From: Schistosoma haematobium
Lineage: Eukaryota > Platyhelminthes > Trematoda > Strigeidida > Schistosomatidae
Assembly: GCF_000699445.3 (NCBI RefSeq)
Contig: NC_067200.1
Span: forward strand, 19,209,003 to 19,273,002
DNA: 64,000 nucleotides
Direction of reading: 5' to 3'
Shown: positions 1-64,000 of the stretch, one piece after another
How positions within the stretch are numbered: position 1 is the stretch's first letter
How the letters are laid out: the number at the start of each line of letters is the position of its first letter
Notes under the pieces: generated by a model
The model's database searches: none
What the model was told of the DNA's origin: nothing
Seen by the model: only the letters and a program-made list of their open reading frames with translations
Made by a program: the position numbers and the translations under genes

Positions 1-1215
1 GCAAATGAACTGATTAATACTATATATTTTTAAATAGATGCATTTGTCGTTCGACGAAATGTAATTTTTTGTTGAATAATAATTGAAGTTCTATGTCATC
101 GTGAAGTGAAAGCGATCAGTTTTTACAGGAGATCAATTACATTTTGAAATATCATTTGGTTATGAAATTCGAAATGAATTTCTACGTGTGTAAACATTCG
201 TAAATGAATGTTTAAATAGAATTTCACGTATGTTGAACTGGACAATTGTTGTTGATGTTATTTGAAAAGATATCTTGTTTGAGTCAGACCATGTTCGGTG
301 TTTTTACTCTATTGGCACAAATCTCTGGTGGTTAATATGAGTCAATGAAATTTATGTTCTATCTTCAAGAAGCCAATAATTTTCGTACGTTCCAAACTCA
401 GATGTTCCAACTTTGCACTATGTGAATTAGCAACTTCGTTATTTGAACCAAAACTGATCTCTTTTGAGACAGGAATATTTATATTTATTGCTCAAAGCAC
501 AGTTTTGTGTGTAATGATTGTCTAGTATTTGAGTATTTCTGCTATATTTTCAATCACGCGTTCTATTTAAAGCGGACAAGGGTTTCTTCCTATGAATAAA
601 TTTATAGTAATGACCGTGTCATTAGTTATCAAGACAATTGTTTGTGACTTAATTGAAAGTTTTTCAGTTAATGCAATCCGCAGAAGTTGCGCTTATTTTT
701 TAGAGTATTCTATCATCTTTACTATTGTGTGTAAATTTCATGAACTAAAACAGAAACAGCCCGGTAAGACGGAGATCGCTGACAGGTCAGTTATTTTCCA
801 TTATTTAAGTGAAAATTTTCCGAAAACAAACCAAAGTCTTCATTTGGGCATGACCTCAGCCACCTTACTTCACTATTAGACAAACTACTCTTAGAAACGG
901 TTTCAAAAATTAGTATCTGTAATCTTTGCAGAATAACCAAAAGGTGTATCTTAAATGTATTCATTACATAAAGGTTAACTCTGTTTCGGCTGAATAAAGA
1001 AGCCTGATTCCGGGAAACTCACGCACACTGAATGGGACTAATTAAACGTGCGTGAGCATTTCAGACTGGTTAGCCATCTTGAAGTACGGTTGGAATAAAT
1101 AGAAATGGATAAGTGACATCGAAATGATGGATGAAATGTCGCGCGTAAGGGTTTTTAAAATTTAGAAGTTTTGAGCTAAACGATTCTCAAACCACTATGA
1201 CTGATAAGGGTAAGG
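1..1215. other. No recognisable feature
   Basis: AT-rich sequence. The only longer frame (592-879, plus) has no recognisable motif, no splice context and no relation to other copies in the window. I see nothing else here. Confidence 0.5.
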
Positions 1216-1219
1216 TGTG

Positions 1220-2560
1220 CTACACAAAGGCCCACAGTATGCAAAATAAAATAGCGACGTCCAAGACAATGGTGGATATAGGAAGTGCGGATGTCATTAT
1301 TGCGTCTGAAACATGGTTATTATCAGATGAGTTTTAAAAGTAAACATGAGGGTGTTCAACACTGGAGCATCAGCTAAAAACTGGATAATTTACTCAGAAG
1401 CCTCGACGTGTTTATAAAAAGACGGAGGATGTTCAGGTAAAAACTGAGGCTATGGTGAAATATTTTGAAGAACTTTCCTCTTAGAATCCTCTTTCAAACT
1501 ATAAACTAGACCGAAATACAAATTCAATCGACCGCTTGCTCACCGTGGACTTTGATCGAGATGATATATTTAAATTTCAGATACCGAACAGTCAACAGAA
1601 CCGGATTACCTTCACCCTAAAATCTTAAGACAAACTGCACAATTTATTGCAACCACATTGACTGTGATGTTTACTATGACACTTGGTCATGGTGCGTTAA
1701 CTATGGACTAGAAGAATGCAATTGTCACTTTAATACATAAAACTAGAAAAATACAACTTCCATCAAAATAGAAACGCGTCAGTAGTCTCAGCAGTTTCGT
1801 ATTTTAAATACTGCAAAGAACAGTTAAAAAGACAATTATCACCTTCGTGGAAACCAACTTGTTAAACAGCGAACAACATGTTTTCAAAACTGGTTTATCG
1901 TGCACAACAAGCTTCCTCATAACAATAGAGCAATGGATAAGGACTGTAGTCATTTGAAAATCAGTGATTGTTGTCATTGTAGACTTCAAGAAAGCATCTG
2001 ACAAAGTGCCAGCAAATAGACTGCCATTAAAGCCAGGAAATCATGGTATTAATGAACGTTTCCTTAAATCCCTTAAAGATCTCCTAGTAGGTCGTAGACA
2101 AAATGGAAGAGTAAATTCAAAGTGCTCATTCTAGATACCAATATTAGTGGAGTACCGCAAAGTTGTGTCCCAGGTTTTTACTTTTCGTATTGCGTGTAAA
2201 TGAACTCCTAAGAACAGTTGAGTCACCAGTGTTACTATATGCTGATGATGGAAAATCCGACGAGAAATAACACTAAACGCAGAATAATGCGCAATTCGGG
2301 CAGTAGTGAATATCGTGATTAGCTGGTCTAAAGAGTGGCTGAAGCCTATAAACGCGGAAAACTTTGTATAAATGTACCATGGAGATGCAAACGCAAATAA
2401 GTGCAGCATGGTTGAAGTGCCTGTGCTCGTGGTCCTGTCACACAATAATCTTGGGGTGGCAGTACATCTTGGTCTTGAGGCTCCGGCACACCGCTCAGAG
2501 GTTGCAGCTAAGAGGTTAAGAATCACATAGATTTTAAAACGGACAATCATCAAGTAAGAG
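1220..2560 (+). pseudogene. Decayed CR1/Jockey-type non-LTR retrotransposon (endonuclease to reverse transcriptase)
   Basis: Pieces of a retrotransposon polyprotein can be followed in shifting plus-strand frames. At about 1257-1330 the frame reads like the APE endonuclease (ADVIIASETWLLSD). Around 1715-1860 it resembles the start of the reverse transcriptase (NAIVTLIHKT). At about 1973-2110 it reads VDFKKASDKVPANRL followed by LKSLKDLLVGRRQ, the typical RT motif A and fingers. Around 2215-2250 it reads SPVLLYADDG, the YADD catalytic box. About 2390-2510 resembles the thumb (NLGVAVHLGLE). Large internal deletions join endonuclease to RT, and stops and frameshifts are common, so the copy is dead. 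Confidence 0.8.
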
Positions 2561-2699
2561 TCTCATTGCGAGAAATTTTGCAGAAAACAGTGGATGTCAC
2601 AGTAAGCATGGTTATAGTATCTATATTGAAGTAGTTTGTGAGTCAGTTATAAGAGAGATAGAAAGCGAGCACAAACTACTATTTTACGTCACTGATTTC

Positions 2700-3235
2700 A
2701 TTGCGTTCTTGTATAGACAGTGGGATTACGTCTCTACTAAATATAAGACAGCGTAAATTATAACCGAATGTTGTGACACGAACACACTGTGACCAGAATT
2801 GCATTGTAATGGTTGTCGCTAATTCATCATTACGCGACTTTCAACTACCGGTATCCCAGCTTTGTACGAGGAAATTGAAATCTCCTGTAACAATCTTAGA
2901 GTTATATATTACAGCATATGAATGTATGAAGGCACTGATAATAAGATCATTCACATTGACCGAACTACCAGTAGCTCTGTATATGCACCTCAGGATTAAT
3001 GTATGATCCAGAGTAATCTATTCAGGTCACTTTCTTTAACTTGTTGTGGTATCCAAATCACATATGACACAACCACATTTTCGTTTAATTTTTCCTCGAT
3101 AACTATAGAGTCAACAGTTCTGGATATGTAATTCTGGTTCAGGAACTTCTTGAAGGCACCCTGTTCCAGTGATAAGCATGGAAGTAGAAGTCTTGGCTAG
3201 TAAAACTGATGTTCTCACTGCCACATTTCTAGAAG
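2700..3235 (-). pseudogene. Decayed APE-type endonuclease of a CR1/Jockey-like retrotransposon
   Basis: Read on the minus strand, shifting frames give VTGDFNF with a Trp eight codons on (about 2850-2895), the GDFN endonuclease signature, then QFWSQCVRVTT (about 2780-2810), a common sequence of these elements. The N-terminal side (3060-3200) reads FKKFLNQNYISRTVDS. Stops and frame changes are frequent. The plus copy at 1220-2560 lies next to it in opposite orientation, so these may be two insertions or one rearranged element. Confidence 0.7.
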
Positions 3236-3239
3236 CGAA

Positions 3240-4765
3240 CTTGCATTGATAAGTAAGAAGCTTAAAAAGGGAGTATGGGGTGTGGAGAAATCGAGAGCTT
3301 CCCTATGGTTGATATGTATTTTAGATTTGTTTGCACTATGGTTCAACGTGTTTGACTGATCTTAGTGCTAATTAAACCGGGGATTTCTGAATGTCAAAAA
3401 GTCATTATTCATACATTATTATACATGCATCTGCTCTAAAATAAAATGCTGATAATATTACAGAAGATGTTAATTGCATCGGAATAAACTGGAATTTGTC
3501 TGTCATGTAATGAAGAATTCTTGATAATCCTTAACATGCTATGCTGGTCAGTGTTTGTACCACAAAATGAGTTGATAATATAATTGATGTAATAATAATT
3601 ACAGAAACCATCTCATTATCGTTGCAATTCTCCTTTCCTGTAAACGCTTCAAAGCAACTAAAATGTTGATATACCATGCATACCATGCATAACACTTTTA
3701 GATACCACTCTAAATATAGAACAAAAATTTTCAGTGGTATTTCTGCGAATAACACAGAATTATTGAATGGCACTGTTTCAAGAGTCATGTGCGTGACTAG
3801 TAACCCAGTAAAACCTATCTCCTTCACATGATTGAATACTAGTAAGTATATAAATGCCTCCAAGTCTTCGAGATATCACGAATGAAACGGGATTTCATCC
3901 TTTCTTTACAAATATTGTAGTCCACATAGTCCACTTCTTCCAAATGTGTTAATTCTAACCATGGAAGCATGTACTTAAACGTACTGTTGGAAAGCTGAGG
4001 GCGTCATACAACGTCACAATTTTGGAGACATGACTGGCATCAACAATTATGGGCTCGTAAAGATTATTCTAGTTATGCCCATGTTCATGGAAATCCTCGT
4101 GTGTGGCGAACTATCCAACCATCTACTCACTGAAAAGTTATCGATGATTTTAAACATGGATTTCTAAGTCAATGTTCTGTGATATATCACCCTGACTTCT
4201 TTAATTTGGACTTGTCTCCACGTAATCGAAAACATCTGGTCTTAGTGCCACACTACGTTTGAATGCACTGATCCCTTCCTCAGCAACCAACACCAAATGA
4301 TCGAACGTCACTATTTCTAGTCAAACGTAGCCCATTTCTGCTTGCAGATGATCTCGAAGTATTGTATTCATTTTCTTCATATGGGCTGAAAAATATGCAA
4401 AAGTCCATTAGGGTGTAGCTCCACAAACTAGTTCACAAGGCGGATGATGCTGAACAGAGGTAAGTGTTGGTGAATATGGTTCTATAATAAATCACTTGAC
4501 TTGGATTATACCATAAATGGTGAGGCGTTATCTAAGATGCATACAGTAGTAGACTTAAGAATTGGTTGCTACTACGATTCTTCGTTTAACTCCTCCTGTA
4601 GATAATCTAAAGGAGAGTTAGGCATGGGATTAGTGACCCCATCACGTAAAAAACGCTAACCAGAAACAATAATTAAAACCATTTAAACTCTACTCTGAGA
4701 GTTAGATGGTTTCCATTTCGAAGAGTTATAACGCCTCGTGGTGAAAGCCGAGTCTCTTCGCAAGT
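3240..4765. other. Unassigned AT-rich region, possible very old retroelement debris
   Basis: No copy of the repeat families seen elsewhere is clear here. About 4330-4375 on the plus strand reads SPFLLADDLEVLYSF, which resembles an RT catalytic box (xADD). The flanking frames are too broken to assign a family. Confidence 0.3.
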
Positions 4766-4769
4766 CACG

Positions 4770-5125
4770 AGGCCAATGCCTATTCTGACAGTCAGGGCAA
4801 CAATTTTTGTAGGTACATGGAACATCTGGATAATGTGGGAGACTGGGCAGATCAGTCAAATTGGCAGAACTGGCAGTCAGCGAAAAACACTGGACTTAAG
4901 CCGAATGGCAAACACTAGATTCGAGTTACATGCTGCCATACTACTTTCACGTATAAACAAAACGCTCCACACACTCAGGGAGTTGCTTTAACGATGTCCT
5001 AAGAAGTAAGAAATGCACTTGTAGGATGAGAACGTCATGGACCCGGAATCATCAAAACATCATTCAAAACAAAGAAGGAGGAAATTACAATGAATGTTAT
5101 CCAATGTGCTTTATCTGACAATGTG
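4770..5125 (+). pseudogene. RTE-1 5' fragment: AP endonuclease relic
   Basis: The frame from 4776 contains FVGTWNIWIMWETGQISQI, matching the conserved start of the endonuclease of schistosome RTE-like elements (VGTWNIRTMWETG). After a deletion the sequence resumes in other frames with homologues of the segments around HTQGVAL, EARNALVGWE and SFKTKKEEITMNVIQC. Frameshifts and stops make it non-functional. The RT region is absent. Confidence 0.8.
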
Positions 5126-5129
5126 ACTT

Positions 5130-6330
5130 GTAAATATGTCTGTTGGCCTCAGTTGATGTTTGCAGAAATATCAACGATTGCATACCATATAAGTATTATT
5201 TTATATACAACTGATTATTCACAGTAGTGACCGATATAATCTTTTTCTAGTTCTTCAGTACTGATTGAATCCAATTGATCAACTTCGAATGTAGCCACTC
5301 ATTTATGTAACTTGACATATCGGGTGACCGTAGGTAGACTGCAGGAAATCCTTGAAATTTGTTTCGTGTTAATTAAGACAAATTGCTGAGAGATATCTAG
5401 AATTTTTTGAAACCTACGGTCCATGATGTATACATATTTACACCACCCAGTATTCTCTAGTGGTAATGCTTCACACTATGGGTCTTGGCGATATGAGATT
5501 AAACACCATGTGTTCCACAATCCCTTCATGATTACAAGTAAGCTTTACGTCCAAGTGTCAGCTTATACGAAATTTAAGTCGAATATGGTTTGCTACCGAC
5601 TATCTTCAACATCTTAACAGTTGTAATGTAAATTTTTACTGGTAATGTTGACGTGACTTTTGATTAATAATACAGATTCCAATAATTGAAAAGTATCATG
5701 AATTCAGAGCATTTGTTCAAGAACGCTTTCAGCGGTTTGAGTTTTTTGGAAAATCTGTATCACATTCCGTTATGATTATAGAACGATTGCAGTGGGACTA
5801 CTTCACAAGTCACTGAGTTGCACTATCGTCAGAACCTCGACCACAGGGTAGTTATGATACAACATAATCCAGTTCTGCACAGCTATATTTGATCCGGTAG
5901 AATCATAACATTGACTGATTATTTTTGAGTTTTGAGCACTACATCCTCAAAGTTCGAAAATGGCGTGCAATATGGACGGTTCTGGAATGAGTTTCGTCGA
6001 AAATATATTCAAACCACTGGAGTCATTGTTCTGTATTTCTGTTATTATTGTCACCTTATTTGACTACACATTTTTCGATCTGGACTTCGTTGACGACGAT
6101 TATCAAATAGAGTGTGTTTCTGAGCATCCTTAGGTCGAATAGGCCAGGTCTTATATAAAGCGGAATTAGATACATTGATGTATTGTTGGAAGTTTCTTTT
6201 ACAGCCATAATAATGTCAATACAACGTCAGAGGTGTATCAGACGGAAATAAAAAATTAAGCTTTCGTTATACATAGAGTAGACTTAAGGTACGATGTCAT
6301 AGAACAACGTTTCTTGAAATCTTACAGATG
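5130..6330. other. No recognisable feature
   Basis: AT-rich sequence with short unrelated frames only. No repeat family or splice-site-bounded exon could be supported here. Confidence 0.45.
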
Positions 6331-6339
6331 AGACTTTAA

Positions 6340-7475
6340 TACCGAAAATATTATCTTGAACAATACTTCGAAGTCTAACTAGAGGTCTTAAAGTGCCGTT
6401 CCGAGAATAACAGAATGGTTTTGGACCTGGGCGTGGATGTATAGATCGAATATTCACTGATTGATAGGTTCTGGGACGTAAGCATACTTTTCGACGTCCG
6501 ATTGTATTTGCATTTAATGACCTTAAAGGAGCATTCGCCACTGTTGATCGTAAAGATATATGGCAGTGTCTGTCATTGATAAGCGTGTCAAGTGAGTACA
6601 TTAACCTTGTACAGGCTCTTTACTCGAACACGCCTAGACCAGTGTGAGCTTATGTCTAATTGTCGTCGTGACTAATTTCTTCAAATGATGATTTTCAGGG
6701 TTATTCGCCTTTCCCACTTTTTTGTAACCCTGTCATGTGCATGCTTTTAAAGATAACACTTTCATCGTCTGACGTTTCAGGGATTAGTTTTCCACCAAAT
6801 GATTCACTTGTTGAGCTAGAATGTTTTGATTGTCAAGATACTGGCAGAATGAATAGTACACTGACCATCTTAAACAACGATTCAAACGCATTTCTCCCCT
6901 GCCAAATGTAAAATGTTGCTTCAGGAGATAATTCTAGGTAATGAAGTAGTTGAACCTATCGAACGCTTCACTTATTTTTGTTGCTTCATCGATCCTGTTT
7001 GTACAGTGTCTGGTGAAATCTCGAGGCGTCTTGCATATTTTGGAAACACGAAGTAAGCAATGCCTGGGTCAGGAATGAGGTAATACGCGAGGGTTTGCAA
7101 TCGGTGGGATAGAAACTCTTCACCAACGGAGACGGTAAGGACACATGTTAGGCACGACGGACGACTGCCTTCTTCGACGTGCGATGTTTTCTGGTGTATG
7201 AGTAGGTTTGAAGAATAACAGATGCAGCTGAACTAAGACATGAGATCACCATATGAAACCTTTGACAATCGGAGGTATCCATTTCAATAATGCAGACTAT
7301 CTGGTTCGGGTCCCAGTGCTTGTCGTGACTGATTGTTAGATACTTTGAATGACATTGCTCAAAATCGTTTGCGATGACTCTGACGTACTCATTTATCGTT
7401 TACCCCAAAATTCTGATTTTAAAATGTTTTCATAAAGTTTTTTTGTCCTGTTATGCCTTCTGGCCTCGTGCCGTA
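6340..7475 (+). pseudogene. RTE-2 reverse transcriptase relic
   Basis: A second RTE-type lineage, distinct from RTE-1. Plus-strand frames give GFGPGRGCIDRIFT-like sequence near 6420-6450, then RRPIVFAFNDLKGAFATVDR (6498-6557) and WQCLSL...SSEYINLVQALYSNT (6560-6632), the RT palm motif A region. Further on come the VSNAEVR-like segment (about 7055-7085), RRAMFSGV-like sequence (about 7165-7205) and the C-terminal MAQNR-like segment (about 7350-7370). Stops and shifts are scattered throughout. The 3' end runs into L440 at about 7487. Confidence 0.8.
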
Positions 7476-7486
7476 TTATTATATTA

Positions 7487-7760
7487 CGTAATGATCCCAC
7501 AAGCTTGAGAACAGTGACTTATCTACAGGATCAGTAACGCATAATCCCGTACGAACAGTTTACAGTCCTTATCTGAGTCCAGAGCATCAGTCACAACCTC
7601 CGCGATATGAATCATGTATTTCAAGCACACCGGCTTCATTCACGAACCAAACAGACCATATCACACCACAAAATAAAAAACAAAATTTGTACAACATCTA
7701 ACCAAATTGGCTGTGAATGTGTGAGACAGAAATTGAAGAGTGAGGTAACTCAAGAACGGT
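7487..7760 (+). repeat. L440 repeat (possible solo LTR), truncated
   Basis: Matches the copies at 23990 and 38386: TGAGAACAGTGA, ATGACGCATAA-like, CTCCGCGATATGAATCAT, CAGACCATATCACACCA and TGGCTGTGAATGTG blocks in the same order. The 3' third is missing or too diverged. Confidence 0.6.
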
Positions 7761-7764
7761 GAAT

Positions 7765-8585
7765 CTTATTATACTAGTCTATGCGTAACAGTTCTCGCAT
7801 TATTTTGCTGATCACTCCAAGCAAGTGCAAGAATCAAGTTTAAACTTTCACCTATCGTGTTTTGTAACCTAGACCAGTAATAATGAGTGTATTGTTTGCT
7901 AAACGTCTGGAGTAGAATACTTAATCAATTTCAAAGAAAACTATTTAAGTTTAGAATGTTTCAAACATTTTACAATGGTTACTGTATATTTACTTTAGTT
8001 TGTTATAAGAGCTGGTGCCAAATCAAGTCCTGTTTTTGTGTGACCGTATGTCAGTTAACTGCTCACCCTATTCGTCACGTGTCTGTAAATTAATTTCGTC
8101 TAACTATAGGCATTGAGTCACTCAGCTTTTCCAATGCACGTCATTTCGTTTAGCTTCGCTTTCTCGCTTCGTTCTTCTGATTGTCTGTCTGGATCAACGA
8201 TTGATATTCGTATTCTGTTCTTGTATTTGACTTATTGAATTCCGTTATACACAGGTCCATGATTAAATACGAGGGTGGACGAGATATATCTTTCGACAGC
8301 AACGATTTATTCCATCTAATAGGAGTCAGACAAATGGCCACTTAAATGAAGAGCCAGATGACGAAGCTAACGCAATAAACTACGTCAATGCGAATAACTT
8401 TCCGCTCTACATACGTTCGACGAATCAACTCATCGCAGCCTAATAAATCAATAGCCTGATCGATAATTTCATCATCCCATTACTAAATTGTCACGCAACA
8501 TTTCTCATAAAAATTGCAGTAGGTATTGTTTCAATCTTTACTCAATGCGTTTTACAACAACCTTCATTCAAATTTCAGTGATTAG
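7765..8585. other. No recognisable feature
   Basis: AT-rich spacer. No repeat family or exon recognised. Confidence 0.45.
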
Positions 8586-8589
8586 TTGT

Positions 8590-8866
8590 GTGGTTCTGCT
8601 ACTAATGTCGACAGATATAATTAGTATGTATCATCAATAGACAGTGAAATGTCTGGCGGCAGAATGTTGAAAAGATCAAAGAAGAAAAAAATGAGAACAG
8701 GGAACAATTGGTGTGAAAGTGAACGAACAATGAAGTCTGAGTTAGGTGACTCAAACATTGCAAATGAAGTGCTCATTGTATAGTTCTCAGATTATACTAA
8801 GAGGTTCTGTAATTTTGTTTTCAAATACAATCGATTGTCCCCTACGTGTGTTCTTGTTCACTACAG
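8590..8866 (+). repeat. R270 repeat
   Basis: Full-length copy. It begins with the imperfect palindrome near ATATAATTAGTATG, then AGTGAAATGTCTGG, GAACAATGAAGTCTGAG, TTCTCAGATTATACTAAGAG, and ends in a CACTACAG box after GTGTTCTTGTT. Orientation is defined by that order. Confidence 0.8.
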
Positions 8867-8955
8867 CTTCATTAATAGCAAGAATTTTTCTAATATAACT
8901 GATTCATTGAATTCATTCCACACACTCGACTCCTAAGTAATATGAAACTATACTT

Positions 8956-9878
8956 TCACAATTCTAATTGGATTACTATGAAGTAGTTTCGTAACCTGCA
9001 AAAAGATTGCCAACGTGTTTGTGAGAAGAATCCTCAAAGACAAATGATCAGACAATTCGACACGTTCAATCAACGTCAGACTTACAATCATTCAATTGAA
9101 ATGTACACATCAATCCATTCCATTTCATCTAGACATATATGAGCTGGATGGATTTATACTCGATAACCAGATATACTGATCTGATCATGATCATAGTCTT
9201 GGGGTTTTTTATTTTCATTCAGCAAATTGATAAATATCTACTTCAAATGACTCCTCATCACATGATTTATAACAGCACCTATCATATTAACAATCGTCCA
9301 GTACATGAATACTTATGATCCTATTTAGTTTTACTTATCATTCTTACCTTGAAAGAAGCTTGTCACTGATGATTAAGACAATGAGATGTTCAAATCTTCC
9401 TTAAATTCAATCACAGCTTTTTACAGAACGAAATCCTCCTTTCTTTTTCCATTCTCTATTTAATCTTATCTAAGAATAAGATGGTGAACTGGACTATAAT
9501 GTAATACATATTTATGCATAATGTACTTAATGTTCGAAATACAATTCAACATTATACGAATGAGCAATTAGGTAAAAGAAATTTAAACATAAATTCATGA
9601 TATTAATTCCATGATAATCAATTGATATACATCAGTTTCTAACCCGAAGCCCAGGTCCTAAAAAGAAAATCGTATATTCATTATTGAGGCTTGAGATAAA
9701 TTCGACGTTTTCAAGTCATGTTAGTGTATGTTGTAGCTCTTTTTTCTTTCATCATGACTGACTAGGCTACACTTGACATGTCTGTAGTATGATAGAATGA
9801 TAATGTGACTGTAAGATACTTGATATTTTTCATGCAAGACAGCAAGAACAATAGAGAATAAAACACAACCACTTCCAT
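8956..9878 (-). CDS. Candidate micro-exon gene E (secreted mini-protein, 42 aa)
   Basis: Proposed four-exon minus-strand gene: 9878-9820 (59 nt), 9365-9348 (18 nt), 9253-9242 (12 nt), 8995-8956 (40 nt with TGA). Exon 1 starts MEVVVFYSLLFLLSC, a good signal peptide. The internal exons have AG before and GTAAGA or GTAGAT after. The terminal exon follows CTTTTTGCAG. The exons fit in one continuous phase: NDKLLS, R-SHL, then KLRNYFIVIQLEL and stop. The arrangement resembles schistosome micro-exon genes. Unlike A-C there is no paralog in the window to confirm the splice sites, and the exon 1 donor (GTATCT) is weak. Confidence 0.4.
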
Positions 9879-9879
9879 A

Positions 9880-10370
9880 GATTATACCAGTGTAATTTAT
9901 AATTACCCCTTCATTTTGATTGGTTAACATATTCAGGGTCATTATTTCGATGAGGAATACATTCACATGAACACACACATCACACAAAACAAATTACTAC
10001 GTCCTGGAATTAGGTGTTCATTCTACAGATTCTTCTGTCATTCGACAATGATGACCATCCATTCAATGGAAAAGAAAGTATTATACAGTAGTATTTGTAT
10101 ATATCTATATTGTTATACAATAGACAATAAGACATTCGTACATATTATTCAATAATAGAATGATTTCATGATAACACTTTTATTTTCTAGTTTATTCCCT
10201 CCATTCATTCATCGTTCGATTATTCATTCCACTATCAATGATTACGTAATACACCGGATGAAATGAATGAAAATGTAATCATGTAATTGATGTTTTATAA
10301 TTCCTTAGTGTTGATGATGTAATACAATATATGAAATATTAAATAAGTAATAATCAATGGAAAAGGTATA
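9880..10370. other. No recognisable feature
   Basis: AT-rich region upstream of candidate gene E. Reading the minus strand, an AACCAAT box and an ATTATAAAT sequence lie just before the proposed start codon, but the spacing is too short for a standard TATA promoter. Confidence 0.35.
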
Positions 10371-10371
10371 T

Positions 10372-10540
10372 TGTCGAATCTCGGCGAAATGTGAGATCTT
10401 AGATGAGCACTACCGAGGAGTTCAGCGGAAGGATCAGAAGACCGTCAAGTTTTTCCAGGTATTCCATGATGATCCAGCTTCAAATGACTCATGATCTCAA
10501 CTATTCAAATTACTATAATATACACAAGAAAAACCATTCT
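10372..10540 (+). repeat. S1 element, degenerate 3' half
   Basis: Carries GAGCACTACCGAGGAG (decayed hammerhead core), then TTTTTCCAGGTATTCC, GACTCATGATCTCAACTA and TACTATAATATACAC, the S1 3' terminal block. Confidence 0.65.
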
Positions 10541-10544
10541 GATA

Positions 10545-11040
10545 TAACTTAAACTAGTTTTGATATGGCTATCCCATGAAACACTGGGATCTTGACTTTT
10601 ACTTATTTTCGTTTGATGGGCTCAATTGATTGTAATAGAATCTTTTGTGAAAAGAATGTGATCTCGCTATTTCAATTTAACGATAAGTTCTGAATGTATG
10701 AATGCACAAAATATACTTATTCAACGCATCATTCCATTATATACTGACGTGAGGATTATATACGAGGATTGGTGACATGTATAAATCAATGATCATAATC
10801 AAATGATTCAAAAGGAGTCAGACACTAGGGTCCAATAAATTAAATCTCGAAATAAACTATTGATAATATGATTGCTAGAACTCATCTCATCACTAAAATT
10901 ATTGACTTCTATTTAGTTTACATCATCATAATCCAATAACAGATTGAAGGAATATATACAGCGATAAGTTTGGAAAACTGTTCATTTGAGTAGCAACACG
11001 TATGAATGATACATTTCAACCATGACTATCTACAAATTCA
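10545..11040. other. No recognisable feature
   Basis: AT-rich spacer without recognisable repeat or exon. Confidence 0.4.
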
Positions 11041-11045
11041 CTTGT

Positions 11046-11470
11046 TATTGTTTGTTTGAATCTTCACATTGATGCAATTGATCAATCTCTTATTGACATA
11101 TGCTCATACTAAAGGTACATCCAGCTGATAACTCCCAAATAGGACAAAATGCGCGTTCTGAATTCCACTGCTAGTCATTATCCATCTTTGCATATAATGC
11201 TTGTGCATTAAGACACACCATGCACATATGTCAACAAAAGACGGATCTATTGCAAACCTGAACATCAATGGGAACATTTAAACAAACTATATCAAGTGAA
11301 TTTAGACATCACCATATTTCACAAACAAGTGGCTATCATTTGTCAGTGGTTAAGTGAATAACACGATGGCGTTTGATATTGAGTCTTAGACTGAACATCA
11401 AATTCAGCTGACGAGCCCTAAAAAGGACGAAACAAGCGTCTGAGATTCCACTTGTACTATTTTTATTCAA
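11046..11470 (+). repeat. Smα-like hammerhead SINE, tandem dimer
   Basis: A short minus-strand Smα end (11046-11112) is followed by plus-strand hammerhead regions at about 11115-11165 and 11400-11450, roughly 290 bp apart, with the Smα body between them. The first core is mutated (CTGATAA); the second keeps CTGACGA and GGACGAAAC. Known Smα repeats are pol III, hammerhead-bearing SINEs, often tandem. Confidence 0.8.
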
Positions 11471-11635
11471 TTCCTATTAAAATATTAAATGTATAATAAT
11501 ATCAAGTAAATAAATTTTAATTCAGTTACTCACATAATGGTACGAGCTGGTCTAAAGGTTTAGTTGGTAAAAAGTATTTTATATATATGCAATAATGTAA
11601 TCTTATGGGTTGCTAAATTATATACATCGTAATAA

Positions 11636-11654
11636 ATATATATATATATATATA
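11636..11654. repeat. (TA)n microsatellite
   Basis: Short uninterrupted TA dinucleotide run in an AT-rich spacer. Confidence 0.9.
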
Positions 11655-11802
11655 TCATCAAGTAATCAATTACTAAACGTTACTTCCCATCCTCTCACCC
11701 CCTCTCTTCCCAGTTTACTACGCCAATACTTCCATAAGATAATAGGATTAGTCATGTTGCTGTTGTTTACTTGCATCTTCCCATCTTCCGAGCATCAGAT
11801 CT

Positions 11803-11905
11803 GAGATGCAGGCATATAGAACTGACCAGTTTCGAATAGGACAAAACACGTGTTCTGGATTCCACTGCTAGTTACTATTAAACTTTGCTTATAGATTAGT
11901 CATGT
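11803..11905 (+). repeat. Smα-like fragment
   Basis: GAGATGCAGGCATA, a mutated core (CTGACCAG), AATAGGACAAAAC, GTGTTCTGGATTCCACTGC and TAGTTACTATT follow the Smα order. The hammerhead is inactive because GAAA became AAAA. Confidence 0.75.
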
Positions 11906-11984
11906 TATATTGAATCGAGGATTCAGGATATAGAATATAGAACCACAGTATAGACTAGATGGTGCTTCATTTATTTAAATAACA

Positions 11985-12240
11985 AACAGTCATTGAGATG
12001 GTGGCAAAGATTTGTAGATACATTCAAAATAATGAAGTCAACAATGGGTGGGTTAAGGTCAACAGTGACTAAGCAAGATCAAGTTCAACAGGACAAGCTT
12101 TGAGCCATATGTGGAGTAATTCGAACACTCTACTTCTGCCTCAAGTTTGTACTGATAATGGAGATCAGAATCACGATGAAATAGTCACGACTAAATCTTT
12201 CAGCTCGAAAAACAAAACTCTACGAATAGCAAGCAGTCGC
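11985..12240 (+). repeat. Penelope-like element terminal-repeat fragment
   Basis: Matches 29395-29660 in order: GTGGCAAAGATTTGTAG, AACAATG...GGTTAAGGTCAACAG, ACAGGACAAGCTTTGAG, CTTCTGCCTCAAGTTTGT and GAAAAACAAAACTC. Diverged. Confidence 0.65.
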
Positions 12241-12527
12241 TGTGGGAGAGAACAAAACAACTAGTTGGAGAGGATGTCGGTAAGCGAATAGAATATACAT
12301 CACGGAAATCATCAGTAGATAGAGAAGTTTAATATGTACACATTCAGACTGTACACTTTCTTTGATTCAATCAAATTCTCTAAATAGTAGTTTGAATTGT
12401 ATTTATCAATCTTCTTCACAGTCTAATTAGTCATTCATTTAAGTATACTGATTTGGATTTCACTTCATTTAATGGTAAGCTTTAATGTTTTTGCACGTTG
12501 ACAGTGTGAATATTGAAGCAATCTCCC

Positions 12528-12790
12528 CACCACGGTAAACCTGGAAGCACCAAACAGCCGTTTCGCCGAATTTGAAACTCCTCAACAATGCGAATCCACA
12601 ATCATACTCGCATGATTCGGAACTGGGACATATCTGACTCGCGTGCAAAAAATTAAGATCTTGAGCGCTAAGACAGCACTCAACGGTGTTAATATCTCAC
12701 GTCAACGAATCTATGAAATTGTATCACCATCTACTTTATTCACCAGTAATTTATTATCTCAAAACAGACCCGGTTGAAGTCCACTGGTCA
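12528..12790 (-). repeat. S1 element, minus orientation, degenerate
   Basis: AACCTGGAAGCACC, ACAGCCGTTTCGCC, ACTCCTCAACAATGCG, then the tRNA-like part and ACAGACCCGGTTGAAGTCCA, the S1 5' block read in reverse. The hammerhead is damaged. Confidence 0.7.
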
Positions 12791-12794
12791 TACA

Positions 12795-13515
12795 CAAAAT
12801 CAACACGTTTATAATTTATAAAACGAAAACATTGTATTACACTGTTTTCTATATTATCACCTACCGGAATATAAACCTGAGTAAACTGTAATATGAGTGA
12901 AAAAAAAAACAAAATGGTTTATGATATACTTCGTCTATTGCGAATGATTGAATACATGAAATCAATTGTCGATATCCTGACATGATGCATGTCAAGTACG
13001 TCCAGTGTTTGATTCTTCGTTTGTGTACAGCTCCATACTGATCCTTGTTTATAACTCAACATAAGACTAGACATGTATTAAGTTATATATCTGTTTACTC
13101 ATACTGCAATATCATCGTCTTGAAAGTACTGTAATACAAGTTAGTTTTGGTATGTTATAGAGTAAAGAAATTATCATTCAACAGTTATTGAGAAACTTGA
13201 TAGTCAGTGGAACCACTCATTTGACGATAAGTTTCATCGATTGATCTACAATCAATCAAATTTATGAAGTATTCATTTTTATTATTTCTTCATTTTAAAC
13301 TATACTACTCATTATTAATCAGTATCATTCATGCTCTAACTCATTTATGATAATCATTGAGGATCATCAAATTATGGATAAGACAACACAAGTGATCTGA
13401 ATAGCTTACTCCCATCCCGGTCCTTTATTACTGTATGATTTGAGTTAACAAAAATTCGTAACAATATTTTATTTCACTATAACTTTAAAAATAAAGGATT
13501 AACTTTGTAATTTTA
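12795..13515. other. No recognisable feature
   Basis: AT-rich spacer. No repeat or supported exon. Confidence 0.4.
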
Positions 13516-13520
13516 ATAGT

Positions 13521-13910
13521 TTCGGTCATGAATCGATTGAATCTAGAACAGCATGGAAAATCTAAGAGTAATGAATGGCCGTTTCATCCTATTATAGGAC
13601 TCTTCAATAGTGCGCACCTAAGATCTCGTCTCGCGAGACTCGAACCTAGTATATATATCGGTACCACACGCGAATATTTACCTATGACCACGGATCTGGC
13701 CGTCATCTAATGGTTTTAATGTTTAACTTCAAATAATCCACAAAATAGAGCGAAACAACCATAGTTTTCTTCAGTGATATGTTATCTCACAACAGATTTG
13801 GTTGAACTCCACTTGTCACGGAAGTTCAGTGCTTCTAGGTTTTCCATGGTGGTCTAGCTTCAACTGACTCATGATGTTAACTATTAAAATTACTATAATA
13901 TCCATAAAAA
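13521..13910. repeat. S1 foldback: minus full copy plus plus-strand 3' end
   Basis: 13521-13818 is a nearly complete minus S1 (hammerhead region, tRNA-like part, 5' block ending TTGAACTCCACTTGTCACG). It is followed directly by the plus-strand 3' block (13822-13910: CAGTGCTTCTAGG to TACTATAATATCC). Both outer ends carry the same inverted sequence. Confidence 0.8.
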
Positions 13911-13925
13911 ACCTTTTCCAAGTAT

Positions 13926-14155
13926 CTCGAAGGTGAAATAACTAGTGTCAGAAGATGGTTAAGACGATCGAAGTAAAGAGAATAAGAACAGAGAATGATT
14001 GATGTGGAGTCGAGAGAACAATGAAGTCTAAGGTAACTGACTGACATTTTTTAAATGAAATATCAACTACATGATTCTCAGAATATACTAAGAGATTCGG
14101 TAATGTTGTGATCAAATACATTAGATTATCCCAACATGTGTTCTCGTTCAGTACA
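13926..14155 (+). repeat. R270 repeat, 5' truncated
   Basis: Starts within the AGTGTCAGAAG block and lacks the palindrome. It keeps GAACAATGAAGTCTAAG, TTCTCAGAATATACTAAGAG and ends TTCTCGTTCAGTACAAC. Confidence 0.75.
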
Positions 14156-14189
14156 ACATTGTATTCAGGAATTACCCCTGATATACAAG

Positions 14190-14452
14190 TAGATGGTGGA
14201 TGGGATATACACTGAGGAAACCATCAAACTACATCATGAAGCATGTGCTAACTTGAAATCTCGAAGGGAAACGGAGAGAAATAAGACTAAGTAACACAGT
14301 CCGTCGAGAACTGGTAGCAGACATTGAAGGAAGATTAGCAACAACAAAGCGTTGGAAAATATTGTTTAAGAGAATTGGATGGAAAATGCTATTGAGTAGC
14401 ACATACTCGTCCGCGAGGAGTAACAGGCGTAAGTAAGTAAGTAAGTAAATCC
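14190..14452 (+). pseudogene. RTE-1 3' end with TAAG tail
   Basis: C-terminal RT segment in broken frames, corresponding to the family stretch around [24 protein letters not shown] and ADMKRMNNNWKEL. It ends GAGGAGTAACAGGCGTAAG followed by a TAAG tandem repeat. Ending in a short tandem repeat is typical of RTE-clade elements. Confidence 0.85.
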
Positions 14453-14454
14453 AA

Positions 14455-14960
14455 ATGAAGAATAAAAGTATTATGACTGACTACTTCCTAATCATCACTG
14501 CTTTTAGAAATCAATCTATAACTAGTTGGTTTACAGAGATATTAATTAAGACATTTGACACAACATTTCAATAGTAACCATTTGCTTAACCACATCGAGT
14601 TTTAATCAAGATCATTCGGTTCAATTGGTGATCAATACAGCTTTAGATATCAATGATGATTCGTATTACAGACTCAGTAAAATGTCATACAAACAGGAAA
14701 ACAAAAGCCCCTGGATAAATGTATTTACTACGTATGACACTCTGACTCCATCAACATTCGGAATAACAACTCTTTAAACTTTTGATTGCGTCATACATTT
14801 GGATTATATAATTCTCATTAAATGATTGCTATTTTTGCATTTGCTCTACTGGCGATGTATTACTGTCACTCGGTCCATCTGGCTGATTCTCTCTAATCAT
14901 AGGTTCTCTCTGAAATGCTCATCATAACCGATGGTTGAAAATTAAAATCTAAGAAGATTT
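14455..14960. other. No recognisable feature
   Basis: AT-rich spacer, no supported feature. Confidence 0.4.
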
Positions 14961-14965
14961 AATTA

Positions 14966-15402
14966 TACCACGCGGGTGCCCAGACCGAAGCATATGGTTT
15001 TCGTAGGCGGCCACACCTGGAGCCTTTAACCTAAAGGCTGATCCATAAGTCACTGTAGCAACGTCAGGAGATGCAGTCCCATGGTAGCTATTGACTAATA
15101 AGTGCTTCGTACGCCATTTGTTTCTTCAGAATCATGGAGCTCATGTGCAACATTAGTTTGAAATCAGAATTTTCGAACTCCCCTATGTGGATCCTCCATA
15201 ACTACCAACCCGGCTAAAGCGCCGGACATTCGCTCTTCTTCCTTTTAATTTCCTAAACGACACCCCCGCTACGAGAAGACAGTGAGTGGGACTTCCCCGG
15301 CAGTGTTTGTATGCACATAACAATGTGAGAAAATTTCGAGAGGGAGAGTTGAATCTCACCACTCTCGGCCGTACCATGGTATTTGGGTTGGGATCTATTA
15401 AT
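14966..15402 (-). repeat. R500 repeat
   Basis: Relatively GC-rich block homologous to 36752, 50274, 58670 and 63578. The minus strand carries a short frame (about 15183-15375) containing VRPRVVRFNSPSRNFLT, CRGSPTHCLL and RRANVRRFSRVGSYGGS, similar to the frame in the copy at 50274. Strand is given for that frame. Family not recognised. Confidence 0.75.
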
Positions 15403-15414
15403 AGATTATTACGA

Positions 15415-16035
15415 CACATATATTTTTACTTTTTAATTGTTAACTAGCTAAACTATTCATATTCATGTTCCTCTTATTATAAGCTCTCTTTTCACCAGTG
15501 GAATGTTATCATACGATTAACCTTTCTTCAGTTATGCCAAGTCAATTAATTGCAGTCTCACATTCACAACCATTTTTGGCTAAATCTTGTACAAATATTA
15601 TTTTCTATTTTATGGTACGATTCAATCTATTCGGTTTGTATATAAACTCAGTATGTTTAAAATACATGATTCTTATCACAGAGGTTAAGATTGGTATTCT
15701 GGAATTAACAGGCAGGGTAAGTAACCGATTGAAACTCCAAGCTGTTTGTTCAAGTGTGAGCGTCATTTGTTCGTCGTTTAAGTTCATGTATCTAAATTCG
15801 GCAATCATATTCGTGGTAATTGTGTATACGTTAAGAATATAACAACTTCCACTTACGTATAATTTATTAATATATTCTTTAGATTATCTGTAACTGATTT
15901 CAAAAAAGAAAAGCAATTATAATTTGATAGTCTACTATTCAATTACATCTTCATTCCAGTAATATACTAACTGTTCTCTCTATTTTATTTTGTAAAAACA
16001 AATGAGAAAAAGGACGTTTCCGACGACTTCGTCAT
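15415..16035. other. No recognisable feature
   Basis: AT-rich sequence with overlapping frames on both strands (15498-15842 plus, 15605-15808 minus). Neither has a recognisable domain or a paralog here. Confidence 0.4.
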
Positions 16036-16039
16036 TACG

Positions 16040-16790
16040 CTTACAAAGCTACATACTTACGACTGTTACACCTCGTCAAGGTGCATAGGTCCTCCACCAG
16101 AATTCTCCAGGCAAACTTAATCTCTGTTCACCTTTCTAGTTCTTGCAAGCTGCTATTCATTCTATTGATATCTGTTTGCAACTTTCGATACAGTGTGTTA
16201 CATGTTCATGATCTTTTCCGTTTCGTTCCAACATTTTAGCGTTTAACTCGTGATTCAGTTTGATGACGTCCGTAATGTATGGCCTATCGACCTTTCACGT
16301 CTTTACCAAATTTCCCCTTTATCCGGAAATGAATTTGTTCTCTCTCACAGTAGGTCGTTGCTGATTGTATACAGTCAACGAGCATTCAGCATCAATCGTA
16401 GACATTTGTTTATAAAAGCCTGTACTTTTTCGATGATGCTTGTAGTATTTTTCCAAGTTTCAACTTCGTACAATATAATTGTTGTGACTTTGATATTAGT
16501 TGTTGGTTGCTTTGAGTTTGGATATACTTCAATAGTAGGGATGTCATCCTTGCTTTGCCAGTTTTAGCCTTAACGTCTGCATCAGATCCTTCTTGTTCAT
16601 CGATAATGCTGTCCAGTTACGTGCAAGATTCCACCTCTTTGAGAGCTTCTTCATCAAGTGTAATTGTGTGGTGAGACTTCATGTTGTATTTGAGCATGTT
16701 GTTTTTCCTTGTGAATGTTGAACCTTACTGATACAAAGGCTCTTCATTATGTTCTACAGTTATTAGCATCCGCAACTCCTGTCCAACATA
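16040..16790 (-). pseudogene. RTE-1 RT C-terminal fragment
   Basis: Starts (plus reading) with ACTTACGACTGTTACACC, the reverse of the RTE-1 3' end, then continues into the thumb and palm side: reverse of the QLPAEEE-like, TVYTISN and YGAE-like segments. Stops and frameshifts are numerous. The inner edge near 16790 is 170 bp from a second RTE-1 copy in opposite orientation. Confidence 0.75.
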
Positions 16791-16959
16791 AAATTAACTA
16801 AGTAATATTTCTGAGTCAGAATCCGATCACTATGCTCTGAATATAAAATGGAAGAAGGATCAAACACACTAAGAGTGATGTGATGGCAAAATGGATATTC
16901 TTATGGAAATTACGAAATCTGTTTTTAATGTTGCTATTCATTCCCAACTATACACACAA

Positions 16960-17812
16960 AATCCAAAGTGATGATAACTTGTCCTAGTAACCTGAGAAAG
17001 ATTGAAAGATTATGGTCACTATACGTCACTGAATTCGTAGATGACCTGGACCTTCTATCCCATACCCACCAACAAATTCAGATAAAGACAATCAGCGGAA
17101 CAGCAGAATCTGCTTCAGAGGGCCTCGAAATACACAAAAGGAAAAAGCAGGGTTCTCAAATACAACATAGAGAACATAAACTCACTCACACTTGATGTAG
17201 ACTCGATGACAGAAGTAGTCTGTCACGTACCTCAGAAGCATCATTGATGAACAAGGAGGATCGGATGAGAATGTAAAGGCGCGGATTGACAAATCAAGGA
17301 CAGCATTCTTACAGTTGAAGAACATATGGAACTCAAAACAATTGTCAACCAATATCAAATTCACAATATTTGATACGAACTTCAAGACAGTTCTGTTGTA
17401 CGGAGATGAAATTCGGAGAACTACCACAACTATCATCAAAACGGTGCAAATATTTATTAATAGATATTTACAGAAGATACTCAATATCCGTTGACCGAGT
17501 ACCATAAGCAACAGCCTTTTACGTGAGAGAGCAAAACAGAAAATTATCAAAAAAATGTTGGAAGTGGATAGGACATACATTGAGGAAATCATCAAACTGC
17601 ATAACAAGGAAAGCGATAACATGGAATTGAGATAGGATACGGATCAGTATAAGACCGAAGAACAAACGACATCAAGAAATGAAACCAGATTTGAAAAAGA
17701 TGAATGGACACTGGAAAGAACTAGAAAGGATTGTTCAGAATAGGTTTGGATGGAAAATACTCGTCGGCAGCCTATGCTCCTTGACAACGTCAAGTTTATC
17801 GAGGAGGAACGA
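16960..17812 (+). pseudogene. RTE-1 RT palm-to-3' end fragment
   Basis: The frame at 17031 reads EFVDDLDLLSHTHQQIQ: the catalytic YADD box as FVDD, with the family sequence behind it. Further on, [20 protein letters not shown] and [19 protein letters not shown] are kept, then TVLLYGDEIRRTTTTIIKT, and the RKSSN...TWN region towards 17812. Frameshifts break the ORF. Its 3' part (17186 on) is the left arm of the 982-bp inverted repeat. Confidence 0.9.
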
Positions 17813-18167
17813 ATGCGAACAGAAACAATGAAGTCTGAGACGATTGATTGACATTTCGGAAATGAAGTATTCTCTGTATAATTCTCAGATTTTGCTAAGA
17901 GATTCTGTAATTTAATATTCATGTAAATGCGATTGTTTCCAAGTTGTGTTCTCGTTCATTTTGATACAGCAAGTGGTCATAAACGTTTTATAAACTCTTT
18001 TGAATGGGTTATGTGATTAACAGATATTTGAACTTACAACTTTCTTTTTATCAAAATAAGGAAATAGTGAATAGGATACCTTAATAATTTGAACTTACTT
18101 ACAGGTTGTTGTGTACTACTCCTGAAAATGAATCGATTACCATTCAAATAATTTTGGCGATGTCATT
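17186..18167. repeat. 982-bp inverted repeat, left arm
   Basis: Pairs with 22854-23835 with no indel: coordinates of every matched position add to 41021. Encoded frames on the two arms are identical except for single residues (FALS/FVLS, RYVT/RYMT). The arm holds an RTE-1 3' part (17186-17812), an R270 3' part (17806-17968) and non-repeat flank up to GGCGATGTCATT. Confidence 0.95.
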
Positions 18168-18169
18168 CA

Positions 18170-18735
18170 AAATAAAGGTAGAACGCTACATAGTTAAATC
18201 ATCTAGCTCAACAAGATGAACACCAAATTCATAAAAGTAGTTCATTCACTGGTGGTAATGTATAGAAGATAGATTGCATATAAAAATATGATACAGTAAG
18301 AAAGAATCAGTTCGTAGAAAGAAAGATATGGAGCGATTTTAATCTCATAGTTTAAGGGAAGACAATGAGTGTATACACTTACACCATTGCGATCGATTGT
18401 GAGCCATGTCACACAAAGTCTCCAACAACTGGTTACGATAGTATCGCGAACCACAACTAAGTAATCTTCATCTATCAACATGGCTAAGACTATAAATTAG
18501 TGACTTTAAAAACTGATACCACCTTTTTGATTTGGTTGCTCCTAACTTTCTTCCAACACTAGTCAGCATTGCGCGTCGTGGCAAACTGTGTCGTTCAGTT
18601 ATTCAGTCAGTCAGCTGCAACGTGGGACCAGGCACATATATACATCGATCAAAGAAAATCCCCATTTCAATAACTGTTGAAAGCATTAATGGATAGTTAA
18701 CATTTGATATGTGTTGAATCAATATAAACATTATT
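18170..18735. other. Unassigned; one ORF without support
   Basis: Contains a 79-codon minus frame (18242-18481, starts MLIDEDYLVVV) with a GTAAGTG sequence inside it. No homologue or repeat copy was recognised, so it is not called as a gene. Confidence 0.35.
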
Positions 18736-18739
18736 TCAT

Positions 18740-19166
18740 ATCATGAGTCAACTGAAGGTAGACCACCATTAAAAACCTTGAAGCACTGGATGACCGTTTC
18801 ATCCTAGTATGGAACTCCTCAGCAGTGCGCATCCACGACCCTTCCCCCATCCAGATTCGGACTCAAGATCCGTTAGTTTCGCGCGTGAGCGCTTGACCAT
18901 TGACCGACTGAGCCGGAATCCAACGGTGCTAATGCTTATCTTCAATCAGTCCACGAAATCGCGCCACCGCACACAATTGTCTTCAGTGAGCTGATATCTC
19001 ACAGCAGATCTGGTTGGTCGCTGTTTCTCACTAGAACTCCAGCAGTGTCTTTTGAAGCCAGTCACCAGTGAGCATATGTTAATTCATATCAGAAGGGTTT
19101 TTGTTGATATTATAGTAATTTCAATGGTTAAGATCATGAGTCAATCGAAGCTAGATCACCATGATT
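18740..19166 (-). repeat. S1 element plus end of a second tandem copy
   Basis: 18740-19072 is an almost full minus copy: GAAGCACTGGATGACCG, CTCCTCAGCAGTGCGC (core CTGAGGA in reverse), tRNA-like B and A boxes (about 18850-18920), and ACTAGAACTCCAGCAGTG. 19095-19166 begins a second copy with the outer terminus (ATTATAGTAATTTCAATGG) in the same orientation. Confidence 0.85.
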
Positions 19167-19595
19167 TATGATCAACAATCGCTTATCTACATCTAAACTT
19201 GGAAAGATTTTAAGTATAAATCATAGATGACTGATTTGGTTACTTTGATAAAAAAGAGTAACACAATGACATCTCGAACTAGTTAAAGGATATTTGTACA
19301 TCACAACCAATAAAATGTAAATAGACCAATATATCTCAAATACAGTAAAATCAATAATGTAAATCACAATTCATTTTATTAGACAATGACTTCAACTAGT
19401 CAATTATCAAGATTAACATAATGATTATGCAGTTAAAATGTTTTACACTTACTCAGTGGTCTGTATTACCGGTTTACGTACGGCTGAAAGTTTTAAAGTA
19501 GGAGATATTCATACTGGTCAATATAAACATTGATTTGGTAGAGTATCAAGTTTGTATAAGTCGTATTTCGATTGGCGAATAAATCACATAGTAAC

Positions 19596-19687
19596 TAGTT
19601 AGTAGTAGTAGTAGTCGACGTAGTAGTAGTAGTAGTAGTCGAAGTAGTAGTAGTCGTAGTAGTCGTAGTAGTAGTAGTAGTCGAAGT

Positions 19688-19745
<58 letters not shown>

Positions 19746-19769
19746 GTAATAGTCGAAGTAGTAGTAGTC

Positions 19770-19823
<54 letters not shown>

Positions 19824-19840
19824 ATAATAATATTATTATT
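19596..19840. repeat. TAG/TCG trinucleotide array
   Basis: About 245 bp of TAG units interspersed with TCG units, tapering into AAT/ATT. The minus-strand Leu/Arg-rich ORF here is an artefact of the repeat. Confidence 0.95.
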
Positions 19841-19993
19841 AGAAGCTCAAATGGATATAGTTGAGTAACATATGTTGAATAATTAGGAAGTGACATTTGT
19901 AAACCCTAATGAATCCGTTATAAACAGTCGTGTACATCTGATCAGATAACTTTATTAGACACCATAGTGCCATTATTCAACATAGGTTTCAAT

Positions 19994-20270
19994 GATGAAA
20001 CCATAATTTGAGACGATCTTTGAGCGACGCTAAAGTGACTTTGAGAATGTCCGCCTACATACCACGGTTAAATGATCCAGTTTGAGGAATTAGAATTATG
20101 AATAATAGTTGATGGTTAAGATTAGGAATTAGATTTAGGGTTTTCATCACGAACTGATATCAGCTATCATGCCAAAACTCGATTTATCCAAATGGATGAA
20201 TGAATTTTGCGCCAAAATCCGAGATCTGTTATCTTATACCTGACTGGTTCGTCCATAAATTATAGTCTCC
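19994..20270 (-). mobile_element. MITE-T copy
   Basis: 277-bp element with terminal inverted repeats: left GATGAAACCATAATTTGAG, right complement GGAGACTATAATTTATGGAC. The interior (TTTTGGCGCAAAATTCATTC, TCACTTTAGCGTCGCTCAAA on the minus strand) matches the copies at 26845, 30981 and 39310. No coding capacity. Confidence 0.8.
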
Positions 20271-20425
20271 TAGCTTTAATCCCAATCGATAAACGAATGA
20301 ACATACATTACGGTCTGAATATTATACCATTTTAATATTTTAAAAAAAACCTATTTCTGAACATGAAGCATTCCCCAGATGACTGATATATGAAATAAGT
20401 AGATAAAACAATATTCTTTCTAGTT

Positions 20426-20690
20426 GAATTCATAAGTCAATCTAAGCTAGACTATCATTGAAAACCTGAAAACATTGGACGACCAGTCGTTCTTAGTATG
20501 GAACTTCTCAGTGATGCACATCCATGATCCCACACCAAAGATACTCGAACTCAGAACCCTCAATCTCACGCACAAACGCCTCATCTGTAGACCACTAACC
20601 CAAATCCAACGATGATGATGGTGATGATATAAGAAACCATGACCAGTGGAGTCAGATCCGTGTTGGGTGAAGACAGTTATCCACCCAAGG
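20426..20690 (-). repeat. S1 element, degenerate
   Basis: AAAACCTGAAAACATTGG, CCAGTCGTTCTTAGTATG, TCTCAGTGATGCACATCC, tRNA-like remnant (20535-20600) and GACCAGTGGAGTCAGATCC, in S1 minus order. Confidence 0.7.
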
Positions 20691-21310
20691 TGGCCTGCTT
20701 GAATGTCTGGGCTACCTGTTTCTGCCATCTACATATTTCAACAAGTTATCTATTTTCTTGTTTCTTTTAACACATCATTATGCGTTTGTGAAACGTTTAC
20801 GGAAATTCATTGTACAAGTTGCAAAATCAATACAATCAGCGACATCTTAGTCACTGACAATATGCATCGAAAACAATGAACATTAATCAGATGTCGATTG
20901 ACTGAATTCCTAACATCTAATTGACAATCATTCAATATTAATCATCAAGATTAACAAAGAAGTAAGAACGAAATGGAAACTTGTTAAAATACTCTATTGA
21001 GATCATGAAGCGAATAATGTTAGACCACCATTGAAAACCTGGAAGCACTGGATGGCCGTCTCATCCTATTGTGTGACTCCTCAGCAGTGTGCATCCACGA
21101 TCCCGCTCGCGAGATCTGAACCCAGAGCCTTCAGTCTCGCACGCGAACGCCTAACCTACGATTCATGATCTCAAGGAAAAATTTAACAAACTCCACAACC
21201 ACTCTACTGAAAAATACTTTATGTTGATGATTCTATACTGTACTTAAGCATATTATATTGAAGAAAACCACTAAACAAATATATTATCAATGTAAACTTA
21301 CTTCCACTAG
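20690..21310. repeat. Segmental duplication, copy 1
   Basis: Directly repeated at 27430-27850: CTGGGCTACCTGTTTCTGCC, CATATTTCAACA, GTACAAGTTGCAAA, CATTAATCAGATG, AACTTGTTAAAATAC, then the part next to exon D (AAGCATATTATATTGAA). Copy 1 is interrupted by an S1 insertion (20994-21210). Confidence 0.75.
20994..21210 (-). mobile_element. S1 insertion with target-site duplication
   Basis: An S1 copy (minus hammerhead and tRNA parts, then a short plus-strand end GATTCATGATCTCAAG) is flanked by the 8-bp direct repeat AAAATACT at 20986-20993 and 21211-21218. The paralogous site near 27737 has a single AAAATACT and no insert. Core CTGAGGA is kept but GAAA is GAGA. Confidence 0.75.
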
Positions 21311-21377
21311 TTTCAGTCTTATTCATCATAATGCATCCATTAATGATTAGAATTGTAAGAAAAGATATAGAATTCAT
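21302..21377 (-). CDS. Orphan signal-peptide exon D (micro-exon gene type)
   Basis: A 76-nt exon: ATG at 21377, MNSISFLTILIINGCIMMN then KTETSG, donor GTAAGT at 21301. It ends in phase 1 and has the same 76-nt length as exon 1 of gene C, and a TATA box lies 68-77 bp upstream. I could not find a convincing downstream exon series between here and 10 kb, so it may be the start of a gene broken by the surrounding insertions, or of one with exons I missed. Confidence 0.45.
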
Positions 21378-21444
21378 TTCAGCAAAAGAAAAAGTAAGAT
21401 CTTTCTTTTTCTGAAATGACTTCTGTGTACTCACTTGTTTGTCA

Positions 21445-21454
21445 TTTATATATA
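21445..21454 (-). promoter_or_regulatory. TATA box upstream of exon D
   Basis: Minus-strand TATATATAAA, 68-77 bp before the ATG of exon D. Spacing is similar to the TATA-like sites of genes A, C and P. Confidence 0.45.
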
Positions 21455-21606
21455 GTTCAGAACCGAAAGGGGGACATCATATGTGTGTATAATAGATCAT
21501 TGTTTGTTTACTAAATGTATTTGACAATTTGTTTGCTTAAAAATTGTTTCTTGTAAAGAAACAATGATGTAAATATCAACATATGATCATATTTATAATT
21601 CATTTG

Positions 21607-21965
21607 GTATTGTGTTTACTTAAATCTTCCCATTGATGTGTTAGGACCGCAACTGATTAGTCTCTTGTTGCTATATATACACATCCTGTACAGATTGTTT
21701 TGATATTGTCTTGAGTTACAAGCTATTTTAAGCAAAGATAGATTGTGACTAATAATGAAATCTAGAATGAGTGTTTTGTCGCAAGTTGGGATTCGTCAGC
21801 TGAAATGTAGATATCAGAACTCAGTAGAAACTAAGTGGATAACATGATGGTGTGTTTGAAGTAAACACTACTGGGTTTGAGTCTAAAAGTGAATATCAAC
21901 TATGAAATGCAGGTACATTCAGTTGATGAGTCTCAAATGGGACGAAACGTGTGTCATATGTAATA
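21607..21965. repeat. Smα-like foldback composite
   Basis: 21607-21825 is a minus Smα 3' part including a reversed, degenerate hammerhead (GGATTCGTCAGCTGAAATG). It is followed by a plus Smα (21820-21965) with ACTACTGGGTTTGAGTCT (B box-like) and hammerhead TTGATGA, GTCTC/GGGAC stem II, GAAAC. C3 of the core is T, so cleavage is unlikely. Confidence 0.8.
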
Positions 21966-21969
21966 TGAA

Positions 21970-22460
21970 AACAATATAAAAAAGTGACTACATTTTGTAA
22001 TTATGAATTATTCTTTCATGTGATATAGTTCTCATGAAAAGTGTCAAGTGTATATCGTATGATTGACAGAATGTCTTTCTCTATTTTTTAAAGAAATTTC
22101 AAATACTACTTGTTTAAATTCATTACTTTGAATGTAGTATTGTTAATAGATTAATTCTATACTAATAAACAGGTAGGTATGTATGTAGGTATGAACGTAT
22201 AATTACTGAATCCGGTAAACCATGTAATAGTTAATGTTATGTAGGTTAAAGAGATGATGAGATTACATAAAATCGGTGAATGGAATGAAGGATCAATGAA
22301 ACAAATACAAAACAGATTATACAATATGTCCAGGTCCCATCAACTAGAGGGAGTAGTTCAGGTTCAGATGAGGGAAAGTATATTCTACAAACGGTTAGAG
22401 TACGAACAACAATAGCTACAAACCTCAAGCGTATATATTATTTAATTACTTTAACTTGTT
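21970..22460. other. No recognisable feature
   Basis: AT-rich spacer with a short GTAGGTATG-rich run near 22170. No supported gene. Confidence 0.4.
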
Positions 22461-22464
22461 AAGC

Positions 22465-22856
22465 CTTGTTAACAAGCATAGGCTACCTACCATCATTCGC
22501 CATCTAAATCAGTCTTAGACAATCCTTTCCAGTTCTTTCCAGTTGTTATATATCCTATTCAAATCTGCTTCTGTTTCCCGATGTACTGTGTTATTTGGCC
22601 TTCAACGTTTAAGATTCTTTTCAGGATTCCAACATAGAGTTTGCTTCGTGATTCAGTTTGATGATTTGCGTGATGTATTTTCTATCCATTTCCATCGATT
22701 TTTCCTAATTTTCTCTTCAGCTAGAAGCTGGTTTGTTTTCTCTCACAGAAGGCTGTTTCTGATGATATCCGACCAATGGATGTTGAGTATCTTGCATAGA
22801 AAACTATACCTAAATACTTGTACCGTTTTGATGATGGTTGTGGTAGTTGTCCAAAT
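22465..22856 (-). pseudogene. RTE-1 3' fragment abutting the inverted repeat
   Basis: Plus reading starts AACAAGCATAGGCTACC and runs through the reverse of the RTE-1 C-terminal segment to GTTGTGGTAGTTGTCC, where it stops at the edge of the right arm (22854). The arm itself contains the same stretch of RTE-1 again near 23580-23610. Confidence 0.8.
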
Positions 22857-23835
22857 GACATCGCCAAAATTATTTGAATGGTAATCGATTCATTTTCAGG
22901 AGTAGTACACAACAACCTGTAAGTAAGTTCAAATTATTAAGGTATCCTATTCACTATTTCCTTATTTTGATAAAAAGAAAGTTGTAAGTTCAAATATCTG
23001 TTAATCACATAACCCATTCAAAAGAGTTTATAAAACGTTTATGACCACTTGCTGTATCAAAATGAACGAGAACACAACTTGGAAACAATCGAATTTACAT
23101 GAATATTAAATTACAGAATCTCTTAGCAAAATCTGAGAATTATACAGAGAATACTTCATTTCCGAAATGTCAATCAATCGTCTCAGACTTCATTGTTTCT
23201 GTTCGCATTCGTTCCTCCTCGATAAACTTGACGTTGTCAAGGAGCATAGGCTGCCGACGAGTATTTTCCATCCAAACCTATTCTGAACAATCATTTCTAG
23301 TTCTTTCCAGTGTCCATTCATCTTTTTCAAATCTGGTTTCATTTCTTGATGTCGTTTGTTCTTCGGTCTTATACTGATCCGTATCCTATCTCAATTCCAT
23401 GTTATCGCTTTCCTTGTTATGCAGTTTGATGATTTCCTCAATGTATGTCCTATCCACTTCCAACATTTTTTTGATAATTTTCTGTTTTGTTCTCTCACGT
23501 AAAAGGCTGTTGCTTATGGTACTCGGTCAACGGATATTGAGTATCTTCTGTAAATATCTATTAATAAATATTTGCACCGTTTTGATGATAGTTGTGGTAG
23601 TTCTCCGAATTTCATCTCCGTACAACAGAACTGTCTTGAAGTTCGTATCAAATATTGTGAATTTGATATTGGTTGACAATTGTTTTGAGTTCCATATGTT
23701 CTTCAACTGTAAGAATGCTGTCCTTGATTTGTCAATCCGCGCCTTTACATTCTCATCCGATCCTCCTTGTTCATCAATGATGCTTCTGAGGTACATGACA
23801 GACTACTTCTGTCATCGAGTCTACATCAAGTGTGA
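22854..23835. repeat. 982-bp inverted repeat, right arm
   Basis: Reverse complement of 17186-18167. It contains RTE-1 on the minus strand (23209-23835), R270 on the minus strand (23053-23215) and the flank. The left edge falls inside another RTE-1 copy. The right edge passes into sequence not shared with the left arm. Confidence 0.95.
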
Positions 23836-23989
23836 ATTGATCGCTCTTCTCCATGCTCTAATTGAGGATCCTGCATATCCACATGTGTATGTTGAGTCCC
23901 ACTCATGCAGACGATATTGCTGCACTAGTTGTCTTCATCTGCATTTGTTCCTGTGTATGATATTATTATATCTTGTTACCGCCGATCAG

Positions 23990-24442
23990 AGTGCAGTGAC
24001 ATGTCGATCGGATCAATGACGCGTAAACCCGTATGAGCAGCCTGGAGTCTTATTTGGCTCTGCTTTCCGCCTAGCACAGCCAGGTAACTTTAGAACACCA
24101 GTCTCAGCCTCTGCGATATGCATCGTTATATTACAAACATACTCGGTTTGTATACCAATCAAGCAGACCACATCGTACGATTAAATAGAAAATAACATTT
24201 GTACAAGATGTAGCCAAATGTGGCTGTGAATGTGGGAGGCAGTGACTAATATACTGGGTATAAGTCAAGAGTGGTAAAACGTATAATAATAGTTTATGGG
24301 TCTAAATAGAGCTTACAATAAGAGGAATATGAATATGCATAGTTTAGTTACTTAATAAGTATACAATAGAAATCTGCGTTTAGTATTGTTCCACAAATAG
24401 ATCCCAAAAAATTACCACTGATTATTCTTATCGGGATTCAAC
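23990..24442 (+). repeat. L440 repeat (possible solo LTR)
   Basis: GATCAATGACGCGTAAACCC, CTCAGCCTCTGCGATATG, CATACTCGGTTTGTATACC, AGACCACATCGTACG, TGGCTGTGAATGTGGGAGGC, AAGAGGAATATGAATATG and an end GGGATTCAACA. Matches 38386 over nearly the full length. Confidence 0.75.
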
Positions 24443-24444
24443 AG

Positions 24445-25465
24445 GTATAGAACAGCCAGGTAAACGTGTATATAAAAAACAAAAATTTCCTTGAGAATCG
24501 TCACAAAATAACATTTTGGTGGCTCATTATTTTAACCCAAATTAGATTTTACAATGTTGTTGATGACGAGCTCATTACTTCAGTGGCCCAAGAGCTGACT
24601 CTATTCGGATTGTATGAATGATTGTTACATTGTCGTCAATCTTCGTATATAATCATCAACTTAACTCGCGTTGATGTAGAAAAGAATTAAATAATTCAAA
24701 TAAGAGAGCAGATTTCGAATACGTATGTTTCATACAGTCATTGATCCTCCGGAAGAACGATCAGATAAGCAAAGATTAGAGAGCGAAGCGAAATAACGTT
24801 CGGTGGAGAAGGTAAGTAAGTCAACTCTATTCAACCAAACGTTAAGCGATAATAATTGTCAGACCAAAACTAAATTACAGATGTATGATGAGTAGGATAA
24901 AAACTGCACACAGATATGCTCATTTGACAAGCGAATAATTAACAAGGTCAAAATGTGACTCATATGGGCTTGCATAGCACTTCAGTATTTTAAATAAGAC
25001 AACCAACCAATGATAAGTTGGGATCCTTTGAAGTTGGAAATAAGGGTAAGAGTAGGTGCTTTAGCGTGTAAACGAGAAAATCCAATTTCCAAATTGAAAT
25101 TACAACAATATGATGTTTGACATGTGAGTTCGGATGATTTAGCATTCTCAACACATAAACCATCTAAATTGGTACAGAGAATATTTGAATTTATTAAAAT
25201 GTAACAGCAATATCTTCATTTCTTATAGTTAACTCATTTGAAGCATAAACTTTAATTCATATTGAGATTAAACGTTTTCATTTATAGCTGGATACTATAG
25301 TATGTTGGATTCCACTCGGTCGCTCCACATAGCTATATAATTAACATTATCACAAAGCGATCTGAAACATTACAAGAAGAGATGGATAGTGTTTAACAAT
25401 AGAATCCATGACACGCCTTACTCCTCATTCTATGCTCATCACTTAGATGTACATGTATCCAAGAG
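24445..25465. other. No recognisable feature
   Basis: AT-rich spacer, no supported repeat or exon. Confidence 0.4.
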
Positions 25466-25469
25466 GATA

Positions 25470-25785
25470 TTCAGTCTGCTACTCGAACCCGACAACAACT
25501 TACTGTGAGAGATAACAAACCAGATTCCAGCGAAGGAAGAAATCAAACAGAAGCTCTGAAAGTGGATATGACACACATCAAAGAAAACACCTAAGTACGT
25601 CACAAGGCAAGCCATCGCTCGGAATCCTCAAAACCAAAGAAAAAGAGAAAGACCAAACAGCATATTAGGCCGAGAATTGGAAACAGATATGAGAAGAATG
25701 AATAAAAATTGGATAGAACTAGAAAGGAATTCCCAAGACAGAGTGGGTTGGAGAATGTTGGTCGACGGCCTATGTTCCATTGTTT
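25470..25785 (+). pseudogene. RTE-1 C-terminal fragment
   Basis: Plus frames give KEEIKQKLWKW, then YVTRQAIARNPQNQRKRERP, MRRMNKNWIELERNSQD and RVGWRMLVDGLCS, the RTE-1 C-terminus. A stop and a frameshift are present and the 3' tail is missing. Confidence 0.85.
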
Positions 25786-25789
25786 TCAA

Positions 25790-26840
25790 AATCTATCTGT
25801 ACTGTATCTATGAAACAATGGCTTGAGCTTTTCTATTCGGTATGGAAGTTTAACTTTTACATATATAGTCTAAGTATTATGACAGTGGTTTTCAGTTTGA
25901 ATTCGTTTTCATCTATGTAAAATTGACGTTGAAATATCTTCGTCTTGACCATTCTCGCATCATTTACATATCCGTAACTTATGCACTTATTGACTCAGCT
26001 TTCTTGATTGAAGCTTTTAAAGGTTTCTTATCATTCTTATCATATATAGCTGGTCAAACAAACTTTAAGAAGCCTATAAGAAAATAATCAGAATGGAAAG
26101 CATAATCATGCTGAACATATTCTAGATAATAAGTATTGTCGAATAGCTGATAAGTTGTCAGCAGTGCTTTAGTCACATTCATGATGACTTATTACAACAA
26201 GATGCAAAGCTGCAACGAATATATATATCCTGATTCTGTACGTTTTTTACGTAAATAGATAGATCTTGATTCGAATCTGTTAAGGTGATTTTTACTACGT
26301 TAGTTACCGGCGGTTATTCATTTATTACTGAATGAACTATTGAAAATATTATACAGATTCAAGTCGGTTTGCGACAAGTACAAACTTTCAACATAATCAT
26401 TACTAAATTTAAAGATGTCATTCAACTTTACTAAATTAATCAAATGCGTGAAGAACCATTCTATATAGAATTCCAAAGCCTCTATACGGTTTTCAATATG
26501 TAGGGATAAACCAGAAGATCAATTCCCTTCCCTTTGACCACATATTATAATATGTAGTTCTGATAGAAAATTTTGTTAAATTGTATCATCACATATTCTC
26601 AAAATACTATCAACCATTACTAGGTACCATTTCCACTTCATTCTAGTTTCAGTAATGGTCTATGTGTAAAGGGGTATAACAATTTGTATAACGTATGGAT
26701 GCTTGAAAATAATCAACTTTTGGCAACTTTTAGTATATAACTTTTAACTACTGATAAATAAATCAGTAATGTTTTGTTAAATTCAAAAAGTTGGTAGGTC
26801 AGGTAATTTACGACGAGTTATACTTGGAAATCAGTTGTAA
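25790..26840. other. No recognisable feature
   Basis: AT-rich spacer of about 1 kb; no repeat family or exon recognised. Confidence 0.4.
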
Positions 26841-26844
26841 GCGC

Positions 26845-27062
26845 AAGAGTATAATTCATGGATAAACCAATCACATTTAGGATATCAGGTATTGAACTTT
26901 GGAGCAAAATTTATTCATTGCTTTGGCTAAATACCATTATGGCATTTTAGCTGATGTCAGTTTGTGATGAAAACCTTCATTCAGCTCTCATAAGTAGGCG
27001 GATATTCTCAAGGTCACTTTAGTAACACTTGGAGTTCGTCCATACATAATAATCTATTCCGT
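26845..27062 (+). mobile_element. MITE-T copy, diverged
   Basis: GTATAATTCATGGATAAACC at the left and GTTCGTCCATACATAATAATC at the right are degenerate inverted termini. The inside keeps GATATCAGGTATTGAACTTT and AAGGTCACTTTAGTAACAC. An internal stretch is deleted. Confidence 0.7.
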
Positions 27063-27429
27063 TTTGAGGTAATCAGAGGTACTTTGTAGGAGTTTCGTGC
27101 TACAGTTAAAGATTCAAAAAAGAATGGCCATCTTGATCAACAAAATTCTATTAGCATTAAGGAATTAGACGAAAATGACACTCCTGACTACTCATTGATC
27201 GATCGTCCGTAAACCTTTCCAACAAACTATTTTGTAAGATTTATGTCAGCTACAGAACAAAACAAATTTCCTGTGATGATTAACGCTTTAAGATTTTACT
27301 GATCAGGTTTATTTGCAGGAAAACCACAATATTTCAAAAGTTACTTAATATGATGTTTATTCGAGATTTCATAAAGCACCTTTTTAATTGATTATCAACA
27401 CATAATGCTCCCAAGACGGTATGCTATAA

Positions 27430-27850
27430 TATCTGGGCTACTCGTTCCTGCCATCCACATATTTCAAAAAAATATCTGTTTGCTTATTTGTTTTAACAAA
27501 TCCTTGTGCCCGTTAGTCGCATAACCTATTCAGGTTCGTTTATTAAACGTTTACGACATGTCGCTTATACAAGTTACAAAGGAGCACAATCAAAGACATT
27601 GTGGTTGCCGGCAATATGTATCGGAATGAATATACATTAATCAGATGACGACTCCTGAAATGCTAACATCTAACCGGCTACCACTCAATATTGATCGCCA
27701 GTGTCGATCAAGAAATAGGAAAAGGGAACTTGTTAAAATACTTCGTGCTGTGAATTTTATACCATACCAAGCATATAATGTTGAATAAAGACACTGATAG
27801 CAATAATAATTAAATAATATGTTATATACTACTAACTTATAATATAAGTA
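27430..27850. repeat. Segmental duplication, copy 2
   Basis: Direct relative of 20690-21310, without the S1 insertion. The position matching the exon D donor reads ATAAGT rather than GTAAGT and no signal peptide frame is left, so if an exon D paralog existed here it is dead. Confidence 0.7.
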
Positions 27851-27854
27851 GCCA

Positions 27855-28225
27855 GGATATATTTCGAAAGTTTTCGAAAACATCTATTATACTCCAATAT
27901 AAAGTTTATGAGTGGATAGTAATATGAATCATAATGGAAGTGTGAAATAATTTATTAGTATATAAATATGCTTACTATATGTGTCCATAGAACTGTCAAC
28001 TTTAAATTCAACAAGGAGTGACCATCATCTAATAACATATTCAAATAGATATTATAATTAACAGCCTAGTTAACGTTGAATGTAGCAACAGCTTTGACAC
28101 TTGAAGATAATTTCTGTGAAACATTATCATTTGACCTAGACATTTGCACATTGATACTGAATGCCTTGGTGCCAAATAGATTATGATAAGCAAACAGGCT
28201 TCAAAGAAACATTATATGTATTCTT
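27855..28225. other. No recognisable feature
   Basis: AT-rich spacer, nothing supported. Confidence 0.35.
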
Positions 28226-28227
28226 TT

Positions 28228-28412
28228 TCGATCGAGATCATGAATCGATCGATACTAGATGATCATTGCAAATCTAGAAATATTGGACGTTTGTTTTGTC
28301 CTAATATGATACCCTTGAGTGGTGGTTATCTACAACCTCGCACGCGGAATTCAAGCTTAGGACCTTGAATCGCACGCATGAACGCTTGACCTCTGTACCA
28401 CTGAATCAGCAT
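28228..28412 (-). repeat. S1 element, degenerate
   Basis: GAGATCATGAATCGATCG, TGGACGTTTGTTTTGTCC, TACAACCTCGCACGCGGAAT and the reversed tRNA boxes (GACCTCTGTACCACTGAATC). Confidence 0.7.
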
Positions 28413-28414
28413 AC

Positions 28415-28790
28415 AACAATTGATATCAATCTTTATGATCATGATAGTCATTTTATTAAATATTTGATTACAAATGACACTAACTATTGAAACTTTGATG
28501 TATACAATGTTCTCATATATAACATCACCTTAGCTTATTATTATAAGTATATGTTATGAATCTTCAGGGGTGTTGTTTATGACTTTTATCAAGTAAATCA
28601 ACAGTAAGTAGTGTATATTTTCGTGGTTGATATTTCCTTCATAAACACTCAGTGACTAATTACACCCAAATGTTAAACTGCTAGATCTCATTTACAAGAC
28701 GGAAGTCATTGAATTCTTAGAGGGGGCAGATGTAATCTATTACTATGCAGGAGACATTGAAAGAGCTTGTCTTTAATATGTTGATATTTA
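28415..28790. other. No recognisable feature
   Basis: AT-rich spacer before the Penelope-like relic. Nothing supported. Confidence 0.35.
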
Positions 28791-28794
28791 TTAT

Positions 28795-28990
28795 GAAATG
28801 GTGTAGATGATTTGTAGCTCAAGTGGGTGATTTCGATGGAGTTTTTATTATCTGAGCTGGATGGTTTGGTCATGGAGCTTTCATCGTTCTCCTGAACGAC
28901 ATCATCAAGAAAAAAACTTCAGATCGAAGTGAAGTGTTCGAATTTCTCCAAATATTGGCTTGTCCTGTAGACATCGATGTTGACTAGTTT
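28795..28990 (-). repeat. Penelope-like element terminal repeat, inverted arm
   Basis: Reverse complement of the block at 29495-29660: GATTTGTAGCTCAAGTGG, GAGCTGGATGGTTTGG, GGAGCTTTCATCGTTCTCC, GAACGACATCATC. Together the two arms flank the endonuclease relic at 29130-29390. Confidence 0.7.
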
Positions 28991-29129
28991 TTGTCGACTT
29001 TAAACCTGTCATTGTTTACTTCTCTTTACAAGTTGTATCTCCTAATGATTCGATTTACAGTCCTATGTTTGTTCATAAATTTCCTGATTGGTTGATGACT
29101 TGAATCAATTTCACTATGATTGCTGATGG

Positions 29130-29390
29130 ATCTGGGTGACAAATTTGAGAATAGGTGTTGCACACAACTGCGATAAACACTACATAGTACAAAGCGGACG
29201 CCCTATTCATCTTCGCCTACATGAACATCATTTAGTGGTCAAATGCCATGACATGTCACCAGTTATATCAATACACGGGAACAACTGGGGACACACATTC
29301 GACTGGAAAAATATTGGAAACACCATAGAATTTTTAGAAGCTTGGCACTCATATCAGTCAACAATCAATAAAAAACATTGAAGTCGATCA
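29130..29390 (+). pseudogene. Penelope-like element GIY-YIG endonuclease C-terminus
   Basis: The frame 29136-29381 reads NCDKHYIVQSGRPIHLRLHE, then HLVVKCHDMSPV, NWGHTFDWKNI and FLEAWHSYQSTINKKH. It corresponds to the conserved GIY-YIG endonuclease domain of Penelope-like retroelements (Cys-x2-[CH]-xY-x-GQ/SGR-x6-HE, then HxFDW and EAWHS). The RT part upstream is missing. Some key residues are changed (YVGQ became YIVQ), so this is a relic. Confidence 0.8.
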
Positions 29391-29394
29391 AATC

Positions 29395-29660
29395 TATAGA
29401 CAAATATAGGACCAAGAATCAAATCAATCAGAGATACAATCAAAATAAAGAAGTTAACAATGACAGGTTAAAGTTCAACAGAACTCAATCAAGATCGAGG
29501 TCTACAGGACAAGCTGTGAGTTATATGTGAAGAGATTCGAACATTTCACTTCTACTTAAAGTTTGTGCTGATGATGTTGCTCAGAAGAACAATGAAAGCT
29601 CTGTGACTCAACCATTCAGCTTAAAGAACAAACTCCATTAAAGACATTCATCTTGACCTA
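29395..29660 (+). repeat. Penelope-like element 3' terminal repeat
   Basis: Directly follows the endonuclease stop. It contains TACAGGACAAGCTGTGAG, TTTGTGCTGATGATG and GAACAATGAAAGCTC and matches 11985-12240 in plus orientation and 28795-28990 in minus orientation. Confidence 0.7.
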
Positions 29661-29799
29661 TACTTTATACTGATTCAGTAAACGTCTTATGAAAAGGGAA
29701 GTCCATCAAAGAAAATCAACTACTTCTGAGGAAGCTGTTTAAATTATAGTTTAGATATTAGCTATGTATATTGTTTACACAAACAAACAAAATTGATTT

Positions 29800-29955
29800 G
29801 ATTGTGGTCTAGAGGTGAAGCGTTCATGCACGAGACCGATTGGTCCTAGGTTCGAATCTTGCATGGCGGAATCATAGATGTGCACTGCTAGAACAAAACA
29901 GCCATCTAGTGCTTCCAGGTTTTCCATTGTGGTCCAGCTTCAATTGACCCCTATA
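29800..29955 (+). repeat. S1 element with deleted hammerhead stem II
   Basis: Good A box (TGGTCTAGAGG) and B box (GTTCGAATC), then GTGCACTGCTAGAACAAAAC: the segment between CTG and GAAC is gone, so no ribozyme can form. The 3' block TCCAGGTTTTCCATTGTGG is kept. Confidence 0.8.
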
Positions 29956-30054
29956 TGATGTAATTGTGTTAAGAAAGCGTTAAATAACTTTAAACGTTGT
30001 TTAATAATTTTGAAAATACAACTGAGTACATAATTTGGTTTCAATATTTGAGCC

Positions 30055-33000
30055 TCATCTCTGTACTGGATTACTATTTGTAACGTTCCTAATTGCTGTT
30101 AACCAATGTTCAACTGTATTCCTAAAATATGAAAATAAGATGATTGACAATGGATAAGTAAATAAAATGAAATTGTAAACTAATCCAAGCAATACTCAGT
30201 TAACACTGGTTAGTTTGCCTTGATTGTATAAACATTTACGACTATACTATTTGATGGTACGTTCTATCATAGCACCATTTAGCTGATGTCTATTCAAGAA
30301 TCGATTGAAGTGTTTTACACGGTTTATTTAGATGAATTTACACAATTGAAATCATAATTCGATTTGAGCCAATTCATCACTATAAACCTGGTTAGGTTAG
30401 TGGGCAATTTCATCTTAGAACAGTAATCCTAAAAAAATGTGCGTCAACGATTCCGTATGAGAGAATGGAACCTGGGACCTTCGAGTTTGAATGTGAATAC
30501 TTAACCTGTAGACCATTGAGTTGCCACTCAACGGTATGAATATCACACATCAACAGTGAAAACCTGGAAGCATTAAACGGTCGTGTCAATATTAGTATGG
30601 GACTCAGAAGTGCGCAATTGTGTCTTCACATTTGGGACTCGAACAAAGGACCTCCGGTAGTGTGCACGAATATTTTACCTCTAAGCCACTGATGTAGAAT
30701 CCAAAGATGTTACTATTTAACTTCAATCAATCTGAGATCTTGCAATGCCTGAGACCGATAACTGTCTCACACACGACACGGACCACAGTGCACTATGCAT
30801 ATATCTATGTATATACCTAATGAAAAAGTAACTCCTAGAATGGGTAATATTAGATTAAGTATAATGTATAATGATCTTACCATATTCCATTTAGTGTACT
30901 TCATAAATATAAATGATTTAAAATAAAACCTAAATGAATTTCCCATATTCAATGGATTTATATGTTGACAAATCAGTTGAAACAATAAGAACTTATGAAC
31001 GAATCAATCAGATTTGAGATAACAACTCTTGGATTTTGGCGCGAAATTCATTCATCCATTTGGTTTAATAGCATCTTGGCATTAGAGTTGATATCAGTTC
31101 ATGATGATAAACCGTAAATCTAATTTCTTAACCTTAACCATCAATTGTAAATCATCATTTAAATTCCTTATAAAGGTTGATCACCCTTATTTGATCCTAA
31201 TCACAATTGATTGATCACTGGGTGGTGATCAATGTCATGTGTGTCAAGTCCTTATTTAGTGCAGATCGAATGCTATCGACCATGTTGCAATGTGGCCACC
31301 AGTCTAGGTAACTCGACACTCTGGAAACCCTATTTCTTGTCGACTACCTCCAACCACCATCTAACCTGACTTCATCCTAGTTATTAAGTGAACACTCTCA
31401 AAGTCAGTTTAGCGTCACTCGAATGTCGTCCGTAAATTATAGTCTCACCACAATGCCTAAACGATATCAGTATATATTCCTATGGTATATTATAAAATGA
31501 TTTACATATTAACAATGTTAACAAGCATTAACCTTTGTGAATAGTGATCTGACAACTATAAGTCAACTTACCAAATGAATCCAATCAGCGATCTGTCGTG
31601 TGAATGAACAAGACGGAATCACTCAGTCATAATAATAATAATTATCGAATGATAAAATGAAATTTCGTTTCTGTAATGAGAATTGAATAATCAATCTAAA
31701 ATGTTGACAATTGATTGATCACTAAGTGGTGATCACTGTCATGTATGTATGGTCCTTCTTAGTGCAGGTCGAATCCCATCGATTAAGTTGCGATGCAACC
31801 ACTAGTTTAGGTGACTAGACATTGTTTGCACTATGTTGAGATAAGATGGTGGTTGGAGACAGTCAACCGGAAACCATGGAACCAGGTTTCGTACTATTTG
31901 GCACTCGTCAGCAAGGTTTACCTGTAATCTTGAGAGGACTAATGCTGACTGAGTGATTCAATCTCATGTCACTCAGCCTCACAATCAGAGCTATTACCAA
32001 TGCGCTATCCGGGCAGCAACTGACCTCTTGTAAGACTGAGATGTATTCACAATTGATTGATCACTGACTGTTGATCAACATCATGTATGTCAGGTCCTTC
32101 TTAATGCAGATCAAATCCTTTCGACCAAGCTGCCAACCTAGTTTTTTTAAACAAAAAGAACGTGAAATTGCATGAAACAATTATTTGATTTTTATAGTTG
32201 AATTCATGAGTTAATTGAAGCTAAACCACCATTGAAACCCTGGAAACACTGGACAACCATTTCGTTCTAGTATGGGACTCTTCAGCAGTGCATCTACACA
32301 GTCCTACACACGGGATTCCAACCCAGGACCTTCAGTCTCACTCACCAACGTCTAACCTATAAACTCCTAACCAGAAGTCCAACGGTGTGTATGTCTCACT
32401 TCAATCAATCCACTATATTGAACAATCATCTTTTGCCTTACAACCGACATGGTAGATCTCCACTAGTCACGGCTTGATAAAAAATATAGATCGATTGTCA
32501 TGAGATTTCATACATATAAGTAAAATGTTAATTGACATATGATCAAGTAATTAGCTTGACAAGTGACTTACTCCAATATTGACCAGAATTTTCTACCATA
32601 AACAGAACAGTTTAACATTAATATTAATACTCCCATTAACTATAACAGTATAGGAACAAAGTAATTTATATCCATTCCAAACTATACACAATGAATACAG
32701 TTAGCTGCATAATTTTTATTTGTATCAAAAGAGATTTTGTGAATGTGATAGTAATTTCAATGGTTGACATCATGAGTCAATTGAAGCTAGACCACCATGG
32801 AAAACCTGGAATCACTGGACGACCATTTCATTCAATGGTGGATGTGTCGCTCAATTTCGTGGATTAGTTGAAGTTAGACATTAACACCGATGGATGGTGA
32901 TTGGCTCAGTGGTCCAGTGATTAAGCGCTCGCACATGGGACTGATAGGTCCCGGGTTCGAGTCTCGCGAGTCAACATCGTGAATGCGCACTGCTGTGGAG

Positions 33001-34559
33001 TCCCATACCAGGAAGAAACGGCCACCCAGTGCTTCCTGGTTTTGCATTTTAGTCTAACTTCAAGTGACCCATGATCTCAACTACTGAAATTTTGATTTCA
33101 TTAATATTCCAGTCTTCAAATCATTTACACTCTACATTTCTTCTAAACACAAATTCGGTTACTTACCCAGAGGATCCCCTCAAAGAAATGTAGATAGGTA
33201 ATCAATATAAGAAACTATACCATGATGATGTAATATATCTGTATCAATGTTATTCATATATTAGAAAGTTTACACAAAAATGATATTATGATTAAGTGTA
33301 TATTAAAACATTTTCTAGTCTTCAGTTGATATACATTTCCACCTTATATAATGGATGGAAAGTTGTGCAAGATTATGAGTCAAGTGGAGTTAGACATTAA
33401 CATTGTTGGATGCTGACTCAGTGGTCTATAGGTTAAGGGTTCGCGCGTGAGATCAAAAGCCATGGGTTTGAGTCGTGCGTGTAGGATAGTGAGTACGCGC
33501 TTTCGAAAAGATCCATACTAAGACAAAACAGCTATACTATGCTTCCATGTTTTTGATAGTGTTCCAGCTTAGATCAACGCATGAAGTCAACTTTAATATA
33601 TATAAATTGAGAACTCAATTATATCAAAGTATATAGAATGATGGTGCACAATAGGTAAATTATTCCGAAATCGATGAAGTCAAAGTGTCAAAGGGATACA
33701 ATATGAATTATTGACTAGAAAAACTCACTTGTGACTAGCTTCGTAAGGGAATTCTCGTGAGAAATTGCAATCAGTGTAGCTATTCTGTGTAAGACAGAGA
33801 CAGATCGCACAATTCCGTGAATTTGTTAACGTCTGATATGTCGGCCGGTTCAGTGGTCTAGAGGTTAAGTGTTCGTTTGCAAGACCAAATGCCCTACGTT
33901 CGAGTCCTGCAAGTGTGATCGTGGATGAACACTACTGAGGAGTCACAAAATAGGACGAGACAACCGTCTCGTGCTTCCAAGTTTACGATGGTGATCCAAC
34001 ATTAATCGATTCATAGTCTCAATCAAGAACATAATACTTTTCAGTATATTCAACTTTTAATCAAAGTGGAGTGTAGAATATCAACAAATTAACTTACTGC
34101 TCTTCTGTCATTAAGGAAGATTGTTGATTTCATATGTTAATGATATAGGGGTTCAGTAATTTTAGCAGTTGAAATGGATTAGTAAGTATCATAGCTTTTT
34201 GATGGTGTTTCGTTCTCTGAACTGGATGGTTTTTGTCGTGGAGTATCATCAGCAAAAAACTTCAGGTAGAAGTCAGGTAAAAGACTTCTACCTGAAGTTT
34301 GTGCTGATGATGTCATTCAGAAGAACGATGAAAGCTCCACGACTAAACCATCCAACTCAGAGAACAAAACGCCATCAAAATCATCCACCTAAGCTACAAA
34401 TTTTCTCCACCATCTCAAGTATCATAGCATAAATCAATCTGATTATAATAGCATGGATGTAAATATTCAACAGTAGAACATACTTTTACACTTAGATGAT
34501 GATGAACCAGAATTACATGATTGTATCAGAAGGAATAAAGTTATAATGAAAGGAATCAT
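30055..34559 (-). CDS. Micro-exon gene C, secreted mini-protein (73 aa, 7 exons)
   Basis: Exons on the minus strand: 34559-34484 (76 nt), 34104-34098 (7), 33178-33167 (12), 32592-32572 (21), 31592-31572 (21), 30898-30881 (18), 30121-30055 (67, stop TGA). Donors are GTATGT, then GTAAGT x4, GTAAGA; all acceptors are AG. Exon 1 encodes MIPFIITLFLLIQSC, a signal peptide, then NSGSSSSKCK. The small exons add KEQ, GSSG, KFWSIL, ESLIGFI and CTLNGI. The last exon gives WNTVEHWLTAIRNVTNSN and ends PVQR. The total is 222 nt, in frame across all junctions. A and B have the same layout and similar residues (SCxSGSS, [FL]xS, GIWNT). Presumably secreted or membrane-associated. Several repeats sit in the introns. 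Function unknown; layout as in schistosome MEGs. Confidence 0.9.
30428..30790 (-). repeat. S1 elements, two tandem minus copies in gene C
   Basis: 30428-30545 holds the tRNA-like part of one copy (GGGACCTTCGAG, GACCATTGAGTTGCC). 30556-30790 holds a second with AAAACCTGGAAGCATTAAAC, a damaged hammerhead and its own tRNA part. They lie between exons 6 and 7 of gene C on one side and exon 6 on the other (30881). Confidence 0.75.
30981..31449 (+). mobile_element. MITE-T copy split by a nested insertion
   Basis: Left terminus AAGAACTTATGAACGAATC, right terminus CGTCCGTAAATTATAGTCTC. The body is interrupted at about 31195-31371 by an S3 fragment; the MITE continues with TTCATCCTAGTTATTAAGTG. Removing the insert restores the order seen at 39310. 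Confidence 0.8.
31195..31371 (-). repeat. S3 fragment nested in MITE-T
   Basis: Contains the hairpin TTGATCAC/GTGATCAA (31210-31231) and GGTCCTT/GCAGATCGAATGC-like blocks shared with 31711 and 32053. Flanked by ATCCTAA and ATCCTAG, a possible short target duplication. Confidence 0.6.
31711..32145 (-). repeat. S3 tRNA-like repeat, one unit plus start of the next
   Basis: Hairpins TTGATCAC...GTGATCA at about 31713 and a diverged one at 32053, 340 bp apart, mark a tandem unit. On the minus strand the middle reads like a tRNA promoter: CCGGATAGCGCATTGG (A box region, about 31995-32015) and GAGATTGAATC (B box, about 31950-31962). No hammerhead motif seen. Lies between exons 4 and 5 of gene C. Confidence 0.7.
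32197..32472 (-). repeat. S1 element, minus
   Basis: Minus-strand core CTGAAGA, stem II GTCC/GAAC with one mismatch, GAA, stem III with G-U pairs, stem I GCACTG/CAGTGT. tRNA boxes follow at 32320-32360, then the 5' block GTAGATCTCCACTAGTCACG. Almost full length. Confidence 0.8.
32742..33100. repeat. S1 foldback in gene C
   Basis: A minus 3' block (32742-32832: ATGAGTCAATTGAAGC to GACGACCATTTCATTC) precedes a full plus copy (32845-33100) with A box TGGTCCAGTGA, B box GTTCGAGTC, core CTGTGGA (A6 lost) and the 3' block. Both outer ends are the same sequence inverted. Confidence 0.85.
33368..33595 (+). repeat. S1 element
   Basis: GTTAGACATTAACATTGTTGG, A box TGGTCTATAGG, B box GTTTGAGTC, damaged hammerhead, CTTCCATGTTTTTGATAG. 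Confidence 0.75.
33838..34025 (+). repeat. S1 element
   Basis: A box TGGTCTAGAGG and B box GTTCGAGTC are perfect. Core CTGAGGA kept, but GAAA is GAGA. 3' block GTGCTTCCAAGTTTACGATGG. Between exons 2 and 3 of gene C. Confidence 0.8.
34165..34425. repeat. Penelope-like terminal-repeat foldback
   Basis: Two inverted arms (about 34193-34273 and 34284-34385) meet at GACTTCTACCTGAAG. Each carries GTTCTCTGA..TGGATGGTTT, TCGTGGAG and CATCATCAGC on its own strand. Lies in intron 1 of gene C. Same structure at 62020. Confidence 0.75.
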
Positions 34560-34611
34560 TACTTCAATTCAATACAAGTATAAACTTGTAAACTACTTAA
34601 ATACATTAAAT

Positions 34612-34623
34612 TAAATATATGTC
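34612..34623 (-). promoter_or_regulatory. TATA-like box of gene C
   Basis: Minus-strand GACATATATTTA, 53-64 bp before the ATG at 34559. Placed by analogy with genes A and P. Confidence 0.35.
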
Positions 34624-34757
34624 TTTTCAATGAATCAATTCAAACAGAATAGATGTCTCTTCATTCTATTGTGTATGTCAGTCCGTACAATTCTGTATGT
34701 CTAACAGAGATGTTAGAAAACAATCATTATCCTTTACAAAACACTGATAGTGATTGA

Positions 34758-34781
34758 TAAATAATAATAATAATAATAATG
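34758..34781. repeat. (TAA)n microsatellite
   Basis: Short TAA/AAT run. Confidence 0.9.
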
Positions 34782-35004
34782 ATCGATAGAGACATTGATG
34801 ATTGGTAATGTCGGAGTTAAGCTGAAAAACAAAGTATCAGATAGTTGTTTCACGCTAGTATGGATCTGTTTAGTCGTACTTATCTAAAACCCTGCACCGA
34901 TTTGAACAGAGGGATCATGACGTTAAGTGGCGATTCATCAGTGAATAATCCTGTGTTAGTTGTAATGAGTTGTCATACCAAATAAATTTAAAGTTTACCT
35001 GCAT

Positions 35005-35540
35005 ACTTACTTACTCCTGTTACCACTAGTATAGGAGCATAGGACAATCACCAGCATTCTTCATACAACTCTATCTTGAGCATACCATCCCAATTCTTGC
35101 CAGTTGCTATTCATCGTTTTCATATCTGCTTCTATTTCCCGACGTAATGTATTCTTTGGCCTTTCACTTTTCTGTTTCCGTTCAGGATTCCAAGTTAGGG
35201 CTTGTCTCGTTATGCAGCTTGATGATTTGCGTAATGTATGTATCCTCTTTTCCTAATTTCCTCTTCAGCTGGAAGCTGATTTGTTCTCTCTCACAGAAGG
35301 CTGTTGTTGATGGTATCTGGCCAATGGGATGTTGAGAATCTTACATACACAGTTGCTTATAAATACTCATACCTTCTTGATGATGGTTGTTTTAGTTCTC
35401 CACTTTTCAGCTCTGTACAGTAAGAATGTCTTGATGTTCGTATTGAAGATTCTGACTAAGAAATTGGTTGATGATTGTTTTGAGTTCCATATATTGTTCG
35501 ACTGCAGGAATAGTGTACTTAATTTGCCAATCATTATATA
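35005..35540 (-). pseudogene. RTE-1 3' fragment
   Basis: Plus reading starts ACTTACTCCTGTTACCACT and carries the reverse of the family C-terminus (TTCTTGCCAGTTGCTATTC, CTTTGGCCTTTCACTTTTC, CTCACAGAAGGCTGTTG, AGTTCTCCACTTTTCAGC) up to the IWN..L region. Multiple stops. Confidence 0.85.
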
Positions 35541-35894
35541 ATATAACAGTCGATCTGATGTCTTAGACTAAATTACTATTTACATCCAGGATTGTTATAA
35601 CACCTAATACAATCGACATATAAATGAGCCTAGTGAGTGGTTGAACGTAGTCACTCGTAGACCATAATTCTGCTCTGCTTGACACTGATCAGCATAATAT
35701 AAATAAAATCTGCAAAGAAATTGATGTTCCCTGTTGAATATGAACCAACGTCAATCACCATTACAATCACTATTACTGAGCTTAGGGTTTGGTTAGGCTT
35801 ATACAAGACAGAAAACTATCAATTCCCTTACGGTTGCAGGTAGTCAGACTAAAGAATTCCAACTGAAGTGAAACTTATGCCCAGGCTTATTTGT

Positions 35895-36005
35895 TGACTA
35901 CCTTCAACCAACTGGAATCTCAACATTGTGCACTAAATGTCAAGTCATTTTGACTACTGAGCACGTCGCAACTTGGTAGACAGAATACGATTGATGCTAA
36001 GAGCT
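35895..36005 (+). repeat. S3 fragment
   Basis: GTTGACTACCTTCAACCA, CAACATTGTGCACTAAATG, AACTTGGTAGACAG and GATTGATGCTAAG match S3 in inverse orientation to 31711. Confidence 0.5.
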
Positions 36006-36009
36006 ATAC

Positions 36010-36750
36010 GGATACTCTATTGATCAATAAAATGTATGTATATACTGATGTTCTGTCTTAATTCTATTTTAAAATGACTATTTATTTTCATTTATTTAGT
36101 TTGTTTATTCCTGGAATGTTCTTGTTCACTTTTATTTGTCCCATCTGACTTATTCCGCTTACACGACAGTCAAACTCATTAATGCCTTACAATGTCCCAA
36201 TGACAATGGCCTTTGAGAATACTGAAAAGCAACCACCACTATGAATGAAATCGGTTAACCAGCAAACCAGTTTTGTGGATGAATAGTCGGCAAAATGAGA
36301 CAAAGTAATGCTGAACTATCCATAATATCAATGGTGAACCTCAAGTATCATATGGGACCTTCAACTCTGCATAGCCATGCACTTTATACTGCATACCACA
36401 CACATATACGGTAGTAAGTAAAACAGCCCAGCCTGAAGCAATAGGGCTTAAATAACGCTTAAAACCCATTATCTGGTGTCGGAATACTATGACTAGATCA
36501 CCAAGATCATTTTTATCGCATTTGCGAAATTTTCATTTTTCCAACTTTTCAGATTCTGAGTTAAAGGTAGTATCCCTGACAAGAAATTAGTTTCCACGGC
36601 TAATAGCTGCACTTAGATAATGCACTAAGCTGTTTAGTCATGATAGCTGCTAATCACTGGATGAATCCTTAATTATGAACATAAACATTTTCCAGTAGTT
36701 AGACAGCTTAGATCATTAATTAGGTCGGTTTTGTATCCTGAACACTACGG
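36010..36750. other. No recognisable feature
   Basis: AT-rich spacer, nothing supported. Confidence 0.4.
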
Positions 36751-36751
36751 A

Positions 36752-37182
36752 GATTTATTTATTTATTTAAACACATAAATATTGATATAAAGAAGCACCG
36801 AATACATAACCTTTAACCCAAGTCATTTGATTTGTATGTGGGTAGTTATACTACCCGGCTGCCCTGACCGAAGCAGGTAGTATTTTTAGGAGGCCACACC
36901 CGAAGCCTTCGATCTAAAAGTAACAGGTAATCAACAATTCGTTCATAAGCTATTTTCGTACCATTGGTTTAGAATCAGGGTTTTCCTACTCCCTTAGTTA
37001 AACCCTCTCCGTCCACTCACACGGTTAAAGCACCAGACATTTAGTGAACAACACCCTTGCCTCGAGAAGACAGCGAGTAGGACTTCCACGACAGTGACTG
37101 TATAAGTGTGGCCATGTGAGAGCATTTCGAGAGTGAGAGTGGACTCTCCCCACTCCTAGCCGTACCAAGATATTTGAAGGCA
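36752..37182 (-). repeat. R500 repeat
   Basis: TTTATTTAAACACATAAATA, CTGCCCTGACCGAAGCAGG, GGCCACACCCGAAGCC, GAAGACAGCGAGTAGGACTT and CGTACCAAGATATTTG match the other copies. The short minus-strand frame is broken here by small indels. Confidence 0.8.
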
Positions 37183-37525
37183 CAGCGATTCGTAACAAAC
37201 AGATCAGACAAACATTTGTCAGTTTGATTGAAGGATTGTCATGATTAAATGAAGTGAAACATTTTTGTTTTCAAAACAAAACATAGAAGAATAGTTATGG
37301 CTTAGAAAGACCAACAGAGAAATCTGAAATGTTTACTACACCACCCAATATACAATTATATACATCCACCTAATGTATGATACATGAATATACCTTTATT
37401 GATGGGCAATATATGTCAGATAAACTGTCATATTTACTAAGTCTATTACATAAGCTAATCATATACCTGATTAGTTTAATAAGATGGTTATTGATAACCA
37501 ATTTGAATGAATTGAATAATTAGTG

Positions 37526-37535
37526 ATATATATAA
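37526..37535 (+). promoter_or_regulatory. TATA box of gene P
   Basis: TATATATAAG 55-64 bp upstream of the ATG at 37590. It sits in unique sequence, not in a recognised repeat. Confidence 0.5.
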
Positions 37536-37589
37536 GTCCTGAAATTTAAAAGAAATGCTTCTTAGTTCAATTAACCATTACTTGAATTG

Positions 37590-40500
37590 ATGATTATCAT
37601 AATAATTGGTTTACTTCTTGTATTTCAAACATTCCAGTCCGCACAGACTGAAAGTGGTGAGTCTAGTGAGTAACAACATTGTTTCTTTGAATCTTCTCAT
37701 TGATGTATAGGATTTCTATTGATCAGTCACTTATTGGTTTATGTGCATACATTGCGGAGTTGAATTTAAAACTCTATCTCATTGCATAATCAAGTGGATA
37801 TCAGGACTCCGTGCTGGAGTTTGAAGTGAATGATATAGAGTGAACATCAACACTGAGAAGCAGGCACATGAGGATGACGAAACGCGCATCTTGGATTCCA
37901 TTGCTAGCCACTATCCATCATTGTATCTATTTTCAAGTTTATTTCTATGAGTTATTTGTAATCTCATGATTTGGGTTCAAGTCCTGTGTACAAGATCATG
38001 AATATGCACTGTTGAAGCATCCTAATACTTGGACGAAACAGCCATTTAATTCTTTCAGGTTTTCAGTAGTATTCTAAGTGAGATCAAATCATGAATACAA
38101 TACTAATCAGTCAGTTACCACTTCTTCTAAAAGCAGAAAATAATCAAACGTAAGTCCGTTCATTGATATTCTCATTATTTCTCAAAATGACTAAGATAAT
38201 ATGACTTTCACGAATACGCAGAAACAAGATACTTTATAAAGAGTCAGATTCCTTTGGATATTAACTATCACTGTTAATACATGTACGTACATATTTATAT
38301 CTTTGAAGTATCTCTAAACATTATGTATACAAAGATTAGTTTGACTTTGTTATAACTTGTTGGTTTGTACGCCTATCAATGTTTAATGTAATGATACCGC
38401 TAATTAGAGAACAGTGATTTATCGACCAAACCAATGACGCATAAAACGAGGACGAGCAGTCTAGAGTCCTGATCGGTCCTTCTTCCCTGTCTAGCCTAGC
38501 CAGTTGAGTCCAGAACACCAATCTCAGCCTCTGCGATATCAATCCTTTATTTTAAACATACTGGGTTTATATACCAACCAGACAGACCACATCGTACCAT
38601 AAAATGGGAAACAACATTTGTACAAGACGTAGTCAAATATGGCTGTGAACGTGGGAGGTAGTAATTAATAGAGACAGCCTAATCCATAGGTCAAAATAAA
38701 GCCCATAATAAGAGGAATATGAATAGTTTAGTTACTTAACAATGATACGATAAAAGTATACGTATAGTATTGATCTATGAATGAATCCCAAAAGTTATCA
38801 TTCTCTATTGTTATTGGGGTATAACAGACTTTATGATATGCGACATACTATCACTACACACAAGTTGAAAGGCAGTCTCAATCATGTTCTGATCGTTATG
38901 TAACAGTACATAGGCCACTCTGGAATCTAGGACGGGAAGGATTCATCTGTCGATTGGATCTAAAATATTTTATCACCATAGCAACTGTTTATGATCTTTG
39001 ATATATATATATATATATATTTGTAAAACATTTTTTTAATTTTCAGAACACAATCACCATGGCAGTAAGTTTATAGTTCTTAAGATTTATAACCAAAGTA
39101 ATGAAAAATAAGGGTAAATTATTCTTTTAATACAGTTGGTTTTACTCATAAAATGAAATATCAGTATGAGATTGTGGAGATGATTATGTTCCTTGATCGA
39201 TATCATAAATCGATTGATATTAGACCACCATTGGAAACTTGGAAACAATGGATGGTTCTTTCGTTCTATTGTTGTCTTATGTTGTTTTGAAAATATCATA
39301 ATTTCAATAGCGAGACTACAATTTATGAACGAACCGATCAGATTTAAGATATCAGGTCTTAAAATTTCGCGCGAAATTCATTTATACATCAGATTAAATA
39401 ACATTGTGGTATCTTATCTGATGTCAGTTTGCGATAAAGACCGTAAATCTAATTCCTAACCTTAACCATTAACTGTAATTCCTAATTTTAATTCCTCATA
39501 CAGATTTATAACCTTCATTTCATCATAGTGACTAGGTGCACAATCTCAAGATCACTTTAGCGTTGCTCAAAGGTTGTCCATAAATAGTAATCTCACCATT
39601 TTCACTGTGTGTTTTTTTCGTTATAATGTAGACCTCTTCAGTAAGTAACTTGTCAAGTTAACCAATAGTTCATTTATTTACTTACTCTCAGTTTATGTTG
39701 TCATGCTGATCAAAATATTTTTGATGTTTTAGTTGAATAGTCAGAAACCAATTTGAGATCAATTTCATATTGGTTAGTCAAGTGAATACAAATCTTCACA
39801 GTTGAAATAATGAGTCGATCTAAGCTAGACTACCAATGAAAACCTGGAAGCGATGAACGGCCTTCTCGTCCTAGTATGGAAATTTTCATCATTGAGACAA
39901 TTATCCACTTCAGACAATGGATGAACAATTGTGCAAGATCATAGATCATTCGAAGTTAGATATATTAACACCGCTTAATGTCAGCTCGGTGGTTGACTGT
40001 TTAAGAGTTTGCACACAATCCTGAAGGTCCTGAGTTCGAGTTCTACGTGTCGGGTCATGGATTTACACTATTGAGGCGTCCCATAATAAGACAAGACATT
40101 CAGTAATCCCAGTATTTCAATGGTAGTCTAACTTAGATCAACTCATGAATTCAATTGTTAAAATGACTACAATCTGTATACAAATTCCAATAAATAACCA
40201 AACACATTTGTTTATCACATTTTGGCAAAAAAGACGAATGATTTCCCAACACATTAACTTGGTAACAAAACAGAATAATAAAGGTAATATGATCGCCTTA
40301 TTGATTCCTTATTCATTAGTAACTGGTTAAATCTTCTATGGTGAGTTGAATAATCAATGTTGTTTATTTCTTTAACTGATACGAATTTAGAAAGTTCAGA
40401 TAGTAAAATTGATTGTGTACAAATATGTATTATATTGGGCTATATGCTACTGACATCGATAGATATAAGTAGTATGTGTATCATCAATCGAAAGTGAAAT

Positions 40501-42192
40501 AACTGGAGAAAGAAGGTTAAGAAAATCGAATGAGAAAGAATGAGAATAGAGATTGATTTGTACGGAAATGAAGGAACAATGAAGTGTGAAACGATTGATT
40601 GACATTTTACAAATGATTCTCAGATTTCACTAGGAGGTTCTGTAATTTTGTATTCAAATACGTTCGATTGTCTCCACTTGTGTTCACGTTCAGTACAATA
40701 TGACTTGTGTTTGTACATACGGAACATTACTATGTACTGCATGATATTGTTTGTCATAATGTTCACTTACTATTTCATTTCTTTGTCCCGTCGACAGCAT
40801 TATTTTTGTGTACAACGACGAATATAGAAATGCAGTGTTTGTTATGACTTTTCCCCATGTCAACATCTCTAATCAGAATACTGACTTGTATGACATAGTT
40901 CTTGTGATAAAAAAACCGATGACACATCAAATATCACTATCAGCCTTACGTTAACAGTGGATCCTCACTGGTCGTTCTTGCCTAGCTCTGTCTATCGAGT
41001 TCAGAAAGCAATCTCAGCTTCCACTGTATGAATCATATATTTCAGACATACTGAATTTATATACAAGCAGATCAGACCGCATCACACCAGTAGAGTTCAA
41101 TCAGTGTAAGGTAATAGACAGTTATCTACAGATGGAGGCTTGAGCAAGATCACGGATCGATTGAATTTAGACATAAACGCCGTTGGATGCCGGCTCAGAA
41201 GTCTAGATAATAAGCGTTCGCGTGCGAGATCGAAAGTGCTAAGTACAAATCCCGCAGGCTAGATAGTGGATGGGCACTTCTGGAAAGTCCCATACTAAGA
41301 TGAAACGATTATTAAATGGTGAATTGTATAACAGTAGTCAATAGGTTAAATGGATGCTAAGTAAACTAATTTTCACAGAATTATCTGAAACAATAAATGT
41401 CTCAATTTTATACTGACTAAATTTTGTGAAATCTAATTATGTGCTAAACAAATTTATTGTTTCATAGCACCCTTTTCTCATTATGGTACGTTTTCATGTT
41501 GAAATGTGTTATGAATTATTCCTTGAAGGTATACTTACTCATTCGTTAAGTTGATGAATCAATTGAAGCTAGACCACCAGGGAAAACCTGGAATCCCTAG
41601 ACTACCGTTTCGCACTAGTGTGAGACTCCTCATCAGTGACTGGCTTCACGAGGTATTTCCTGGAGTTCTAGTAAAAAGCACTGACCAGTGGAGTTCAACT
41701 GGGTCTGTTGTGAGACAGTAACTCAATAAAGACAATAGTGAATGGTGACTTGATTTCGTGGATTGGCTGAAGTTAGAAATTAACACCGTTAGATGCTGCC
41801 TCAGTGGTCTACAGGTTAAGCGTTCGCGCACGAGACAGATAGGTCCTTCGTTTAAGTCTCACATGATTGATTGTGCGTTTGCACAAATGAGGAGTCCCAT
41901 AACTGAACGAAACAGTCGTCCAGTGCTTACAGGTTTTCCATGGTGATATAGCTTCAATTAAATCATGAACTCAGCTATTAAATGACCATAATATCCACAA
42001 AATCCCTTTCTGAGTACGATTATTCATCATTAGCCTGTCTGTTACTTAAATTACTTTCATATTCATTTCAGACTTCTTGACCAAGGAGAATTGAGTTCTT
42101 TATTTCTTTTTACCCGATTTTTAGGGAAACTATCAAGGGAATATTATCATCATGGTGGTGAAATGTACCACTTCCATTATCATCAGTTATAA
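37590..42192 (+). CDS. Micro-exon gene P, secreted His/Tyr-rich mini-protein (about 53 aa)
   Basis: Plus-strand gene: 37590-37656 (67 nt), 39047-39064 (18), 39632-39640 (9), 42125-42192 (68, stop TAA). Donors are GTGAGT, GTAAGT, GTAAGT; acceptors follow good pyrimidine tracts (TTTTTTTAATTTTCAG, CCGATTTTTAG). Exon 1: MIIIIIGLLLVFQTFQS, a signal peptide, then AQTES. Micro-exons add EHNHHG and NLF. The last exon gives RKLSREYYHHGGE then MYHFHYHQL. All exons stay in phase 1. An optional 12-nt exon (40391-40402, donor GTAAAA, KSSD) would also keep the frame. An alternative acceptor at 42071 would end the protein after about seven residues. No paralog here supports it, so it is less sure than A-C. 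Function unknown. Confidence 0.65.
37672..37925 (+). repeat. Smα-like composite
   Basis: A short minus Smα end (CTTTGAATCTTCTCATTGATG) followed by a plus body and AGGATGACGAAACGCGC, TTGGATTCCATTGCTAGCC. The CTGANGA and 5' side of stem II are deleted. Lies in intron 1 of gene P. Confidence 0.75.
37958..38100 (+). repeat. S1 fragment
   Basis: GATTTGGGTTCAAGTCCTG (B box), ATATGCACTGTTGAAGC, GGACGAAACAGCC and TTCAGGTTTTCAGTAG in S1 order. Confidence 0.65.
38386..38826 (+). repeat. L440 repeat, full-length reference copy
   Basis: 441 bp from TGTAATGATACC to GGGGTATAACA, so it starts TG and ends CA like a long terminal repeat. It contains a TATA-like GGGTTTATATACC (38569-38581) in the middle. The 5 bp on either side are not identical (TTTAA, GACTT). 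Internal retroviral-like sequence is absent on both sides. Confidence 0.65.
39001..39020. repeat. (AT)n microsatellite
   Basis: Uninterrupted AT run just before micro-exon 2 of gene P. Confidence 0.9.
39190..39286 (-). repeat. S1 3' fragment
   Basis: GATATCATAAATCGATTG, TTAGACCACCATTGG, AACTTGGAAACAATGG and TTCTTTCGTTCTATTG. Only the 3' end and part of the hammerhead region remain, 20 bp from MITE-T. Confidence 0.65.
39310..39597 (+). mobile_element. MITE-T copy, reference
   Basis: 288 bp. Left terminus GCGAGACTACAATTTATGAA, right terminus (reverse complement) GGTGAGATTACTATTTATGG. No ORF of note. It ends 34 bp before the 9-nt exon of gene P. Confidence 0.8.
39798..40172. repeat. S1 foldback in gene P
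   Basis: Minus arm 39798-39890 (AAAACCTGGAAGCGATG, GGCCTTCTCGTCCTAG) and plus copy 39925-40172 with B box GTTCGAGTT, ACTATTGAGGCG and the 3' block. Hammerheads degenerate. Confidence 0.75.
40438..40700 (+). repeat. R270 repeat
   Basis: Full order from GCTACTGACATCGATAGATA through CATCAATCGAAAGTG, GAACAATGAAGTGTGAA and CATTTTACAAATGATTC to GTGTTCACGTTCAGTAC. Confidence 0.85.
40955..41110 (+). repeat. L440 fragment
   Basis: CACTGGTCGTTCTTGCCTAG, AATCTCAGCTTCCACTGTATG, CAGACATACTGAATTTATAT and CAGACCGCATCACACCAG. Confidence 0.65.
41150..41325 (+). repeat. S1 element, degenerate
   Basis: GACATAAACGCCGTTGGATGC, a damaged A box, AAATCCCGCAGG, GGGCACTTCTGG and ACTAAGATGAAACG; no 3' block. Confidence 0.7.
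41550..41998. repeat. S1 foldback, near full length
   Basis: Minus arm 41550-41640, then a plus copy with the complete 5' block (GGCTTCACGAGGTATTTCC, GACCAGTGGAGTTCAACTGG), A box TGGTCTACAGG, a weak B box (GTTTAAGTC), a degenerate hammerhead (ACAAATGAGGAGTCCC) and the 3' end TGACCATAATATCCAC. It shows the full S1 organisation, about 450 bp. Confidence 0.85.
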
Positions 42193-42194
42193 CT

Positions 42195-43065
42195 ATTTGA
42201 TACTCTATCTCAATCATTCACTATTATTTTAATATATATTTGATGTAAATGATTCTGTTTGTTCTGTTCTCCTTGTGAACATTCAACGACGTATTATTCA
42301 ACTTGGTATAAGACTTGTAATTTGTGTCCATGTAACTGCTCACTATTTTAGTGATAAGTCTTCTAACTGAGTGCAATATTCGGTTCCTAAGCTCTTCTAG
42401 TAAACTGATGGGCTAAATCTACACAGCGATTTGAACACGAGAGAAAAAGCATGAAATATGGAGAAAATAACGCTTTGATCTAAAGGTTCGTTTAAATACC
42501 GAGAATCTAGGGTTTTTACATCATTTTTAGATAACCTTAGGTTTACGGAAAATTTTGGAACGCTTGTAGACATAATAGCAATATAGGTAACCATTGATTC
42601 AGAAACGCTACATGTGACTTTCCACTTTCTAGATGTTTCCGACAAAACGTCTATGGAATACTGGTTGAATAAGATGTTTCTCAGAGCTTTTCTATGGTTT
42701 TTTCCGAGGGATTTTCTAGATCTCCCTAACGTTTAGTTTTGTGAATGAAGTGGTTCTATATCTGACTTTAATCAGATGGTTTGCTATTTATTATAAATAC
42801 CTCTAACCCTCGTACGGAATAAGTCATACACGAGAACGAATTTTGAATACATACATCTCCTATACTCATTGGTCCGGACAGACAATAGAAGAAACGAAGT
42901 GAAGGAAGCGAGACGAAACAAAGTGACTCTGGGCAAAGATAGATAGTAAGCCAACTCGATTTAACCAAGGGTGAATGGATATTTATAGTCAGACAAAGAT
43001 AAGCTACAGACAAATAATGAATTAAGCAATTAATGAATGCACAAAAGATCATATAAAAATCAACC
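42195..43065. other. No recognisable feature
   Basis: Region 3' of gene P. The minus frames at 42397-42645 and 42768-43067 have no recognised domain and no splice support. Confidence 0.4.
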
Positions 43066-43069
43066 AAGG

Positions 43070-43145
43070 TATGATGGTGGTTAAAGGTAGTGCACAGGAA
43101 ACTCTGAACCTCGGTTTTTCGCTATTCGACTATAAGTCATAGACT
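43070..43145. repeat. S3 fragment
   Basis: GATGGTGGTTAAAGGTAGTG, CAGGAAACTCTGAACC and GTTTTTCGCTATTCG match the S3 block at 31843-31900. Confidence 0.55.
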
Positions 43146-43330
43146 TTTTTAAAAGGTCTCTAAGAAGATAATATTCTATCATAACAAGTCGTGAATTAAT
43201 AGTTCTTCGGACATTTGATTATGCTAGTCTGGAATCTGTGATTGTTTGAGTTATAACAATAAGCATTTTGTAGTATCTAAGAGATTGAAATTTATCAGAC
43301 TATAAACTAACACCATTGAAGGTTATGTCG

Positions 43331-43650
43331 TACTGTGGTGTGAGCTACTTATATTGATATGAGTAGTATATGACCCGAGTCAAAACGTAATGTCTGGCAG
43401 CAAAAGATGAGGGGAAGATCAATAAAAGAAGAGCGAAAACACAATGGAATTTGTAAGAAAACTCATGAGCAATGGAATGGGAGACATTAGATTGGTGTTT
43501 GCTACAGAAACAGTCCAGTTTGATTTGATGCATTAATATTTTGCAAATTGACAACTTACTACATAATATTCAGATTTTATTAAGACAGTTTGTAGTTGTT
43601 GAGCTGGACACATTCGATTGTCCCCATCCGTGTTCTTGTTCACTACAATA
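43331..43650 (+). repeat. R270 repeat with an inserted stretch
   Basis: Starts TGGTGTGAGCTACTTATATTG (palindrome) and ends TTCTTGTTCACTACAATA. About 40 bp longer than other copies in the middle. Confidence 0.75.
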
Positions 43651-43654
43651 CTAC

Positions 43655-44080
43655 CTAATAACTAAGACACTGCTAACTAACCATTGGTCAATTGATTCAA
43701 AGCCAAAATTCGATTAGGTAGAACAACCCAATGGTGTCATCCTTAAATTGAGGTGTGAAGGAAACGTTTCTGCTAGCAACTGTCGATCAAAGCTTTCGTT
43801 CTTTGTGCATAGACCATTTCACTTGCTTTTATGGAGCAAGGTACATAGGCAGTGGTCAACATTTACTTTCAAGTTGAATAAGAGAACATAGTTTATTGTG
43901 GTTCTAAAAAACGTGAAAGTAATGCAGTTAGGAGTTCTATCCTTATATAGTTAATCGATTTTAATCATTTTACTGATCCACAGGTTGATTTGATAGGTGT
44001 TTACACTATTCATTCATCCATAAAATAAACGCTAAATTATGTTTACTTAAGAAGCATCCCTATCCTAAACTATTATTATT
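43655..44080. other. No recognisable feature
   Basis: AT-rich spacer, nothing supported. Confidence 0.4.
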
Positions 44081-44108
44081 ATTATTATTATTAGTAGTAG
44101 TAGTAGTA
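44081..44108. repeat. (TTA)n(TAG)n microsatellite
   Basis: Compound trinucleotide run at the edge of a Smα-like copy. Confidence 0.9.
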
Positions 44109-44109
44109 A

Positions 44110-44350
44110 AGATGGGTTGTGGCTAGCAGTGGACTACTCATCTGGATGTTCGTGCACCATAGAGTCGACGTTCACTTTGGCACTCGAACACAGTACCGTT
44201 CGCTTCAAACACAATCGCGTTATCTTCTTAGCTACTGAGTCCTAATGACCACTTGCTTGTGCAACAGGGTGAATTTTAAATCTATTTAATATTGTTTACT
44301 AGAATCTTTCCATTGATATGTTGGGACTGCAAATGATTCGTCTCTTATTG
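44110..44350 (-). repeat. Smα-like, minus, tandem
   Basis: GATGGGTTGTGGCTAGCAGTGG starts the reversed hammerhead side (decayed), then GTTCACTTTGGCACTCGAAC (reversed B box), GCGTTATCTTCTTAGCTACTG and the end of a second unit CTTTCCATTGATATG at about 44306. Confidence 0.75.
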
Positions 44351-44356
44351 GCAATC

Positions 44357-44573
44357 GAATGTATTTGAATACGAATTTACAGAATATATTGGTAAAATCT
44401 GAGAACCATTCAGTAAATAATTCATTTGCACAATGTCAATCGTTCCCACGCCAATCAATCTCTTTTCTTGTTCTCTTTTCTTCGATCTTCCTAATCTTCT
44501 ACTGCCAGACATTCCACTTCTGATTGATGATACATACTACTTATATCTGTCGACATCAGTAGCACACGTCACA
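44357..44573 (-). repeat. R270 repeat, minus
   Basis: Reverse order: AAATCTGAGAACCATTCAG, CTTCGATCTTCCTAATCTTC, CCAGACATTCCACTTCTG, CTACTTATATCTGTCGACATC. Confidence 0.8.
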
Positions 44574-44579
44574 CGACAA

Positions 44580-45105
44580 TCAAGTTTGTTTATGGGTAAT
44601 TTTGGTTATGAATTTTATTATCGTATTTAATAGTCAATATACTGTTATGATCACTAACGATGTCAGTATAAGCGCGCATGCTTGGTCATATATAACCGTC
44701 GACACACATATCCATCACTCTATCTTAAATCTTAGTCGCTTAAATATCTCTCGATAAATTATTCACTTTCCCATATATATGTGCATGAATCTTACTAACT
44801 GCTTTGTATTGCTCCGCTTCGCCTCGATTCGATTTGACTCTGAATCCGCCTCAGTATACACTTGCAAGTTTCTTCATGCGTATTAACCTATCTGTTCAAA
44901 TTCACCTCTAACTTTGTTATCTACGCTATTCCATAATAGTATGTAGTCGGCGTTACGTTCTGCCTTCTGAATTTATACACTGTTGGAATTCCTTAAATAG
45001 CGGTTATCAGGTGGGATTGATAGTCAAAACGTCAGAAATGATCTCAAAGTCAAGCCACTACATGGACTCATTGTGTAGTGAACGAGAAGACAGAGCGACA
45101 CAACC
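44580..45105. other. No recognisable feature
   Basis: AT-rich spacer, nothing supported. Confidence 0.4.
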
Positions 45106-45111
45106 TAATCA

Positions 45112-45328
45112 CTTATTAAAATCTGAGAAGCATACAGTAAAGATTTCATTTGCAAAATGTTAATCAATCGTCCTAGACTTTAATGTTCCTTCATTTCCAC
45201 AGCAGTCATTCTCTGTTCTCGTTCTATTTTCTACGATCTTCTTAACCTTCCACCACCAGGCATTTCATTTTCGATTAATGATACCTACTACTGGTATCTA
45301 TCGATATCAGTAGCACACATCGCAATTG
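45112..45328 (-). repeat. R270 repeat, minus
   Basis: Reverse order of blocks, ending in the palindrome GGTATCTATCGATATCAGTAG. Confidence 0.8.
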
Positions 45329-45539
45329 TTCTAACATGAAATTTTATGCATAAATAATCTTAATTATTCGGACACTTCAGTTGCTATCTTATTCCTTTTG
45401 TTTTAACTTTCTTCCTACTTTTACGTTGTAGAAAGTAAACTAATCATGTGTAATTTGCATTTAATACGTTGCATTAAAGTGTTTTGCGAAATTATTATAT
45501 GTATTTCCTTTGTATTTGTCTTACTCACATACTAATTGA

Positions 45540-45655
45540 ACGTGTTTGACTTTTCGTTCGAGTTCTGGGGTGAACGGCTGACGAGTCCCGGAATAGGACG
45601 AAACGCGCGTACTGGATTCAAGTGCTAGCTACCATCCATCTCTGCTTACAGTTGT
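45540..45655 (+). repeat. Smα-like fragment with good catalytic core
   Basis: CTGACGA, stem II GTCC/GGAC, GAA, stem III ACGC/GCGT are all intact, followed by A17 and CTGGATTC. The 5' strand of stem I (GAACGG) no longer pairs well with CTGGAT, so activity is doubtful. Confidence 0.75.
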
Positions 45656-45777
45656 TTCATTTCGATCAGTTGAAGGGAGTATAATTGGGAAATTCTTTAT
45701 AAGTGGTCACAACAATACTTCCAAAAGAGGAGATCCTGTTTTTGAACTCGGTGTCACATAATTATTATTATCATAAA

Positions 45778-45860
45778 TGTAGTGCATACTACTTATATCG
45801 ACAGATACAAGTAGTATATAATACCTATCAGAAGTGGAATGCATATCAAAAGAAGAATGA
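45778..45860 (+). repeat. R270 5' fragment
   Basis: Palindrome TACTACTTATATCGACAG...TACAAGTAGTA and the following ATCAGAAGTGGAATGC. Confidence 0.6.
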
Positions 45861-46028
45861 GATTACACTGAAGAAAAAAGAAAGCATAATTGAAAAAAAG
45901 GAGAGAATTGATGGAATCATGAAGGATGTAAAAGATAACTGATGGAAGATGTGAAAGGCAATTATATAATGTCTGGTTTTTCATACGTTATGAAAGAACT
46001 ATGTAATTTCGCTCTAAATAATAATATG

Positions 46029-46298
46029 GTCTGTGCTACTTATATTGACATAAGTAGCATATAACGCTTGTCAGGAATAGAATATCTGATAGCAGAAGAT
46101 TGAGTAGTCCGAGAACAAAAGAACAGAAACACAAAGCGATTGGTATGGAAACAAAGGAACAATTAAGTCTGAAACAATTAATTGACACTTTGCAAATGAA
46201 GTATATACTGTATAATTTTTAAGTTTTAGTAAAATGTTCTGTAATGTTGAGCTAAAATACTTTCGATTGTCCCCACTTATATTCTCGTTCACCACAAA
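46029..46298 (+). repeat. R270 repeat
   Basis: Full copy from TGTGCTACTTATATTGACA to TATTCTCGTTCACCAC. Confidence 0.85.
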
Positions 46299-46374
46299 AG
46301 TCGCTTATTCCCACCTGAGTTCTCGTTCACTTCATAAATCTCACATATTTTTTAGATTCAGTATTTAGTTTTGT

Positions 46375-46735
46375 TATTGATTGAGATCTTGAACCGACTG
46401 ATGTTAGATCACGATGGAAAACCTGGAAACACTGAACGGCCGTTTCGTCCTGTTATGAGACTCCTCAGCAGTGTCCATCAACGAGCTTGCTGTCGGGATT
46501 CGCACGCAGGGCATTCAGTCTCGCGTGTGAACACTTAACCTATGGACCATTGAACCGGCACGCAACGTCTTACCTCAACCAATCCACAAAATTGCGCGAC
46601 CATCTTCCATTGTTATGAGGTAGATACCTGTCTCTATCTGACACGGAATAATTCCACTGGTCACAGCTTCTCATTAGAACTTGGACAATTTCCTGACGAA
46701 GCTAGGCACTAGTGAGTAACTGGTACTTATCAGTA
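46375..46735 (-). repeat. S1 element, near full length
   Basis: 3' block (GACTGATGTTAGATCACG), intact hammerhead (46429-46474), tRNA-like part (46510-46565: reversed ACCTATGGACCATTGAACC) and the complete 5' block ending ACGAAGCTAGGCACTAGTG. Confidence 0.85.
46429..46474 (-). ncRNA. Hammerhead ribozyme motif in S1 (type I), intact core
   Basis: On the minus strand: stem I ACACTG / CAGTGT, core CTGAGGA (fits CUGANGA), stem II GTCT / GGAC (one G-U pair) closing CATAACA, GAA, stem III ACGG/CCGT without a real loop, cleavage residue U17. Stem I differs from the family consensus (GCACTG/CAGTGC) on both sides, which keeps the pair. Self-cleavage is inferred, not shown. Confidence 0.65.
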
Positions 46736-46917
46736 TAGTTTTGTGAAACAAAACGTGCAAACTTGAAGAGAGAAAGGTGCTATTACGAAATATAAGCATC
46801 TTGTATTTGTGTACAAATATAATGCACAATAATGTAGTTAAGTTAAGAATAGACAATGAAGCTTTAAAATTTTATTGATTAGTTTCATAATTTTGTCCGA
46901 ATATTGGAGTCTCACTT

Positions 46918-49900
46918 CTAGCCACTGGCTCCAGTAGTGGTATTATTAAAAAAGGTATACCAATCATTTATCGTATTCCTAAAAAGCAGAAATTATCGGT
47001 TCAGAAAAGGACGAAATCAAATGATTATGTCAATATATTCAAATGAATACTCAAACTTTATTGATTCATTTGATTTGATTATAATGATTTAGATTGAGAT
47101 CATGAACCGATTGATGTTAGACCACCATTGAAAACCTGGAAGCACTGGACGGCCGTTTCGCCCTATTGTGGGGCTCCTCAGCAGTGCGTATCCACGACCC
47201 CAGGGCTTTCGGTCTCTCGTGCGCACTGCTGAGGAGTCCCACAATAAGACGAAACTGACATTCAGTGCTTCCAGGTTTTCAACGGTGGTCTAACATCAAT
47301 CGGTTCATGATCTCAATCAAGAACTTAACAATATCCAGAACCACTTTACTGTAATGATTTAATTAGTTGCTATGCTTTAAAATCCCATGTTTTTGATTGA
47401 TACCTATTAGTATTGATATAAGAAGTGAATAGTAATATTCCACATTAATCCAAATTATCTGATGACTCCTTCCCATTAAAAACACTTTTGATGTCCATTC
47501 GAATTGTAATCAATCTATTGATGGTTCGATAAAGGATTTGATGATTGAAGTATTAAAATGGCTTCATTTTTGCACATTTAAATTTTTTGCTCTAGATGAC
47601 TATAAACAAGTTTTGATATTACTGTAACTGCTCAAGTTACTTACTTACTCACTTACGCCTGTAACCCCTCGTAGAGGTGCATAGGCCACCCACCAGTAGT
47701 CTCTATCCAACTCCGCGCTGGACAATCCTTTCAAGTTACCATTAATCTCTTTCATATCTGCTTCCCATTCTCGACGTAGTTTGTTCTTTGGCCTTCCTCT
47801 TTTCGGTTTCCTTTTACAACTACAATCTATCACTTGCTTCATGATGCAGTTTGTTGATTTATGTCTCTAGTTCTGCTAGAGTTTATTGACGGTCTCAAGA
47901 CCAGGTAAAGGAGAAATGGTGGACATGAGGTCGACAACCTCATTCCGTAGAAAACAATCTTACTAGAAAAACATCAACTACATTAAACAAATTAGCTGCT
48001 AGAGTGGTAGATGTATGTTTATGTTGAAATGGTAGGATTTGTAAAAAGAAAACAAATTTTATTTCCTTACCAGATTCCATTCAAAAAGCTTCAAAATATA
48101 AATCGTTTAAAAGAATAGGCGATTGAATTTCAAATTGATTTAAACCTTTGAGATTGGTTTATATGCAAATATAATCTTGAACTTTTGTTTGGAATATTAA
48201 ATAGACCATGTTTAAGTAATACTGTGGTGTATGCTACTGATATCGACAAATATTAGTAGTATGTATCATCATTTAAAAGTGAAATGCCTGGAGGCAGAAG
48301 GTTAAGAAGATCGAAGAAAAGAGAATGAAAACAGAGAGTGATTAGTGTGGAAATGAAGGAACAGTCAAGTTTCCGATAATTGACCAACATTTTACAAATG
48401 AATGATTTACTGTATAGTTCTCAGATTTTAATAAGTGATTCTGTAATTGTGTGACTTAGAGCAATATCGAAGTAAACTGCAAAAGATGTACAGTCGCAAA
48501 CAAGAGATTGGTGAATTGCAGACCCTAACAACAATGGGAAGATAGTAGCAAATAGTGCTGAGTAAATCTTAAAATCTATCCCGTTGTACAAGCAGGTGGC
48601 TATCAGAACTCAGTAGCTAAATGGATAACGTGATGGTGTTTGAAGTTAACGGTACAGGGTTGGAATTTCAGAGTGAATTTCAACTCTGGAACGCAGATAC
48701 ATCTAACTAACGAGTCCCATATAGGATGAATTGTGCATTGTGGATTCCAATGCTAGCTACTGTCCGTCTTTCCTAACCAAGTGAACTATGTTTTTAAGTT
48801 TTTTCACCATTCGATAGAGAATGCTGATGGGCAGTCTATGCTGCTTCACGAGGGGTAACAGGCGTAAATAGATAAACTACATTTTACTAAAGCATTCATT
48901 GAACTAATAGTTTACATTAAAAAGCATTGACATTGTAAATTCAACTTACCAAATGAAGCTAATAAAGGATCTAGTTTGAATAAATCAACAGGATGATAAT
49001 TGATTTTAACACAGCAAAATGTTGATTTAGAAGTCTACTGACTGTCATGTTGCACAAATGTATGAATGTTTTCACATAATGAAAAAGTTAATCTGGACAT
49101 TAGCTCATTCTAACAAAACTACTTGGCTATTCATAAGATTACTTACAAATGAGCATAGAAAGTTATTATCTTAGTTAAAACTTACTAAACCATATAAAAT
49201 GACAAAATAAAACTTCTTATCTTAAGTGGACATGAACAAATAATTCAAGTATTTTCATAGTTGAAAGCATGAGTCGATCTAAGTAAGATTACCATTGAAA
49301 ACTTGGAAGCACTGGACAGTCATGGGACTCCTCAGCAGTGTGCATCCATGATCCCGCACTTGGAACTCAACGCAAGGATCTTTGATTTCGAGCGCGAGCG
49401 CTTAACCACTAGATCATTGAGCCACGTGCGGGATCGTGCATGTGCACTACCGAGGGTTCCCATACTAGGACAAAAGGGCTGTTCAATTCTTCCAGCTTCA
49501 TACTTGTGGTCTAGCGTAAATCGACCAGTGATTTTAACTGTGATTACACTTCAATCTCCTTATATCCTCATATTGATAATTCTAATATTCAAAAATGTCA
49601 GGTATAGTTTTCTTATTACAGTATCCTTATCACCAAACAAATATTCATCGATACACTGTAAGTTATCCATTTAGCTTAAATTATAATGAGTTCGATAGAA
49701 CGGTTTGATGATATATAAACGGATGATTTCATGTTTTGTTTGCTGATATCATCCTGAGGGAAAGAAATCATCGAAGTGTATAAAACGTAATTTATAATAA
49801 AATCATAAAAGAATTAAAATTTATCATAAACATTCTAATTAAACTCAGAGAAGCTTGAATTCACTTTGGTATTGTTTTTCTTGTATCTTCCATTGTTGTT

Positions 49901-52467
49901 TAGGGCTGAATATATGCATCCTGTGCGAAATGCACTGATATTGTCTTAAGACACAAGCTTTTTAAGCAGTGATGAATAGTGGCTAGCAGTGGAATGCAGG
50001 AGTCGTCAGCCTAAATATACCTGACTTCCAGAGTTGATGTTCCCTTCGGAATTCGAACCCATTATCGTTTGACTCAAACGATACCGCGTTATCTATTTAG
50101 CTACTGAGTTTGTATTGATGTCAAAAAAATTGTAAACTATTGATTTCAACAGTTATATCAATAACAAACGTAAATATCAATATTACTTTTTAACGGTAAC
50201 TTACTCAAATATTGACCAAAGTTTCCTTGAATATAATGAATTCAGAAGTAAATAGAGATATTGATGATTGGTTCAAATGAACCTCGTCCCCAAATGCCCT
50301 TGGTACTACCGAGAGTGGGGAGAGCCAGCTCTCCCTCTCGACATAGTCTCACATGGCCACGTGTATATAGACTCTGCCACGGAAGTCCTAATCACTGCCT
50401 CCTCATGGCATCACTGTTGTTTACGAAATTGACAGGACGAAAAGCGAATGCCTGGCGCTTTAACCAGGTTGGTGGACATGGAGAGTCCATCTAAGGAGTT
50501 GGAAAACCCTCAATCCCAACCAATGGTGAACATGGGCTTGAGTATCCTGAGGGAACAAATGGCGTATGAACCAATCGTTGGCCACCGACTACCATGTGAC
50601 TGAATCTCCTGACGTTGCTCCACTGCCTTGTGGATCAGACCTTCAGGTCGAAGGCTCCGGGTGTGGCCCCCTAAGGAAACCACCTGCCTCAGTTTGGGCA
50701 CCCAGGCAGTATCACAGCCCTCACACATATCAGATGAGATTTGTGTGGCGTATATGTATTTGGTGCTTCATTGTACCAACATCTATGTGTTAAAATAAAT
50801 AAAACATATGAACCCCAAAAGATCTAAAAGGTATACACTATGAACTCAATATATCAGCATATTAGAATGAAGAATAAACTCATTTGAATATGATAAAGTT
50901 AACATTGCCAGTTTAAAATTTGATAAACTATGAGTTCATTAAAATGAATATTCTAAATCATATGATCAACAGTTTGTAATCTACATTTTCTCAAATTACA
51001 TTTTGTGGGTGTGTACTACTGATATCGATCAATATAAGCAGTATGTATCATCAATCCGAAGTGAAATGACTAGCATCAGAAGGTTGGGATGATCAAAGAA
51101 AAAAGAATGAGAACAGAGAATGGTTGCTATGGAAACGAAAGAACAATGAAGTCTGAGACGACTGATTAGCATTTTGTAGATGAATTATTTACTGTATGGT
51201 TCTTAGATTTGACTAAATGACTCTGTAATTTTTTATTTACATACATTCGATTGTCCTCGATTGTTTTGTCATTCACCACATTCATAACATTAGAAAATAT
51301 ATTCACTTACTCAATGAAAGACCTTTTGAAAAGTAGATTGATAATCAAAATATAATCGTTAATTGTATAGGTATATAGTTTTCATTCATCCTAAATTCAA
51401 GTGCTGCATTGAAAAAGCTAGCCCTTGCTTAATAAGATATAGTGAGTTGTTAGAAAAGGTTTGAAGAATCCGTATAGTAAAGCTGTCATATGATGCTTGA
51501 CTGACTAAACTAAAGCTATTTCCATTGTCATATAGATGAACTAAAGGTAAATTGATCATAGTTTTTCAATTATTTAGGGTTAAATTTGCTTCTGATATGC
51601 CCTCAATTTCGGCCAGCTCATTGGTCTAGAGATTAAACGTTTGATCATGAAACCGAAGGTCCTGGGTTCGAATTCCTTTGGCGTGGGATCGTGAATGTGC
51701 AGTATTGAAGAGTCTCACTGTAGGACCAAACGGCCGTCCAGTACTTCTAGGTTTTCTATGATGGTAAAAGTTTAATCGACTCATGAATTCAACTATCAAG
51801 TAGATAGATCTGTTATTCATACACTGGATCATCCGAATATAAAGTTTGAATTTATAATTATCTCAATGAAGAATAATATGATAATATTTTAGAATAAAAG
51901 TAACATTTTATGCTTTACAAAATGTCTCATTTGATATAAAAACAGAATGTTGAATGTTTAGCTTACTTCTTCTCTGTGACCAGCAACATAGTTGATTTTG
52001 CATGTCAACCAAAGGATAATAAAAATTTTAGTAATATAGTAGTAGTTTTAATAATTGAGACCATGAGTCAATTGAAGCTAAACCCCCCATCCCCGTTGGA
52101 AAACTTGGAAGCATTGGACGGTCGTTTCGTTCTAGTATGGAGCTCTTCAGCATTACGCATCCTGTGATCACACATGTGTATTTCTAAGGAGTCTCACAAT
52201 AGGACAAAACGACCATCCAGTATTACCAAGATTTTCATAGTGATCTAGCTTCAAATGATTTATGATCTCAATTATTAAGATAGTAAATTAGTCAATGAAT
52301 TCTAATGTAATTGACAATACTTATAATATAAATTAATCAGATGATATAAATAACATTCCAATACTTTATATAACATACATACTATTACATTTTGGGTTTG
52401 AGGAACCAGATGAACCAGAATAACATGATTGTATTAGAAAGACTGCAATTATGACAAATGTAATCAT
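46918..52467 (-). CDS. Micro-exon gene B, secreted mini-protein (74 aa, 7 exons)
   Basis: Exons on the minus strand: 52467-52383 (85 nt), 51973-51967 (7), 51322-51311 (12), 50225-50205 (21), 48970-48950 (21), 48088-48071 (18), 46978-46918 (61, stop TAG). Donors are GTATGT, GTAAGC, GTAAGT x3, GTAAGG. Exon 1: MITFVIIAVFLIQSC, then YSGSSGSSNPKCN. Micro-exons: KKK, SFI, EKLWSIF, ESFISFI, CFLNGI. Terminal exon: WNTINDWYTFFNNTTTGASG. The sum is 225 nt, one frame. The stretch from KLW to TFF alternates bulky hydrophobic and polar residues and could form an amphipathic or membrane helix; NNT and NTT are N-glycosylation sequons. Introns hold S1, Smα, R270, R500 and RTE-1 copies. Paralog of A and C. 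Confidence 0.9.
47093..47335. repeat. S1 foldback palindrome in gene B
   Basis: Minus arm 47093-47200 and plus arm 47222-47335 are near-perfect inverted copies of the S1 3' half: AAAACCTGGAAGCACTGG on one side, CAGTGCTTCCAGGTTTTC on the other. The tRNA part is deleted and the hammerhead regions face each other. Confidence 0.9.
47142..47187 (-). ncRNA. Hammerhead ribozyme motif in S1, best copy
   Basis: Minus strand: stem I GCACTG/CAGTGC (six pairs), core CTGAGGA, stem II GCCC/GGGC (consensus GTCC/GGAC changed on both sides) closing CACAATA, GAA, stem III ACGG/CCGT, cleavage residue C17, cut expected between plus positions 47148 and 47147. All conserved hammerhead positions are present. Confidence 0.7.
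47636..47865 (-). pseudogene. RTE-1-related 3' end
   Basis: Plus reading begins ACTTACTTACTCACTTACGCC (the reversed TAAG tail and end), and the minus frame includes KRKPKRGRPKNKLRREWEAD and MKEINGNLKGL, the family C-terminus. The tail beyond differs from RTE-1 (LSSAELDRDYWW), pointing to a sister subfamily. Confidence 0.85.
48222..48446 (+). repeat. R270 repeat, 3' cut by Smα
   Basis: Starts TGGTGTATGCTACTGATATCG and breaks off after GATTCTGTAATTGTG, where a Smα-like copy begins. Confidence 0.8.
48446..48780 (+). repeat. Smα-like, tail of one unit and full second unit
   Basis: GACTTAGAGCAATATCGAAG is the Smα tail; the next unit starts AGGTGGCTATCAGAACTC with GATGGTGTTTGAAG and GGGTTGGAATTTC (damaged B box). 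The hammerhead is decayed (CTAACGA, GAATTG). Confidence 0.8.
48812..48875 (+). pseudogene. RTE-1 3' terminus fragment
   Basis: GAGAATGCTGATGGGCAGTC and TGCTTCACGAGGGGTAACAG, GCGTAAATAGATAAAC: the last 60 bp of the element. Confidence 0.75.
49262..49545. repeat. S1 foldback with internal tRNA part
   Basis: Minus arm 49262-49422 with a hammerhead lacking part of stem III and a tRNA-like part (reversed AACCACTAGATCATTGAGCC), then a plus arm from GGGATCGTGCATGTGCAC. Both hammerheads damaged (CCGAGGG, CAAAAG). Confidence 0.8.
49869..50118 (-). repeat. Smα-like, minus
   Basis: Order reversed: TTGTCTTAAGACACAAGC, GTGGCTAGCAGTGGAATG, AGGAGTCGTCAGCC (core in reverse, stem II deleted), GAATTCGAACCCATTATCG (B box), GCGTTATCTATTTAGCTACTG. 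Confidence 0.8.
50274..50805 (+). repeat. R500 repeat, longest copy
   Basis: Strand given for the short frame inside (from about 50285): VLPRVGRASSPSRHSLTW, CHGSPNHCLLMAS, KLTGRKANAWRFNQVGGHGE. The order of blocks is inverted relative to 58670. It ends in CAGGCAGTATCACAGCC and an AAATAAATAAAAC stretch. Within gene B, between exons 3 and 4. Confidence 0.8.
51005..51282 (+). repeat. R270 repeat
   Basis: Full copy from GTACTACTGATATCGATC to TTGTCATTCACCAC. Confidence 0.85.
51604..51805 (+). repeat. S1 element
   Basis: A box TGGTCTAGAGA, B box region GGGTTCGAATTCC, hammerhead with C3 changed (TTGAAGA), stem III ACGG/CCGT intact, 3' block GTACTTCTAGGTTTTC. Confidence 0.8.
52048..52282. repeat. 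S1 foldback in intron 1 side of gene B
   Basis: Minus arm 52048-52160 (core CTGAAGA, GAA, ACGA/CCGT on the minus strand; stem I mismatched) and plus arm 52170-52282 (CTAAGGA, CAAAAC). Confidence 0.8.
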
Positions 52468-52530
52468 TAATTGGATATAGAAAAAAAGAAAACTACGAAT
52501 AATAAACTGTGTGAATTATGTAATCAAATT

Positions 52531-52540
52531 TGATATTTAT
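52531..52540 (-). promoter_or_regulatory. Possible TATA-like site of gene B
   Basis: Minus-strand ATAAATATCA, 64-73 bp upstream of the ATG at 52467. Weak match; spacing agrees with A and P. Confidence 0.25.
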
Positions 52541-52867
52541 GTTTCTAAGATCTTCATCCATTGAAATGATGGTACTTTTATGTCTGTAAGTGTTTCAATC
52601 AATCAATCAATTAATACTGGTATTCAATTGGTTTAATCAGTGATGTAAACAATTTAAAATAGGGGCGTCAGTATCAAATACGCCTTGTATAACCTTTAAA
52701 TAATGATTATTATATTATTGACTTAATAGTTCCTCCCCTTCATCGATATCAAAAATGTCATTGTTTTATTATCAATGTATGTCACACCCTATCTCTGATC
52801 TGATAAACAATGGTAGATATTTCAAGTGATTGATTCCCTACAGAAATTTAAATGAAGAAATATTAAT

Positions 52868-53190
52868 TTCAATAGTTAAGATCATGAGTCAGTTGAAGCT
52901 AAACCATCATTAGAAAACCTGGAAGCACTGACTGGCCATTTCGTCCTAGTATAAAGACCGATTTGCAAGGCACATCCACGATCTCACCTATCGTGAGATT
53001 TGAACCTGGGACCTATAAGTCTCATATGCGAACAATTAATCTTTAGACAGCTGAGCTGGCCAGAATTCAACGGTGTTATTTTATATCATCAACCAATCCA
53101 TAAAATGGAGCCACCGTCTACCATTGTGTTCAGTGAGCTACTATTTCACAACAGACCCGGTTGAACTCTATTGAGCACTACTTCACACTA
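52868..53190 (-). repeat. S1 element, minus
   Basis: AAAACCTGGAAGCACTGAC, TGGCCATTTCGTCCTAG, a decayed core, B and A boxes reversed (53000-53062), and ACAACAGACCCGGTTGAAC. Confidence 0.8.
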
Positions 53191-53347
53191 AAACACTAAG
53201 AAATATGTCTTAAAGCAGTAATAATAATATTTGTAGAGAATAATGATAAAATCACTATTTTGTATAACATTCTATTCAGATGCATACAAACTGTTATGTT
53301 TAATTGCTTCCAATGATTGACATGGTAGATGTAAAGTGAATTTTTAC

Positions 53348-53655
53348 ACCTGAAATCACGAGTCGATTTAAGCCTAACCATTACTGGAAACCTGGGAGTA
53401 CAACATGACTGTTTAGTCGTAGCATGGGACACTTCAGAAAGGAAAGCGAAGATCACGAACCTTTGAGTCTAAACCAGAGCTTTTGATCTTGCTTGCAAAC
53501 GCTTAATCTCTAGATCACTGAGTCAGAATTCAAATGTGTTGATAATTAACTCCAATTTATTCATGATCCTGGGCGACCCTCCATCCATTGAATGAGATAG
53601 ATAATTGTCTCACACCCGATATGTATCGGACTGCATTGATCACTGCTTCTCTGTA
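53348..53655 (-). repeat. S1 element, minus, degenerate
   Basis: AATCACGAGTCGATTTAAGC, ACTGTTTAGTCGTAGC, reversed A box region (AATCTCTAGATCACTGAGTC), ATAATTGTCTCACACCCG. Confidence 0.75.
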
Positions 53656-53692
53656 GAACTCCGGAAATTATCTCTTGAAACATCACCTCTGG

Positions 53693-53885
53693 GATGCAAG
53701 TACATCCAGCTGACGAGTCGCAAAACGGAACGAAATTCACGTCTTACTTCCCACTGCTTTCCAACATTTTTCTCTGCCTGTAATACTTATGACTTAAGGC
53801 AATATTGAGGCAATCCATACAGGATGCACATATGCTAATAAGTGACTGATCAATTGCAATCCTAAACATTAATGAGAAGTCTAGC
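53693..53885 (+). repeat. Smα-like fragment
   Basis: GCAAGTACATCCAGCTGACGAG (core good), CGGAACGAAATTC, CACTGCTTTCC, TTGAGGCAATCCATACAGG, GACTGATCAATTGCAATCC. Stem II weakened; stem I mostly lost. Confidence 0.75.
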
Positions 53886-54177
53886 GTCCTTATTGGTCTT
53901 TTTTTACTGCTAGTCAAGCTCCGACTATACGAATCATTATATTTCAAAAATACCTGGTTTATATACACACCAAACAGACCACATCATACCATAATATAGA
54001 AAATAAAATTTATAAAAGATCAAACCTAAATGTGGCTATGATTGTGGGAGACGGACATTAATAAGTTGATCATAATTTAAGCATAATAAATGATATATAT
54101 TAATATGAAATCATTTATTCATTTGACCAAAAACTTGGTATGGCAACAGTTTCTGCGTATAAATGTAACAGTCTCTT
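53880..54177 (+). repeat. L440 repeat, 5' truncated
   Basis: AGCGTCCTTATTGGTC, CTCCGACTATACGAATC, CTGGTTTATATACACACC, CAGACCACATCATACC, TGTGGCTATGATTGTGGG. Confidence 0.65.
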
Positions 54178-54179
54178 AA

Positions 54180-55115
54180 AGTAAACGAATGGTTATTGCT
54201 TATTATAACGTTTATATCGATGGTAAAGGATTATTTAAAGATGAATATGTAGTGTCAGTTGCTATGTCAACTCCATGTAGTTTTATTTCAACCTTTGAAC
54301 AGACCAATTTATTTATTCTTCTTAAGTCACTTTTCACTTTACTAATTATTTCCTTTGCCTTACTTTGTATTATTTTGCCTTATTTGGTTTTACCTCACTT
54401 AACCTTTGCCTTGTCTCGTTTTTTTTTGTTGCCTCGATTCGATTTGACTAGAAATATTGAGTAGCTTATTATTAAAGTGAATTGGCTTACATGCCTTCTC
54501 CATTGTGCGTTGTTTCGTTTCACTTCCCTCTCTCTCTCTCTCCTCTTTTCTTTCCTCGTTGAGATTCTATAGTTATCTGTTCTGTTCAACGATTGTATTC
54601 AAATCTTATTCAATTCTGTTATTCACAAACGCGATTTAAGTCGATAATTATATGCGAAGATTGATTATATGTATAAGTCGATAACGATAATCACACGATC
54701 AAATCGGAGTTGAATATTCCAGTGTTACCGAAAATTTACTGTTTAATTGTTAATCGATGGAAGTTGTTCTGCTAATGTATTATCAGTTAGTTTTTAGTAC
54801 AAATCAATTAGCAACTCTCATATAATAGATCAGTTATACTTCTAGAATTAAAGATACGTTGTCTCAAGTGTTATATTTGAGGTGTGTATCAGTCAATATA
54901 GTTGTGTTAGCCTTAAAAAAAATTGATGTAGATGTATAAAATTTACACAATGTACGCCCTATATGATGTCAGTAATCAAACATAAGTACATTTTTTGTTT
55001 AAATGTGTACTTGAATGCAATGTTTTTCAGTGTAGAATCAAATGTATTCTGTTGTTTGATAAGCAAATAATTATTTCCACTTTGGGGATTTGTGGAGATT
55101 GCAGTATTTTCACAG
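54180..55115. other. No recognisable feature
   Basis: AT-rich spacer. The plus frame 54189-54464 has no recognised domain or splice support. Confidence 0.4.
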
Positions 55116-55117
55116 TT

Positions 55118-55560
55118 TAATTCTTGAGTCGATCTATGCTAGAATACGATTGAAAACCTGGAAGCACTGGACAGCTGTTTCGTCCTACTGTGGAATTCCT
55201 CAGCAGTGCACATCCACGATTCCGCCCATCGCCAGATTTCAACCGAGGGCCTTCAGTCTCGTGCGCAAACGCTTAACTTCTAGACCACTGAGTCGGCACC
55301 CAAAGATGTTATTATCTAACCTCAACCAATCCACAAAATCGCGCAACCATCTTCCATTGTACAGAGGCAGATACCTGTCTCTACCCAACAGGAGTTAGCT
55401 CGACTGGTCACGGCTTCTCACTAGATTTCCGAGAATTCCCTCACGAAGCTAGACACCAGTGAGAACATGGTTATTATCAGTATATGTTTGCGGAGATTAT
55501 TCCAGGTTTTCAATGGTGGTCCAACATCAATCGGTTCATAATCTCAATCAAAAAACTTAA
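55118..55560. repeat. S1 foldback: full minus copy and plus 3' end
   Basis: 55118-55480 is a near full-length minus copy with hammerhead (55164-55209), tRNA-like part and 5' block ending CACGAAGCTAGACACCAGTG. 55503-55560 is the plus 3' block (CAGGTTTTCAATGGTGG to GGTTCATAATCTC). Confidence 0.85.
55164..55209 (-). ncRNA. Hammerhead motif in S1 with weakened stem II
   Basis: Minus strand: stem I GCACTG/CAGTGC, core CTGAGGA, stem II ATTC/GGAC (top pair lost, one G-U), GAA, stem III ACAG/CTGT (compensated change from ACGG/CCGT), C17. Confidence 0.5.
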
Positions 55561-55740
55561 TAATCCTCACAACCCTATCGAACTGTGTTAATGTCTAACT
55601 TCAACCAATTCATGACAAATTGTTTATTTATTTGATATCTATATAGAATATCGATGTTCGATGATAATAAAGAATTGCGTTAAATATTATCTTTAGTTGA
55701 TCAATCAATTACACAACATTATTTATAAGTAATCAGTACT

Positions 55741-55945
55741 CATAGCTTCTTTTGTCATTGGAACCATGATAAAACAAACCCTATCAATCTTGATACATCC
55801 TTTCATTATGATACCATAACCACTGACATCAGTTCAACATTTTTCAATCAAAATTACCGTATCTACTATATTCAGAATAGTTGCATGGTCGCAAGTCAAT
55901 TAACGTACCTGCCCTGATGTGATAAAAATAAATCATACCCATCAA
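55741..55945 (-). pseudogene. Remnant of a further micro-exon gene (first two exons)
   Basis: Minus strand: a short frame at 55936-55909 (MIYFYHIRA) ends in phase 1 at GTACGT; the sequence after it (CTATTCTGAATATAGT) matches the intron 1 sequence of gene A. About 160 bp on, GACAAAAG-AAGCTAT is aligned with the 7-nt exon of A-C, but its donor is GAGTAC, not GTAAGT. No further exons found. Probably a broken fourth paralog. Confidence 0.5.
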
Positions 55946-55974
55946 ACTTCAGTTTTTTTGTATTGGTTTTTTGA

Positions 55975-56440
55975 ATCTTGTCATTGATGTTAAGCAATGC
56001 GGTTGATTAGTCTGTCATTGATATATGGGTATTCTGCACAGATTGACTCGATATTGCTTTACAGCATAAGCAATATAGGTAGAGATAGATGGTGGCCATC
56101 AGTGGAATCTAGGACATAATAGATGGTGCTTGGTGGTAGTCAACAGGAAACCCTGGACCCGGGTTTCGTGCTACTTGGTACTCGTCAGAAAGGTGTACCT
56201 GTAATCTTGGGGGAACTGATGTTCCCTGGTGGATTCGATATCGTGTCACCCAGCTTCACAGTCAGCGACCTAACCACTGAGATATCCGAGCCGTGACCGA
56301 GTAGTCAGCTTGATGCACCCGTATTTTACAGTTGATGTTCACTTAGAAACTCGAAAGCAGTACCGTCAGCTTTAAACGCCATCACGTTACTTACTTAGCT
56401 ATTAAGTCCTGATAGCCACTTACTTGTGCAATAGGAAGGA
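55975..56440 (-). repeat. Smα-like, minus, split by an S3 insertion
   Basis: Starts TTTGAATCTTGTCATTGATG and GATGGTGGCCATCAGTGG; resumes after the insert with CAGTTGATGTTCACTTAGAAAC, CATCACGTTACTTACTTAGC and CCTGATAGCCACTTACTTGTGC. Confidence 0.8.
56110..56318 (-). repeat. S3 tRNA-like repeat nested in Smα
   Basis: CAACAGGAAACCCTGGACCC, GGTTTCGTGCTACTTGGTAC. Minus strand: GGATATCTCAGTGGTTAGG (A box) and GATATCGAATCC (B box). Better preserved than the copy at 31711. Confidence 0.75.
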
Positions 56441-56461
56441 GTTTTAATTCATTTCTGTATT

Positions 56462-56805
56462 GGTGGTTTGAATTTTCCCATTAATGTTTAGGACTGCAAT
56501 TGACCAATCACTTATTTGCATATGTGTATCCTGTACGTATTGCCTCAGTATTGTCTTAATTCACAAGCACTTTAAGCAAAGAGTGAACATCAACTCTAAG
56601 ATGCTGATTCATTCCTCTGATGGGTTCTAAATAGGATGGAACGCGCGGCAAACTGGATTCCATTGCTAGTCACTATCCATCTTTACTTATAAAGCTTGTG
56701 ACCTAAGGCGATATCGTGGCAATCCGCTTAAGATGCATATATGCCAACAAGAAACTGACCAATTGCAGTCCTAAACATTAATGGGAAGTTTCAAGTAATC
56801 AACAC
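56462..56805 (+). repeat. Smα-like foldback, plus copy with degenerate hammerhead
   Basis: Minus end 56462-56580 (TTTGAATTTTCCCATTAATG), then AGTGAACATCAACTCTAAG, CTGATGG, GGATGGAACGCGC, CTGGATTCCATTGCTAGTC, TATCGTGGCAATCCGC. GAAA is GGAA; inactive. Confidence 0.8.
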
Positions 56806-56807
56806 CA

Positions 56808-56911
56808 CGAGAATGATTGCTATGGAAGCGAAGAAACAATGAAGTCTGAGATGATTGATAGGTATTTCTCAAATGAAATATTTACTGTATGCTTCTCAGA
56901 TTTGACTATGA
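56808..56911 (+). repeat. R270 fragment
   Basis: GAGAATGATTGCTATGGAAG, GAACAATGAAGTCTGAGATG-type blocks and GCTTCTCAGATTTGAC; both ends missing. Confidence 0.75.
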
Positions 56912-57227
56912 TTGAGTACTAACTCAATGCTCATCCTCATGTTAGTACTTTTTTGACGTGTATAATCAATTGGTAAACCCTGATCAAGTAGTTAAAGCCT
57001 ATCAGAACACTTCAAATTTGGTCATTCCCAAAAACAAACAGAACAGCATTTCAAATAATGGAATATTATAGCGAAGTATATGTTAGCCTGTCCTAATCTC
57101 AGTTCTCTTTCCCATTTACTCATATGCTTTTTTCTAAACTTTTATTATTGTGTAACAAAATGAACAATTACACATCACTATAGAAATAGATTTGAATAAT
57201 AAGGAAATCAGTACAGAGTTTCATAAT

Positions 57228-60200
57228 TCATCCTGAACTGTTATTTGTCAGTTGTACAGCTTGATAATAGAACCCAATTATCGTATTCCTAGAAATGAAA
57301 AACGATCAATATCATTCAGGAATAAAACGTTTAACATCATTTAGAAATACATTATGAACAGTCAAATGGTTCGGATCTCGCGAGGCGGGACCATGGATGT
57401 GTACTGCTGAAGAGTCCCACAAAAAGACGAAACGGCCATCCAGTTCATCCAGGTTTTCCATGGCCCTCTATCTCTAATGAATAATCTCAACTAATACAAT
57501 TAGTATAGTATCCATAAAGGCCCTTTCTGATATTCTCATATATGATGAAGATATTATGTAACGTAGATAGACGAACGCATCTTACCATATTCCATCTAGA
57601 AAACTGTGATTAACGTTTATAAAAATAAACAAAAACACTGAATACTGTTTGAACTGCAACAAGCATAAATGAATCAGTTATACATGAGTGATGATTATCT
57701 AAGATTACTGAAATATATTGAACATTCAAGTGAATATTATTTAACAGCTAACGAACTGATTACGAAATCCACAGCACAATTACTCCTGGATTGAAAAACG
57801 ACAAAAAATTCACAAAAGTAATGTATGGGACATACGGGGTCACTCCCTACGGGGCAAACTCCAACCGATTGCAAAAACAACTATTCTAGCTCCGGTAGTT
57901 TTGCCGTGCTTCCATATGATATGTTTCTCTTCAAAAGGGCCTACTAGACTTCACCAACTTGTTTTGCTGAAAGTAGCAATGATTGTTCAAGATTACTGAA
58001 AGATATGAAACATTCAAGTCAATATGAATTAACAGCTAACAATCATGATGTATGTTTCAAGAATTTGATGAAGATAATCTCAATTACTATAAAATCATAC
58101 TGTTAAAGTGGTTCCACTTGGAACATATGACATTTATCTGGTACTCTATTTGTCATTGGATGGCGGATACAGTATATCTACTGTAAATTTTGTCATTTTA
58201 AACTGAAAGTAAAATATTAATGACTACCTACCATAATAAGCTAATAAATGTTCTGAAATAGAAGAAAATAAGTTTCAATAATGTTACATTGATTGATGTT
58301 GCAGTTTACATAAGGATGTGTACTAATTATCGTAATGAACCAGTATACACCGGTTCCATCCAGCTTTCTTTCACAATATGGTACCGTATCATAAATTGTC
58401 CTAGTGTCAGCAACTCAACAACTCAGTCAGTTCCCCAAGTTTTCACATTCAAATTTCAGGCTAGTGCTTTAGTATCTTTCAAACACACTTTTTTGGGATC
58501 ATTTGATTGACGACAGAACTCAAATTTGATTAAGTCTGGGACGCAATCGACCTGAGTGTGGATTATCAAAAAACAGCGGTTTTTACAAGTCTCTTCTCAC
58601 CTTTATCCAGCCTTGTAATCTAACAGCACATCATGTAAACGAGTGAGGATCCTTATCCGGGGCTCTGTACTACTTTATTTATCTAAACACATAAACTTCA
58701 CTACAAGGAGGCACCAAATATATATGCACCACCCTTTGTCATTAAATTTGTGTGAATGTCATCATACTGTTCAAGTGCCCAAACCGGAGCCGGTGGTTTG
58801 CTTAGGGGGGCACACCCAGAGCCTTTGACCTAGGGATCTTATCCACAAGGCAGTAAGCAACGTTAGAAGATACAGTCACGTGGTGACCAGTGGCCAACAG
58901 TAGCTTCATACACCATTTGTTTGCTTAGGATACTGGAACTTTGAACTCAATTTTACTTATGCCTGTTAAGCTCATGGAGGTGCAGTGACTGCCCAACAGC
59001 ACTTTCCATCCGACTCTATCGTGAGCCATCCTTTCCATTTGCTATCTATGCTTTTCACATTTGCTTCTGATTCTCGACGGAGTGTTCTTTGGCCTCCCTC
59101 TTTTCTGTTTTCCTTCAGGATTCCAAGTTAGTACTGGAATCATGATGCAGTTTGATAATTCCCTCAATATGTATGTTAACCACTTACAACTCCGAGCTCG
59201 GAGAAAGAAGGAGTGTTGTGCATAAGATCGGCAATCACATCCTGTAGAATACAACCTTGTTAAAAATAGACATTAATCTAATGAAACAAATTTGAACTAA
59301 ATATTTACTGAGTTATACAGAATGAAAAAAACTGTATTTACTCGGTTAGTAAATAACAACTTAGTTCAATATTCTCATCAGTATGGAGACTGTTAAGTTT
59401 CTCTTGATTGATATCATAAACCCATCGATGTCAGACACTCGCTGAAAACCTGGAAGGACTGGACGTATGTCTAAAAAGTTAGATGTTGTCTATTCATCTC
59501 TTAATTAATTATTTGATGGATATCAATTCTATCTTAAAATGTAATTGAATTGAATGAACATGCTACTTTTTTGCGTTGACTTAACCAAGATGGATTCAAC
59601 TGAATATATGAGTTTTGATAACTTACATCACAATCTGAATTAAGTGTATCAGAAGGTGTTTTGTGGAGATTGTAGTAATTTCAATAGTTGTGATCATGAG
59701 TCAATTGAAGCTAGACCATCATGAAAAACCTGGAAGCACTGGACGGCGAGGTCGTAGGTGTGCACTGCTGAGGTGTCCCATAATGAGATGAAACGGCCAA
59801 CCAATGCTCCCAGGTTTCCCATAGTGGTCTAGCTTCAATTGACTCATCATCTCGACTATTGAATTAAATGTGAGAACTATTGAAAGTGTAGATGAACTCG
59901 ATGACTGTTTTGTTCTAGTATGTGACTTCTCAAACAGTTTGGATTTATGACCACGGTTAGTTCGACCGCAAGCAAATGATGAGACGTAGGTTGATTGGAA
60001 GTAAACATTAACATTGTAGAATAGTGACTACAAATGGTCCATCGGTTAACTGCTGAATTCGGTACCTTGTAGTATCATCGTAGAATAATGTAGAAAAAAA
60101 CTTGTCAGAAAATATTTCAAATGGTATAAATCGATATCTTTACATGGACACTTGAATTAACGAACACAACTGACGTTTACTATGAACTTACCCCACTGTT

Positions 60201-61790
60201 GAAACAAACCGCCTGAAATATATATTGAAATTAACAATTCACAGATATCAATTCAAAAAACACGGACGTTATCTGTTCCTTGTCAATGTGATTGGAGCTC
60301 TTTGAAATACTTTACCTCAGTTCAATCATTTTAATAAGCATATTAAAATGTATAATCAATAGTATACCATACTTTAAATAGCGTCAGAAGTATTAAATAG
60401 TTATCAATATAGGGTTGTGGAGATTTTTAAGTTTTAATTGTGATCATGAAGCGATCAATGTTTAGACTACCATTGAAAATCTAAAAGCGTTGGATGGTTG
60501 TTTCGTCCTAATATGAGACTCCTCAGAAGTGAACATCGACTATCCATCATACAAGACTCGAACCCAAGATCTCCGGCTTCAGCGTGCAGACGCTTGGCCT
60601 ATAGATCACTGAGGTGTCCGATGTTAACTTCAATCTATTCACCATATTATGTGATCATCCTACATTAAATAATTGGAATAATTTTTCTATAAAATATGAA
60701 TTTGAAAAAGCATTTACTCACCAAAAAGGTGATCGTCTAGTGTAATGATAAAACAATCGTGCCTATTTATTAGCAAATCAAACTGTTAAGAGATAATATC
60801 CATTAATCGCTATCATTGAATATGAAACAATATGTTAGTTGTAATACTTTGTTAATTACTTACTTATTTACTTACGCCGGTTACCCCTTGTTAAGGAGCA
60901 CAGGCTACCTGCTAGCATTCTCCATCCAAAAACATCCCGAGTCAACCTTTCCAGTTAGTTCCATTTGCTATTCATCCTTTTCATATTTGCTTCCAATTTG
61001 AAACTCTGTGTGTTCTTTAACCTTCCACTTCACTGTTTCCCTTGGGAATTCCAAGCTAGCGCTTGGTTTCGTGATTTCTGTAATGTATGTCCTATCCACT
61101 TCCATTGTCATTTCGTCATTTCCTCCTCAGTAAGAACTTGGTTTGTTCTCTATCACAGTAGGTTGTCGGTTAACGAATATTGAGTATCTTGTGTAAGCAA
61201 CTATTTATAAATAATTGTACCTTCTTGTTAATAGTTGTGGTAGTTCTCCACCACTCAGCTCCGTACAGTAGGACTGCCTCAACCTTCGTATTAAAGATTC
61301 TAAATTTGATGTTGTTTGACAACTGTTTTGATTTCCATATATTCTTTAACTGTAAGAATGCTGCATCACATCCTTTTTGCTCATCGATGATGCTTCTTAG
61401 GAAATACTTGATTAAGTGAGATCGATAGACTAAATTGATAGGTTGTGAAGTTAATTGCTACAAGTAAGTTAATATTAAGTTAGTTATTATTCTATACATG
61501 TAAGCCCTTAATTGATTAGTAAATAGAATATCAAATGATAGACTTACGGTTCCTCTGTCATTGATATAATAAGTGTAAACATCATCAGTATATTCTTGTT
61601 ACAGATTACATATATATATATCTCTTATTATAATGAAATACTAAACTTCCAATTGTACATGTATTCACTATATTCAGAAGAGAATCTTTATATCTTCAAA
61701 CATACCAGTGCAGTTAGCTGGTTTTGATGATGATCCTGACTGACATGAACGTATTAAAATCAGTGGAATTATAATGTAGATAATCAACAT
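57228..61790 (-). CDS. Micro-exon gene A, secreted mini-protein (75 aa, 7 exons)
   Basis: Exons on the minus strand: 61790-61706 (85 nt), 61554-61548 (7), 60736-60722 (15), 60212-60192 (21), 58252-58232 (21), 57603-57586 (18), 57288-57228 (61, stop TGA). Donors are GTATGT, GTAAGT, GTGAGT, GTAAGT, GTAGGT, GTAAGA; acceptors are all AG. Exon 1: [16 protein letters not shown] (signal peptide), then [12 protein letters not shown]. Micro-exons: EE, PRSPF, WRFVSTV, GTFISLL, CFLDGI. Terminal: [20 protein letters not shown]. The sum is 228 nt in one frame. Conserved with B and C: SCxSGSS, a second Cys, S at the centre of the fourth exon, C-x-L-[ND]-GIWNT, and a C-terminal N-glycosylation sequon. The start is the only ATG before the hydrophobic stretch. 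Function unknown. S1, R500 and RTE-1 copies lie in the introns. Confidence 0.9.
57366..57525 (+). repeat. S1 element, 5' truncated
   Basis: Starts in the B box (GTTCGGATCTCGCG). Core CTGAAGA, GTCC/AGAC with one mismatch, GAA, ACGG/CCAT, stem I partly mismatched; 3' block and the outer terminus (ATAGTATCCATAAAGGCCC) are complete. Confidence 0.8.
58670..58935 (-). repeat. R500 repeat, partial
   Basis: TTTATTTATCTAAACACATA, AAGGAGGCACCAAATATA, CAAACCGGAGCCGGTGGTTT, CACACCCAGAGCCTTTGACC, ACACCATTTGTTTGCTTAGG. The short-ORF part is missing; an RTE-1 end follows directly. Confidence 0.75.
58940..59275 (-). pseudogene. RTE-1 3' end
   Basis: Minus frame around 59090-59150 reads [20 protein letters not shown], followed by the family C-terminus in other frames, and the reversed end CTTATGCCTGTTAAGC. 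Between exons 4 and 5 of gene A. Confidence 0.85.
59420..59470 (-). repeat. S1 3' fragment
   Basis: CCATCGATGTCAGACACTCG, GAAAACCTGGAAGGACTGG. Confidence 0.6.
59660..59870. repeat. S1 foldback
   Basis: Outer terminus GTGGAGATTGTAGTAATTTC, minus arm to CTGGAAGCACTGGACGG (59745), then a plus arm GTGTGCACTGCTGAGGTG to GACTCATCATCTCGAC. The plus core is CTGAGGT, so inactive. Confidence 0.8.
60430..60660 (-). repeat. S1 element, minus
   Basis: CATGAAGCGATCAATG, TTGTTTCGTCCTAATATG, CTCCTCAGAAGTGAAC (core CTGAGGA, GAA present, stem III lost), reversed B box GACTCGAACCCAAG, reversed A box region. Confidence 0.8.
60855..61430 (-). pseudogene. RTE-1 3' fragment
   Basis: Plus reading starts TTACTTACGCCGGTTACCCC and covers the reverse of the C-terminal region up to GCTCATCGATGATGCTTC (reverse of SIIDEQ). 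Between exons 2 and 3 of gene A. Confidence 0.85.
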
Positions 61791-61840
61791 TTCACAACAA
61801 TTCACGGTATCTGAGTCAGTAAAACCAATGGTTTTGCAAG

Positions 61841-61850
61841 TTTATATATC
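61841..61850 (-). promoter_or_regulatory. TATA box of gene A
   Basis: Minus-strand GATATATAAA, 51-60 bp upstream of the ATG at 61790, leaving room for a short 5' UTR. Confidence 0.45.
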
Positions 61851-62019
61851 AAGTTACTTGAGCAGGATTGATCAGCATATTACATCATTCAGATATATGT
61901 TTTTATTGGATTTACGAATGATGAGAAAGGCGTATTCAAGTAAATTTTATGTCATAACACACTACACCCTGTCTAAACAACATCAATGATTTGATGATGT
62001 TGCTAGTATTTAGTTACTA

Positions 62020-62235
62020 ATTTTGGCGGAGTTTTGTTCTCTGATCTGGATGGTTTTGTCGTGGAGTATGATCAGGTGGAAGACTTCTACCTGACATCTA
62101 CCTGAAGATTTTGCTGATGATGTCATTCAGAAGAACAATGAAAGCTTCACAACCAAACCATCTAGCTCAGAGAACAAAATTCCAACAGAATCATCCACTT
62201 GTGCTACAAATCTTCTTCACCATCTCAGTTGGTTA
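62020..62235. repeat. Penelope-like terminal-repeat foldback
   Basis: Inverted arms meeting near CTTCTACCTGACATCTACC: GTTTTGTTCTCTGATCTGG on the left and CTCAGAGAACAAAATTCC on the right. Same architecture as 34165. Confidence 0.75.
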
Positions 62236-62447
62236 CCGAGAAACAGATTACGAATTATAGCTACAGATTTAATTCCATAAATAGATTCAGTCAAAGATGT
62301 AACTAACGTGTTTGAGTTGACCTTCATTCTATCGACATTTTAACAATTCAGACAGTCTTATCTTCCTATAGAAGTCATTAGATAATTTTCTCTTTCAAAT
62401 GCTAGATTTATATGACTCATTGGAAGAACTAAATACATCGTTTCTTA

Positions 62448-62729
62448 GTAGTGTGCTATGTTCTGCTGATGTTGATAGATATAAGTAGTATGTATCATTG
62501 ATCTATAGTGAAGAACCTTGCAGTAGAAAGATAAAAAGGCCGGAGAAATGAGAGCAAGAACAGAGAATGGTTGCTATGGAAACGAAAGAACAATGAAATC
62601 TGAGATGACTAATTGACATTTTGTAAATGAAATATTTACTCCATAGTTTTCAGATTTTACTAAGATGTTCTCTATTACAGTATTCAAATACATTAGATTG
62701 TCCGCACTTCGGTTCTCGTTCACGACAGT
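62448..62729 (+). repeat. R270 repeat
   Basis: GTGTGCTATGTTCTGCTGATG, AAGTAGTATGTATCATTG, GAACAATGAAATCTGAGATG, and the end GGTTCTCGTTCACGAC. Confidence 0.85.
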
Positions 62730-62734
62730 AATTT

Positions 62735-63170
62735 TGTGACTAATAACGTACATTTTTGACGACCTAAATACATTTGCTTACTTGATATAGATGTGAGTAG
62801 ATATGGTAAACAGTTAAACATTTATAACATTATATGTCTATTTTGTATCCTCCACAATCAGTTCATGCAATGTAATGGCTTATATTCTTTATATTGAAAT
62901 AATATATGTCAGTTATCGAGACATACCGACTTTAACACTCAATTCTCCTAATCAGACATTACACTTTCCAAGTAGACGTTCGTTTACTGGTTATCCAAGT
63001 ATTTGCTTTCTAATAACAGGCTTATTGATAATGATCTAACTTACATATTAACTTATTAGTTGAAAATGTTTCCAGTTTGATTCATTTCATTGTCTCGTAT
63101 TCATTTTGAGAGTAGTTTCACACAGCGTTTAATCTAAACAGGTACTTAATATGAAGCTGTGTTTGACACA
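62735..63170. other. No recognisable feature
   Basis: AT-rich spacer, nothing supported. Confidence 0.4.
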
Positions 63171-63177
63171 AAATTAC

Positions 63178-63413
63178 AGGACTTGTTTATAAAATCTAAC
63201 AATCAAATAGTAAATACGTAATTTGTAAAATGTCCATTGATTGTCTCATAATGACTCAGACTTCACTGTTCTTGCATTTTCATACAAATTGCATCCTATT
63301 TTCATTCTTTACTGTTCTATCCTCTTGTCTCTCTGCTGCCAGACCTACTGTTCACGACTAACATCATCTACTACTTATTTCAATATAAGTAGCACACACC
63401 ACAATTCTATAAT
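63178..63413 (-). repeat. R270 repeat, minus, diverged
   Basis: TTGTAAAATGTCCATTGATTG, GCTGCCAGACCTACTGTTC, CTACTTATTTCAATATAAGTAG (palindrome). Confidence 0.75.
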
Positions 63414-63445
63414 ACAGGTTGGCTGCATTACATTAAGAATTGTCA

Positions 63446-63461
63446 CACACACACACACACA
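63446..63461. repeat. (CA)n microsatellite
   Basis: Short ACACAC run. Confidence 0.9.
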
Positions 63462-63577
63462 TCATATGTATACAATTAAGCTCAATGGAAATAAACAGTT
63501 TGTTACAAATTAATCATTTAAGAATATCGTCATTAATACAAATAATGTTAAACCTTCATAAAATACTATATGATTGC

Positions 63578-63752
63578 ATCTGCTGACGTTGATTCATTGG
63601 CTTGTGATTCAAATGTTCAGGTCGAATTTCCAAGTGTGACCCTATAAGAAGATCACCTGCTTCAGTCTGGGAACACGGGCAGCATCATAGCCTACACACA
63701 AATCAAGTGACTTGTGTGGGGCATATATATGATCATATATTTGATGTTTATT
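63578..63752 (+). repeat. R500 fragment
   Basis: Same orientation as 50274: TTCAGGTCGAATTTCCAAG, AGAAGATCACCTGCTTCAG, CACGGGCAGCATCATAGCC, TGTGTGGGGCATATATATG. Confidence 0.7.
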
Positions 63753-63759
63753 GTTCTGA

Positions 63760-64000
63760 GTTCGAGTCGATTCAAATATCCATACTGAGATGAAGTTACA
63801 TTCAGTTGACAATTTCAAAATACAATGAAATCCACGATCGAGATTTCACTGTGAGACATAATTTGTCTTCCATGAAACTACGTTTTCATTATCTTTAAAC
63901 TGATTGAGTACAATGACATCATACATAAATTCACTTGTATAAACATCGACAGTGAGATGAGTTATGCAAAACTCTGAAAGTAAATTACAATGAAAATCCA
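63760..64000. other. Possible S1 debris, otherwise nothing
   Basis: TGAGTTCGAGTCGATTC (B box-like), CATACTGAGATGAAG suggest a very decayed S1 copy at about 63755-63800. No other feature seen. Confidence 0.3.

Follow-up and report, generated by a model that had tools for sequence, protein, structure and literature searches.

A predicted tandem array of eight or more micro-exon genes sharing one exon grammar in Schistosoma haematobium

The DNA analysed here is a 64,000-nt window of the Schistosoma haematobium genome (assembly GCF_000699445.3, contig NC_067200.1, 19,209,003-19,273,002 of the forward strand). Three multi-exon gene models, labelled A, B and C from left to right, lie along its minus strand (Table 1). 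All three follow the exon series 76/85-7-12/15-21-21-18-61/67 nt; their exons are bounded by AG/GT splice sites, join in compatible phases and run to an in-frame stop. A first-pass annotation of this DNA had supplied the interval and the exon lengths, and had claimed three minus-strand copies that agree in exon length, order and phase and each end in an in-frame stop; all of this was reproduced at exact coordinates, the exon positions themselves being set in the present analysis. The product lengths that it gave (75, 74 and 73 aa) were also recovered, and since the sizes run 73, 74 and 75 aa from left to right, its order of A, B and C was probably reversed. Exon 3 of gene C has a rival, a decoy 15-nt segment at 60872-60886 whose peptide score is equal or better.

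Table 1. Predicted genes and exons in the window. Positions are those of the window; lengths of exon 7 in A, B and C refer to the coding part.
Gene	Feature	Position	Strand	Length	Remarks
A	whole model	30055-34559	-		predicted 73 aa
A	exon 1	34484-34559	-	76 nt	signal-peptide exon (putative); donor GTATGT
A	exon 2	34098-34104	-	7 nt	phase 1 to 2
A	exon 3	33167-33178	-	12 nt	
A	exon 4	32572-32592	-	21 nt	
A	exon 5	31572-31592	-	21 nt	
A	exon 6	30881-30898	-	18 nt	
A	exon 7	30055-30121	-	67 nt	stop TGA; ATTAAA 50 nt downstream
B	whole model	46918-52467	-		predicted 74 aa
B	exon 1	52383-52467	-	85 nt	signal-peptide exon (putative); donor GTATGT
B	exon 2	51967-51973	-	7 nt	phase 1 to 2
B	exon 3	51311-51322	-	12 nt	
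B	exon 4	50205-50225	-	21 nt	
B	exon 5	48950-48970	-	21 nt	
B	exon 6	48071-48088	-	18 nt	
B	exon 7	46918-46978	-	61 nt	stop TAG; AATAAA 42 nt downstream
C	whole model	57228-61790	-		predicted 75 aa
C	exon 1	61706-61790	-	85 nt	signal-peptide exon (putative); donor GTATGT
C	exon 2	61548-61554	-	7 nt	phase 1 to 2
C	exon 3	60722-60736	-	15 nt	least certain exon
C	exon 4	60192-60212	-	21 nt	
C	exon 5	58232-58252	-	21 nt	donor GTAGGT
C	exon 6	57586-57603	-	18 nt	
C	exon 7	57228-57288	-	61 nt	stop TGA; AATAAA 82 nt downstream
P	whole model	37590-42161	+		
P	exon 1	37590-37656	+	67 nt	signal-peptide exon (putative)
P	exon 2	38134-38149	+	16 nt	phase 1 to 2
P	exon 3	39047-39064	+	18 nt	
P	21-nt exon	40320-40340	+	21 nt	exon 5 type; no exon 4 found
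P	exon 6	41468-41485	+	18 nt	
P	exon 7	42125-42161	+	37 nt	stop in frame

Seven matching exons found three times over had been judged hard to obtain by chance, and a guided chain search bore this out. The micro-exon peptides of one copy served as the guide, and an AG acceptor, exact exon lengths, exon order and an open frame were required, with a relaxed donor. A full chain was recovered in all six comparisons of A, B and C, identical to the model in four of them. No full chain appeared in 200 dinucleotide shuffles for each of the six comparisons, nor in 57 other real tiles of the window.

The models of A, B and C stood; the count of three proved too low. A search of 264 kb by exon grammar returned eight micro-exon gene chains, seven on the minus strand and one on the plus strand, compared with none in 30 shuffles of the same 264 kb; its rules were partly fixed after members D-G and P had been seen, and its splice weights were set by hand. 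Beyond A, B and C, the array contains gene P, which lies on the plus strand inside the interval of the first-pass annotation and was missed there, and four genes to the right of the window (D, E, F and G), giving at least eight in total. A stricter variant of the grammar produced seven minus-strand and two plus-strand chains, several of them with exons in common, and none in 20 shuffles. The chain that this variant proposed for gene P carried stops at exon junctions and was replaced by a junction-checked one. All eight models are open and have usable splice sites. Exon 3 is missing from gene F and one 21-nt exon (exon 4) from gene P, and exon 4 of gene D was not chosen by the grammar search.

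The exon grammar common to the eight genes begins with an exon 1 of 64-85 nt, continues through four or five inner exons of 7-21 nt and ends in a last exon with a coding part of 31-67 nt. Exon 2 is the sole asymmetric micro-exon, found at the same place in every gene, and its length varies by threes (7, 10, 13, 16 or 19 nt). Because it converts phase 1 into phase 2 it should be constitutive; by frame arithmetic, skipping it brings a frameshift and an early stop in 8/8 genes. Exons 3 to 6 (9-18, 21, 21 and 18 nt) all lie in phase 2 and have lengths divisible by three, so that each can be skipped or lost with the frame intact, and by the same arithmetic 110 of 112 combinations of skipped exons left a clean frame. 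The 21-21-18 nt core follows exon 2 in seven of the eight genes. A cysteine at the exon 5/6 junction and a tryptophan at the exon 6/7 junction likewise occur in 7/8.

Paralogy was assessed by DNA alignment between the genes, free of any ORF assumption, at a cut-off of E 1e-3. Genes A and B match in register over exons 1, 4, 5, 6 and 7, and A and C over exons 1, 2 and 6. Across the array, in-register exon homology was found in 12 of 28 gene pairs, with no in-register exon match at this cut-off in the remaining 16, including B-C; the similarity of gene E to most other members is weak. Over exons 4-6 of A and B, change at synonymous sites has reached saturation while nonsynonymous sites are conserved (pS 0.74, pN 0.15; Fisher p 1.5e-4 on rounded counts), the differences at codon positions 1, 2 and 3 numbering 5, 1 and 10 out of 20 each. 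This synonymous excess supports the reading frame for that pair. Coding constraint between B and C is weaker (p 0.022 over exons 4-6, p 0.17 over exons 4-7), and the A-C comparison over exons 4-7 showed none (p 0.82).

Searches beyond the array returned little. The exon 6 pattern of A-C was found genome-wide exactly at A, B and C and, with one mismatch, at two places on other contigs. Genome-wide searches with gene B exon 1 DNA and with the gene B exon 5 pattern (up to three mismatches) each matched only themselves; since both missed even gene A, they argue only against near-identical copies. A Pfam search with the A, B and C proteins gave nothing above cut-off, a solved-structure search with the gene B protein gave only weak, unrelated matches (best E 0.12), and a literature text search with peptide strings from the exon 5-7 core matched no paper.

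The predicted products measure 58-75 aa before signal cleavage, and all eight have a hydrophobic N-terminal stretch within exon 1, a putative signal peptide by hydropathy. Exons 3-6 and the start of the terminal exon apparently build a short amphipathic helix. Its hydrophobic moment, computed with our own implementation, is 0.48-0.68 in all eight, above the 0.4 of the published descriptor for the MEG-26 family of micro-exon genes (MEGs), and exceeds that of residue-order shuffles in seven (p <= 0.05). The best 18-residue window carries a net charge of -1 to +1.

In the flanking DNA, a poly(A)-like signal lies within 200 nt after the stop in 7/8 genes, against a background of 0.32 per 200 nt, and none was seen within 400 nt of the stop of gene P. 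In the 300 nt upstream of the eight genes there are 14 forkhead-like sites, compared with 5.8 in shuffles, and none of 500 shuffles reached 14. Two patterns were tried at four window sizes, and seven of the eight totals gave p <= 0.012; the strict pattern at 1000 nt was not enriched (p 0.128). The enrichment, which is measured over eight promoters, is less marked when genes with a site are counted (p between 0.002 and 0.25, depending on the setting). One of two control patterns was depleted, while the other gave p 0.048 for its total at 1000 nt and p 0.032 by gene count at 200 and 300 nt.

On balance, we favour a model in which the interval 30055-61790 forms the left-hand portion of a tandem run of eight or more S. 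haematobium MEGs. These would encode small amphipathic peptides for secretion, possibly made in the esophageal gland and regulated by forkhead. Each gene would give rise to one small peptide, with exon 1 providing a signal peptide for secretion. Exon 2 would serve as an obligatory phase switch, while exons 3-6 could be left out, by splicing or by loss, with the frame preserved. Expression would occur in the esophageal gland, driven by a forkhead factor, and the peptide helix may insert into the membranes of ingested host blood cells, as has been proposed in print for MEG-12, MEG-26 and MEG-8. A more ambitious version, offered tentatively and rather unlikely as a whole, is that the array represents an undescribed MEG family with a strict grammar: an obligatory phase-switch micro-exon in steps of three, a near-invariant 21-21-18 core and intron-split codons for a conserved cysteine and tryptophan. 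Such a family would be forkhead-driven in the esophageal gland, its peptides would vary, lose exons or be spliced in frame with the helix kept, and at least two further plus-strand relatives with longer Thr/Ser-rich or charged inserts would share the core.

The array could instead be the S. haematobium version of the described MEG-26 family, and hence already known under another species' name. We regard this as a serious possibility, though one we would not put at even chances. MEG-26 is the nearest named candidate when compared by published descriptors, two of which the array departs from. Member number is of the same order (one plus seven in S. mansoni, seven in S. japonicum), and PMC5825161 describes MEG-26 products as short secreted peptides with an amphipathic helix, as predicted here. 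MEG-26 is placed on S. mansoni chromosome 6 in PMC10526429, and the array contig, equal in length to the seventh largest scaffold of the S. haematobium assembly Shae.V3, may be chromosome 6. However, the helices of S. japonicum MEG-12 and MEG-26 have net charges beyond +3/-3 (PMC5825161), whereas those of the array are near zero, and the hydrophobic stretch lies within exon 1 in all eight array genes, contrary to the published MEG-26 descriptor.

It is unlikely, though worth keeping in view, that these are real MEG-type genes acting outside the esophagus, such as in secretions from the egg, the cercarial gland or the tegument. Tissue is not readable from DNA, and MEG-1, MEG-2 and MEG-3 are named as egg-secreted in PMC10526429; amphipathic helices together with upstream forkhead-like sites nevertheless fit esophageal-gland genes. 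An untranscribed, decaying array of pseudogenes is improbable: while P and F lack exons and A-C shows no coding constraint over exons 4-7, eight open models with usable splice sites and the strong A-B synonymous excess point the other way. A single very long gene with repeated exon cassettes would account for seven units in series on one strand, and repeated exon patterns occur inside SmMEG-26.2 and 26.4 (PMC5825161), but it is very improbable given that every unit opens with a separate ATG-bearing signal-peptide exon and closes with a separate stop, nearly all have a downstream poly(A)-like signal and one lies on the opposite strand. Chance assembly from the many 7-21 nt AG-to-GT segments on the minus strand can be set aside, given the empty shuffles and tiles.

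If the favoured model of a secreted MEG array is correct, it bears on a gene class with products released where parasite and host meet, which are being pursued as leads for vaccines and for mechanism (PMC7982949, PMC12998952). Coverage of MEGs is slight in the two S. haematobium genome papers searched by term: MEG or micro-exon was absent from one and appeared only in a cited reference in the other. A row of eight or more genes invisible to ORF scanning illustrates what such scans miss. The common exon grammar is a practical finder, since length and phase reveal members whose residues have diverged, and the array offers a testable case of micro-exon genes holding their frame as exons come and go.

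Among other named families, MEG-8/MEG-9 was compared with the array. Gene B is similar to two published SmMEG-8.3 peptides that overlap each other (score 51; 0/3000 shuffles of either side), and the terminal exon is phase 2 in both. When 22 published MEG peptides were set against the eight proteins, the best eight included 8.3b, 8.2b, 8.3a and 9b with p <= 0.04, all best against gene B, and one other with p 0.05 against gene F. Unlike gene B, the other seven genes have no clear match, A and G matching weakly. The MEG-8/MEG-9 motif sits in the terminal exon, whereas the resemblance of gene B is spread over exons 1-6, before it, and meg-8.2 has 17 exons, unlike any array gene.

The array was also compared with the MEG class as a whole. 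The first-pass annotation had recognised a MEG layout, and this was upheld for the long flanking exons, the micro-exons below 36 nt, the putative signal peptide in exon 1 and exon symmetry; 30 of 38 micro-exons (79%) across the eight genes are symmetric, compared with 26 of 33 (79%) for MEGs 26-32 in PMC4671649. The same paper describes newly named MEGs as having two long flanking exons, central micro-exons below 36 bp and a 5' exon that holds all or most of the signal peptide. Tandem clustering, repeat-bearing introns, small products that are predicted to be secreted and a schistosomatid genome are further points of likeness. The array departs from the broader descriptor of PMC5825161, by which about 80% of the coding region lies in short symmetric exons; here all micro-exons together make up 35-46%, and a further difference is that every gene has just one asymmetric micro-exon, always in the same position. 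By their sequence, the array genes are supported as MEGs in the looser sense of PMC4671649 only, the definition used in naming MEGs 26-32, and in that sense they belong to a known kind of fluke gene.

All three seven-exon minus-strand models (A, B and C) of the first-pass annotation were reproduced by scanning for short segments bounded by AG and a GTAAGT-like donor, followed by extension to the first and last exons; the exon lengths and products of 73, 74 and 75 aa agreed. GT-AG ends were present in 18/18 introns, with the first intron of each gene in phase 1 and the remainder in phase 2, and the signal-peptide exon (exon 1) used a GTATGT donor in 3/3 genes. Ungapped identity between exons of equal length was lowest for exon 1 of B and C (32/85), exon 3 of A and B (5/12) and exon 7 of B and C (26/61), and highest for exon 4 of A and B (17/21) and exon 5 of A and B and of B and C (16/21).

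That such a match would be hard to obtain by chance was borne out by a guided dynamic-programming search, in which the micro-exon peptides of one copy guided the search of the others. The only demands were AG, a donor agreeing in three or more of its four letters, exact lengths, an open frame and order. The model chain was regained exactly in 4/6 comparisons; when A or B guided the search of C, a decoy was picked for exon 3, its peptide score being above that of the model (49 vs 44) or level with it (53). Full chains were absent from all dinucleotide shuffles (200 for each of the six comparisons) and from 57 other tiles of the window.

What is new here is that A, B and C belong to a larger array, of eight genes or more, with a common exon grammar. 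The three paralogs proposed earlier are not the whole set, and one more member (gene P) lies inside the window on the opposite strand. The region scanned was 264 kb (the window plus 100 kb on each side). A scan for ATG, a hydrophobic stretch and a GTATGT/GTAAGT donor gave 10 minus-strand and 4 plus-strand places; 7/10 of the former, every one with GTATGT, line up in series between 34559 and 104437. Left of A, an isolated exon of signal-peptide type with donor GTAAGT was also seen (21302-21377, minus strand); no micro-exon chain was found behind it.

The exon grammar made no use of residue similarity. It began with a signal-peptide exon and went on to one of 7, 10, 13, 16 or 19 nt, one of 9-18 nt, a core of 21, 21 and 18 nt and a short phase-2 terminal exon; exon 3 or exon 4 was optional, junction stops were forbidden and splice weights were set by hand. 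Eight chains (seven minus, one plus) were found in the 264 kb and none in 30 shuffled 264-kb strands. Because the grammar was widened after some members had been seen, the eight chains are not all independent discoveries. Exon 4 of D, passed over by the search as optional, was placed by hand. Together, the minus-strand genes D to G right of the window occupy C6:19274662-19313439 (window-relative 65660-104437; C6 position = window position + 19209002), C6 presumably being chromosome 6. Two weaker plus-strand candidates were left out of the gene count because their models are uncertain at the first or the last exon; their cores scored 14.4 each against 9.9 for the best of 20 shuffles, and longer Thr/Ser-rich or charged exon candidates lie upstream of both.

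Genes, weaker candidates and ribozyme matches, in window-relative positions
Feature	Position	Strand	Description
Gene A	34559-30055	-	exons 76-7-12-21-21-18-67 nt, 73 aa
Gene P	37590-42161	+	exons 67-16-18-21-18-37 nt, 58 aa; within the first-pass interval; lacks one 21-nt exon
Gene B	52467-46918	-	exons 85-7-12-21-21-18-61 nt, 74 aa
Gene C	61790-57228	-	exons 85-7-15-21-21-18-61 nt, 75 aa
Gene D	71827-65660	-	exons 64-10-9-21-21-18-37 nt, 59 aa
Gene E	82928-76824	-	exons 73-13-15-21-21-18-31 nt, 63 aa
Gene F	91511-86575	-	exons 76-19-21-21-18-31 nt, 61 aa; lacks exon 3
Gene G	104437-98614	-	exons 73-16-18-21-21-18-37 nt, 67 aa
Weaker candidate 1	110386-121653	+	signal-peptide exon at 110386; 21-21-18 core at 119875, 120236, 121636
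Weaker candidate 2	152474-153386	+	21-21-18 core at 152474, 152688, 153369
Type I hammerhead ribozyme (RF00163), six	31873-31917, 32246-32291, 46429-46474, 47142-47187, 55164-55209, 56150-56194	-	Rfam match
Type I hammerhead ribozyme (RF00163), one	45574-45617	+	Rfam match

Two of the seven hammerhead matches, which we take to be probably dispersed SINE-like repeats, lie in an A intron and one in a B intron; the rest are found downstream, at ~0.4 to 2.1 kb from B or C. The window also holds a 1021-nt inverted repeat (17147-18167 / 22854-23874; 98% alike, 4.7 kb apart) carrying ORFs, of which one of 213 aa gave no Pfam family match, and a (TAG)n array of ~75 copies (19600-19823).

Relatedness was assessed by gene-versus-gene blastn of the eight genes (28 pairs, E 1e-3), ORFs not being assumed and up to six exon hits and four others being printed per pair. 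In-register exon homology was present in at least 12/28 pairs. Among the matches listed, A and B aligned in register at exons 1, 4, 5, 6 and 7, A and C at exons 1, 2 and 6, and B and C at none; two exon-overlapping matches were out of register, and many of the remainder were dispersed repeats in introns. The in-register match of P and F (463 nt, 58%) is possibly a repeat. When the portions beyond exon 2 were aligned locally and scored against 200 shuffles, z ran from 0.4 to 16.3, with E the weakest member.

Between A and B, pS/pN was 0.74/0.15 over exons 4-6 and 0.77/0.30 over exons 4-7 (Fisher p 1.5e-4 and 1.1e-4, from rounded counts), with 5/1/10 differences at codon positions 1/2/3 (20 sites each). 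The synonymous excess was weaker between B and C (p 0.022 for exons 4-6, p 0.17 for exons 4-7) and absent between A and C over exons 4-7 (p 0.82), exons 4-6 of the latter pair giving pS 0.54 and pN 0.35 as bare proportions. The reading frame is thus backed by A-B and partly by B-C.

Exon 2, the phase-switch micro-exon, measures 7 nt in A, B and C, 10 in D, 13 in E, 19 in F and 16 in G and P. Its length is a multiple of three plus one in 8/8 genes. The grammar permitted only such lengths, yet a free listing of minus-strand candidates gave the identical exon 2 in six genes (A and C to G), that of B falling under the listing threshold. Omission of exon 2 led to an early stop in 8/8 genes, and omission of any set of exons 3-6 left a clean frame in 110/112 combinations (full forms included). 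Symmetric micro-exons numbered 30/38 over the eight genes. Codons split at the exon 5/6 and 6/7 junctions encode Cys and Trp, respectively, each in 7/8 genes (not E).

The predicted peptides after exon 2 have 30-46 residues. Their best 18-residue windows have a hydrophobic moment of 0.48-0.68 and a net charge of -1 to +1, the moment reaching p <=0.05 against residue-order shuffles in 7/8 (C, p 0.08). A poly(A)-like signal lies within 200 nt after the stop in 7/8 genes (not P; background 0.32 per 200 nt). The expression and tissue of the array, and the secretion and action of its products, are predictions. Within 300 nt 5' of the first exons, 14 forkhead-like sites matching TRTTTAY, the forkhead consensus, on either strand were spread over 7/8 genes (not C). 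After shuffling, these upstream sequences held a mean of 5.8, and 0/500 shuffles reached 14. For S. mansoni, PMC12998952 reports that 28/36 foxA-dependent genes have forkhead motifs ~130 bp before the start, and that 18 of the 36 genes are MEGs.

The first-pass annotation was correct in its exons and in the kind of gene, a micro-exon gene (MEG). PMC4350168, which predates the naming of MEG-26, catalogues S. haematobium MEG families up to MEG-25 and gives two genes as the largest tandem cluster of this species. Among the papers listed by literature searches, no title or abstract opening names an array of this kind; supplements, genome annotations and other papers may do so. A term search of the texts of PMC10921417 and PMC10767053 gave no match.

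When 22 published peptides were compared with the eight genes, B resembled the SmMEG-8.3 peptides (PMC7982949), with a score of 51, whereas 3000 shuffles of either side never rose above 44; the resemblance was marginal for A and G and not found for the other five. This likeness to MEG-8, of B alone, is taken as a lead only, because 22 peptides x 8 genes were tried and the two sets share a bias to hydrophobic helices. Of the named candidates MEG-26 is the nearest, judged by member number, size and amphipathic helix (PMC5825161) and by a location on chromosome 6 in S. mansoni (PMC10526429). The array here differs from two of the text descriptors of MEG-26, namely a net charge that is high and a signal peptide extending into the first micro-exon (PMC4671649).
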